A DNA stretch of 64,000 bases from contig NW_002476571.1 of the NCBI RefSeq assembly GCF_000189635.1, positions 553,957 to 617,956 of the forward strand, given 5' to 3'. Numbering within the stretch: the stretch's first letter is position 1; every line of letters starts with the position of its first letter. The stretch is from Tetrahymena thermophila SB210. Its lineage: Eukaryota > Ciliophora > Oligohymenophorea > Hymenostomatida > Tetrahymenidae. The notes under the pieces are model-generated. The model was not told the origin of the DNA. It did no database searches and saw only the letters and a list, made by a program, of their open reading frames with translations. A program made the translations under genes and the position numbers. Below are positions 1-64,000 of the stretch, piece by piece.

Positions 1-3000
1 TTAGTGAACTAGGCTAAAGGAAGAAAGATTTAATTGAAAGGGTAACAAACTTACTGGGTGATATCGGAGGAGAATCTCATCTAATTGTTCTTAGTGAAAA
101 AGGGTTTTAAGGAAATGTTGAGAGATAGCTTTTAAGTGAGTTTGAAAATTTGCAAATTTCAAAGAAGGGTGTTTCTCTTATTAGTTGGGATTATGAAGCT
201 AAAGTTCTATTCCCTCTTCCACTACTAGCAAAGAAAATAGATATAAATTTAACTAAGCTTCTCCCTCGTATGGTAGAACTCACTCTTAATCCTGATGACA
301 AAATTAAGGTATACGCATGCGAAGCTATTCATGCAATTACTATTTACATGATTGGAACTTAAGCATCATCAATTTGTATTTAAAATTATTTAACATTTTA
401 GCTTTATTAAAAATATTTTTAATATATTTAGAAGGAGGATAAAAGAAGAGAGGAAGAGATATGGAAAATCTAATTAAGTCAAAAGAGGAATTCTCAAAAA
501 TATATTCTAAATTATTTCCTACAATTTTTTCTATTGGAAGTAATTCAAGCCACCCAAGTTGCTAGTAATTATAAAATAATTAATTTATAATTTTAATTTT
601 ATTTAAATAATTTAAACAGGTTAATGAACTAGTTAATACTCTAAATTTCACGTTGGTTTGCTAACAGCAAATAACTAGAGTCACCAGAAGTTGCAGAACT
701 ATTAGACAACATTATGAATTTCATCTCTTCAAAAGATAATAATAACTTGAGAGAACTTGCAGCAAATTGCTTGGGTTAATTCATAAAATGGACTCTGAAG
801 CAAAATACAGAATAAGAAATTAAGGTAAACCACAGCAATATTAAGTCAGCTTTAAGGAGAATTATTTCTTTTTCAGGTATTTTATTTAAACTTGTTAGAT
901 TTAATTATTTTAAATTATTTTTTTTATATTTATTATATTTTGAATAAATGCTTATTTTTTTATTTTATTCCCCTTTTATTTATTTTAAATGTTATAAATT
1001 ATTTTAACTAATTAAAGTTTTTTAAGAAAAATTTATAAATAATAATTTTATTCCAGATATAATCATTATGAGTGCTAACATTATTGGAATTTTTTGATAA
1101 AATAAAAATGATTCAAACAAAAATTAAGCCGAAATAAATTTTGTATTTTATTTTATTAAACTACCTCAACGAAGCTTTAGTACTGAAAATAATACATTCA
1201 AAAACAACAAATTGTTTTGATTTTTTGAATATATTATTTAAATTTTTACTTTTTAATTTTAATAAGGATAACCTGACCTTTCTAAGAGATTTGGTGCTTT
1301 GCTTGCTCTAAAAGAAGTTGTTAATAATATTAAAAATGAGTCATTTTTAGTTGATAAATTTATAATGGAGACAATACAAACTTCTATGAGAATTGTATAA
1401 AAGACGGGTGTAAGTAATGAGGTTGAAGATAATTTCAACATCTTGATTAAGTTATAGACAAATATTATCTAAAAGAATTATAAAACTTTAAAGGCAAAGA
1501 ATGAAAACAGAAGTGGATAATTTAAACTGTTAGATTCTCTTCTTGACTGGTTATATAGCTATGGATTTTTTAACTCGTCATATTTAGTTAGGAAAAGTTC
1601 TTTTGAACTTTGGCAATCTATTCTTAACAGAGAAGATTCTGATATAAGCTGTAAAAAATTTTTAGCTAAAAGAAAATAAGGAGATAACTTGTTTGGAGAT
1701 TAAATTAAATAACTAAAATTAGCCATAAACTCATAATCCTACTTCAGAGAGATAAATGTTTTACTATCTCAGTTAGATGTAGTGTAAATAATAATTTTAA
1801 ATTTTTTATTAAATTAATTAACATAATTTTGATTTCAACGAAAAAAAATAAAATTATTTTAAATAGAACTTTTATCGTTAAAAATAACTTCTTCAGTGTA
1901 TAAGAAGAGTTACTTTAATTTGAGGATATTATAGATTCCTTTTGCACTAACATAGAAAATTTCTTTAACTCTTTATTTAAGATATAAGAGTCGTATTTAA
2001 AGTCTGATGGATTATTGATGGAAATTTTACTTGATGATGCAGTTGATATTGACATTTAAGAAAATTAATACTAAGCAGTTATTAATTTGTTTATTAAGAT
2101 ATGTGAATTTATGTCTCTACTATCTAACGACATACTAAATTTTACTACCTTTTTGGATGTACTTTTAAATATCACCCTTGAAAATAAATACTCAATATTT
2201 TTATAGATGCTCCTCAAACCTAAGTATTTAATTTATTGTATTAATAATCGTTTTTATTTGATTTATTTTTGATATAAATTAGTCATTTAATAAGAGGTAT
2301 GAATATTGATATCTTTTTAACAAAGAGTGAGCTTTATTTCGAAAAAATAACTCCTGTTATCAAGGCACTATAGGAGATTACTCAAGAAGGAGTTGACTTC
2401 TTTTAAGATTATGTTTTAAAAGCCTTAGAAGATATTTTTAAAGGGAATAAACCATAAAAATTTGAAGAAATAATTTCAGATGAATAAAAGCTCAAAGAAA
2501 ATGAGCTAAAAATATTCCTTGAGGGTATAAAATTGATTTTCAAGCTATGCTCATAATCTAGCCGTTATACAATTAGATATATCGAAAAGGCTATCTCAGG
2601 AATTTTGAATGGGGTTAAGTCTTCAGAAGAAAATATTTTAAATAAGCAAGATTCTTTATTTAGAGGTAATTTCATTATTCAATATTTTTATAAATAAAAA
2701 ATCAAATATTATAAAACAGAAAGCAGGACTCAACAAATATTTTAATTCGCCCTTGATATAAGTAGTGAATCTACAAATGAATTTATATTGCAAATAATTA
2801 GCTAATAAAGTTAATTCTTCCAGAAGTATGAGAATTAGCTGCTTACATATGTTAAAAGTAAGTGGAATCTTATAGGATAAAAATACTTGATGCTTGCTAA
2901 AGATAATATCTCCTTATTAAAGCTGACGATTCCTCTTTTATAGAGCATTATTTAATCTTTTAATAGAAAAGAAAAGGAAGAAAGCTTGCTTATTCTCATA

Positions 3001-6000
3001 TAAAATTTACCAGTTATTAATATAGAAAGAAAAGAAGATACCTTCTTGGAAATTGAATTGAAATTAAACTGGCTAATTATGTCTTCAATTGAAGGTCTGG
3101 TAATTGAAAAAAATTATTCAGATTATGTTGAAAAATTAATTGAGGTTTCTCTTAAAGTTGAAAAAAGTTTATTCATTCATGAGTAAGGATTCAACTTGCT
3201 TGGGTTTTACTTGAAATGCATAAACAATGCAGACTTCTTTGTAAAAAGGGGTCTTAGAGACAAAGTAAATTCAGTTCGTTCAAAATATTTCCCTATGAAA
3301 GTGAAAGAATTAAAAAGAGATTCAAAGCAAGAAATAGACTTTAAATCTATTTTAGGATGTATGATTAACATGATCAAATTAGCAGGATAGATTGAGTTGC
3401 TTGAAATACTTTTCCCTGTTATTCGTGAAAGCTTAGAAGAACCTTATCATACAAAAATAATAACATTCATTCAATAGTTTATTAAAGAAAATTTCATGAC
3501 CCAAACCGTTAATAAACAACTCTATTTTATGGAATGGGCATTAGATCAATACAAAGATAAAGTAATTAAAATACTTATTTCAAATCATTTTAACTATTTT
3601 CAATATTCATTTATTTAGGATTTGGACAGAAGTTTGTTAGAGTGCATCAGATATGAAATCATTTAAAAGGTATTACTCCACCTTATTGAAAACGCTAAAG
3701 AAGAAGCTAATGTCAAATTTATGGTAAAAAACTCACCCTATCTAGAGAAATTATTTTACAATACAGATTTTATGGTAAATTTTTATTTTATTTTTTAATT
3801 TTTTGTATTTTTCTTTCTTTAATTGAAATAAAATTTTAAAGTAGATCTTTGATTTGATTACCTAAAAATATTTTTAGATAAGTTTAATATGTAAAATTTA
3901 ATTTAATTTACTTTGAGTTTAACAGAGTTGCTAAAGCATTTTAGGAAAAACATTTAATTTTTCTTATTGATAAAAATCAATTTTTTTATCTTTTATTCAG
4001 GTTTAACAAAAATAATATTTAAAATAAATCTTAAATATTTTAGAAATAAGAAAATATGAAAGAAGTTTTGAGATGGGTGCAGGAACTTATTTAAGTCTTC
4101 AACATATTCGAAAGTTTGTATAAGGCTTTAAGCTTAGATAAAATAAAGGATGATGTGCATAAGAAATTATATCCAGATACTACATAAGGCAATGAGCTGA
4201 CTAAGAGTTTAATAAAAATAGCATTTGAGTACAGAAAGAAAGGATTTGAGAGAGCAGATGATATAAAGAATAATGTTTAAAATAATCCTGATCTTATAGG
4301 TATTGATAGTCACTCAATACTTAGATTATTCTCTTGTGCTGTTTATAATTGCTTATCTTAAATTATCACAAAAACTTAAAATAAAGAAAATATCTTGAAT
4401 TAATTCTTATTTTAATAAAAGAACGATCATCTTTGGGATCTTTTAATTGATGGTACTTAAAAAGAATTTAATTTTGAAATAGAAACTAATTTTGAAGAAA
4501 GATCGTATGCTCGTACCAGAAATATTTTTTCAAGGATTCCAAAATTCGATACAAAAGAAATTCTTTGCAAAAAATATTTAAATGAGACAGTTCTTTGCAC
4601 TTTTAACAAAACTTCTGCTTCATAAGCATTTTTACCCTCTTTTGCAAATGAGTTGATTAGCAAAAACAGTGAACACGATATATATGAAGACGAAGAAGAT
4701 GAAAGTGAAAATATTATATAAGAAACAAAAAAATATATGCAGTAACAATAAAATTTATTTTTTGGAGATTAAACTGGAGAAAATTTAGAAATGGACTTAA
4801 TCAATAGAGTAAATTTCTTAAAATATACAATAACTATAAAAATATATTTTAAAAAAGCATCCTTGTATGCCTACAGTTCTCACAAATATTGATAAAATGG
4901 TTTAATAGTTCCCTCTTACTGAAGCTATGCCCTAATGGATGACTAATTTATTAGAAGAAGTCAAGAAAGATAGTTGCAGCTTAGGTCAAAAAATATTTAT
5001 AATTAAAATTGTTTTGAACAAGCCATTGTTGTTTGAGAAATACTCATAACAGTGGTTTGATGTGTTAGTTGATTATGCAAAATTAAATGATAATGGTTCA
5101 AAGTTCTTCCATTACTTTTTAAGAGATGTCACTACAACATTAATAGATTGGTGTTCTAAAAAACCTAATTTAGTAACCAGGAGAATAGCTTCAGATAAAA
5201 AGTAAAATCTATGCTAGGTTATAAACAAAATATGCAGAGTAAATTATTTAATTTTAGAAATATTATAAATAATTATGATTTTAATGACTTAAATTATAGG
5301 TTTTAGCTCACAAAGAAAAAGAAATCTTTAAATAAAATATTCAAATTTTAAAGAATTTATTGGATTTATGGAAAGAGTGCATTTATGTTGATGAAAATTA
5401 GTTAACAAAGATGTTATTGCTTGAAGATAAAGAAGACAAAGAAAAATCATAGTTATGGAACCTAAATTCTATTTTAATTTTAGATGCTTGTATTTAATTA
5501 AGAATTCCTATACTTTCTAACTATGAAGCATTCTCAAGAGCACAAACTGTAGAAGAGAAATTTGCTTTCTTCTTAAATATATCTGAAAAAGATAGACTCA
5601 AGAGACTATTATTATTTTAATAACACTCTAAAAGGCAATACTGTAAAGCTGCATCTGCTGGTAATAAAGTTTTCTTTTTAATATATCTAAAATGATTCTT
5701 TACTAAAGTTTACATTTAATTATCTATTTATTTATTAATTTAGTTTGTGGAGGCCTTTTGTCTATGATGCATGAGTACGGTGGTTAATTTGAAGGAAAGA
5801 GGAAAATTTATGAGCAGGAAATAGTGAATAATTCTGTAAATATTATAAACAAGACTGATAAAACTAGCAAAGAAAGATTCCCCATTATCGTTGCCTGCAT
5901 CACTTAATACTACCCAGACTTTTTGAATAATATAAAAATTATTACCTATTGCCAAGACTATATCCATTAAAAAAGTAAAATGGACCGTGCTTACATTCTA

Positions 6001-9000
6001 CAATCAATTCTAATTTTCTTGAAAAAGAAATTAGACAAAAGAGAAAATGTAAATTAATTAATTATTAATTAATGTGTATTTAAATTTTATTAATTAAATT
6101 TTAGATGAAAGAAGATATCCACAAAATTTGTACTTCTTTTAGAGGAGTTGTTTAGAATGTTGCAGAAGATGAAAACGTTGAAAACTAAGAAAAATTTTTA
6201 AGTCTTTTTGTATTTTTGAGCAGTCCTCAAATATTGAACTCATTCGATGATGCAATACAATTAATGAGAATCAGTATTTCCATTTTAAAACAGAAATATG
6301 AAAGGCACTATCAAGAAAAATTTGCTACAGCATATTACACAATAGTTTACAATTTATATGATTACCTCATCAACCAAGAAAGTGATTTAAAAGATAAAAA
6401 TCAGATAAATGAGAGTGAAGAAATGAATTAATTCAAATCTTAAGTTAAGTCATGTATCCTATGTGGTTTGACTAGTCAACATAATACAATCAGGTTTAAT
6501 TCTTCAATTTTTTAATATAAAATTTAAATAAACATAAAAAATAGAGAAAATACTTTCAAGTTCTTAGACAGGGAAACAAATGACTCAAAAACGCCTTATG
6601 AAAGGCTTTTATACTTGATTTAGGAAATCTACTAGCCTGAATAAGAAAGGCTATGGTTATTGAGTGCTGTCCCACTTATTATGTGTCTATCAAAGAGGAC
6701 TTCAGACTATGACAAAAATCTTTTTGATGAGTAACTTAGTAAGTTAGCATAGTTCTATGATTGGGATTTCAGAGATTCTCATAACATGAGACTTTACAAT
6801 TCAAGTCAGCCATTGACTCCTCTTTACACCCTCTCTCAAGTTAATTATAAAGACTCATAAGGATTTGCAATACCAGCTCCTCGTCGTATGTACAATATCA
6901 CAGGAGTTAGTTAGATGCCTATATGTAAAATCATTATTATTTTTCTTTAAAAATATTAAAATTTAATTTAAAAAAAAATAAAACAAAAATTAATTACTTA
7001 ATTAAAAATTTTAATAGATTTTTTTATAAATTTATTATAAAAATATCACATTAAATATTCATTTTTAATAATATTATTTTAATTTACTTATAAAATTAAA
7101 AGAAGAAGGAGTTAGAGCGACTGTTTATAGTTAATCCTAAGATAACAGTTAAGGTGAAATGGTTATTCCTTCCTAAGATCAAGCAAGCTAAATGAACCAA
7201 CTGGAAGAAAAGAGATAAATTTACCAAGATTAAATGAAAAGACTGGTCAATCCTTCTCAATAGATTTCTTCATCGTTTTCATCTTCAAACAGAAACCCTT
7301 ACACATTTAATTAAAGTTAGCTCTTTTTTGATAATAAAATGAGTAGCATCTCTGAAGAAAATGAAGATGATGAAAACGAAGAAGGAGAAGAAAAGAAAAT
7401 TGATTTATTTGGAACTGATATACAAAGAGAAAAGAAGAATAACAATCTCAGCAAGTTCTTTGCATCTCACTTATTCGATTTTAGCTAAGTCAATAAAAAC
7501 TCAACAAACAAAATTAGGTAATTTTAAACAAAGAAAACTAGTTTTACTTAAATGAATAAATAAAATATATTTAGATATCAGGACTCAAAAGAAGGAAAAA
7601 CATTAACTAATACTGTTGACATAAAGAAGAGATAGCAACAGTTATTTTTTGAAAATCAAAATAGAATGAGAAAACAATAATTACAGACAATCAGAAAATA
7701 TAAAATTGGTGAATTACCTGATATTGGTATCCTTTACAAGGTATTATTATAAAAATTTACATTTTATTTAATTCATTTTATATATTTTAACGTCTTATTT
7801 TTATTTAACATATGCCTTACTTACCCTTTAAAAAAGCTTAAATAATATACACAAATTTTAATTAAATACTTTATTTAAATTTAAAAAATTTTAACTATAA
7901 TTCAATTTAGGATATTATTGATCCTCTGATGGCTTTGAGTTTCATCGATGAAACCTTAGCTGGATAATTATTCTAATTACTATTACATTCTATGTTTATG
8001 AAAGAAGAGTCTGCTGATAGATAACAAAAGCTAAAAGATATTTTATCTAACATTTTAGCTAAGTCAATTGTTCATGATTTCAATTTCGTTTCAACTATTC
8101 ATAAAACTATGATTATGCTAACTAAAGAAGGTGAGTTGTTTGATAGTAATATAATTAAATAAAGTGGGTTGCTTAGTCATAGCTATTACACATCTATCCT
8201 GCTACTGGAAGAAAGTCTTTTCTCGTTATTCCATAGGATAGATTAAAATGAATAGGCTGGTGATAAAGATGTTCTGAAGAAAAGAAAAGAAATTCTTAAA
8301 AATAACTAGAAGAAAGCTTCCAGGGCTAGAGGAAGAAAGGAAATGCAAATAGGTGAAGATGATTATGAAAAAGATTTAGATGAAAATGAAGAAGATCTTG
8401 AAGAAGAAAGACTCTTATATGAATCTAGAAAAAAATAATCTGAGAAGAAAAGATTAGAAGTGAATTATTGGATGGATTTAATTGACATCTATTCTCATCT
8501 AAATGAAAAAGATCAAATCAAAGGCATTCTTAAAAAAACAGTTTCACACGAGGGATAAAAAGATATGATTGTTGCACTCGATTTGAAGTTCTCAGGCTAA
8601 ATATAAAATTCTTTAAAAATATTGAAAGAAATTAGCTCTAAAAATAAAGAAAGTGAAAGATAAAATTAATTTAGAATGGCAATAGAAGATAATTTGAATA
8701 ATTAGGTTAGTTTAGATGATAGAATTCAAGAGTATATTTAAAGTGAATATCAAGACACACTTGCATTAATGGGTAAATAATTTTTTTTTAATTAAAATTA
8801 AAAATAATTTGTTATTAGGAAAATGGGATGATCTTGCAAATGAACTAATTGAAATCAATAAAGATGTAAAAATTTATCTTTGCAATTTATAAATTATTTT
8901 TTTGAAAATTAATAAATTTTTATATTAAAATTATCAATTTCTAAAACAAAATTCTTAAATTTAATATTAAAATTAATGATTTTATTTCTGAATATTTTTA

Positions 9001-12000
9001 ATTTGATGAATATAAAATTTTTATTTATTCTACATATTTTTTGTAATTGTTTTAGGTTCTTGAATAACCAGAAAAAATAGGAGTAGAGAAAATGAAAATA
9101 CTTATGCTTTCTCTTATGTAATCTGACTCAGCTGACACAAGTAGGTGGGAAGAGTTGAAAGATTATGTAAAGCTTTGGATGAATACAGAATATGGTAAAA
9201 GCGTTTTAGAAGGTCCTCTTAGCTATGAAATGGCTCTAATAACAATTTTAGATGGTGATATTGATAGGACGAGATATTATCATAAATTGAGTTAAAATCA
9301 ATTCCTGAGGGTTTGGAGTAACTTTGGTAGCTTTGCTACAGCATCTAAGCATGAATATCTCTCTAATATTTATAAGAACTACGAACTTAAGGAATATCTC
9401 CATCTTGATGGCAAAATAGAAGCAACTTATGAAGACTTTAATAGCTTATTCAAAAACTGGTAGAATAGAAAAGTAAATATTTTTTTGTTTAAAGAGAAAT
9501 ATAATTAATTCTCACTTATAATCATTAAATTAGTTAGCTTAAATTTTCTTTTACTTAACTTTAAATAAAAATATTTTTAAAATCAATCTATTTATTTTAC
9601 TTTTTGATGTTGCTTATAACAAATAGCCTTCTAACACATACGATAATTAAATTTGCTGGGACTAGATACTAAATAGCAGAGAGATATTTGCTTTAGCTCT
9701 CTACTAAAAGTATAATTTGGAAGATTAGTTTGTAAATAAAATAAGGTCTAATTGGTATATTCAAAATGTCAAAGGTATGCTTAAGAAAGGAATACACGGA
9801 GCTGCTGATAGAAAAATGAAAAAAGCAGCTGGCTATAGAAAAGTTATGAATGGGTTACCTGAATTTAATTGGGACTACTACAAAATCACTTCAAAATTGA
9901 AACTTAAATAATTGGAAGTAGATTTAAAAAATGATTAAATCCCTGAGAACCCCTTTGAGAAATTCAGCAAACTGATAAAAATTTTCGAGTAAGAGAAGGA
10001 GAAGTATATTCATTAACTAGACTAATCTCAAATAGTTAAATTCGAACAGCTTAATATTTAAGTGAACGAAAAATTCATTGATGTTTATTAAGATTATACC
10101 CTCACTCAAATAGTATTAAAATTTTTCATTTATAAGTTTAGTTTTTTATGTTAAATATTAAATTTAATAGGTTGAAGACATTTTCTTAGAAAAATATGCA
10201 GATGTGATTAATAATATTTACTGGGGATATAATAAACTATTTTAGAATGATATAATGAAAAAAGATATAGACTTATCTAGCTAGAGCTAATCGCTTAGTT
10301 AACCTTTTGAAAATACTTTTTCTTTTAAAGGACCAGCTTCTCTTCCATAGATGGCTGGAAATAATAATTTCAACAGCAGTGAATAAATTTTTGAAGAGAT
10401 CATTCCAATGAGGTTAAAGAGTTACAAAAGATTTGCTAATTTTTGTGAATAACTTTTAAGAATCATTGAGTCTGAGAGCAGAGATCACTTAAAAAAGACT
10501 TTGAAAGTTTAATATTAGGTAAATAAGTTAAATTACTTTAATGTTTTTTTAATTTTGACTAAATAAATAAATAGCTAACTGTTGAGACTGTTGGCAGTTC
10601 TTTCTTGGAATACACTCTCAAGTGCTTTTCTTTAATGGGAGGAATTAACTAATTTGAACAAAAGTCAAATAAAATGTAAATGGAAGTAGAAACAGGAGAA
10701 AAAATATAAGAAAATCCTGAAAAGAGCTAAAATCAGTCAATTGAATTTGATTAGAATATGTCAAATTTAGTGCTAAAAATGTTAAGAATTATTTAACAAA
10801 TCCCGAATATGACAGGCTAAAAGTTTAAGGAGGCCATAGAATTACAAATTATTCCTTCATGGATATTTATTAGCTTCTTGCCTTAAATGATGCACATTTT
10901 AAAGAAATAGAATTTAGTTGAATTTTTCGAACCTTTGATTAAAAAGCTTGCCAAAAACTATCCTGAGGCATTAATTTACTAGTTTAATACTATATTTAGC
11001 AACTAAACAACGTGCGAAACGGCTTTATCTTAAGAAATATATGAAGCATTACACAAGGAAATGCCTCATTATTATAATTTTATGTACCATTTGAATCAAA
11101 TAACTCACCCTGAGCATCGTTTGATTTACTACCTTGAATACCTAAAGAGCTAATTTTTATCATTTTAGAAAATTCACAACACCTATAGCTCCTAAAAAGA
11201 TTATGTTAAACTTAACAAGGCTGTTGAAGAATATCAGAAAATTATTGATAGAATTTTAAAAGAAACAGAAGAGGATTTGTTCTAACATAATATTAATGCA
11301 GATCATATGGGAAGTTATAACATCAAATTTTCAAAGGATCATATTAGCGAATTCAAAAAGCTTGTTAAGAAATTTACCGACATAACAAAGGGAGATGACT
11401 AAGATAAAAAAGAAGCCTATGATTTCATCAAAAAATTCAGAGATAAAGTCAACACAAAAGATCTCAAATCAGGCTATGACAAACTTTCTAATTTTTCAAG
11501 TTTCCTATAAAACTTCTAAGGTAATCCAGACAATTAGAATATTTCATTAAATAAAATATAACATAATTTGAAAAATTTATTTCTTTTCATATTTTTATTT
11601 TATTAACAAAAATTAATATATTAGCTGATCACATTATTGAAATTCCTGGGTAATACACTTCTGGAGCAGTTATTACTGAGCCATACAAAGAGTCACACAT
11701 TAAAATATAAAGTTTTGATTCATAAATTCTGACTCTCCAATCAATTCGTCGTCCCAAAAGACTCTGTATATATGGCTCTGATGAAAAATGCTATAAAGTA
11801 AGCTATACATATATTTACTTAAAATAAACATATTATTCATTTAAAAATTTTTTTTAAAATAAAGTTTTTAGTAAAGGGGATTGAAGATTTAAGACTAGAT
11901 CAGAGAATAGAGCAACTGTTTTAAGTTATGAATAATATTTTCGAATATGATCCTTAATGTCAGTCTAAAGAGCTGAACCTTTCAACTTTCAACATTATTC

Positions 12001-13199
12001 CGATGACGAACATCTTAGGTTTACTTGAATGGGTTGATAAGACAAGCGTTTTAAAGGAAATATTAAACAAAGAATTTTAAGAAAAAATGGGAAGCAAAGA
12101 AGACATTGCTTAAGACAATGAAGGGTTGAGAATGAGAAGAGAATGGCTTAAGCAACTAGACAGAAAAGGAGGTTTGGCTGAACAGCATATAAAACTATAA
12201 TTAGAACCATCAGGTAATATAGAATAAAAATAAGTAATAATTAAATGTTGTTAATATAATAAAAATTAGACAAAATCGAATAAGCATTCAATGAATAGGC
12301 TGATTTGATTCCAAGGGATGTGTTTAGGAATGCGCTTGAAAGACTAGCTTCTACTTGTGAAACCTATTTGTACTTAAAAGAAAGATTTATAAGAAATTAT
12401 GCTGTTGTTTGTGTTTCAGGATATATTCTTGGTATTGGTGATAGACATTTAGAAAATTTCTTAGTAAATTACTCTAACGGTGATATAGTTTCAATTGATT
12501 TTGGTTACAGTTTTGGTGCTGGTCTAGGACTTGCTGTCCCAGAGCTAATGCCATTTAGATTGACAAGGTGCTTTACAAATTTAATGAGTCCTATTGGAAT
12601 TAATGGAATCTTTAGATAATCAATGATCTCATCAATGATGGCTTTAAAAAAGAAAAGAAACATCTTACTTGAATTCTGTGAAGTATTCATAAACGATCCT
12701 TTGGTTGATTGGGTTAAGCTTACAAAAGACAAAAAAATGGGTAATTGAATGTCATCAAGATATATTTAAACATTTAATATTTATATTCAAAACAGGCACA
12801 ATTATGTTTAGTGAGAATATTGGGCATTTAGATTCCACCAAGACTTATAACGCAGAGCAGTCATAATCATAATAACAGTATGGATTAAGTACTATGGAGG
12901 CTAGTCAAATTGCTGATCTAATGATTCATATGTAAAGAATTGATATTGTAAAGCTAAAATTAATTGGAATGAATCCTTCTCATTTATTTACTGAAGAGTT
13001 ATCTTCAACAAGACATAAAACTGGAAACTACTTTTAGCATTTAAAGTCTGCTTTAAAGGGAAAACCAAAATCGATTAGAAATCAATATAACGAAAAACAA
13101 TTTTTAGAAGTACATGAACAAGTAGATTGTTTGATAGATTTGGCTGTTGACCCAAATATTATAGGAAGAGTTTGGATTGGATGGGCACCAATCATATGA
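1..13199 (+). CDS. PRKDC: DNA-dependent protein kinase catalytic subunit (DNA-PKcs), 5' partial, many introns
   Basis: A giant PI3K-related kinase acting with Ku in non-homologous end joining in the nucleus. The first exon (to about 375) already aligns with the human DNA-PKcs HEAT region (e.g. LLPRMVELTLN, KVYACEAIHAITIYMIG), so several hundred N-terminal residues lie outside the window. Helical repeat and FAT regions follow to about 11500. The kinase domain begins near 11640 (IEIPGQY, IRRPKRLCIYG). FLVKGIEDLR near 11863 carries the ATP-site lysine, GIGDRHLENF near 12431 is the catalytic loop, IDFGYSFG near 12494 holds the metal-binding DFG, and VPELMPFRLTR follows, a DNA-PKcs-type sequence. 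The gene ends in a FATC tail, LIDLAVDPNIIGRVWIGW, with TGA at 13197-13199. Many in-frame TAA/TAG codons must be Gln. Introns are AT-rich GT..AG, for example 376-431; I did not resolve all of them. The kinase looks active. Identity is very secure; exon borders are approximate. Confidence 0.93.
11640..13199 (+). other. Kinase and FATC domains of DNA-PKcs
   Basis: The most conserved block of the gene. Every PIKK catalytic element can be read: the VKG lysine, the D-R-H-x-x-N catalytic loop and DFG. The FATC box ends WIGWAPII, against WEGWEPWM in human DNA-PKcs. At least two introns interrupt the block (about 11795-11862 and 12225-12265). Confidence 0.9.
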
Positions 13200-13543
13200 G
13201 TGGCCAATCATTTATTTAATTTTTAATAGCATCTATTATTGTGATATCAATATATATTTTATGTTACATCATTCAATTTTATTTATAGAATTTTTAAAAT
13301 CCTAAGAAGTTTTTATGATTTTCTTAATTGATATTATAATTTTTGTTAATAGAATTGCTTTTAATATTTATATTTTATGAATTAATTTGTTGATTTTATA
13401 AATTATTATTTAAAATAGATTAAGATTTTAAATTTATTTTTAATAAGTATATTCGTTAATTTATTTTATAAAAATTATAGTAATTAAGAAAGAATGATAA
13501 AATCTAAATCAAATCAATTTAAATTTAAGTGAGATATTTGCAT

Positions 13544-13598
<55 letters not shown>

Positions 13599-13617
13599 TC
13601 TATCTATCTATCGATCG

Positions 13618-13682
<65 letters not shown>

Positions 13683-14390
13683 CCAAATTTCTAAAACACT
13701 TATTAATATATGAACTTTTTTGCAATATTTTCCATTTTTAATGATTATTAATTCAAAAATGAATTAATATTATATAGATATTTTTAATCTATAACTGCTC
13801 ACTTTGCTTAAGATATATTATATAAACATTGCATATTTTTCAAATCAATTCATATTAATTTTAATAATAAATATATCTGATTAAAGCTTATTGAATATGT
13901 TTTTTTTGTGAGGTAAAAGTACAATCTACAAAAAGATTTGTGTGCATCTAAAACTAATAACCTGATTGTGCGAAACTCTAACTACCCAATTTTTGTGCAT
14001 CGTAAAGTAAAAATGTTCCAAAACTTATCAAATACACCAAGTAAAATAATTTTATTAAATGTAATTGATAAAAATTTAAGAATATCAAGTTTCATTGATT
14101 CCTTCATTTATTATTTCTAGATCTTAAAAATTTAAGATAATTAAATTCTTTAAAAAAAGAGCATAGTATATATTTAATAAAAAAATTAACATAGATATAT
14201 ATTTGAATAATCAATTTATTAATTAATTAAGGTATTTTAAATTATCTTAAAAAAGAGTATAGTATATAATTAATAAAAAATTTAACATAAATATTGATTT
14301 CAATAATCAAATTATTTTAATAAATTTAGAATTAGATTATAGATTCTATAATTTAAATTTCTTTATTTATAACATAAAATATAAATTCTT
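13200..14390. other. Intergenic, between convergent 3' ends
   Basis: AT-rich spacer between the stop of DNA-PKcs and the stop of the minus-strand SecA-like gene, holding the tetranucleotide repeat at 13541-13682. Two imperfect direct repeats of about 100 bases (near 14140-14240 and 14245-14340, sharing aaaaaagagtatagtatata) lie just beyond the SecA-like stop. No gene seen; the apparent ORF at 13529 is microsatellite translation. Confidence 0.7.
13541..13682. repeat. Compound microsatellite (TTTA)n-(TATC)n
   Basis: About 15 ATTT-type units pass directly into about 20 ATCT units, with two GATC interruptions near 13611-13620. A change of register by point substitution in an expanding tetranucleotide tract is the simplest explanation. 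Confidence 0.95.
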
Positions 14391-17300
14391 TCATTAAATT
14401 ATATGACTGAATAGCCCTTATATTGCGTTGCTTTCAATTTGTTGTAAAAATATATGAGAGACTGTTTTGAATGTTGGAATTAATATTTCAATTTAAATTT
14501 TCTTTACAAAATAGTTTTAAAACTCTTTTGAATTATATTGCAATTAATTTTTTTCTTGCAATTAGATCAAAATTTGCTGAATTAGAGTTAAAAATTCTTC
14601 TTTTTAAACTAAGTTTTAGTTGTTATTTAAAATAAAGTTTTTTATCTAAACTTTTTCAAGCATTTAAGGTTATAGAGACAGACTATTATTGACATCTAAT
14701 TTAAATTAAGTTATTGCTTACTTAAGACTATTCATAAATTATTAAATTATTCCTTCATCCTACTCTAATTAATTTTAAATCTTCTCATAATTTTTAATTT
14801 TATTCTATGTGTTAATAGTATAATTATTATTTTGTTATAATTTTTACATTTTTTATGCTTAATTTTGCAATAATTACTTAAGGTAATTTATTTCTTGTTT
14901 AATTTTATGAACTAAATAACTGCAAATAGTATCGCAAACTATGGTTTACATGTTTTAAATAGTCAAATTTATTACATTATTGAGAGGATCTTGCATTAAA
15001 TTATAAACTAATTCGAAAAACTAATTAGGAGAAAGAAGTAATTCGTAGTTGTCTTTAATAAAACTTTCAAGATTATCTATAATTTACTTTTTATGGTGTT
15101 ATATTAAATTCTACCTTAAATTTCTAACAATATCTCTTTCAAAGTGTTAAAAATTTAAATATTAAAATTGCTACTTGAATGCCTTGTAAATATTTTCTAT
15201 TTAATTCTTATTAATTAATTAGAATGCTTACGTTTATTCTAAAATTTTACTGCAATTTAGCTAAAACTTTGTTTGAAGCTAACTTATATTTAAGAATTTT
15301 TGATCTTAGGCCATTTGTTATGTGATATAGGCTATTTATTTGGAGTATTTGGCAACTTCTTTTGTTAGAGCATCTTTGAAAGATATTTAAATTATTAATT
15401 CTTTTTATATTTTATTTGCTGAATGATCACTGATTTATGTAAGCATGTGAACATAATCTTATATTTAAAATTTTCTGATATGGTAAATTATAACAATTGA
15501 TTCCTAGCTCATATATTCTTTTAAATTTAGTCCATCAATGAGCATCATTTTTTCTATCGCATTTGCTATTCCTTAAACTTAGTCGTTGTGTTCTTAGATA
15601 ACTTCAATATAATTATCATTTTAAAAGTAATTCTAATTATCATTCATTAATTTCATATTTTGTTTATTTAAATTATTTTGATTATCCTTTTAAATGATTG
15701 AATCTTACATTAAATATAAAGAATTAGAGAGCTAAAATATACTGCAAGCAAGGGGGATCAAAGATTTCCATTGCAATGGTTTTCTTTCAAACAAATTTAT
15801 GACGAAAGGCAGCTCTTCATTTAGATATTCTTTTATTATCTATTAAGTAATTTTATCATCTTAAAAAAATTCATCTATTCTGATAAAATTTAAATTTTCT
15901 TTCTTTGAAATATTTCTTTACAAAACTTTTATTTCACCTTTTAAATCCCTTATTTATTCTAAAATTTTTCCTCTTATTAGTTCCTCGTCTTTAATCCTCT
16001 TGAAACATCCACTCTCTGAAATATAAGATTCTAATTACTTTCTATCATATTTATTTATGTTAAATATCTTAGACTCTTGAGCTTGATTCATAAAATTTTT
16101 GCTCAATAAAATGCTTTATTCATATAACTCTTAATTATATTCTTGCTATACTAAGGATTAAGATTATAGTTATAGAATTTGTAGTGCTTAGTGTAAACTA
16201 TTTTTTTATTGAAGAATCATTTCGCATTTATCAAGCATTTAAAGAGAAATAGAATGTTATTTCAAAGAAGTAAATGCAATAGCTTTGATGTAGTGAGCTG
16301 CTAAATTTTTTGGATTTTTCAAGATAATTTCGTCTGATATTTGGAGTGCTTCTGTGAATTTTTTTTCAATTAGCAATTTCATTCCTTCGCTAATTAAATA
16401 AGAAGGATTAACGACATTTCTCTCGTTCACTCTTTTTTGAAAATCTTCTTTGAAAATCATATATTCTTTCATGGCTTTCTCTGGTTCTTTTCTCATATTT
16501 TAAATCTTACAATAAAAAGTTGCCCAAATTTCTTCCTCCTACTTCCTCAGATACTGCTTTTTTTTTAGTATTTCGCAAGTATTTAAAGTTTTGCAATAGT
16601 CCCAAAAGATTTCATCCATTTTAGAAATATCAATCATATTTTGCAGCTATTTCTCGCAAATCTAAGCGTCCACTTTGTCTCTTTCCTCAATTAAATTTGA
16701 TTAAATCTTATTTTTAATAATAAAACTGTCTTTTGAACCATCAATTACCATCTGAGCGCTACCATCTTACCCGCATCTACCTGCCCTGCCAAATGCTTAA
16801 TCTTCCACTCTTTTATTTTTTGGCGTAAATGTAACTATCACATGTAAGCCACCTAAAATTATTAAAAATAGTTATAAAAACCTTACACTTTTTGGATTGA
16901 TTTTTAATAAAATTTTAAAAATTAAATTAATTTTTTAAATAAAATGGATCATTTTAAATAAAAAAAAGAAAGAAACTAAAGAAATTAATTACCATTGTTT
17001 ATAATTTGAGTGGAAAGTTTTATATCAGTTCCTCTACCTGCCAAATTAGTACTTAAAATGATACAAAATTCATTAATTGATTCTTTTTCTATACTCTCAT
17101 TACCAGTGTAATATTCTACTATTTTTATATTTTGAAATCTCTTTGAAATTAATTTAGAAATGTGTTTGCTGAATTTTTCTGACTCTGAAATTATCAGGCA
17201 TGGACTTCCTTTATTCATTTAAAGTCCAATCTCATTAATAATTGTCTTTTGGAAATCTAGTGTTGTTTATTCAATAATAGGAGGCAATATTTATAACTTT

Positions 17301-19684
17301 CTAGGTTTGAAAGGGGGAACTTTCAGAGTATCAACCTAGTAAAACTATTACAGAACATCAATAGACTTAAATGAGCCTAATGTTCCAGTCAGTCCTACTA
17401 AATTAGTTTTATAGAGCAAAAACATGTATATATTAGAGACAAAGTTAACAGTCATATTCATAGGAGTCACAGTCACATTTTCTTTCATTTAAATAAATTG
17501 ATGCAAACCTCCTCTCCATTAAGTGTTTAATTGGGCAACACCTGTATTGTCGTAGTCAATAGGAATTATTTTATCATTTTCTACTTTATATTCTTTGTTT
17601 CTTTGAAGTTATTAAGCATAAAAGCCATTCATTACCCATTCCTTCATTTAAGACATTGCAAAAGATTTTATGTGATTAGGTATTAATTCATCGATTTTTG
17701 CAGAAATTTCTCCTCTCATTAGAGTTTAGTTGATAAATTCAGTAATAAAATCTTCAGCCCTGCAACAATATTTCTTGTCTTAGTTTTCTACAAAGTAGTA
17801 GTACCCTTCTAAATATTGATCTCTCATCTAAGTTATTTTATACCAAATTAGCCACAGAATAGTATTCAGCTTAGTTAATCCTGGAATACTTTTAGCAAGA
17901 GAGGTAGAATGGTTATGCTGATCAATGAGCATGCAGTCAACCTCATCAACAATAGCAAAATCGAACAGTCTACCACATCTAGTGCCTCTTTACTCATAAT
18001 AATCTCCAAGTAAATCGGCAGCATAACTTCCAACATCACCATATACCACATTTTTTTTGTAAGTCTCATTTGGTTCGCTGGAACGAAATTATTCAGAGCC
18101 AATAGATCCACATGTTAAACCTAGCTCTTTATAAAACATTTAAAACTCCTCGCAATCTCTCTTTGCAAGTTCTTTGTTTGAAGTGAAAACATCGACTTTA
18201 TCTTTCATCAAGCATCTCGTAGCAGCAATCATAGCAACAGTTATAGACTTACCTTCTCCAGTGTTAATCTGTAAGATTCTTCCTTTTTACTTTTATTTGT
18301 ATAAAAAAAGCAAGCAAGAAACTATCTAAACTGAGCGTGGTGTCATTTTTGAAACTTTTTCCAAAGCTTTGCTTGATTAAATTAAATAGTAAATTTCAGG
18401 ATATCTTTTTTTCAAGTCATCTAAAAATTATCCATTCATGCCATCTAGATATTTACCAAAAAGTTTCATGAAAATCTCTCTTTCATTCTCTGTAAGTTCT
18501 TTTATCTACTTTAAAATGGAATCAACTTCTTCACTGTAAAATTTTGGTTAATTCTAAATAGAAGTTTATCTATTTTCAATAAATTTAATTGGTTCTTATT
18601 AATTAAAATGTTTTATTTCACACTAATTTTTTAGATTTAAAGGCTAAGAATTTAATTTATTGCTATTAATTTAGATTTAATTAGAAAATTATTTTTTTAA
18701 TTAAATTTACTAATTTTTCTATTTATCTTAAATATTTAAAGAAAGTAATTTTTTTAATTAAACATTATTTTAATTAAAAATATTTTATTAAATTTAATTT
18801 AAATTTTCACAAACATTTATGTCTTTTTAAATTTTTGGTTATAATTTTGTTAAGTATTATTATTACTTCTACTTATTATCATTTTTTAAGTTACTATTTT
18901 GAGGATATTATTCAATATTGTTTTTTTCATATGGTTTTTTAAATTATGTTTCTTATTCATTTTAATTAGATGATTTCTATCTATTTAGAACGTTTAGATT
19001 TTAATTCTCATAAATATTCTAATTGGAAAGTCCTACTAACTTGTTTTCTTATTGAATTTTATTATTTTTAATAAAATCCTAAACTTTCAAATTTTTATTT
19101 TAGAAAGTGTTAGGACATGCGCTATTTTTTTATTATGGTGTCTAAGTATTATCGGTGGGTAGCTAAATTTTAATTTAATTGAGTTATTATGTGTAGGCGA
19201 ATAGTTTTTCTGTAAAAGACATTTTATTTAAGTCTTCTGATAATAGAGAAGAGATAACTACTAGTAAAGAGAGGGATTTATTGTTAAATGATGTCAAATA
19301 AGAATCAATTATGAGTTAAACAGATTCAAGCGTATCAGTAATTTACGTTTCCTACTGTTGAGTAATGATTTTATTTTGCGAAAAGACAGCTTGAGCTGCA
19401 GTTTATTTATTTTGATTATTATTAACACATCTTTCATATAGCTCTATAAAATATGGATTAAGATTTCTTGCTTTTATTGGGTCTAAAGCTATATTCCTTG
19501 ATATTTTAAGTGTATAATCTAAATCTTATAAATGTTTATTCCAATTACCTCTAAATGGGCATAATAAAGAAGATAAAACAAGTTGTGTTTTTCCAAAAAT
19601 TAGCTTGCCATTTTAAGAGTATTAGCTTAATATTTATTCAATTTACAAAAGAGTATCTTCTTAAATATTTAAATTAAAATCCAT
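14391..19684 (-). CDS. SecA-type motor ATPase with TPR-like segment and long helical tail (paralog 1)
   Basis: The frame is open from ATG at 19684 to TGA at 14393-14391. Removing one intron (16853-16992) leaves 1718 codons, i.e. 1717 aa. The first ~370 residues are Q/N-rich and low complexity. The SecA core starts near 18530. Walker A is LQINTGEGKS near 18270, then VVYGDVGSYAADLLGDYYEQ, Walker B FAIVDEVDCMLID near 17950, GLTGTLGS near 17370, NLAGRGTDIKL near 17020, and QAFGRAGRCGQDGSA near 16780. A TPR-like segment (EGMKLLIEKKFTEALQISDE..) follows at 16390-16260, then ~600 helical residues shared only with the paralog at 41659-47057. In bacteria SecA drives preproteins through SecYEG; here no signal or transit peptide and no membrane helix is seen, so the substrate is unknown. 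Family is secure; translocation is not shown. The start is chosen as the first ATG of the long frame. Confidence 0.85.
16853..16992 (-). other. Intron shared with the SecA-like paralog
   Basis: GT..AG, 140 nt, splitting the Gly codon of NNG|GLHVIVTF just after the SecA motif GRGTDIKL. The paralog has an intron at exactly this codon (44175-44236, 62 nt), so the intron predates the duplication. Confidence 0.9.
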
Positions 19685-20536
19685 CCTTCAAATTATTTCT
19701 TTATATTTTTAATTTATTTAACAATACTATTTTCAAATATTTATTATTAATCTTAATTCAATTTTTTTATTAAATGACTTAAAAAATTTTTATCTTTAAA
19801 GGAATCTAAAAATGTAATTATCAAAGCAAATAATACTTCTTAGATTTCTCCTTTGAAATTTTTAAAAATTTAGAATTAATTATTGCCAATTACTATCTAT
19901 TCTACATAAATTCTAATATGTTAACATTTCATTAGATGTCTTTTTTATTTACAAAACTAATATTTATTCATTTTTTCAAAGAATTTATTACTAAATATCA
20001 AAATTCAATTCCATTCTTCAAAATATTTCTTTATATATTTATTTATAAATATTACTTTCATATATTTGCTATTAATCATAACTCAATTTTTATTAAATAA
20101 CTTTAAAAATTTTTAAATAAAAAAAGCATCTAAAAATATAATTATTAAAACAAAAATCCTTCTTAGATTTCTCCTTAGCAATTATTAAAAATTTAGAATT
20201 AATTATTATCAATTACTATCTATCTATATAAATTCTACTATGAGTATTAACATTTTATTAGATGCCTTTTTACTTAATTAATACTCATTTTATTTCTCAA
20301 AGAATGTCTTATTAAATATTTAAATTCAAAATATTTCTTTATATATTTATTTATACATTTTTAATATTATTTTAAAATATTTACTATTAAATCCTTACTC
20401 AATTTTTATTAAATAATTTTAACTTCCTTTATTTTTAAAAGGCATCTAAAAATAAAATTATCAAAACAAAAAATCCTTTTTATGTTTCTTCTTTACAATT
20501 TTTAAAAATTTAGAATTAATTATTTTCAATTTCTAT

Positions 20537-20586
<50 letters not shown>

Positions 20587-20600
20587 CATAACATATATTT
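19640..20600. repeat. Three tandem ~320-bp units over the 5' end of SecA-like gene 1
   Basis: Three diverged direct copies start near 19640, 19963 and 20284. Each contains the same order of landmarks: a ttattcaattt-like block, tatttctttatatatttattt, actcaatttttattaaat, a gcatctaaaaat block, tttaaaaatttagaattaatta and cattagatg. The first unit contains the start codon (19684) and first codons of the gene; the others repeat that start-codon neighbourhood in decayed form. Confidence 0.75.
20537..20586. repeat. (TATC)n microsatellite
   Basis: About 12 TATC units inside the third tandem unit upstream of SecA-like gene 1; the second unit has only a few TATC copies at the matching place, so the tract expanded after the duplication. 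Confidence 0.95.
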
Positions 20601-21433
20601 CCAAATTTCATTAGATGTGTTTTTTTATATAATTTATATTTTATTAGCAAATATTTTCAAAATGTATTGAATGATAATAGTGCTGTATATTTTTTAATAT
20701 TTTAGATTTTGAGCAGTAAAATAAAACAAATGTTTATTTCATGTAAAAATTTTATTTAATTTTAAAAATATTTTAAATACCTAATAATTATTTGGTATTT
20801 AATTAAAGAATATCAATCTTACTATAAATTAGAACATTTTTTAATGAAAAATTATTTAGATTACTAAATACTAAATAAATAAATTGGCATGGTTTTTTTT
20901 TATAAAAATATTTTATAATTTTCATTTTTTACAGCTTTTGTAAGTTGAAATCAATATTTTTTGAAATTATTTTATTGATTATTTTTTTGACATTTTTTCA
21001 AATTAGATAGAATGATTTAAATTATATTTTGGAAATTTTTGTAAATGATATAAAAAATTCATATTTTAATATCTCTCTAATTAATTAAAATATAAATATT
21101 TGAATATATAGTTTGTTTGCTAAATTCATTTAAATACATTTTTTTTTTATTTCCATTTAAAAGAAACTCTACAAAAACCAATATGTATTAATTTCACACA
21201 AAATAAATATTATAATGAGGTCAAGAGGATCAAAAAATAATAATTTATTAGTTCTACATATCAAAAACTTAGGTAGCTAAATTAAATTTTTATTTTTTAC
21301 TTAAATATGATATTTCAATTTGATTAAATTTAGATGACTGGATAAACCAAAACTTTTATATTTATTAAAAACAAAATTTTGTTTGATTGATTTATTTGTT
21401 TGTTTGTTTGTTTGTTTGTTTTTAAATTAAAGA
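20601..21433. other. Intergenic, between divergent genes
   Basis: AT-rich spacer upstream of both the SecA-like gene (-) and the Piwi gene (+). It must contain both promoters, but no defined element can be named. A (TTTG)n tract lies at about 21395-21421, directly before the Piwi start. A short open stretch from ATG 21214 could be an upstream exon, but I found no in-frame join to the Piwi frame. Confidence 0.6.
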
Positions 21434-23839
21434 ATGAATTTAGTTCTTTCAAAGAGACCACAAAAGAGTTCTAGCTAAGAATTATAAAAGATATGCAAGG
21501 TCTCTCATGTTTTGACAAATATTTTTAATTTAAAAATCCAAGAATAGGTTTAATCTTAAATTGAAAAAAAGGAAGATAAAAATGATTAGTCTCATATAAC
21601 TTGCTTTTAATATGATGTAGAATTTCAACCTGAAGTATCTGAAGACGACAGATAGCTAAGATATGCAATATTTAAGAAAGCAAGGAAAGATATAGAAAGA
21701 TTAATAGGCAAATTTAGCTTTTCTGGAAAATCTTTTTACTCTCTGATAAAACCAATAAAAGAAAAAATGTATAAAGAATATTTGAATTTTGACAGTATTA
21801 AAATAGGTGAATAATCATATTCTATGAGAATTAAGTTTGTGAAGTAAATAGAAGTTTAGAATGATGAAACCGTAGATTAATTTTCTAATAACTAAATTAA
21901 CTAAATTCTAAATATCACTTTCAAAGATATTTTGAGAGAAGAAAATTTTATTGAAATTGGCAAAAACTCTAAATTCTATAAGGAAAATGATATTAAGGAG
22001 AGATAGATCACTTTAAAAAATGGTTATGATATTTAATTTCAAATTTATAAAGGTATAACATTTTAGATATATCAAACCCTTGAGAAATACTAAATAACTC
22101 TAGATTTTACAAGTAGAATAATGAGAAAAGATAATGCACTGAAATACTTAAAAGAATTCAAAAATGGAATTATCGGCTAATCTGTAATTACTGCGTATAA
22201 CAATTATTAAAGATATCAAATAACAGATTTAGATAGAACTAAAACTCCATAGAGTTAATTTTTATGGAATCAAACAAATAATTAAATTTCGTTTTTAGAT
22301 TATTACTACTACAAATACAGGATCAAAATTGAACATATTAACCAACCTCTTTTAGTTTCATTTACAAAAAAGAGAGATCCTATTACTAAGCAATATCAGA
22401 AAAAAATTATTTATTTAGTCCCAGAGCTATGCCTGATGGCTGGGTTAAGCTCAAATGAAAAAAGAAGCATCAACTAAATCACTCGTGGAATTTAACTCAA
22501 TCCAAAGGAAAGATATGAATATACAATAGAAGAATCTTAATTACTTCGCAAATAATCATCTCATTAAGAAGTCTATATAGATAGTATTCCAATATAAGCT
22601 AAAGCCTACATTTTAAATCCTCCTAATATCATACTAAAAAATAGTAAAATAATTCCTGAATAGGGAAAATTTGATTTTAAGGGCTAAATATTTGAATGCA
22701 AAACTGATTTTACAGATTGGATAATCATTTACTCAAACAAAAATTAGACCCTAGTAAACAAACTTTTAAAATTATTTCAAAATATCACTTAAAAACTGGA
22801 AATAAAGTATGAAGATCCTAAAATAATTCATCATTCTTTAGTGAATCCTAAACATTTAATAGAAAAATTAGATAAATATTTTATTGAAACTGAGTATTTG
22901 CCTAGTTTTATTGTAACATTTGGAGACTTAAATACAAATTTCTATTAGTAAATCAAACATTTCTTTTGTATTTTAGCTAATGTTGAATCTTAACATATTA
23001 GTCCTTAATCTTTAAAAAATAAAAATAAATATAAAATTTGCCTTAATATCGTCCTATAAATATTATAAAAGACTGGCAACCAAATTTGGAATGTGGAAAT
23101 GCCTATGTAAATCACATCGTAGACAATAAATACTATGATTGTTGGAATAGAAACTAGCCGAAATATAATCAAAGGAAAATAAATTATTGCCGTTGTTTGC
23201 TCTATCAACAGAAACTTCTCAAGATATCTATCTTAAGTTTACTTTAGAGAAAAAGGTTGCAAATAGCTTCATTAATTGTAGAAAATTATAAAAGATGGAA
23301 TACTAATTTACTAATAAATAGTAAAAAAATTACCAAAACAAATAATAATTTACAAATAAGGTTAAGGTGATGACCTAAAACAAAACAGTCATTTAACTGA
23401 AATAGAATCTATTTAAAATATTGCAAGCAATATTAGTCCTACTTATTCTCCTAAATTTGCTTATTTTAATGTTAACAAAAATGTTACATAAAAGATTTAT
23501 CAATAAAATGAAGACAAAGCAATTTCCAATCCTATTCCAGGAACAGTATTTTCACACGAAACAAGTAAATCTTAAATTCATTTCTATCTAATAGCTTAAA
23601 ATTGTAGGAATGGTGTTAGCATTCCAACAAAATACAGCCTTTTATACAACTCAACTGATTTGAATTAAGAAACTTTTTGGTAGTTTACATACTATTAAAC
23701 TTTCAACTACTACAATTAATAAGGTTCCATAAGAGTACCCGCAGCCTTGAAATACGCCGAGAAACTAGCAAAATATGTTTTTGATTATCTCTAAGATGAC
23801 AACTTTGGTGATTTAAAAAAAAATTTATTTTATCTATGA
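21434..23839 (+). CDS. Piwi-clade Argonaute (TWI-like), slicer-deficient, intronless
   Basis: A single open frame of 802 codons (801 aa) from ATG 21434 to TGA 23837-23839, full Piwi length apart from a short N-terminus. It starts MNLVLSKRPQ, followed by the N-domain TNIFNL. The PAZ domain (about residues 235-350) shows YQITDLDRTKTP, ISFLDYYYYKY and IIYLVPELCLMAGLS. The MID domain follows, then PIWI with TMIVGIETSRN, IIIYKQGQGDD, NPIPGTVFSHETSKS, VSIPTKYSLLYNSTDL and IRVPAALKYAEKLAKYV, ending NLFYL as Piwi proteins do. The catalytic positions are altered: GID to GIE, YRDG to YKQG, and PTHY to PTKY, so RNA cleavage is unlikely while guide binding may remain. In Tetrahymena, TWI proteins bind scan RNAs or other small RNAs; which class this one binds cannot be read. 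A 3' neighbour LRR gene is convergent. Confidence 0.93.
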
Positions 23840-24619
23840 ACACATAAATAAATAAAATGAAAAAAAAGTAACTTAATTTAATTCATTTTTCTAGTTTATT
23901 TTTGTATAATTACGAATTTTTTATTAAGGTATATAAATTATATGTTAAGTTGTAAAATTAATATCAAATTAATATTTTTAAAATCTGTTTATCAAAAATA
24001 AATAAAATTTTTTAAATCATTCAAAATATTATTAAAGTATTATTACAACTGACTACTTAGTTCATATACTTTTATGTAGTTTGTTTATTTTTGAAAAATT
24101 ATGGAATTTTTGTTCAACATCTAAAGTTAAAATTTAAGTATCACTAATAAATAGTATTTAAATATTACTTTTATTTGAACTTACTCATATATAAAAAATC
24201 ATATAGAATAATTGTAAATATTTATAAAAATATTAATTAGATCACTAAAATTCCAATAAACTAAATTATAAAATTTTTAAAGCAAAAATAATTTTGTAAA
24301 TTATAAAAATAAAAGTGTTTCAATAAACTTAATTTTTAAAAAAAGCTAATAAGAATAAAGTTTCTAAAGGACAAAAATTTTTGAAAATTTCATTATTACA
24401 AAAAATATAACTTAACAAAAAATAATTTTCTTTTTAGAAATTATTAAAGTAAATAGATTTGAATAGCAGATATATTTTATCGCATGGGCATGATTCAACT
24501 AATTTTGCTTAATTAAATTTAAAATCTTTCAAATATTTATTGGTTGAAAAGAAATTATTAACATAAGATTAATAATTCGCTATTTATATTTATTAATTTT
24601 ATTCCATCTATTTGCTCAT
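23840..24619. other. Intergenic, between convergent Piwi and LRR genes
   Basis: AT-rich. From about 24180 onward it belongs to the first unit of the large tandem duplication and has a diverged counterpart at about 29140-29570. No gene seen. Confidence 0.6.
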
Positions 24620-27600
24620 TCAGTCATCCATTTCTTCTCCACTATCGTCAGAAACCTCACCAAAGTCATCGTACAAGTTTAGTTCGAATTATGTTAATTG
24701 TTTTATCCTCATAATTTTTCTCTTTAATAGCTCTTCTTAGTCATCTATATTATTCTCGCTTTAAATTATGATAGTAAAATAAAAAGTAAGAAACAAACTA
24801 AAAATTATATTTTCTAAAAGATAAAGAAATATATTTTTTATAATATTGCATTTACCCAAACCCTAAATACAATATTCTCAGATTTTGACAGTTTGCCAAA
24901 GTAGAAATAACTTCAGATGGGCCAAAATATCCAATTTTACTAAACCTTTATGAAAATAATAATAAAAATATATTTAAAAATAATTAGTTTCAAGCAAAAA
25001 TGGTTTAAATTTTTTTTTGGAGATTAATAAAATTAGATATTTAAATAAATAAATACTATTTTAGAGATAAAATAGTTCTATAAAAAATAAAGCTTTGCTT
25101 GAATTAAATTAATATTTCTTGAAAGATTACCTGAGATCAAATTTCAAATACTAAAGATTAGTTAAATTTGTTAAACTTTTGCTTAAGCTTAAAGCACCTT
25201 CATAATTTATTTTATTATACCTTATTTTAAAATTTAAATTGTTTTAATAAAAGAGTAATTCAAGAAAAGTCATTTAAAATACTTTCCAAAACCAAAAAAG
25301 TTTGGTTTTGTAGTATTATTCATTAAAGTAAATAATATAAATAAATACTATAGCTCTAGTATTAGAGTAGAAAAGTTGATACACTATTTTAGTTTTTCAC
25401 CTAAGAAGTAAGCTCCAAGAGAGCCAATTCTATTGTACCTTTATAAATTAATTTATTAGTTATTAATAAGACTAAAATTATGTAAATAAAAAAAATAAAT
25501 TTGTTATTTATAAAATTTCCTCATTGTAAATAGTTTTCAATATTTTTTTAAAAAACCATTAATTATTTCTTACCACAAATCAAGTTGTAAGTATTTGAGA
25601 TTAACAAATTAAGGTAATTTAGAACTAAAGTTAGCTATTCCTTTATCTTTAATGTTGTTCGATCTTTTTTATTTATGAAATAAATAATATCTTGAGCAAA
25701 TATATTTACTTGTGATGTATTTTTTACAAACAAAATAAAATTTTACTTAAGCAAAAGAGACAAATCTGATAGTTCTGGTAACTTCATCAAAGCATTTGCT
25801 AATTCACTTATGCCATCATCACCGATTTTATTATTGCTATTAAAAAAATAGTGATAAATTATTTTACATAATATATCATTCATTATTTAATGCTTAAACA
25901 TCTTTGAGGAATTAGATTTTTAAATAAATAAGAAAAAATGTATAAATAAAAAGATTATGTATGCTTCTTTACTCTATTTAGAGTTTTAATTTTTATAGAT
26001 TTTAACATTTTGCTAAGCCTTATGCTAAATTAGCTGTACCCTCTGCACCAATTTCATTACCTCTTAAATAGAAAGAATGAAATAATAAATAGTTTTTTTA
26101 AAAAAAATTATGAATGAGATGAAGATAATTAATGAATAAAACCTAAACAAATTAAGCAACTTTATTTTTTTTTCTTAAAAATGGGTTAAAAGAGAAAAAT
26201 TATTTTACCGAATTATTAATTCTAAATTTTAGAGGTTTTGACATTAAGATAAAGCTGCTCCGAACTAAGAGGCATGCTACCCATCTAAGCTATTGTGACT
26301 AATATAAATATAAAAATAATAATTAAAAATAAGGAAGTAATTATTGATTTTTTAATATATTTCAATATTGAAATTATTATTATTATATTAGTTAATTATG
26401 AGTCTATTTTGAAGCTATTAAAGTTATTGAAGAAATATGGTATGTACTAGCTTATTCCTAAGATAATATTTAAAGAATTGAATAATTTTTAAATACCTAA
26501 AATCAAGAAAAAGAGTAGAAACACTTTTAAAGCTAGGAAAGATAAAGATATTAGAAGAATAACCCAAGAGCCTTTTTTAATTTAATTGTAATCAAATAGA
26601 TGAAATTTAAAATTTAGATCTTTGAAAGCCAATTAGATAGACTTTAAAATAATAAAAGGTTGAGTTTACCCATTTCCTTCGATACGATTAGAGCTTATAA
26701 TATTTTTAATTTAAAGATTAAGTAAAACAAGAATTTGGCATATTATAAATTTATATACCATAGATATAATCTTAATTTTTTCAGATTCGAGCAATTATCT
26801 AAGGCAGAGCATATATTAGATTAAGCTTTTCCATCTAATTGATTAGACCTTTTTGTGGTAATAATAAAATAATTATTGACTTTTTATGAATTTTAAAATG
26901 ATCACTAAATATTATGGTTATTAAAATTAAATTTTATATTTAAATTCTGTTTGCTTTCTCATAAATATTTTTAAGAGAAACTTATTCTTTAGAATCTAAA
27001 ATTAGAAAATAGTTAGTTATCTATCTATCTATTTACCCTAATTTGAGAGTCAATTCTGAGAGTTTAGCACATTTTGAAATTCCCAAAGCTAAATTATAAG
27101 CAAAATTAGAACCATTTATACTTAAATCATTGAAATTATTTCTACTTGTTAATAATAATAAATAATAATTTCTAAAGAAAAAAATTTGAAAAAATTGATA
27201 ACTAACATATAGGATTATTTTTTTTTTAAATTAAAGATTAAAAATTAAAACTTAAAATATAAATTAATCAAATAAATTACTCAAGATCAATAGCTAGAAT
27301 TGATAAATTATGACATTAAGCTAATTACGATCCTAAAATTGATATTTTCTATTCTTCTATTTTACAGTAACTTTTTATAATATATAAAGCAAATTAAAAA
27401 TAATAATGAAATATAATCAAGCAAATTTAAAAAAAAGCCCCCAACTTTTAGAGAGTAATTAATGATTTTTTTAAATCTAATAAAATTTTTAATTTAATAA
27501 TTTATAGTTGAGTGTAAGGGGTAATTAAAACTAAAGTGTTTATTGTATTCCTCATATTTTTTTTATTTTAAAATAGATTTAATGCTTTTTATAAATTTTA

Positions 27601-29100
27601 GTTAGTAAAATTTAGCTAAATCAGAATTACGAGAGATCAAGGTTCAAATTTGAGAGATTTGGTAAATTTACTAAGCCCTAGCTTAAAGCTTCAATATGTT
27701 CACTCATGTTGATACCTCTTTTGATGAATTTGTTAAAAATTTAAGTTAAAAATAAAGAAGAAACAAATAAAAAAATGATGAGTAATAAATGTTTTGATTT
27801 AAAAAATAAATAACAAACAATATCTCATAAATAAAAGTTCTTTATTTGTCATTACATCTATGTGAACAAAAAGCAAAAAAGAAAGTTAAATTTACCCTAA
27901 TTTTATTGATAAAGTAGAGAGTTTGGTGCATTTTTTTAAATTTGATATTAAAATAGTTAGAAACTCAATATCGGAAGGACAACTATCACTTTTAAAAATA
28001 AAAATTAGCAGATAAAACAGTTTAGATAAAAAATTTGATAAAAATTATAAAACAAACTAGTATTACTAATCAGGCTCGATAATTAGTGTTTTTAAATATG
28101 GTAAATTTGAAAAAGTTTCAATAATATTAGACTCTATTATAGGATCTGTTGGTTTCTTACTATTTAGCATATAAAAATAGTAAAGGTTTAATTAATTAAT
28201 TAAAAATCAAAATAAAAAAAAGAAAATTTTATAAAATTTTTATTTTAAGATGAGAAAAATAAATAAGTAAATAGTTTAATATTTCATTTTTTTTCATTTC
28301 TTTAATTTATAGATAGTAAATATATTATTTTAAGCTTTTTAAAGAAATATAAAATTATAAACATTGAAAATTGGCTTCTAAATATTAATAGTAAAATATT
28401 TAATTACAAATAATTCACTTCAAGTATAGACTCATCAGAAAATCTTTAACCACTAAACTTTTATTGAAATATAATTAAAGGATTTGATTTTTCAATAAAA
28501 TTTGTTTTACTTCTTCTAGAGATTTGTATTAACCCTTTATAAATATCATATTTTTTTTAATTATCCTTTTTTTTTTCAAATTTAATTAATTTTTTTGTTT
28601 GTAATAATTATTTGTTATTAAAAAAACACTCACAGATTTATAACAATAATTTCGTTTTAAATAATCAAAATTTGATGATCCACAATATTCCCGCTATTAG
28701 AAATTTAATCAGAATTAAAAATTTTATCTTTATCTATATCATTAATCAAAGCATTATCAAGATCAAATAAGCATTTATCCATTAAGCAAGATATTTTTGA
28801 CAAGCGCAAAATAAAATTCAAACACCAACTCTTAAATAGGCGCATTTTTATTATTTATTGCTTTTTATAAATATATAATAATTTTTATTATTAAAACATA
28901 TATATATATATATACTGTAAATGCTCATTAATTAAGGCATTTTTTTTTTCGATTATGGCATGTTTTTTAATAAAAATTTGTTAAAAAAGTTTTTAAAAAA
29001 GTCTGAAAATGTAGCCCTCCAAGTAAAATACTCGGAAGGCGAAAAAATAGTAAAGTAGAAAGGTTTTTTCTACCTACTGATCTAAAAATGCTCCTATTGT
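24180..29100. repeat. Large tandem duplication, unit A
   Basis: Direct repeat with unit B (about 29140-33845), offset by about 4.94-4.95 kb: the LRR stop at 24620 matches 29573, and the start region at 28845 matches 33785. Similarity is high in exons and introns alike, with many small indels. The limits are approximate because the ends fade into AT-rich spacer. Confidence 0.85.
24620..28845 (-). CDS. Leucine-rich-repeat protein, multi-exon (tandem copy A)
   Basis: Minus-strand exons encode ribonuclease-inhibitor-like LRRs. Examples are GNEIGAEGTANLAQGLAK near 26030, NKIGDDGISELANALMKL near 25800, FGAALSQCQNLQNLEL near 26250, LALGISKCAKLSELTLKL near 27080 and LSLSKSLTNLTNLQYLKF near 25170. 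Each is followed by an AT-rich intron, giving about one repeat per exon. The C-terminus is an acidic tail (LYDDFGEVSDDSGEEMDD, stop 24622-24620). The proposed start is ATG 28845 (MRLFKSWCLN); a second ATG (MDKCLFDLDN) follows 21 codons later. LRR proteins bind other proteins; no catalytic domain or membrane segment is seen. The full exon chain is not resolved, so length is uncertain. Confidence 0.7.
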
Positions 29101-29572
29101 AAATTCTCTGTATTTAAATAGTTCTTTTATTTGAGCACAGTCTGATATAAAAAACCATAAAGAATAATTGTATAATATTTATACAAATATTTTATCAATT
29201 AAAAATTTCATAATCTATTATTAATTTTTAAACAAAAATAATCAATAAAATAATTTTGTAAGTTTTAAAATAAAAATAATTCAATTAATTAAATTTTTTT
29301 AAAAAGTTAATAAGAAAAAAGTTTCTAAAGGACAAAAATTTTTGAATATATCACTATTGCAAAAAAATATAGATATCACAATTATAAACAATTTTCTTTT
29401 TTAGAAATTATTAAAGAAAATAGATTTGAATAGCAGATAAATATAATCTCATGGGCGGGATTCAACTAATTTTCAAATAATTATTGGATGAAAAGAAAAT
29501 ATTAACTTAAGATTAACAATTTTCTATTTTATTTATTGATTTTATTCCATCTATTTACTCATTCAGTCATCC
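28846..29572. other. Spacer between the two LRR copies
   Basis: Contains a (TA)n tract near 28899-28917, a comparatively GC-richer patch at about 29005-29085 absent from the matching place beyond unit B, and the 3' flank of the second LRR gene. A short perfect inverted repeat (gtagaaa..tttctac, 29055-29073) lies in the GC-richer patch. No gene recognised. Confidence 0.5.
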
Positions 29573-32500
29573 ATTTCTTCTCCACTATCGTTAGAAACCT
29601 CACCAAAGTCATCGTACAAATTTAATTCGAATTATATTAATTGTTTTATCCTCATAATTTTACTCTTTAATAGCTCTTCTTAGTCATCTATATTATTCTC
29701 ACTTTAAATTATGGTTAAAAAATAAAAATTAAGAAACAAATTAAAAATTAAATTTGCTAAATGATAAAGATATATATTTTATCTTTAAAATATTGCATTT
29801 ACCCAAACCCTAAAATTAATATTCTCAGATTTTTGCAGTTCGCCAAAGTAGAAATAACTTCAGATGGGCCAGAATATCCAATTTTACTAAACCTTAATGA
29901 AAATAATAATAAAAATAAATATAAAATAAATAAAAAAGTTTAAAATAAAACTATTTTTAGAATAAAAATGGTTTAAATATTTTTTGGTAGATTGATAAAA
30001 GTAGATATACCAATACTATTTTTGAGATAAAATAGTTCTATAAATAATAAAGCTTTGTTTGAAATAAATTAATATTTCTTGAAAGATTACCTGAGATCAA
30101 GTTTCAAATACTAAAGATTAGTTAAATTTGTTAAACTTTTGCTTACACATAAAGCACCTTCATAACTTATTTTATTATACCTTATTTTAAAATTTAAATT
30201 GTTTTACTAAAGAAGTAATTCAAGAAAAATCAGTTTAAATATTTTCCAAAACCATAAGTAGATAATTTTTGTTATTTTTGTTTTGGTTTTGTAGTATTAT
30301 TTATAGAAGTAAATAATATAAATAAGTACTATAGATTTAGTATTAGAGTAGAAAAGTTGATACATTATTTTAGTTTTTCACCTAAGGACTAAGCTCCAAG
30401 AGAACTAATTCTATTGTACCTTTACAAATTAATTTATTAGTTATTAATAAGAGTAAAACATTATGTAAAAAAACAAGTAAAAAAAATAAATTTGTTATTT
30501 ATAAAATTTCCTCATTAGTGAATAACTTTCAATATTTTTAAAAAAAACAAGTAAATATTTCTTACCATAAATCAAGTTCTAAGTATTTGAGATTAGCAAA
30601 TTAAGGTAATTTAGAACTAAAGTTAGCTATTCCTTTATCTTTAATGTTGTTTGATCTTTTTTATTTATGAAATAAATAATATCTTGAGCAAATATATTTA
30701 CTTGTGATATATTTTTTACAAACTAAATAATATTTTACTTAAGCAAAAGAGATAAATCTGATAGTTCTGGTAACTTGATCAAAGCATTTGCTAATTCACT
30801 TATGCCATCGTCACCAATTTTATTATTGCTATTAAAAGAATAGTGATAGATTATTTTACATAATTTATCATTCATTATTTAATGCTTAAACATCTTTAGG
30901 AATTAGATTTTTAAATAAATAGGAAAAAATGAAAAAATAAAAATATTATGTATGCTTCTTTACTTTATTTAGAGTTTTAATTTTTATAGATTTTAACATT
31001 TTGCTAAGCCTTATGCTAAATTAGCTGTACCCTCTGCACCAATTTCGTTACCTCTTAGATAGAAAGAATGAAATAATAGATAGATTATTTTAAAATAATA
31101 AATATGAATCAGATGAAGATAATTAATTAATAAAATCTAAACAAATTAAGCAACTTTATTCTTTTTTTCTTAAAAATAGGTTAAAAGAGAAAACTTATTT
31201 TACGCAATAATTAATTCTAAATTTTAGAGGTTTTGGCATTAAGATAAAGCTGCTCCGAACTATGAGGCATGCTACCCATCTAGGTTATTGTATCTAAAAT
31301 AAATATAAAAATAATAATTAAAAGTAAGGAAGTGATTATTGATTTTTTAATATATTGAAATATTTTCAAATGTGATATTATTATTATATTAATTAATTAT
31401 GAGTCTATTTTGAGGCTATTAAAGTTATTGAAGAAATATGGTAGGTACTAGCTTATTCCTAAGATAATATTTAAAGAATTTAATAATTTTTAAATACCTA
31501 AAATCAAGAAAAAGAGTAGAAACACTTTTAAAGCTAGGTAAGATAAAGCTTTTAGAAGGTTAACTCTAATTATAATTTTAACCCAAGAGCCTTTTATTAT
31601 TTAATTGTAATCAAATAGATGAAATTTAAAATTTAGATCTTTGAAAGCTAATTAGATAGACATTAAGATAATAAAGGGTTGAATTTACCACATTCCTTCA
31701 ATATGATTAGAGCTTATAATATTTTTAATTTAAAGATTAAGTAAAACAAGAATTTTGCATATTATAAATTTATATACGATAGATTTAGGGCTAATTTTTT
31801 CAGATTCGAGCAATTTTCTAAGGCAGTGCATATATTAGATTAACATTTTCCATCTAATTGATTAGAACTTTGTAGTAATAAAATAATAATTAATGACTTT
31901 TTATGAATTTTAAAATGATCACTAAATATTATGGTCTTTAAAATTAAATTTTATATTTAAAGTCTGCTTGCTTTCTCATAAACATTTTTAAGAGAAAATT
32001 ATTCTTTAGAATCTAAAATAAGAAAATAGTTAGTTATCTATCTATTTACTTTAATGACAGAGTCAATTCTGAGAGTTTAGGAAATTTTGAAATTAGCAAA
32101 GCTAAATTATAAGCAAAATTAGAACCATTTAAACTTACATCATTGAAATTGTGTCTATTTGTTAACAAAAATAAATAATGATTTCTAAAAAATAAAGAAA
32201 AAAAATTGAAAAAATTGATAGCTATAGCATATTGGATTTTTTTTTAAAATTAAAGATTAAAAATTAAAACTTAAAATATAAATTAATCAAATAAATTACT
32301 CAAGATCAATGGCTAGAATTGATAAATTATGACATTAAGCTAATTACTATCCTAAAATTGATATTTTCTTTTCTTCTATTTTACAGTAACTTTTTTTATA
32401 AATAAAGCAAAATTAAAAATATTATGAAATATGATCAAGCAAAATTATATAACAGCCCCCAACTTTTAAAGAGTAATTAATGATTTTTTTAAATTAATAA

Positions 32501-33845
32501 AAATTTTAATTTAATAATTTATAGTTGAGTGTAAGGGGTAATTAAAACTAAAGAGTTTATTGTATTCCTCATATTTTTTTTATTTTAGAATAGATTTAAT
32601 GCTTTTTATAAATTTTAGTTAGTAAAATTGAGGTAAATCTGAATTACGAGAGATCAAGGTTCAAATTTGAGAGATTTGGTAAATTTATTAAGCCCTGGCT
32701 TAAAGCTTCAATATGTTCACTCATGCTGATACCTCTTTTGATGAATATGTTAAAAATTTAAGTTAAAAATAAAGAAGAAACAAATAAAAAAATGATGAAT
32801 AATAAATGTTTTGTTTAAAAAATAAATAACAAACAATATCTCATAAATAAAAGTTCTTTATTTGTCATAACATCTATGTGAACAAAAAGCACTAAAGAAA
32901 GTTAAATTTACCTAACTATTATTGATAAAGTAGAGAGCTTGGTGCATTTTTTTAAATTTGATACTAAAATAGTAAGAAACTCTATATCGGAGGCACAACT
33001 ATTACTTTTAAAAATAAAAATTAGCAGATAAAAAGCTTAGATAAAAAAATGAGTTAAAAATTATAAAACAAACTAGTATTACAACCCTTGCTCGATAATT
33101 AGTGTTTTTAAATTTGGTAAATTTGAAAAAGTTTCAATAATATTAGACTCTATTATAGGATCTGATGGTTTCTTACTATTTAGCATATAAAAATAGTAAA
33201 GATTTAATTAATTAATTAAAAATCAAAATAAAAAAAAAGAAAATTTTATAAATTTTTTATTTTATAATGAGAAAAATAAATAAATAAATCGTTTAATATT
33301 TCATTTGTATCATTTCTTTAATTTATAGAAAGTAAATCTTTTATTTTAAGCTTTTTAAAGAAATATAAAATTATAAACATTGAAATTTGGCTTCTAAACA
33401 TTAATACTAAAATAGTTAATTACAAAGATCTCAAATCGAGTATAGACTCATCAGACAATCTTTAATCACTAAACTTTTATTGAAATATAATTAAAGGATT
33501 TGATTTTTCAATAAAATTACTTTTTCTAGAGATTCGTATTAACCCTTTATAAATATCATATTTTTTTTAATTATCCTTTTTTTTCAAATTTAATTAATTT
33601 ATTTGTTTGTAATAATTATTTGTTATTAAAAAAAACACTCACAAATTTATAACAATAATTTCACTTTAAATAATCAAAATTTGATAGCCCAAAATATTCC
33701 CGCTATTAGAAATTTAATCAGAATTAAAAGATATTTTTGACAAGCACAAAATAAAATTCGAACATCAACTCTTAAATAGGCACATTTTTATAATTTATTG
33801 CTTTTATAATATATAATATTTATCATTATTAAAACATATATATAT
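29140..33845. repeat. Large tandem duplication, unit B
   Basis: Second copy of the ~4.9-kb unit, same orientation as unit A. It ends at an AT-dinucleotide tract (about 33835-33846) immediately followed by a short Piwi-like relic. Confidence 0.85.
29573..33785 (-). CDS. Leucine-rich-repeat protein, tandem copy B, 5' coding end disrupted
   Basis: Same exon series as copy A, with LRR exons and the same acidic C-terminus (stop 29575-29573), including NKIGDDGISELANALIKL near 30780 and GNEIGAEGTANLAQGLAK near 31015. At the 5' end the copies differ in two ways. 69 bases (23 codons) present in copy A are missing, near 33730. The tryptophan codon of copy A's MRLFKSWC is TGA here (33767-33765). Copy B therefore has no start equivalent to copy A. 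Either it begins elsewhere or it is becoming a pseudogene, while the remaining exons still look intact. Confidence 0.55.
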
Positions 33846-33846
33846 A

Positions 33847-33915
33847 TTCTATGATAATTAAGTTTATAAAGTAATTAGAAGTTTAAAATGATGAAATTGA
33901 AGAATAATTTTTTAG
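33847..33915 (+). pseudogene. Short relic of the Piwi gene
   Basis: About 66-70 bases match the Piwi CDS at 21820-21890 with roughly 10 mismatches by eye. The same frame reads SM.IKF.KQ.EVQNDE in both. Nothing else of the gene is recognisable on either side. It lies directly at the outer edge of LRR unit B, in the same orientation as the full Piwi gene. Confidence 0.75.
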
Positions 33916-34251
33916 CAAAAAATATTTTCAAATAAAATACATAAAAATTATTCTTTTGTATTTATAAATATATATTTTAATCAATCCAAATTCAATATCA
34001 ATTTTGAAATAAAATGTATCCATCAATATGTATATATTATTGGCTTGTAAAATTTATAAAATTTTATATTAAGTAAGTGATTAAATAATTTATTAAATTG
34101 AATAATATTTAGTATTTTTTTAATAGTATTTAGATTTTCATTAAGAAAAAAAAGTATTTAATTTATACTATTTCTTCAGGATTCATTTAAATAATTAATT
34201 TGTTTTTATTTTTTAATTAATAAAATTGAAGCAGTCTAAGAAATTATTAAG

Positions 34252-37200
34252 ATGGGAAATACTTCATCTAAAAAAAAATAAATATAATATATCTATTGTT
34301 ATTCTATCAGTAAAGTAAAATATTTAATCTCATTAATAATTCACCTTTAAAAATGAATTTTTTTTTTTATAAAGTTTGAAAGATAATCTTTTTAATCTAT
34401 TACACATCTAACGCTAAATTTTGAGTAAAAAATAAATTAATTTAAAATATTGCTTTTCAAATTTAAGAGTAATAACTGACAGATTCTTAAGATCTTCAAT
34501 AATTTTTATAAGATTTTAAATATTTTATATTTTTAATTATCTATCTTTATACTTAATTTATAGTTAATTAATAAACATTTTTTTTACTTTTTCAAAATAA
34601 ATTGTTAAGTTTAAAAAATGTTTAGTTTATTTTATATAATAGATTATTTATTTTTATTTTGATTTTTATTAATTTTTCTATTTTTTTTTCTAAAAAAAAT
34701 TATTTTAATAATTAAAAATTAATTCCATATCATTCTTATTATTTTTTATTTAATTTTTTATGATTCATAAGATTATTTTTATGAATTAGAGATATTTTTA
34801 ATCTATTTTATTGAAAATAATTAGATATTGTGGTTATGATGATAGCCATGCTTCAACTCTGAGTTCTATTTTAGTGAAATGCATAAATCTCTTGAGTTTA
34901 AAGCTTCTTATTGGGTAAATTATAAGTATTTTTATGGATTTTTCCTTATGATTATTTTATATCTAAAAAATTCCAAAAGAACCAAACTAAATAAAAATAA
35001 AATTCAAATAATATTAAATTACAAAATTAAAAAAGCTGTTTGTTTATAAAATTTCAAATATATTAATTTAGTTTAAAAATAAATTATTTTCTTATAATAT
35101 TTTCTTAAAAATATAAAAGCTATAACAAGTTTAGTTCATAGGGTGTCATAGAAATAGTTTCTGCTTTAGTAAAATGCACTAAATTAAGAACTTTGTGGCT
35201 CTTCCTATAGTAAAAACTAATTTATTTTTTTATCTTATTTGTGTTGATTTATAAAAGAATCAAAAAACAAAGTTAGTCAAATTATTGATTTTATAATTTA
35301 TGTTTTTTTTTTTTTTACAGATTAAAAAATAAAATAATATTTAATTTCTTAAGTTCAATTAAATTTATTTTTATTTTTAAAAACTAAAATTTAATGTTTT
35401 TAAATTCTTAATATAAAATTAGTTAAAATAATCTTAATTAATAAGGGATGATAAACATAATTTATGCTATAGAAAGATGTCAAAATATTTAGTATTTGCA
35501 TATATAACTTTAGTAAATATTTTACTTTTTTTTAATAAAGAAAACGAGTGAGTTTTATTCAAATCAGATTCAAATTATTGTTTAGTTAACACTCTTGTTT
35601 TGTCTGTAAAAAAATAAAAATGTTTACTTGAGTGAGTAAGGGAAATAGAAAATAAATTCAAAAAACTCATTTTTTGATCTAAAATAATGCAATTTTTTAA
35701 ATATCCCCATATTTTAAAGAAATAAAATTAATTTGAAGGAAAAGATATATTTTTTTTAAAAAATTAGATTTTAAAAATATTAATTTTAGACATAGATGCT
35801 TAGTTAGAAGCATTAATTAATTTTTAATTTTTTTATAGATATTATATCTTATTTTGTTTTTTATTTTTCGTCTACATATTTATGAGAGCAAGCAAATGTT
35901 ATAGAAAATTATGTAGTTTTTTTATTTTATTAAGTTAATTGATGTTTTATAAAAACAGTGCTTTTTACACATTTGAAGATATATTAAAATTTAGAAGGAA
36001 ACTCTTAAAAACAAAAAGGTTAGTTTAATTATTCATTCATAGATGATGTTTCATAATTTCTAAAAAATCAATACTCTCTAAATTGTTTCTTATTTAAACA
36101 ATTGTTTGTTGTATTTGAAATTTATGTTTTGTTTTACGGGTAAATTTAATTTTAGAAAATTAAATTAAGTATTTAATATATATTTTTTAGTTGATTTGTA
36201 GTTTATTTTTTACAATAAACATTAGTTTTAATATGGATTAATTGTAATTTATATAAAATTAAATATAAAAAAAATATATAAAGAAGTTAATATGTATTTA
36301 TTTATATGCTATCAAATGCAAACCTTGTATTTAATTATCATATTTATAAATTTTTTTCAATAATTTATTTAATATTTAATGTTAAATAAATTAATTAATT
36401 AATTATTTTTATTTTATTTATATCAACTTAAAAAGAGGTAAATAATTTAATTTTAATATCATAAAAAAATATGGTAAATGATAAAATAGAATAATTAAGT
36501 TAAAGTTTTAAGAGATGAAAAATAAATAGCTTTTATTATCAATTTATGTATCATTTTTATTTTTTTAAAACAGTTTTTTTGCTCTCCATTTACTTTTTGA
36601 GTATCAATCATCAACTTTTCATTGATTTATAGTAAATTATTTGATTTCTTTGAAAATTATAAAAATATTTAAATAAATATTTATATTTAATTATATTAAT
36701 AGATGAAAAATATTTATTTAAAAATAAAAGAAAATAATAAATAAAAAAAAATTAGTTTTAAAAATTTTAATTTTAGGTATGCTTGTTTGTTAAGAAGCAT
36801 TAATTAATTAATTCATTTTTTATTTTTAAGTAAAATTGTTTATTTTGTTTTTTATTTGATATCTACATATTTATGAGAGCCAGTAAATTTAATAGAACAT
36901 TTTTTACAGTTTTTTTATTTTATAANNNNNNNNNNNNNNNNNNNNNNNNNNNNNNNNNNNNNNNNNNNNNNNNNNNNNNNNNNNNNNNNNNNNNNNNNNN
37001 NNNNNNNNNNNNNNNNNNNNNNNNNTTATCAATTTATGTATCATTTTTATTTTTTTAAAACAGTTTTTTTGCTCTCCATTTACTTTTTGAGTATCAATCA
37101 TCAACTTTTCATTGATTTATAGTAAATTATTTGATTTCTTTGAAAATTATAAAAATATTTAAATAAATATTTATATTTAATTATATTAATAGATGAAAAA

Positions 37201-40200
37201 TATTTATTTAAAAATAAAAGAAAATAATAAATAAATTGGCAAACATTGGTTTTTTCACTTTTTTTTGCTACCTTAAGATTCGCAGCTGTAGCTCTGAATC
37301 ATCTCATTTACCTAAAAATTAAGAGATAAAAAAATTTATTTTTGTTTTTATTCTTACTAGAATTAGTTTTAATAATGTATTTATCTAAATCATTTATTCA
37401 ATAAAAATTTTTTTCCCCAAACCGATTTGAACAAGGTAATAGCAAATTGCAATAATTTATAAAACTTAACTCTTGATTTAAGGTATATACATTGTGAAAT
37501 AATTAGAGTTAAATGCCTTTTTAATTTTAGATAGGCTAAGTATACTAAAGATTAATAAAAAAAATTAGTTTTAAAAATTTTAATTTTAGGTATGCTTGTT
37601 TGTTAAGAAGCATTAATTAATTAATTCATTTTTTATTTTTAAGTAAAATTGTTTATTTTGTTTTTTATTTGATATCTACATATTTATGAGAGCCAGTAAA
37701 TTTAATAGAACATTTTTTACAGTTTTTTTATTTTATAAGTTAATTAATTAATGCTTTATAAAAACAGTTCTTTTTCAACAGATGAAGGCAAAAATATTAG
37801 AAGAAAACTCTTAAAAGCAAAAAAGTTAGTTAAATTAAGAATTTATAAATGATTTTTCATAATTTCTAAAAAATTCAATACATACTTGTTTCTTATTTAA
37901 TTGATTATCCTATTTGAAATTTATGTTTTGTTTTATGGGTAAATTTAATCTTAAAAAGTTGAATTAAGTATTTAATATTCGATATCATTTTTAGTTGTTT
38001 TGTGATTTACAATAAATATTAGTTTTAGTATGGATTAATTGTAATTTGTGTAAAATTAAATATCAGAATAAATTTATAAAGAAGTTAGTTAATATGTATT
38101 TATTTATTAATATGTTATTTAATGCATACAAAATTTGTATTTAATTATCATATAAATTTTTTTGAATAATTCATTTAATATTTAATGTTAAATTAATAAA
38201 TTTATAGTTTTTATTTTATATGAACTTAAAATAAAGGTAAGTGAATAATTTAATTTCAATTTCATAAAAAATAGAGTAAATGATAAAATAGAATAATTAA
38301 TTTAAAACTTTAAGAGATGTAAAAATAGCTGTTTATTATCGCTTTTTGTATCATTTTTATTTATAAAAAGTTTTTTTGCTCTCCATTTTTAGATCATCGT
38401 CTTCTTTTAATTGATTATCGTAAAAAACTACTTTCTTTCTTTCTTTTCATTAATTCCTATGAAAATTATTAAAAAATATTGAAATAAATATTTATTTTTA
38501 ATGATTATAATAGATGAAAAATATTTTTTTTAAATAAAAGAGAATAACAAATTGATGATGAAGGAACAATCGATTTGAGTAAGGCATTAGCAAATTGCAC
38601 TAATTTATAAAGCTTAACTCTTGATCTAAGGTATAAATTGTGAAATAATTTATTTCTATTTTCATTTCTAACTAAATTTTAAATAAACAAAAAAAAATAT
38701 TAATATTTTTATAATCTATTTTAATTTTTAAACACAATATTAAATAAAAAATAAGATTTTCAATTTTTCTCGAAATTATTTTTTAATAATGTTTAAAACC
38801 TAATAAATTTATTTAATTTCTGAAGAATGACAAATATAAGCGATAAAGGAGCTTATAATATAGTCACTTCTTTAACTAAATGTACTAATCTCTTAACTTT
38901 GATACTTGATTTTTGGTAATATTGTTTATTTATTATTTTTTTAAATTTAAAATTAAACATTAATATATCTAAAAATTAAAGGGATAATAGCATTGGGGCT
39001 GAGAGTAATTTTGATTTAGGATCTGCTTTATCAAAATTAAATAATTTGTAAACTTTGAAACTTGATCTCAGGTAAATATTAGAATTTCATTTTAAAAAAT
39101 TTAATATTTAATTAAGCGTATGAGAAAAAAAAGAAGAAATTTTCATTTACTTAAAAAGGATGGATAGTAATTATTATATTATCTTTCTTTTGGATCACTT
39201 TTAAATAATATTAGGATTTATTTTTTGTTTACTAATCAAATTTAAGCTATCTAAATTAAAATTAAATGTTTTAACAGATATAATTGTATTAATGCTGAAG
39301 GTTTATTAGAGTTAGGCAACGGTTTAGCAAGATGTACAAATCTCACTACTTTAACTCTATATATTTAGTAAATAAGCTATTTACTTTCTTTTTTTAGCAT
39401 TTTATTTTATTGTTGTGAAAAAAATTTAAATAAAATTGATTGATTTGAGAATTTAAAACAAAATAAAAATAGTAAATATTATTTTATTTGTCATAGTAAA
39501 AAATATTTTTAATTCTTTTTAAAATTAAAATTATGGAATTTTACAAAAACTATTCAAAAGATAAAATATTATAGGTAATAAAAGTGTTGAGTATTTAGGA
39601 TCTGCTCTGTAAAATTGTGCTAAACTATAAAACTTGTCACTCGATATATTGTAAGAGATTTTAAAAAAACATTCAATTTAAATTTCTTTTTGACTAAATA
39701 AAAAATTAAATATTTATTTTTAATTGATATTTTAATTTTTTATTAGTAACTTTGATGATTAAGATGAAAATAGTTTAGAACCAGCTGCTATATCAAATTG
39801 CAAAAATATTTAAAATTTAACTCTAAACATTTGGTATAAACAAATAAATTATTTTTATTTAAATTAAATTTTGAATTCTTCTAAATTATTTAAAATTAAT
39901 TTAGCATAGTTATTTAGTTAGTTAGTTAGTTAGTTTGCTTTATTTGAAATATTTTTGTTTTAATTTTTATAACTTAGCTATTTATTTTTTAAAAAAGGTA
40001 AAAAAGTATTGGGTTATAAGGAGCTTAAGTTTTGGGTTTGACTTTAGCAAAATTTACAAATTTATCAGTTTTAACTCTTAATTTATAGTAAGTATATTAC
40101 AAAAATTACTTTTTTAAAAATTTATTAGATTTTAATTTTATATTTATTTTTTCTTATGAAAAAATTTTTAATTTGATATACTTAAATAAATGATAAATCA

Positions 40201-41047
40201 AATATATATTCGTTTATGCTAAAGAATCAATAAAATTGGAGATAAAGGCTTATCATGTTTGGCATCAGGTTTTGTAAACTGTGCAAATCTTTCAAATCTG
40301 ACACTTAATCTTGCGTAATAAATATTAATTATTTATTTTTTACTGTTTAGATTTTTATTGAAATTCTAGTAACATAATAAATTAAATAAATAATTCAAGC
40401 GATAACTAAATTGGAGCTTAGGGTGCATCTGAACTAGGTTTTGCATTACCAAATTGTAAAAATCTCTAAAATTTGGCTTTAAATCTTGAGTAAAATTTAT
40501 AAATCTTTTTTATCAATATTTTAATAATAATATTTAAATTAAATAATATGTTCGTTCTATAATAATTCAAAGTGCTAATCATGTAGGATCAATAGGAATA
40601 TTAGATTTAAGTTCTGCCTTAATTAAATGCTTAAAGCTCTAAAATTTGAAGCTTGAACTTTTGTAAAAACAAACAATCTTTTATTTATTTTTTTAATTTT
40701 TTTAAATAAAAATCAATTAATAGTAATTATTTTTGCTATAAAGGTAAAACAATTTAGGACTCTAGGGAACTTCACATTTAGGATCTTCTTTATTAAAATG
40801 CAGCAATCTTTTATTTTTAGAAATTAAATTAGGGTAATAATTAGTTTTAAGTTAAATTTCTATCTTTACATTTTTTGAAAACTTAATGTTAAAAAGAACA
40901 AGTTAAGCATCAAATTTTATTTTTTGATTGAAATTTAATTTTTAAAAAAAATGTATTTTTAATATTAAATAATAAATAAATTTATAAGGTTTAACACAAT
41001 AAATTTAATTAATTAATCCAAATTAAGAACTAGAATACTAAAAATGA
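34252..41047 (+). CDS. Leucine-rich-repeat protein with MGNTSS N-terminus, about one repeat per exon
   Basis: The start MGNTSSKKK (ATG 34252) fits an N-myristoylation signal (Gly2, Ser6), suggesting membrane attachment; this is inference. A series of exons of roughly 80-95 bases follows, each with one LRR of the type NxIGxxGxxxLGxALxxCxNLxxLxLxL. Readable repeats lie near 34830, 35135, 37405, 38560, 38840, 38990, 39280, 39560, 39755, 40010, 40205, 40400, 40570 and 40745. Introns between the 38560-39650 repeats appear to sit in phase 2. Introns at 35.7-38.5 kb are long and repeated in tandem. A 100-N gap (36926-37025) interrupts the gene and at least one exon is doubtful there. The end is tentative: a last exon to TGA 41045-41047, or read-through to a TGA near 40930. 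Confidence 0.6.
36536..36745. repeat. Exact copy of 37026-37235
   Basis: 210 bases identical by eye to the segment that starts on the other side of the assembly gap. The following bases 36743-36925 match 37556-37738 exactly, so the left side lacks only about 320 bases found on the right. Confidence 0.85.
36926..37025. other. Assembly gap (100 N)
   Basis: Exactly 100 N, a conventional unknown-size gap. Both flanks are made of the same repeated sequence, so the gap is likely caused by the repeat or by two sequence variants. Confidence 0.98.
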
Positions 41048-41658
41048 AGAGATTACTTTAAATATGTATCACATTTTAACATTTTTTATAAAAAATTATT
41101 AAGTTTTTTATAATTAAATTAATAAGAACTATCGTGGTCTTTAGAATGAAATATTAATACATAAACTTAGTAAGTTACTAAGTTAGTTTTTCATGCAAAA
41201 TCTTTTTTTATATTATTTAAATAAATATTTATAATTTTTGTTTAAGTAGTGTTTTTGTGGGTACCAAATAACTAATAAAAAAATGTTAAAACTTTTAATG
41301 TTTTTTAAGTCTTAAAATAATTTAGAAAAAAATATAATAAATATTTATTTAATAAAATAAATTAAATTTATTTTCTTTTATTCAAAATCCTCAGCTACTT
41401 CTTATTTAGAATTGTAAATATATTTACAAAAATATTATTTCAAACTTACTTTTATTGGTGTTTGCATTAAATAATAAGTAAAATTTAAACAGTAATAAAA
41501 TTTAGAAGAAAAAAAAAGTAATTTAAATTTATAAATTGATGCAAAATTCATTTAAATTGTATACACATATAAAAATATTAATAGTAAATATATGCAACAA
41601 TTGTTAATTTATTTATTTATAAAATATAAATATTTATTATGTTAATTAATTAATTAAT
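41048..41658. other. Intergenic, between convergent genes
   Basis: AT-rich 3' flanks of the plus-strand LRR gene and the minus-strand SecA-like gene 2. Nothing recognisable. Confidence 0.6.
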
Positions 41659-44600
41659 TCATTGTATTATATGTTTAAATAAGCCATAAATTGCATTTGA
41701 TTCTATTTATTGCTAAAATACATGAGATACTATCTTAAAGGCTGGGCTGAGAAGTTTTATTTGTATTTTTTTAAATATTTATTATTGGAATTCGTTTGAG
41801 TTGAATTAATTGGAATTTATATTATTATTTTCAAACAATTTTATTGCAGCTTGAGAAATTACATCTAAGAACTCTTCATATTGTGTTATTTTTTGATTGT
41901 TTTTAAGGATTAAATATTTTATTTCTCCTTTTAATTATGTCTCAGAGAAATTTATTAGACTATTGTTATTTTTATCAAGTATTTTTAAGTTTTGAATGGC
42001 TTGATTGATAGCTTTAGGATATTATTATAATAATTCTTTGTCTTCTTTTAAAAAGGCATAGAATTTTTGATGGTTTTTCAGTTTATTCTCTAAATGAGAG
42101 TATTATTTTTGCTATACTAATCCTTGAACCTTTGGAGCAGATAGTATCAGATCTCTGATTTAAGTTTTTACAGATTTTATCATGGCTTTTAACGAACATA
42201 GAACATGTTAACGGATAGTTTCAACGACTACATTTTCTATGCCATCTATTGTGCTATTTACAGAATTATATATAGGCTATTAAACTAAATTTGAAACAAC
42301 TTCTGTAAAGGCATTAGAAGAAAATTGTAATTCATAGTTGTCCTTAATGAAGTTTTCAAGGTTTTCTATAATTGATTTTTTGTGATTCTTACAAATATTT
42401 TTTGACAAACTGCTGACTATTTCTTTTTAAAATTAAGAAAAACTTAAGTAGAAAAAGCTTTTTTTGAATGCTCTGTATATGCTTTCTATTTACTAAGTAG
42501 AAACAAATTATATAACTTGATTCTACTCCAATATTTTTTTGCAATTTTCTTAAAATTTATATGAAAGCAAACGGAGATTTTAGAATGTCTAATCTTATGC
42601 CATCTGCTAGGTGATAAAAGTAATTTCTGGTGAGTATTTTATGACCTCTTTTGTTAGGGCATTCTTAAGACTTATTTAAATCATAAGTTCGTTTTGTACT
42701 CTGTCAGCTGAAGACTCACTGATTTGAGTTAGCATGTGTATATAATCGTTAATTTAGAATTTTCTGATATTTTCAATTAAAAGAAGCGATTTTTTGCTTA
42801 AATAGTCTTTTAAATTCAATCCTTCAACATCAGCTATTTTTTTAACAGCACTAGCTATTCCTTGGACTTATCTATCTTGTTCTTCAATCATAAGAGGATA
42901 TTTAAGATCAACCTCAAAGTCTACAGGAGTGCACAAATCCAATCCTGAAGGAGTTTAGCTAGCAGCTGAGGTGCGAGTTGAAGGTGTATTAGAGTTAGAA
43001 TTTCCATCTTACAAAATTTGTTGAGCTTGTAACAGATAAAGTGAGTTAGCTAGTTAGAAAATACCACATGCAAGAGGAATTAGAGATTTCCACTTTAAAG
43101 GTTTGCGATCAAAGAGCTCAATAATAAATGGGATTTCCTCATTTTAATGCTCTTTAAGCATTTGTTCAGTAATTTAGTCATCTTAGAAATATTCGTTGAC
43201 TTGGATGAATTATAAGCTTTCTTTTTTAGAAGGATTTCTATAGAGTTCCTTAATTTCTGTTTTCAATTCTCTGATTTAATCCTAAATTTTACCTCTGATC
43301 ACTTCTTCATCTTTGATTCTCTTAAAGCATCCACTCTCAGTGATGTAAGATTCGAGCTGCTTCCTGTCATATTTATTCTAATTAAATATTTTTGACTCTT
43401 GCAATTAATTCTAAAAATGTTTGCTTAAAACAAGACTTTATTCAAGCAATTCTTAGTTATATTCTTGCTACACTAAAGATTAAGATTATAATTGTATTAT
43501 TTACAGTGCTTAGTGCAAATCATTCTTTTAAGCTAGAATTTCTTCACATTTATCGAGCATCTGAAGAGATTTAGCATGCTTTTTCAAAGAAAGCAAAGCA
43601 ATAGCTTTAATGTAGTGAGCAGCTAAGTTATTTGGATTTTTCTAGATGACTTCATCTGATATTTAGAGTGACTCAGCAAATTTGTTATCCATAAGTAACT
43701 TCATTCCTTCGTTAATTAAATAAGAAGGATTGACTATATTTTTCTCATTAACTCTTTTTTAAAACTCTTCTTTGAAAATTGCATATTCTTTCCTGACTTT
43801 CTCTGGCTCCTTTCTCATGAACTAAATCTTGCAATAAAATGTTGCCCAAATCTCTTCTTCTTACTTCCTCATATATTACTTATTTTTAATAGCTTCACAA
43901 GTGTTAAGAGTCTTGCAGTAGTCCCAAAAAATTTCATCCATTTTAGAAATATCTTTCATATTTTAAAGTTATCTCTCGCAAATCTAAGCATCTACTTTGT
44001 CTCTTTCCTCTATTAAGTTTGACTAAATTTTATTTTTTATGATAAAGCTATCTTTTGAACCATCGATCACCATTTGAGCACTGCCGTCTTATCCACATCT
44101 GCCAGCTCTACCGAATGCCTAGTCTTCTACTCTCTTATTCTTAGGTGTGAACGTTACTATTACATGCAATCCACCTAAAATTTATTAATAAATAAAAATA
44201 TATTGTTTATATGTAAAATCTTATCTAATTGATTACCATTATTAATAATATTTGGAGAAAGCTTTATATCAGTTCCTCTGCCTGCTAAGTTAGTGCTTAT
44301 TATTATGCAAAAGTCATTTACTTATTCTTTTTCTATGCTTTCATCACCGCTGTAGTATTCTATGATTTTTATGTTTGAGAATTTCTTAGAAATCAATTTC
44401 GAAAGGTATTTGCCGAATTTTTCTGATTCAGATATAATCAAGCAAGGTCTTCCTTATTGCATTTTTTGACCAATTTCGTTAATCATAGTCTTTTGGAAAT
44501 CCAAAGTTGTTTTTTCAATCAAGGGTGGGAATATTTATAATTTTCTAGGCTTGAAAGGAGGTACTTTCAAAGCATCTATTGTGTAGAATTACTCTAAAAC

Positions 44601-47057
44601 ATTTATTGATTAAAAGGTGCCTAATGTTCCAGTTAATCCAACTAAGTTGCTTTTATAGAGTAAAAACATGTATATGTTAGAAACAAAATTGACAGTCATG
44701 TTCATTGGAGTTACAGTCACATTTTCCTTCATTTAAATGAATTAATGTAAACCTCCTCTCCATTAAGTGTTTTGCTAAGCTATACCTGTGTTGTCATAGT
44801 CAATAGGAATAATTTTATCGTTTTCTACTTTATACTCTTTGTTTCTTTAAAGTTACAAAGCATGGAAACCATTGCTAATCCATTCTTTCATTTGGGACAT
44901 TGCAAATGACTTCATATGACTAGGTATTTGCTTATCAATCTCGGCAGACACTTCACCACTCATAAGAACTTAGTTGATAAATTCAGTAATAAAATCTTCA
45001 GCTCTGCAACAGTATTTCTTTTCCTTATTTTCTACAAAGTAGTAATATCCATCTAGATATTGATCTCTCATCTAAGTAATTTTGTACCAAATAAGCCACA
45101 AAATAGTATTCAGCTTAGACAACCCTGGAATACTCTTAGCAAGAGAAGTGGAATGATTATGTTGATCAATAAACATACAATCGACTTCATCAACAATAGC
45201 AAAGTCAAACATTCTGCCACATCTAGTACCTCTTTGCTCATAATAATCACCTAATAAATCAGCTGCGTAGCTACCAACATCACCATAGACTATATCTTTT
45301 TTGTAAGTTTCATTTGGTTCACTCGAACGAACTTCTTCTTAGCCAATTGAGCCACATGTTAAACCGAGCTCTTCATAGAATTCCTAGAATTCTTCACAAT
45401 CTCTCTTGGCAAGCTCTTTGTTTGATGTGTAGACATCAACTTTATCTTTCATTAAACTTCTGGTGGCTGCCATCAAAGCAACTGTAATCGACTTGCCTTC
45501 TCCAGTATTAATCTGTAAGATTCTTCCTTTTTGTTTTTGCTTGTATAAAAACATCAAACAAGAAATGATCTAAACCGAACGTGGTTTAATTTTTCTAACT
45601 TTTTCTAAACCCTTGCATGATTTGATCAAATAATAAATCTCAGGATACCTCTTTTTTAAATCATCCAAAAACTAGCCGTTCATACCTGCATCATATTTGC
45701 CAAATAGTTTCATGAATAGATCTCTTTCGTATTGAGTGAGTTCATTAATCTGCTTTAAGATAGAATCAACTTCTTCGCTGTAAAACTTTGGCTAAGTAGA
45801 TTGATTAGTAGGCTTTATCTCAATTTTTTATTAATTAGATTAATCTTATTAAATTTTTTGTTTTTTATCTTGCTTTGGTGGATAATGTAAATCTTATTGA
45901 TTTGTTTATGGTTAAAAATTGTTCTATTCAGATATGCATTTCTTTAATTAATTTGGAGTGTTTGGCTGTTATTCCTAGTTGCTTTCTGATTGAATTCTTT
46001 TAATTTATTATTGGATAGGAGAAACATCTCTTTCCTTCTTTTAATTTAAAATTTTATGAATCTGAGGTTGAATATCTATGCATTACTATTAAGGTTGTTG
46101 GTATTAGACTTTCTAAATATTTATTATCTAATACTTTTTATCATTCTATTTTAATTAGTTAATTTTATCATTTTACTCATTTTTTGATAAATAATTTTGT
46201 TTTTGATTCTTATTTTACTCATAAGGTTTTTCGAATTACCTTTCTCTGCTATGGATATCTTATCTTTATTGTTGATTTACATTTCTTCTTTCATTTTCTT
46301 TATCTTATTGGTAATGTCTGAAGGCATCTAAATCGTAATGAGTTACTATGTCGTTTTCTGTTTTAATTCTAGTGGGGTACAACTGCTTTTGCTCTTTTCT
46401 GATCACATTCTTCCCAGTTTTTGGTTAAAGATACTCATTTAAGTATATTATATCGAATTTAGTCATAGCTTTAAATTTATTATAGGGAGTGTCTTTATTC
46501 TAGCCTTATTTTTCTACTTCAAAAATGCTTTAAGAAACCTAATCCATGAGACTTAAAATACTTTGACACTCTACCTTATCGCACATCCAATAAGACTGCA
46601 AGAAGACATCATAATGTATCTACTTTTGATTGAATCTTTTGCAGTTTAATTAAATCAATTGCATTATTTAATGATAAATTTATTTTTTTTTCTCTTTATT
46701 TTTTTATTAGAGAGGAAACTGTAGTTCATTACTCGAATTGAGTAGTTCCTTGATTTTATTGACAGCCACGAGGATGTGCATTCTTTACTATTTAACCATA
46801 AAGTAAAGCTCAAAAAGGAGATCAACCATGTAAATACCCAGCCCCTTTTCCGTATATTTTGCTACAATTTAGTCTTTAAATTAACAAATATTATTAATCA
46901 ATTCCTTGATTAAATGTACATTTGTAAAGTTGTATTTATCAAGCATCATAGCGATTAAGCAGCTATCAGTTTTACCGATACCTTCCTGAGCAGCTTTACT
47001 TATTATTTTTTCTACATCAGCATATGGCTCAGCCAAATAATTTCTCTCTATATCCAT
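41659..47057 (-). CDS. SecA-type motor ATPase with TPR-like segment and long helical tail (paralog 2)
   Basis: The frame is open from ATG 47057 to TGA 41661-41659. Removing the single intron (44175-44236) leaves 1779 codons, i.e. 1778 aa. The N-terminal ~430 residues (MDIERNYLAEPYADVEKIIS..) do not resemble paralog 1. The shared part starts at PKFYSEEVDSILKQI (about 45790). It includes Walker A LQINTGEGKS (about 45510), Walker B FAIVDEVDCMFID (about 45195), GLTGTLGT (about 44630), NLAGRGTDIKL (about 44270) and GRAGRCGQDGSA (about 44105). The TPR-like EGMKLLMDNKFAESLQISDE follows near 43690. The tail stays alignable to the very end (ESNAIYGLFKHIIQ here, ESNAIQGLFSHIIQ in paralog 1). Both NTP-binding halves and the arginine-finger region are kept, so ATPase activity is likely. 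No targeting peptide or membrane span is visible. Substrate unknown. Confidence 0.85.
44175..44236 (-). other. Intron at the conserved SecA-like position
   Basis: GT..AG, 62 nt, at NNG|GLHVIVTF; same codon and phase as the 140-nt intron of paralog 1. Confidence 0.9.
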
Positions 47058-49561
47058 TGCTTAAAATATCTACTACTTGGATAATGCAAATAAAAGTTTA
47101 AATAAATTATTGTTATTTAAAACAATAAAGCTTTATATTGATTTCTAAATGTTTGATTTTATAAATATTTTGAATGAATTCTAACAATCAATTAGTTAAA
47201 TAAACCCAAAGGGCAAATCCTTTCAAATTTGTTTTTTTTTTTTTTAAATTTTGAAAAAGAATATTGAGTTTATATGAAAATAAAATTATCTAAGAGAGAG
47301 ATAAGTATTTATAAATAAATAAATACTTCCATTACTAAAATTTCCTATATAATTTATATAACAGCATTTTTTATAAATTAATTTTATATTATTTTTAACA
47401 CTTTTCACAATCCAGCAATACAAAAATTTAAAATGACATAGTAATTTTTATCAATGATTATTTTTTTTAATAACTGACTGATAAAAACAGATTTCTATAC
47501 AAACGAAATATCTCTTTTCTAAAATTGATAAATTAATTTCCAACATTAATTTAAATTTAAAAATCTTAATGAAATTTAATTTATCAAAACACAAACAATC
47601 ATTAAATTAAAGTTTGGTGCAAGATGTAAATCTAATAAAATATGAGTTATTCAAACAACCAATAAATAAAAACATTAATGAAAAAGAAAAAATAATATAT
47701 CTATTTATTAACTTATTTTTCATTTTAAACGTTTATAAAAACTATCTTTCTTAAAATGAAAAATACATTTTCATTTATTTTTTATTTGAAATGTTATTAT
47801 ACAAATTATTTTAGTTTGAAATTATAATAAAAATAAACAAATACTTTTATCTCCTTAATTATAAATTTACTTTATTAATTCGTTAAAAAATGTTAACTGA
47901 AAAATTATTAAAATAAAATATTCAAATTAATATGATTTGTATTTATAAAATTAGTATACCATAATTAACTAAATAAATATTTTTATATCAAATATTTACT
48001 TAATAACCTAATAAAATTAAAGTAAAATTTTTCCATTTAAATTGTAAATCTATATATACAACATAATTAAAAGAATCACGTGGTATATAATAATCTGAAT
48101 TACAAAATTTACTTGATTTATATAATTTTAAATTGCTATTATTGGCATAATATTATTGTTTATTTATAAATTATTTTAATGGTAAAATAAAATCTATAAA
48201 AATCTAAATATATTTTTAATTTACTATTGAATAAAATTCGAAATGCTTACTTAGATTTAATTATCTCAATTAAAAGCGTAAAAATTTATTTTCTGATTTG
48301 ATGCAATCCTAAAACAAAAGCAGTTTTGCTAAGAGGTTAAAAATATTGTTAGAAAGGATGTCTACTTAAAAATTTTTTTATACTGATTATAAAGATAATA
48401 TTTTGAATAAATTAACATTTCTTTTTGTTTAAAAATAACTCTACTTAATATTATTTCAAATTAATAAACCTTAAATACTTACTTTTTCAGTGTAGAAACA
48501 TTTTACATTAGCTAATATATATATTATTATTAGAAATAAGGCTATTTTTATCTCTCTCATTAGAAGAATAAAATAAATCTGTAAAAACGATTTATATATT
48601 AATTTACTAGCCAATTTTATGAAATTTAATGGATTTAATGATATTATACTAAGATAATTTTAATTTTGAAAATTTATTTTCAAAAAAAATAATAAAATAG
48701 AAATCAATTAACCCCTTTATTATCAATAAATCAATCACTTTTATCATGTCTCTCTCTTCTTTTTTTAAAAATAATATATGTAAATCCATTGAAAGGCAAA
48801 TTGAATAAATAGAAATAGAAAAATGATATTAAAAATATCTTATTGAATTTCAAGAAGAAAGAAAAAAAAGTAAGAGCTTTCTAAAATTGGTTTCAAGTAA
48901 ATTTTATTTCAATTTATCTATGCAGTAAGTAACTTAAGGAAGGTTTTATGAATCTTTTATCTTTCATTTATTAATAAAATTTTGTTTTAAAAATATATCA
49001 TGATTTTAGGCTGAAAGTTTGTTAAAAGTATTAAAGTAATTCTTTTACATCTAAATTGTTTACTTTATATAAGATTTAATTATAGCATGTAATTTACTTT
49101 TCTTTGTACAAATACTTTAAACATATAACACACTCTGAATAATTAAAAAGGTTGTCTGCTAATTTTTTAAAAATGTATCAAACACCTAATGAAAAATGAG
49201 AAAAGAAAAAAATTAATAAAAGTAATAGGACTTTATACTTAGAATTAATTAATTATTCATTGGATTAGCAAAGAAAGCTTTAAATTTCTACTACCTAAAA
49301 AATTTTTTAAGCATAATAAATTTACCCAAAAAAAATAAGTCATCAAAAAAAAAAAAAGACAAAAAATCAATATTGATTAATAATTCTTTGATATTTCCCT
49401 AATATTTCGCGAAAAAGTAGTAAACATACAAATAGAATACTCCTACCATACATACAAAATATTAATTAAAAACAAAAAAAATATAAAAAAACAAATAAAC
49501 AAATAAACAAACAAAACTCAGACAGACAGACAAACAAATAGAATTCAATTAATTAAAAAAA
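47058..49561. other. Long intergenic region between divergent genes
   Basis: About 2.5 kb, extremely AT-rich, with the 5' flanks of SecA-like gene 2 (-) and the 49562 gene (+). A 26-codon open stretch starts at 48746 (MSLSSFFKNN) and could be a small exon, but no conserved continuation was found. Just before 49562 there is an (A)n/CAAA/CAGA-rich leader (49490-49545). Confidence 0.6.
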
Positions 49562-50263
49562 ATGGACAAATTAAAGAGCGAGTATACAAACTTTAGAGAG
49601 AGGATATTTTGCTAGGATATTGATGCCTCTAAGATTAAGCAATTTAGCGATAGAATAAAGCAGCAGCTCACATCGAATGAGAGCGAAAGATATCCTTTTG
49701 AAGTGATTTCCCTCTTGGAAAGTATGTACAATCATAACAAATCAATTAATACAGGAGCTGCTCCAACTTTGGACACTGTCCATTTGTTTGATCTAAACCT
49801 TACTTTAAATTAACTTTAATCACTGAAAAGATGCATTTAAAAGCTTGAATATCCTCAACAAATACTAGATTCTCTCAACTTTTTGTTTTCATTTATGTTT
49901 TCAGATGACAATAACAAGCTTTTTTTGATCAACTGCAAAATAATTAATGACATTCTTGTCAAATACAAAAAGACTCTTAAGCTAAAGAACGAAGAATACC
50001 AGCTAAGATCGATCAAATAAATTGAACTTTTGCTTGAATATGGCAAAAAAAACAACTCTCCTCTACTAACTCACCATTTAGAAACTAACGGAATTAGTAA
50101 ACTGTTGAAATAACTATCAACTAGCTCAGAAGTTTAGACTGAAATCAAGTAATAGTGCTCTGAATTGCTACAAAAGTATTTCAATATTGAAATTGATTCA
50201 GAAGATTTCGACAGTGAAGATCAAAGCAGCAATAATAGCTAAGAAAACTATAGCCAAAATTGA
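49562..50263 (+). CDS. Unrecognised 233-aa helical protein, single exon
   Basis: ATG 49562 to TGA 50261-50263, 234 codons without intron, using TAA/TAG as Gln. It begins MDKLKSEYTNFRERIFCQDI and is predicted by eye to be largely alpha-helical, with leucine- and lysine-rich amphipathic stretches (about residues 75-190). It ends in an acidic, Ser/Asn-rich tail (DSEDFDSEDQSSNNSQEN). No signal peptide, membrane helix or catalytic motif is visible. The codon pattern is clearly less AT-biased than the flanks, which supports real coding. I do not recognise the family; the gene stands alone with long spacers on both sides. Confidence 0.8.
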
Positions 50264-52083
50264 AGAACGAACTTTGCTTGTAAGGACACTCGAATAAATC
50301 TGAATTCTCTCGCCAAAACTCTTGTACACAATTATTAACCAGCTTTGGTGATCTCAGATTTATATTGAATAAATCCTTTATATGCAATAATTCTATTTGA
50401 TCTATCTACTCTTTATTAATCTAAAGTATTAGTTTACCTGACTGCCTTTTTTTTTGATATATTACTTACTTACTATTCTAAAAGTCTTTCAAACAGAGTA
50501 AAGCTATTAACATTATTATTTATTAATATATACTAATTACTTTATATATAAGTATTCATTACTGACCAGATAACAAAGAAATTTATAAAATTTCTTTATA
50601 AATTATATCAAAAAAATAATAAAAAGCTAATTTATTATTTTATTAGAAATTTATTATAATTTTTTACTCATAAACTCTATAATAACAAACAAAAAACCAT
50701 TTAAAAACATTCACTTAAACTAAATATATAAAAAAACACTAATGATTTTATGATTTTTAGACCTATCCTAGTATGATTAAATGCGCTTATAAATATAAAT
50801 AAATTAAGTATATTTGTGCTATTCATATTTTGTATTTAATATAATAATATTTTGCTAATTCTTTTAAACAATTCTTCTTTATTATTTATTATAAAATTGA
50901 ATCAAGTATTTTTTCAATATTAATTACTTTTATTTATAAATTTAATTTATTAATTTTATAAATAAAAATGTTTTTACGGTTAAAATTAACTTCAAATTAA
51001 TATAAACAAACATTTAATTAATACTTCGAAAATAGTCTAGAATTTTTTTTAATATTGAAAACTTTAAATTTATTCTAGCCTTGACCAAAAAATTTTAATT
51101 TTGTTAGTTCATTCTATTCATTTTAAATATTAATGATAATTGTAATTGATAAAGAATAAACTGATTAATTTTTAGATATAAATATATTTATCTTATAAAA
51201 TATTTTTTGTTTAGATTTTGTTTAGGATATTTGGTAAAAAATCTACTAAAATTGAGCTCCGCTTTATACTTATAATTTTAATAATAATATAAAATATTTA
51301 TTTTATTCATTTATTACTTATTAGATTTTGTTTAGAAAATTTTATTTCTTTTCAAAAAATGTAAAAGTCTTCAAAATATCTTTCATAATATTATAAATGA
51401 AAATTTTATCTATTACTTCAATATTTATTATGTTTGATTGCTTAATAGCGTCAATTATTGATAAATCAATTCTTCTATTATAAAATTTCGAGTAAAACTA
51501 AAAGGTAAAATCAAGATTTTAAAAAAGTAATTCAGAGATAGAGATTGATTGTAATTAATTTTAAATGATTGTTTACAAGTAATTTATAAGATTGATTTTT
51601 AAATTTAAAATTTAAAAATTTATTAATTACAATTTTTAGTAAGACATATATTTATTTTTTTTTTATAGACATTAAATGATACAATTTTGAGTAAAATTAT
51701 TTATGTATTTATTTATTTATTTGTTAGTAAGAAAGAAAATTACTTTTTATAAGTTTTTTTTGTTTCTTATTTTTAATTTATTATTTTTATTTGTGTTTGG
51801 AAATCTAATTTAAAAAAGTATTATGTGACTAAATGAGATAATTGTTGGATTAATACCAACTTTTTTTTGAGAATTTGTTGATAATAATTGATTTAATTAT
51901 TTATTTATGCAAGAAGATCGAAATAATTATTTTTTTACTCTTTGTTATTATTTTGAATATATGGATTTTGCTTTGAAAAAATTTTAACTATGACGAAAGC
52001 ATTCTATTTTATTTTAATTATGTTAATTGCGTTATAATAGAACGATTCAAAGTTAAGGTCTAGATCTATCGATTGAATTGATT
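50264..52083. other. Intergenic, convergent 3' flanks
   Basis: About 1.8 kb of very AT-rich sequence with no frame that looks coding on either strand. Nothing recognised. Confidence 0.65.
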
Positions 52084-53163
52084 TCAATTATCAGGGTTTA
52101 TAAAAATATAAACAAAATTTTGAAGGATATTCTCACAAATGGTTATATTGTTTTGATTGTTAGACTCACTAAATATTTCAAAAATTGCAAATTTGTTTGT
52201 TTTTATTGTTAGTATCATATAAAAGATTAAATTATTTTCTCTCAGCAAATAGCTTCCTCCTAGCTAGAAATCATTGCCACCCATCATAAACTCTCCTAAC
52301 TTATCGATTTGAGGAATACGTTAGAAGTGAGGCAAATATTAAGCAAAATCATTTATATTCAACGCAAATTTTCTGTCTAAATAGAATTTTTCTGATTTTA
52401 AAATAAATCCGTTTTGTAATTTGGCAGTATTTTTTGGATTCAACTTTATTTTTAAATATTTACTGAGCAATCTATCAGCCTAAATAGTTCTTTGTTCTAA
52501 AAATTTTAAAATATTTACTGGCATGTGCAACTAAAATTTTTTCTTGATATCTTTGCATCTAATTTTATAAAATTTATTTAATTAACTAAGCACTTTTCAT
52601 GCTAATAAAAACAATTTATTTAATAATTTATTGATTTATTTTTACTGGTAAACAATTTCAGCCTAGATTGGACCAAATGGAATTGAGTTAAATTTAAAGA
52701 AGAGCTCTTATTTAGACTAGTTGTTCGGAGATAAGCACCAATTAGATACAGTTGGTTTTGCAAAAGCCTAGCAAGTGCTTGATCCTGTAAGTGTTACATA
52801 AAGTTAATCTATAGGGGTTTAGGCCAAGTTTTTATAGTAAAGATTTAAATTTAAATAAATTTAATCTTGGTCTCTTTCTTGCTAGCTAATGCATCCAATT
52901 TACAGTCCTTCTTTCGTTTCCAAGTAAACAATCTTCTATAAAAAGATAGCTTGCTTATATTTAAGCAAATTATCCTTCGACATAGCGTACTACGAGAATA
53001 GACTTCTATCAAATTTTATTATCTACAAACTGATACACTGGCTACCATTATTTTACATCTAATCATAATATTCATAGACATTTAAATGAGGATAAATGAT
53101 TTATTTCATTTGGTTATCAATAGAACCATTTGATAGTAAATCTTCTGTATCATCCTATGACAT
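52084..53163 (-). other. Alpha-adaptin appendage-like exon block
   Basis: From ATG 53163 (MSQDDTEDLLSNG) with intron 52559-52645, this block alone would give 330 aa. It would be an adaptin ear with no trunk domain. Key features are the sandwich subdomain followed by HMPVNILKFLEQRTIQADRL and the platform end FMMGGNDFQLGGSYLL, resembling the alpha-adaptin ear. It is either the last two exons of the coiled-coil gene or a tiny separate gene. Confidence 0.7.
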
Positions 53164-56100
53164 AGCTTTTTTTTTATCAATCACTTTTTGAATAATAAAA
53201 TTTGTATTTTTAGAACAAAGTTAACAAAATATTTAAATAATTCAAATTAATATTTTGCTATTTAAAATTTACATCCAAAAAAAATAATTTTTAGTGATTT
53301 TAAATCTTCGAATTTTAAAGAAATTTATTATTTTTTGAATCAAATTTTTTAATTTAATAAATTTATTTATTGAATGTTGATGTTTTCTTACAGTTTATTG
53401 GTGAGAAAAGTAGCACAGATTCTTCATTTTGAACATTTTTGTTTTGTTTTTAATCTGGTTTAAAAGATTGGTTTTATTAATAGAATGAATTAGGCCTTTT
53501 TACTTCTTATTACTTTGTTCTAGAATTATAATTTATTTAGCTTTGGTCAACAAAAAAGTTTTATTAAGAGCTTTATATTTTTAAAATAGATTTTAATAAT
53601 TTTTTTATTTTTATTTTTTTACTTAAAGGCGTTTGGGAGCGTGTGCTACCTTTTATGCCCAAAACCGTCTTGATATGAACGACTTGGAGAACCATTGAAG
53701 CTCTAATAATTGCTAGTCTAAATTTATGGGTTACCTTCTACACTATTGTTTAAGTATCTAGTGTTTGGGGATTTCCTATCTGATGACTAGTGTCTCTTTT
53801 ATTTTAAAATTTTATTAACTTCTGATTATACTATTATTCAATTTTACTCTATTTGTACCATATGGTTCAAATATTTTATGTCTTTTTTTTGATGAATTAG
53901 CTAAATCCTTTTCTAATAAGTTCTTTTAATTGGATAATTGAAGAGGAGTCGATGGAGGCTTTTCTGAAGATTTAAACTACTTTGAAAATATCATGTTGTT
54001 TTATGTCATAACAGGAGTTGTTGGGTAGGGAAGAGGAGGCAAGTTGTTGCTGCTGTTTAGATTATTTAAATTCAAATTATTTTAGTTTTATCTTGTAAGA
54101 CCATCTACTTTCTAATTTAATTAACTAAAGGCTAATTCAACTGAAGCTATTTTCTCAACTAACCTTTTATTCTCTTTCTATAAGTTTACTATTAATGTTT
54201 ATTTCTCTTAATCTGTTGTATTTCTCAACTTGCTGTTATCTTACAAAACTTCCAAATCTTAAATTAGAATTTTTTCTGGAGAGTAGTTGTTATCAAGGTT
54301 ATTTTCAGATAAACCTTCTTTAGAATTAAATTCCAAGTAGAGTTTTTTCTTTGATGGTTCTTGGTAATCTTAAAAATCAGAAGTAGACGGTATTTATAGG
54401 TTTTAATTATTCTTTTACATTTGCTAAGTTTATTATTTGATTGTCTTTTATAACTCTTATATTGTTTAATTAAGAATATCTATTTGCTTTAATTGCATTG
54501 AGCACTATTCACTCATTTGGTTATAATTCTTTAAAATAATTTTATACTTTTCTTCTCCATCGTGAGCTGCTGCTGCTATGTTTTACTTTGAATTCGATCT
54601 CTGTATTCCTTCTTCTAGTAAATTAAGAGCAGACGCTCTTTTTTATGAGCTGTCTCTGCTCAATTACTATTATTTAGATTCCAAGGCTTGTATTTTTTAG
54701 CTATAGAGGTCATTTTGCTTTTGCAAATTTGCTATCCTTTCTTCAAAAAATTTAAGTTCGTTGACATTGCTATTTTAGGCCAGCGACTTTGTTTCCATTT
54801 CATTTTTTTTATCTTTGAGCTAATTTTGAATGGTTAAAATTTGCTTCTCAAACATTGCATTAATTGACTACAAATTCCCTATTTCGTTTTTCTAAATCTG
54901 AATAGTTTCGTTGAGCTATTTTTATTTTTCTTAGTTTTTTCTTTAGTTTTCTTCAAGCGTCGCATTCAATTAGCAAATTTCACTTTAAAGCTAATCAATT
55001 AACTATAAATAGTTATTCTTATCTGAATTAAGTCCAGTGTTTTTATCTTCTGTATCAGCCTTTGTCATCTTTAAGCACTAATTTTCTTCTTCGATTAAAT
55101 TGATTTACTTTTATAATCTATCATTTTGATCTTTTAATAAATCCATTTCTTTGCTCTGCTATAATTGCTTTTATTTTGAATCCTCTAAGTCCTTTTTGAC
55201 TAAACTTAGAGTCTTCTCTTCAGACTGCTTCTTTGAGTTTTGGGTCTTATTATTTTCACTAGATATTCTTTCTAAAATTGCAATTTGCTAGTTGAGCATC
55301 TATATAGTCTCCTGCTACCCACTCGCTTAAACAATAAGAGCTTCTTTTTCTTAAACTATAAGCTAGTAATCTTTCTATAATTGAATAAATTCAATTTATT
55401 GCTTACTTGACTTGAGCTGTATCTGCTCATTCAACTGTTTGACTTAATTATTCATATTTACTAACTCAATATTAAGCTTTTCATTCTCTTTAACTAATAT
55501 CTGTTCTCTCTCTTCATTAAATTATTGTTTGTCTTGCTTACTTTGCAAAAATTCTTCTTTTTATTATAATTTTTTTTCCATTTGTAAAAATTATTCCTAT
55601 AAAACGCTATTCAATTCAAGCATTTTTTCAATTTCTGTGTTCTTTAAGCTAATTTTCTGTTGATATTAATACATTTGTTCTTAATTCTCATTTTTCAACT
55701 TCGTTAAGCTCTCTTTGAGCTGTTAAATTTCAATTTCTCTAGCATTAATTTCATCCTTGGCTTGCTTTTTGTCTTTTAACTGCATAGCTTGTTGAATGTT
55801 TTTCAATATTTCTAATTCATTCCCTATACTTGATAATCTTTCCTCCATAACCCTGTTCTAGTGCTGCAAAGCTAGCTTTTCTTGTGTTAGTTGGCTATTT
55901 TACTCCTCTAATTACAAAATTCTACTTTCCCATTGCCTCTTTTGACTCTCATTTGGGTTCTCCTGCTTTTCTGAATTATTAGATATATTATTTGGTATTT
56001 CTCCAAACGAAGATCCGCTAAAAATAATATTGTTGGAAGAATTACCTTGTATATTTTAATTCAAAATGCTACTCTTCTTAGTTCCTATATTTTCTATCAT

Positions 56101-56604
56101 GGAAGTAAGTCTTTAATTCTCTTTTTTACAAAATTTTATTTCTGTTTCTAGTGCATGGATCTTAACCCTTTGATCTAGAACCTCTTGTCTCTCTTAATCT
56201 AATTTTGTGCTTAGATCACGATTCGTAACCTTGTAATCCTCGACAAGCTGCTACAATATCCTTTCTTCCTTTGACTTTTCATTTTGCAACGCATAATCTG
56301 CAATCTACATTAGCTATTTAGCTGTTTGATACTGATCTTACTGACTCAATTTGCTTGGAGTATTTGATCTTTAATTTAAATCCTTTGAATAATATTATTA
56401 TTGCGCCTCAACAGTTGAATTTAATGCAAATCCATCTTATTTTGTTTTAGAAAGTTGCTCATATTTCTTCAATAAAGAAGTGTGATCTTCTTCAAGACTT
56501 TTAAGCTACTTTTAATCTATATCTTTTGTTTGCCCATCATCTTTTTATTCGCTTAAATTGCTTTTTTCATATTTAAGACTTACTGGGCTTTGAGGCTTAA
56601 ACAT
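52084..56604 (-). CDS. Long coiled-coil protein with C-terminal alpha-adaptin appendage domain (proposed single gene)
   Basis: ATG 56604 (MFKPQSPVSLKYEKSNLSEQ) opens ~800 residues of almost uninterrupted Gln/Glu/Lys-rich heptad coiled coil to about 54150. Next is a Pro/Ser/Asn-rich linker (NNLPPLPYPTTP). Introns at 53571-53622, 53796-53847 and 52559-52645 are well supported by frame. A further candidate intron, 53166-53391 (gtaagaaa..aaaag), joins the linker in frame to the ear domain; with all four removed the model is exactly 1368 codons. The ear has a beta-sandwich part (IYLNLNLYYKNL) and a platform part (MPVNILKFLEQ, like the AP-2 alpha LPVTINKFFQPT), to TGA 52086-52084. Appendage domains recruit endocytic accessory proteins at clathrin coats, so a tether or coat-associated role is inferred. 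The alternative is two genes: a coiled coil ending at 53177 and an ear protein starting at 53163, only 13 bases apart. Confidence 0.65.
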
Positions 56605-57471
56605 TTTTATAATAAACTAAATAAGGTTAAGAATATTAATTGAATTAATTAATCTTTCTTCTAATAAAAAAATTAATACAATTTAATTTTAATTGCTTAA
56701 AAACAACTTCTTCTTTCTTTTCCGCAAAATATGTTGTAAACTAAATTATCTCCATAAATATGATATTTATTTATTTACTTATTTAGTTAATTAACGAATA
56801 TTTTATTTGTTATTATAATTCATAAATAAAAACAACTATTCAATAAATAAATAGATTATTCCATTTTAGCTACCAATAATACACTTTTAAAAATCGTTGA
56901 AATATTTAATTCTTTTCATTTATTTATTAAAACATCTTATTAATTTTCATTTCTTCAATACAATTAATTTTCATTTAATATAAAAATAATCCAATTAAAT
57001 TCCTTTTTTTAATATCTGAAAATATTTAATAATGGTCAAAAACTTATCATTTATTATTTATTGTAAAAAAAAGGTTTTCATTAATTACTTATTTTCAAAC
57101 ACTTACTGTTATTTTTTATTTTTGTTTCAACAATTAACTAAAATTTTTTTATTTACATAATTCCCTTCATAATTATAAAAAACAAACTGCTTTTTTGGAA
57201 ATGAAGAGAGGGGTTGATAAAGGGATGATGCCTATTTTTGAAAAATAAAAAAATATAGTAACTATTATTGTTATTTTATTAAAAATTTTTATAAATTGGA
57301 TTTTAAAATTAAGCATGCAATGCTGATAAATAATTAAAAAATTATCTTTTAAATATCATAATAATTGCTCATTAATAAATAGAGGTATTTTTTAGATATT
57401 TTGTAAAAACTTATAAATGATTACTTAAATATCAAAATTTGAATAAATAAATAAATTAATTAGATAACATA
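56605..57471. other. Intergenic between divergent genes
   Basis: AT-rich 5' flanks. The last ~180 bases (about 57295-57471) recur upstream of the second kinase copy (about 58855-59030) and so belong to the duplicated kinase unit. No other feature seen. Confidence 0.6.
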
Positions 57472-58646
57472 ATGTCATTTTAATACACTGAAGACGACTT
57501 ACATTCTTTTAATAATGGTGATAGTGTTTATAAGATAGAGAAAAGATATCGAATTTTATAATAAATAAGAGATTTTAATCCTACTTTCACTGCGATTGAT
57601 CAAGAATATGGATAAAAAGTAATAATTGAAGTAATAAAAATTGAAAAAGATGATTTGATTTATATGAATTAACTAATTAGATAAATAAAAATAGAAAACC
57701 ATTTTTAGCATGAAAACATTTATTCTAATCTACATATAATGATGGAATCTAAAAATCTCTACATAGTAAGAGAGTTCATTCCTACAAATTTGTTCAGAGT
57801 TATGATGACTCAAAATTTAGATAATGATCATATCTAATGTATTACTTACTAAATATTAAGAGCTCTTTTTTTTTGCATTCCTAAAATGTTTACCTCTACG
57901 TTATGAAACGTGATAGTATTTTATTAAATTAAAATTGCGAATTGAAAATAAGTGATTTTCTTGGTGCTAAATTCCCTAATGATTTTGATAAAAAATATAT
58001 TAATACTAATAGTTACTTATCTCCATACTATATTTTAGGACTTCCTGAAGATTTCTCTAAAACTGATATATGGAATGTTGGAGTAATTATTTTAGAGCTA
58101 TTTTAAATAAAAAATATATTTTCCGACTTTTGTTGTTCAGCTTCTGGAGGACTTCTAACAAATTATTTTTATTACATAGGGTCTCCTTCAAAAGAGGATT
58201 TGGACTTGTTATTAGAAAAAGGTTATAAATAATAGTATAATGAGTTATTATCACTCCCTTTTTATAGGAAATAACCTTGGTAGGTTGTATTTCGACGTGA
58301 AAATCCTTTATTATATGATCTTTTAGATAAAATGCTTGTATTCAATGAAGATAAGCGCTATACTGTGAAAGAATGCTTACAACATCCATACTTTGAAGAT
58401 ATATATTATTAGGAGGATATTTATGAATGTGATATATAGTTTGATCACTCTTAATTTTAAATTGGCCTAAGTAAAAATGAAGTAATGAAGGAAATTTATT
58501 TTGAAGTTGAAAAGAGTTGTTTAAAGTAGTAGTTAAAAAGATATTAAATATAAATAATTTAAAATATTGCTTTTTAAAAGCACTTAGCTGATTAAATTCC
58601 TCTTAATCCTAAATCAATATTTTATAATTTATATGAAGATTTATGA
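57472..58646 (+). pseudogene. MAPK-like pseudokinase, tandem copy 1, one-base frameshift
   Basis: MSFQYTEDDL.. reads through VYKIEKRYRIL and KVIIEVIKIE, then YIVREFIPTNLFRV and QILRALFF, resembling the N-lobe and hinge of a MAP kinase. A run of nine T near 57868 (ten in copy 2) shifts the frame, giving a TGA soon after. Beyond it the other frame continues as NQNCELKISDFLGAKF, SKTDIWNVGVIILELF and CLQHPYF to TGA 58644-58646, in step with copy 2. The HRD motif is absent, as is the VAIK lysine (VIIE). A DF-L-G-like motif is kept, unlike copy 2. It is either a recent pseudogene or a base-count error in the T run. Confidence 0.75.
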
Positions 58647-59050
58647 GATCGAATAAATAGTTTACTACTATTCATTAGTCCTTGTAATTTGTTCATAATA
58701 TATCTAAATATATATATATATATATATTTTTTTATTCTCAAATAATTATTTTAAATGTAGCAAATAAATATTTAGAAGAATAATAAAAAATTATTTTAAA
58801 AATTTAATGAAAATTTTTTTATTTAGAAAGAATATATAAAATTTAAATAAATAGGGTTTCAAAATTAAGCAAGTAGTGTTGATAAATAATTAAAAATTAT
58901 ATTTTTAATATATTAGTATTATTTATTAATAGAGAGATTTATTAGATATTTTGTGAGAACTTATAAATAAATCACTACTTAAATATCAAATTCAGAAGAA
59001 AAAAAAACAAATTAATTAAATAACAAAAATAAGTATTAGAATTTATAAAA
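58647..59050. other. Spacer within the tandem kinase pair
   Basis: AT-rich with a (TA)n tract at about 58710-58726. The second half repeats the upstream flank of copy 1. No gene. Confidence 0.7.
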
Positions 59051-60313
59051 ATGTAGAACCTTTCTAATTTTGATTCATTATCTCAATCTCAATTATAGGC
59101 TTTTAGTTAATAAAATCCTTTAAGATTTTTGTCATTTTAATACACTGAAAACGATTTACATTCTTTTAATTATTATACTAGTGTTTATAAGATAGAGAAA
59201 AGATATCGAATTTTAAAATAAATAGGCTTTGGTTTTAATCCTACTTTCACTGCGATTGATCAAGAATATGGATAAAAAGTAATAATTGAAGTAATAAAAA
59301 TTGAAAATGATGATTTGATTTATATGAATTAACTAATTAGATAAATAAAAATAGAAAACCATTTTAAGCATGAAAATATTTCTTCTAATCTACATATAAT
59401 GATGGAATCTAAAAATCTCTACATAGTAAGAGAGTTCATTGATACAGATTTGCATAGAGTTAATTTCTCTAAATAAGAATTAACTGATGATCATATCTAA
59501 TATTTTACTTATTAAATATTAAGCGCTCTTTTTTTTTTGCATTCCTAAAATGTTTACCACACTTAATTGAGACTTTCTAATATATTATTAAATAAAAATT
59601 GCGATTTGAAAATAAGCCGTTTTATAGGTACTAATTTCCCTAATGAAATTTATTCATAATATATAACGAGTGACTATTTCTTATCTCCATAATAAATTTT
59701 AAATTTACCTAAAAATTTATCTAAAACTGATATATGGCATGTTGGAGTAATTATTTTAGGGCTAATTAATAGAGATACTTTCTTTTCCAATCTTTCTAAT
59801 TAGCTTGGTGGAGGCTATTTGGGACTTATAAATGCTATTTTTTCTTACATAGGAACTCCTTCAGGAGAGGAACTTTTATAATATTAAGATTATAAAGGTT
59901 TGTATTAATATATCATTAAATATAGTAAAAAATCTTGGTAGGATGTATTTCCAGATGCAAATCCTTTATTATGTGATCTATTAGATAAAATGCTCGTTTT
60001 CAATGAAGATAAGCGCTATACTGTGAAAGAATGCTTACAACATCCATACTTTGAAGATTTATACGATTTGGATGATATTGATGAGTGTGATGTAAAGTTT
60101 GATCACTCTTAATTTTAAATTGGCCTAAATGAAGATGAAATAATGAAGGAGATTTATTTTGAAGTTGAAAAAAGTTATTAAAAATAGTAAAAGTAGAAGC
60201 TAAAAAGATATTAAATATAAATAATTTAAAATATTGCTTTTTAAAAGCACTTAGCTGATTAAATTCCTCTTAATCCTAAATTAATATTTTATAATTTATA
60301 TGAAGATTTATGA
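59051..60313 (+). CDS. MAPK-like pseudokinase, tandem copy 2, intact frame
   Basis: ATG 59051 to TGA 60311-60313, 420 aa, no intron. The kinase fold can be followed from the glycine loop (QIGFGFNPTFTAI) and a strand KVIIEVIKI through YIVREFIDTDLHRV and DDHIQYFTYQILSALFFLHS to a catalytic-loop position HTQLRLSNILLN. The DFG position reads ISRFIG; then SKTDIWHVGVIIL, LLDKMLVFNEDKRYTVKECLQHPYF and a Gln-rich C-terminal tail follow. The VAIK lysine, HRD aspartate and DFG aspartate are all lost, so phosphotransfer is not expected; a scaffold or regulatory role is inferred. It carries about 35 extra N-terminal residues relative to copy 1, encoded by ~105 bases absent there. The architecture is closest to the CMGC/MAPK group. 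Confidence 0.88.
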
Positions 60314-60822
60314 GATCGATAAATAGTTTACTATTCATTAATCTATTTATAATATATATACATATTTTCTCTATTCAGAGATCCGAAACAATACTTGAAG
60401 GTTTTTTTTATTTCAGAAAATTAAAATAATAATAAAAATTTTTTCTACCTTAAATTAAAGTCACATTATTAATGTAAATGCAGTATTATTGATTTAAGAA
60501 AGTATCTATATTTTTGTGAACTAATTTTCTTTTGATAATATTTTAATTTAAATTTAAAATAAAATTAATCCGATTTATTAAATTCTACTGGTCAAATAAA
60601 ATGGTTGATACACATTTTATAATAAATAAAATATTACTTTTACAAAACCATTCATTCTTAAATAAATTTTATTTTTACATTAAGTTCCTTGCAAGAACAT
60701 ATTAGATAATAAGTAAAAACAATTAAATGATTTGCTAAGATAATTGTTTTTATTTAGTAAGTAAGAAAGTAAATTAATAAATATTTACATTTAATTTATA
60801 TAAATAAACAAAAAAATATTAT
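60314..60822. other. Intergenic, convergent 3' ends
   Basis: AT-rich spacer between the pseudokinase stop and the stop of the minus-strand Q/N-rich gene. Nothing recognised. Confidence 0.65.
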
Positions 60823-63800
60823 TCAGTTGTATTTATCTTTGATTCTTTGGTTAAATTTTGTCTTTTAATATATGAAGTTGTTACTGTAACTTTACTCGAT
60901 TTGCTTTGGGTAGGTTTTTGTGCTATTTATTGGTGATGTACTTTTGTTTAGATTATTCATCTATGATTTTGTTGTTTCGTAGCTTAAGTTTGCACTTTGT
61001 CTATTATTGAAATTAGTCTTTTCTTAATGATTTGTTAAATTAGGTTGAGTGTGCAAAACTTATTTAATTTATTGATATTGTTAAATTTGCTAATTGTTTT
61101 AGGCATAATGGACAGAAGTAGATTGTTTTGTATTTGACATTTTTGGAGTAGTAGCCGCAGTTTACGCTATTTTGTTTAGATTCTTTTACTAATTAGTCAG
61201 CTAGTATTAATTTATTTGGTTTAGAGATGGTTAAGATTGAACATTGTTCTAGTTGCTATTATTATATAGAATTTATCTATCAGTTTGGCAAGTAAAGTTA
61301 CCAATGTTTTAGCTAGTGTTATTACTATTTATAGAGGTCTAATTCAAGTTGTTATTTTTTTGATCTGAAGTTATAATAGGAGATTGAGATTTTTCCAAAT
61401 TAAGCTTTTTAAAGTTATTAATCAAGTGTGAAACTTTAGTAGTAGAGTTAGATGTTTTTTGCTCAAGATGAATTAAACCTGATGTTGATTGATGTTATTT
61501 TTAATAATCTGAGTTCAACGTTTTATTTTGATAGAGCTAATCATTAAATATTTTTTATGAAGTTGTATTCTGTTATTAGACTTACAACTTATTGTTTTGT
61601 TTAGTAATTTGATTAATTATTTATTATTAATGTGATTAGAACTAAGGAGCATTCTTGATTTTTCTCTTTTAAAGCTAATTTACTTAATCTCGGATATCTT
61701 TGATGGTAGATATGACTCCTTTTTCAAGTTATTTCTTTTCTTCCTTTATTTGATGTATGTGATTATTAATTTAATCGTTCTGGCTTTAAATTTAATCTGG
61801 AATTTTTTATGAAGGGCTAAATTATGTCACAGGTTTATACAGATATTGATCGATCTTTTAAATTTAGTAATTACTATTTAAACTGTATGGGTTATAGTTG
61901 CTAAATGATGTCTGCTTATAAAATTGTTCGTTGCTAAAATTGATTTTGTTATTGTTCAGATTTGCTGATTTTGGAGAAATATTAGTGAAATCATTTTATT
62001 TAGTCTGTAGCTACGAAGCTGATTTTTCTTGTTGTATATTATTTTATTATTAGTTAATGATCAAGTTACTAATGTTGGTGTAGTCAATTAAGTTGTTCTT
62101 ATTACTTTTCGGGTTGGTAACTTCGTTCGAAGGACTACCAAAATTCATTTATGGAGTAGTTTATTCAGCTTTTCCTTAGTTGACTGAAATTCCTATAGCA
62201 GGAGTGTCACATTATGAAATGGCTTCATTCTTAGAGAAAGTAGAACTATCTAATTTATTTTCTTTTTAGGTGTTTTCAGAGATCTCATTTATTTCATTCA
62301 TTTCTTAAGGTAGTTGTTATACTTGTTGTAGGACTTACTTTTTACTTTCTTAGCTGGCTCTTTGCTGGTATTGCAAAAATTATGAGAAATTAAATTCAAA
62401 CAATGAAGATTTCTCCTGACTTGACCCTTAAGAATTCTACTAAATTAATTATGGAGGATGATTTTAATTATTGTTATTTGGCTTCTTGTTGTTATTATTA
62501 TTTTTATTGTTGTTATTCTGACTCTGGTAATTGTTGTTTTATGTAGATTTCTCCAGCAACCAATATTATCTTTTCCATTCTTCAAGTTAATCTTCTAAGC
62601 GACGATTCTTGCGTTTCAGATAAACAATTTTATTGTATATTTTTTCATTGTTTGTCATCGTATTTAATATATCATTTTTATGCTTTCTTATTTGTTTAGA
62701 GTCTCTGTCACCATAGCCATCGTCTTCTAAGTCTTCTCCTTCACTTTCGATTTCAGAATCAAAGAGATTCTCAAGAGTCTTTTCATCCATGATTGTAGAA
62801 GAGCGTTAATGACTTTGGAGACCTTCTTTTAACTTTATGATTTCATTTTAAAGATTTTTATTTAAAGAATTGAGCTTCTTTAACTCACTTTGCAGCTCTT
62901 CATTTTGAATTTTGAATTTCATTATTTCTTCCTCCTGCTCTAATTTAAACTTTGCAACAATTATTCTTAGCTACTCATTTTTGCTGTGGGCTTATGTATC
63001 CTTAGCGCTAATAAATAACAATTCTTCTTTAACTAACTTGAGCTCATATTTCAGATTTGTATTTTCTTTTTTAGCCTATTCTAGCTAATCTAAAATATCA
63101 ATTAAATGCGTGTTATCTTTATGCAAATTAACTCCGTTTAGAGTTCCTTATTTCAAACTATTTCTTTTGATGAATTATTCTTAATTATTCTTAAAATCGG
63201 TCTTTTCAAACTCGCTAGATACCACAATATTTTGTTATGAATGACCCATTTTATCTAAATTCTTGTTAGAAGGGATTTCTTGTGAGACAACCAAGTTAGT
63301 TTGATGGTCTGAAACGCCTTAAAATTTGTTTGATGTACTGCTTTTTTAAATAAATTTTTCTTTGGAGGCACTAAATGAATTATTGTTAAAGATATTTGTT
63401 GTATTATCCTTCTTATTAAATCTTCCTTCAATCATTTTTTCATCTATTTCTATTGATTTAACTAACTCACTAGTATTTTTATCAAGTTATTTCTTTATGT
63501 TTTCAATGTTAAAAAGTGGATCTTCATCATATTTACTGTAATTATCACTTTCTACCACACTGTTAAACATGTTTGTTTTTAATTAAGCTATTTCTCTTGC
63601 ATGCTCTTTTTGCTAATCTTCATACTTTTATTTCAAGTCATTATAATTCATCTCTAATTGAGCCTTTTCCCTCTTGACATTTTCTAATTCTTCCTGAAAG
63701 AGTGAAAATTGAGACTGAAAATTATTCACTTATTCAGACGAAGCTGATTATTTATCTTAAAATGAAGCTAACATTAGCTACTTGTTTTGCTGAGAATTTC

Positions 63801-64000
63801 TGATTATTTGCTAATCATTAAAAGCTTGATTGTTGACATTATTTATAGTTGCATTGTTATTGCTGAATGAAGGAGCATTCATTTAAATTTAATTAACTTT
63901 CTCATCTTACTAATATAAACTCCAAGGAGAAGTAATATTGTTAGTCTAATTCTAATTATATCCGTTGGTTTTTTCATATGAAATTTACTGGACCTATTGA
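60823..64000 (-). CDS. Q/N-rich coiled-coil protein, 5' partial
   Basis: One frame is open from the right edge (64000) to TGA 60825-60823, about 1058 codons with no intron needed. The upstream end still looks coding (SYEKTNGYNQNQ, ITSPWSLYQQDEK), so the true start probably lies outside the window; an internal ATG is at 63882. Residues encoded at about 63750-62850 form coiled-coil segments (QFSLFQEELENVKREKAQLE, LEQEEEIMKFKIQNEELQSE). A highly acidic patch (LFDSEIESEGEDLEDDGYGD) lies at about 62760-62695. The rest is Asn/Gln/Ser-rich low complexity with poly-Asn runs near 62500. No enzyme domain is seen. A structural or scaffold protein is possible; the family is not recognised. Confidence 0.75.

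Follow-up and report, generated by a model that had tools for sequence, protein, structure and literature searches.

Two neighbouring Tetrahymena genes with SecA-type motors belong to a family shared with intracellular bacteria

INTRODUCTION

What does a SecA-type ATPase do in the nucleus of a ciliate, and where did it come from? SecA is usually regarded as the export motor of bacteria and plastids. In the 64,000-nucleotide stretch of Tetrahymena thermophila SB210 DNA analysed here (the window), two genes had been predicted to encode SecA-derived motors fused to a conserved tail. Long secA-domain proteins common to eukaryotes and endosymbionts, including Amoebophilus, have been reported by Duplouy et al. 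in 2013 (PMC3639933), with T. thermophila among the matches and wBol1_1091 and wBol1_1092 in Wolbachia. In the available text of that article the eukaryotic secA clade is separate from bacterial secA, and a transfer from eukaryote to bacterium is proposed. The family is hence not new, since long 'eukaryotic' secA genes were described then; new here is its genomic setting in the ciliate. Our link to that clade rests on the available text of PMC3639933 and on relatives from Amoebophilaceae.

RESULTS

Two real genes under selection

Gene A (1717 aa, window 19684-14391, minus strand, a single 140-nt intron) and gene B (1778 aa, 47057-41659, minus strand, a single 62-nt intron) are real nuclear genes of the ciliate and neighbours of each other. 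Their open frames, translated with table 6, are kept across more than 1,700 codons each, and the intron lies at the identical codon position in both. They are under purifying selection, with low dN/dS at a dS near 2, which is saturated. The features are as follows.

44237..47057, minus strand: gene B exon 1, N-terminal region and motor up to AGRGTDIKL...NNG (open frame in table 6, GT..AG intron next)
45786..47057, minus strand: gene B N-terminal region, 424 aa, partly Q/N-rich
43999..45785, minus strand: gene B SecA-type ATPase core, interrupted by the intron (Pfam SecA_DEAD 3.4e-37, P-loop_SecA, motif positions)
44175..44236, minus strand: gene B intron, 62 nt, GT-AG, phase 1, directly 5' of GGLHVIVTF (sequence and frame)
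41659..44174, minus strand: gene B exon 2, motif VI, scaffold-like helices, probable TPR, hydrophobic remnant, C-tail and stop TGA
43462..44010, minus strand: gene B post-motor scaffold-like helices and probable TPR unit
42991..43125, minus strand: gene B remnant of the family hydrophobic segment, RKPLKWKSLIPLACGIFQLANSLYLL (alignment with bacterial members, hhalign)
41662..42855, minus strand: gene B C-terminal helical tail, ~400 residues, no homologue detected beyond genes A and B
16993..19684, minus strand: gene A exon 1
18542..19684, minus strand: gene A N-terminal region, 381 aa, partly Q/N-rich, weakly similar to that of gene B
16677..18541, minus strand: gene A SecA-type ATPase core, interrupted by the intron (Pfam SecA_DEAD 9.2e-36, SecA_PP_bind 0.0034, below cut-off; motif positions)
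16853..16992, minus strand: gene A intron, 140 nt
14391..16852, minus strand: gene A exon 2
15669..15803, minus strand: gene A remnant of the family hydrophobic segment, RKPLQWKSLIPLACSIFQLSNSLYLM (alignment with bacterial members, hhalign)

A SecA-type motor outside ordinary SecA

As originally predicted, all SecA NTPase motifs are kept: by Pfam and motif positions the core is complete in both genes, with Walker A, DEVD, motif V and motif VI. Against the SecA equivalog TIGR00963, gene B exon 1 scored 189.2 bits (E 1.1e-55) and did not reach the cut-off of 800 bits; exon 2, scored separately against this and related NCBIfam models, gave at most 23.7 bits, and these scores concern gene B only. 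Neither SecA_SW nor SEC-C was among the Pfam matches of gene A or gene B (to E 0.1). The preprotein crosslinking domain PF01043 (SecA_PP_bind) gave 18.4 bits in gene A against a cut-off of 23.5 and no listed match in gene B; it was above cut-off in the relatives L009, L013 and the long Megaera protein. In a structure comparison with the model of one bacterial family member, SecA chains were the best 20 rows listed, and its predicted fold aligns with SecA as far as the helices behind NBD2.

The motor tree, which holds no insect, Daphnia, amoebozoan or plastid SecA sequences, places the family motors, genes A and B included, apart from ordinary SecA (node support 99/100 with 50 rows, 94/93 with 44 rows). 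Tree, equivalog score and Pfam result together support the earlier view of a eukaryotic motor derived from SecA but distinct from ordinary export SecA. The N-termini, in which no organelle targeting signal had been seen, are not targeting-like, and the N-terminus is acidic. They had further been called unrelated and taken for a swappable module; because weak similarity between them is still present, neither statement can be upheld.

Family members in the ciliate and in bacteria

At least five genes of the Tetrahymena genome belong to the family, and many of its long members are found in host-associated bacteria; Amoebophilaceae are among the bacterial relatives. Genes A and B form their own ciliate group together with L013 (93/83 with 44 rows), a relative whose frame has either one in-frame TGA or an intron missing from its model. 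A single ciliate clade was rejected by the motor tree (AU p = 0.0017); the family tree has at least two ciliate lineages, one of them beside a Rickettsiales plasmid gene. Among plasmids (best 8 of 104 records), gene B exon 1 matched the short Megaera protein at 34%, Bandiella at 30.5% and the other six, annotated as secA or unannotated, at 27-28%, and no close bacterial source for gene A or gene B was among these matches. The L009 motor matched 21 phage records, all below 60% identity and none covering 80% of the motor; three of the best 20 of these were annotated, as SecA. In PHROGs, searched with the two gene B exons and two relatives, phrog_32805 (unknown function) matched the motors and a DNA helicase family matched the short Megaera protein (E 8.7e-8).

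Two further ciliate copies, with open frames of 4,373 and 3,549 codons, show identities of 79% and 71% to a protein on the plasmid of Candidatus Megaera polyxenophila, a ciliate symbiont. The copy on C391 is 78.8% identical to Megpolyxen_01749 over 4356 aligned codons, and the closer of the two long copies shows 88% DNA identity to the plasmid across 11 kb. Judged by glutamine codons, branch lengths and place in the tree, passage from bacterium to ciliate is the direction we favour for these long copies. Among the mostly open-access literature matches listed, we found no paper describing gene exchange of Megaera with a ciliate nucleus, and these ciliate genes appeared only in the Tetrahymena mention in the available text of PMC3639933.

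The post-motor tail

Behind the motor, probable scaffold-like helices are followed by a probable TPR unit and then by a hydrophobic segment of which the first half is present; giant SecA-like proteins from intracellular bacteria show the same order. The region appears homologous to that of the bacterial members as far as the start of the hydrophobic segment: hhalign gave E 3.9e-6 across 202 columns, ending at the hydrophobic remnant, with a probability of only ~87% against bacterial sets, 2.7% against ciliate long tails and 0.4% against L013. The second half of the segment and the tail behind it were not found in gene A or gene B by profile comparison with family tails. The last ~400-430 residues gave no family match (probability 0.1-0.2 in four family tail sets). 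When the Tetrahymena genome was searched with gene B exon 2, genes A and B were found together with three pieces in C129, C112 and C391, all inside query residues 30-323 of 869, and no further place for the ~400-residue C-tail. AF2 gave the gene B tail a mean pLDDT of 49, low past about residue 145 except near 600-660; the C-terminal ~400 residues were mostly under 60. The tail had been described as unknown and as a conserved effector tail, which is half right: only the last ~400 residues, which matched nothing found, are specific to genes A and B within the searches made; the earlier part has recognizable probable units and looks inherited from the family.

Is the tail an ordinary SecA C-domain? 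The absence of SecA_SW and SEC-C from the Pfam matches speaks against it, but the full-length SecA model PRK09200 weakly matches gene B exon-2 residues 31-289 (21.2 bits, E 6.6e-5). As this match reaches profile position 767/789, an ordinary C-domain that has diverged may make up part of the gene B tail. The alignment with SecA past NBD2 in the bacterial member's model points in the same direction.

L041, a family member ending shortly behind the motor, has no hydrophobic peak at that place. A latrotoxin-like or other named domain in the hydrophobic segment was not borne out, with no such family in Pfam for three members to E 0.5. A C-terminal 'L-x-S-P' pattern suggested a likeness of gene B to several family tails, which found no support in profile comparison.

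DISCUSSION

The original observation and its interpretation were thus each borne out in part. We lean, on balance, towards a SecA-like ATPase family that passes back and forth between eukaryotes and intracellular bacteria (Rickettsiales, Amoebophilaceae/Cardinium, Parachlamydiales), with genes A and B as older ciliate members that carry introns; the biochemical role of the two genes we infer from sequence. The core might be an ATP-driven motor handling polypeptides (an unfoldase or translocase) in the ciliate cytoplasm, not working with SecYEG, and a partner might be bound through the TPR unit. In long members, the full hydrophobic segment would be inserted in a membrane or lie on it; in genes A and B, where only its first half is left, the lineage-specific C-tail could be a replacement docking device. 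The long bacterial members, with HEAT-like repeats, the hydrophobic segment and a weak CE-protease-like piece, look like possible host-acting effectors. In the ciliate the motor is kept, and the protease-like part was not found.

Such features also suit a conflict or immune-type machine, a large ATPase whose motor is flanked on either side by HEAT-like or TPR-like superstructure repeats and which also has a membrane-active segment. In the manner of a STAND-type sensor it would answer ligand binding with membrane insertion, and hosts and intracellular bacteria would trade it as weapon and counter-weapon. The architecture of the long members, their frequency in host-associated bacteria, the several ciliate copies, weak protease-like pieces in two members and, in the available text of PMC5062602, SecA domains in the eukaryotic association module of phage WO all agree with it. 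However, genes A and B have no HEAT-like part and keep just the first half of the hydrophobic segment, and PADLOC listed nothing for either gene B exon, its sole matches, to DpdF (E 3.7e-4) and Cas3g (E 0.0014), being on two relatives. We consider this reading unlikely. An SF2 ATPase could also use its helicase-like fold on RNA or DNA, but a nucleic-acid translocase is very improbable given the SecA chains in the structure comparison and, above cut-off in relatives, the crosslinking domain typical of peptide handling. The intact core and the weak reach of the full-length SecA model into the tail would suit a SecA targeted to a mitochondrial or plastid-derived preprotein pathway; ciliates have no plastid, and with the acidic N-terminus, the Pfam result and a motor outside ordinary SecA rows (in a tree without plastid SecA) we give this very little weight. 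It is scarcely credible that genes A and B are decaying, functionless remnants of a transferred gene: the family is prone to exchange and L013 is interrupted, but long open frames, a common intron and low dN/dS oppose decay.

Beyond the circulating family that we prefer for genes A and B, it might be possible, if rather doubtful, that the giant SecA-derived ATPase is a conflict machine traded by intracellular bacteria and protist hosts. A motor gene of more than 4,000 codons would then have passed recently, perhaps twice, from the plasmid of a Megaera-like symbiont to the ciliate nucleus, where it lost its protease-like end and gained ciliate glutamine codons with its frame still open; genes A and B would stem from an older acquisition whose membrane part was replaced by a new tail.

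In the nuclear genome of a eukaryote that has no plastid, selection keeps a SecA core followed by a different tail instead of a recognizable full C-domain, and the family ties the ciliate to bacteria of the kinds that live inside ciliates. The identity over 11 kb between a ciliate contig and a Rickettsiales plasmid makes the gene flow datable. Two questions become testable in a laboratory ciliate: what a SecA motor does in a eukaryotic cell that offers it no Sec channel, and in which direction these large symbiont genes travel.

Compared with known systems, genes A and B share the ATPase core of canonical SecA and differ in what follows, namely the probable TPR and hydrophobic parts. The Megaera plasmid CP113870.1 encodes two proteins with the same type of motor, Megpolyxen_01749 (5225 aa) and Megpolyxen_01748 (1589 aa). 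The shorter is near genes A and B in size, with a motor 35% identical to theirs. At 29-35% identity, genes A and B are far from both proteins; at the end of the longer is a weak RickCE-like piece, for which no counterpart was found in the ciliate stretches. Amoebophilus effectors are briefly mentioned, without anatomy, in the available text of PMC3482391 as including SecA-like helicase-related domains with a predicted host-directed role; their lineage, Amoebophilaceae, is also that of several members here. The direction proposed for the Wolbachia members is opposite to the one we favour for the long ciliate copies. Whereas section 9 of PMC3639933 gives no tail anatomy, the post-motor parts are described here, and the ciliate genes stand in two places of the tree.

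Genes A and B

The window comes from contig C9 of a 101 Mb genome in 445 contigs, in whose genes TAA and TAG encode glutamine; contig C4 (465,941 bases) of the same assembly carries CCCCAA repeats on both ends. A telomere of this kind and this genetic code are in keeping with Tetrahymena. The introns of the two SecA-type genes interrupt the same codon:

Gene B, window 47057-41659, minus strand, 1778 residues, one GT-AG intron
Gene A, window 19684-14391, minus strand, 1717 residues, one GT-AG intron

Both motors match Pfam SecA_DEAD (3.4e-37 in B, 9.2e-36 in A) as well as P-loop_SecA, and exon 1 of B matches solved SecA chains at 1.1e-35. The motifs named in the original prediction (TGEGKS, DEVDCM, TGTLG, AGRGTDIKL, GRAGRCGQDG) are all present. 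The motors are 86% identical, with dN 0.071 and dS 1.73, and this contrast, though dS is near saturation, shows purifying selection. Against the SecA equivalog model exon 1 of B scored 189 bits (model cut-off 800). Comparison of the A and B tails with ciliate tails gave low hhalign values.

Gene A is flanked on either side by short-period (8-12 nt) repeats (13514-13749 and 20467-20658). Between A and B lie an Argonaute-type frame that adjoins A (21338-23839, plus strand; Piwi 3.6e-49, PAZ 1.6e-22) and a direct duplication (about 24584-33527, spacing about 5 kb, blocks 80-96% identical). A tandem duplication at 57573-60189 (spacing about 1.66 kb) overlaps a protein-kinase frame at 58883-60313 (Pkinase 7.6e-34).

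Relatives in the ciliate, bacteria and plasmids

PF07517 matched 14 places in the ciliate genome, two of them halves of a single gene. Five genes belong to the family: A, B and one each on contigs C391 (L009), C129 (L011) and C112 (L013). L013 is an otherwise open gene split between ORFs 4390-5658 and 400-4386, either by one in-frame TGA or by an unmodelled intron. A second, more divergent SecA-like group (L015-L022) occupies three places on C116, two on C31 and one each on C15, C212 and C112. Our vWA scan result concerns L018, where a match below cut-off follows the motor; three rows of the trees are called 'vWA' for motor similarity only.

A single pattern-based, non-exhaustive scan of GTDB species genomes gave 169 matches, 76 of them related loci. 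With the motor profile 20 of these scored above 300 bits (305-584) and the remaining 56 at 41-250, including a member-like gene split across two frames (L044). The high-scoring loci comprise nine of Rickettsiales type (two sharing one genome, and Arcanobacter, which we take to belong here, included), four of Amoebophilaceae/Cardinium, one of Parachlamydiales and six on MAG contigs for which no lifestyle is stated, a single MAG supplying three. Rickettsiales, Amoebophilaceae/Cardinium and Parachlamydiales live inside cells. Many of the frames span 2,200-4,150 residues, some ended by a contig edge, and close relatives are also present on two virome contigs (L099, L100).

The L009 motor matched 129 plasmid records, with at least 80% of the motor covered in three. 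The best was CP113870.1 of Candidatus Megaera polyxenophila, followed among the matches listed by Legionella geestiana (28%) and Bandiella (33%, 72% covered). On the Megaera plasmid (L110:347-20815) a long (Megpolyxen_01749, 5225 aa) and a short (Megpolyxen_01748, 1589 aa) SecA-like gene are adjacent. Below the Pfam cut-off, the long protein matches HEAT repeats, and a RickCE-like catalytic piece appears in it (1.2e-4) and in L100 (0.0024).

Motor trees

The first tree held 50 hand-chosen rows (42 bacterial or virome and 8 ciliate motors), after removal of fragments, near-duplicates and the majority of ordinary SecA rows. The family formed a 24-row clade (99/100), and the 11 rows of ordinary SecA lay outside it. 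A, B and L013 grouped together (100/98); the C391 and C129 genes fell within an 11-row group (99/94) that they share with four Rickettsiaceae rows, two from viromes, one of Parachlamydiales and two further rows from MAGs. Constraining the five ciliate genes to one clade lowered the log-likelihood by 46.7 (p-AU 0.0017). The second tree had 44 rows: two Megaera proteins and one from Bandiella came in, and nine rows were taken out, namely two of ordinary SecA, one ciliate row of the vWA type and six giant proteins from gammaproteobacterial or proteobacterial records. Here the family node had 94/93 and A/B/L013 a weaker 93/83, and Megaera joined C391 (98/90), nested in a group with C129 (100/100). 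The Megaera branch measures 0.0044, those of the two ciliate copies 0.066 and 0.095.

Apparent exchange between the Megaera plasmid and the ciliate

Over 771 residues the C391 motor shares 91.6% identity with a protein encoded by CP113870.1; the bacterium bearing this plasmid came from a culture of the ciliate Euplotes woodruffi. The genes compared are:

C391 gene (L112/L009/L010), G000:C391:16189-29307, 4,373-codon frame in the ciliate genome
Megaera counterpart, CP113870.1, L110:347-16024, SecA-like plasmid gene of a Rickettsiales symbiont
C129 gene (L115, L011), G000:C129:232841-243487, second ciliate copy of the long type

At DNA level C391 and Megaera agree at 87.8% of 11,011 aligned positions and at 74.4% of another 1,654; the 4,356 codons that align give 78.8% identity in protein, dS 0.388 and dN 0.124. 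The C391 frame contains 96 TAA/TAG and lacks TGA; in the plasmid gene neither TAA nor TAG occurs in frame, and 37 of the C391 TAA/TAG codons face CAA or CAG in Megaera. For the last 750 residues of the long Megaera protein, which include its protease-like piece, a search of stretches of C391 and C129 turned up nothing equivalent. In the stretches first read, TAA/TAG make up 0.34 (C391) and 0.39 (C129) of glutamine codons versus 0.63-0.88 in nine other frames of this genome (A, B and both parts of L013 among them), a small comparison in which expression level could also play a part. Free use of TAA/TAG is also seen in open frames, putative genes, that lie 7-17 kb from the C391 gene in one direction and about 4 kb from it in the other. 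From codon use and the assembly, both genes are probably nuclear.

We apparently see here a recent exchange between domains. Identity, dS, tree position, branch lengths, glutamine codons and neighbouring frames, taken together, favour transfer from bacterium to ciliate over the alternative that the gene was passed back to the bacterium. This transfer possibly happened twice; the alternative is one transfer followed by early duplication. C129 agrees with Megaera at 71.6% of 3,506 codons (dS 0.490), and dS between C391 and C129 (0.638) exceeds that of either against Megaera. At 118 sites with glutamine in both copies, TAA/TAG occurs in both at 9, in one at 22 and 19 and in neither at 68; the 9 are close to independent change (7.4 expected).

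Possible working and known systems

What the data show is the motor core, its selection and how the parts are ordered; all further steps are inference. Most likely the core would grip and move polypeptide using ATP. With no full Sec C-domain recognised, it would be expected to act in the cytoplasm. Partners might be bound through the probable TPR unit; in long forms the hydrophobic segment may hold a membrane, and in A and B the C-tail would be the likeliest docking part. That A and B are ciliate members of the family with such a polypeptide-handling motor is, on balance, the explanation we prefer, with some reserve in view of a weak match of the gene B tail to a full-length SecA model, the low hhalign values and the caution that helical repeats call for. 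Its main rival, that the family are conflict machines, agrees with the spread among symbionts. An organelle-targeted SecA, to which the same weak match of the gene B tail might point, seems very improbable.

The family is already known, since Duplouy et al. (2013) and other publications mention such genes, and A and B are members with a variant tail. Of these publications, one places SecA in the eukaryotic association module of phage WO (PMC5062602), one mentions SecA-like domains among Amoebophilus effectors (PMC3482391), one includes a SecA DEAD-like protein of Legionella fallonii in a section on horizontally transferred eukaryotic proteins (PMC4256840) and one records a transcript of Daphnia in which a SecA DEAD-like domain is present (PMC5037449). 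In Wolbachia wBol1-b two long, consecutively numbered secA genes (wBol1_1091/1092) are described, with matches in insect, Daphnia, Polysphondylium, Salpingoeca and Tetrahymena thermophila and relatives in Amoebophilus; a eukaryotic origin was proposed for them (Duplouy et al. 2013, PMC3639933). The Megaera plasmid resembles wBol1-b in carrying two SecA-type genes side by side, the Megaera pair consisting of one short and one long gene.
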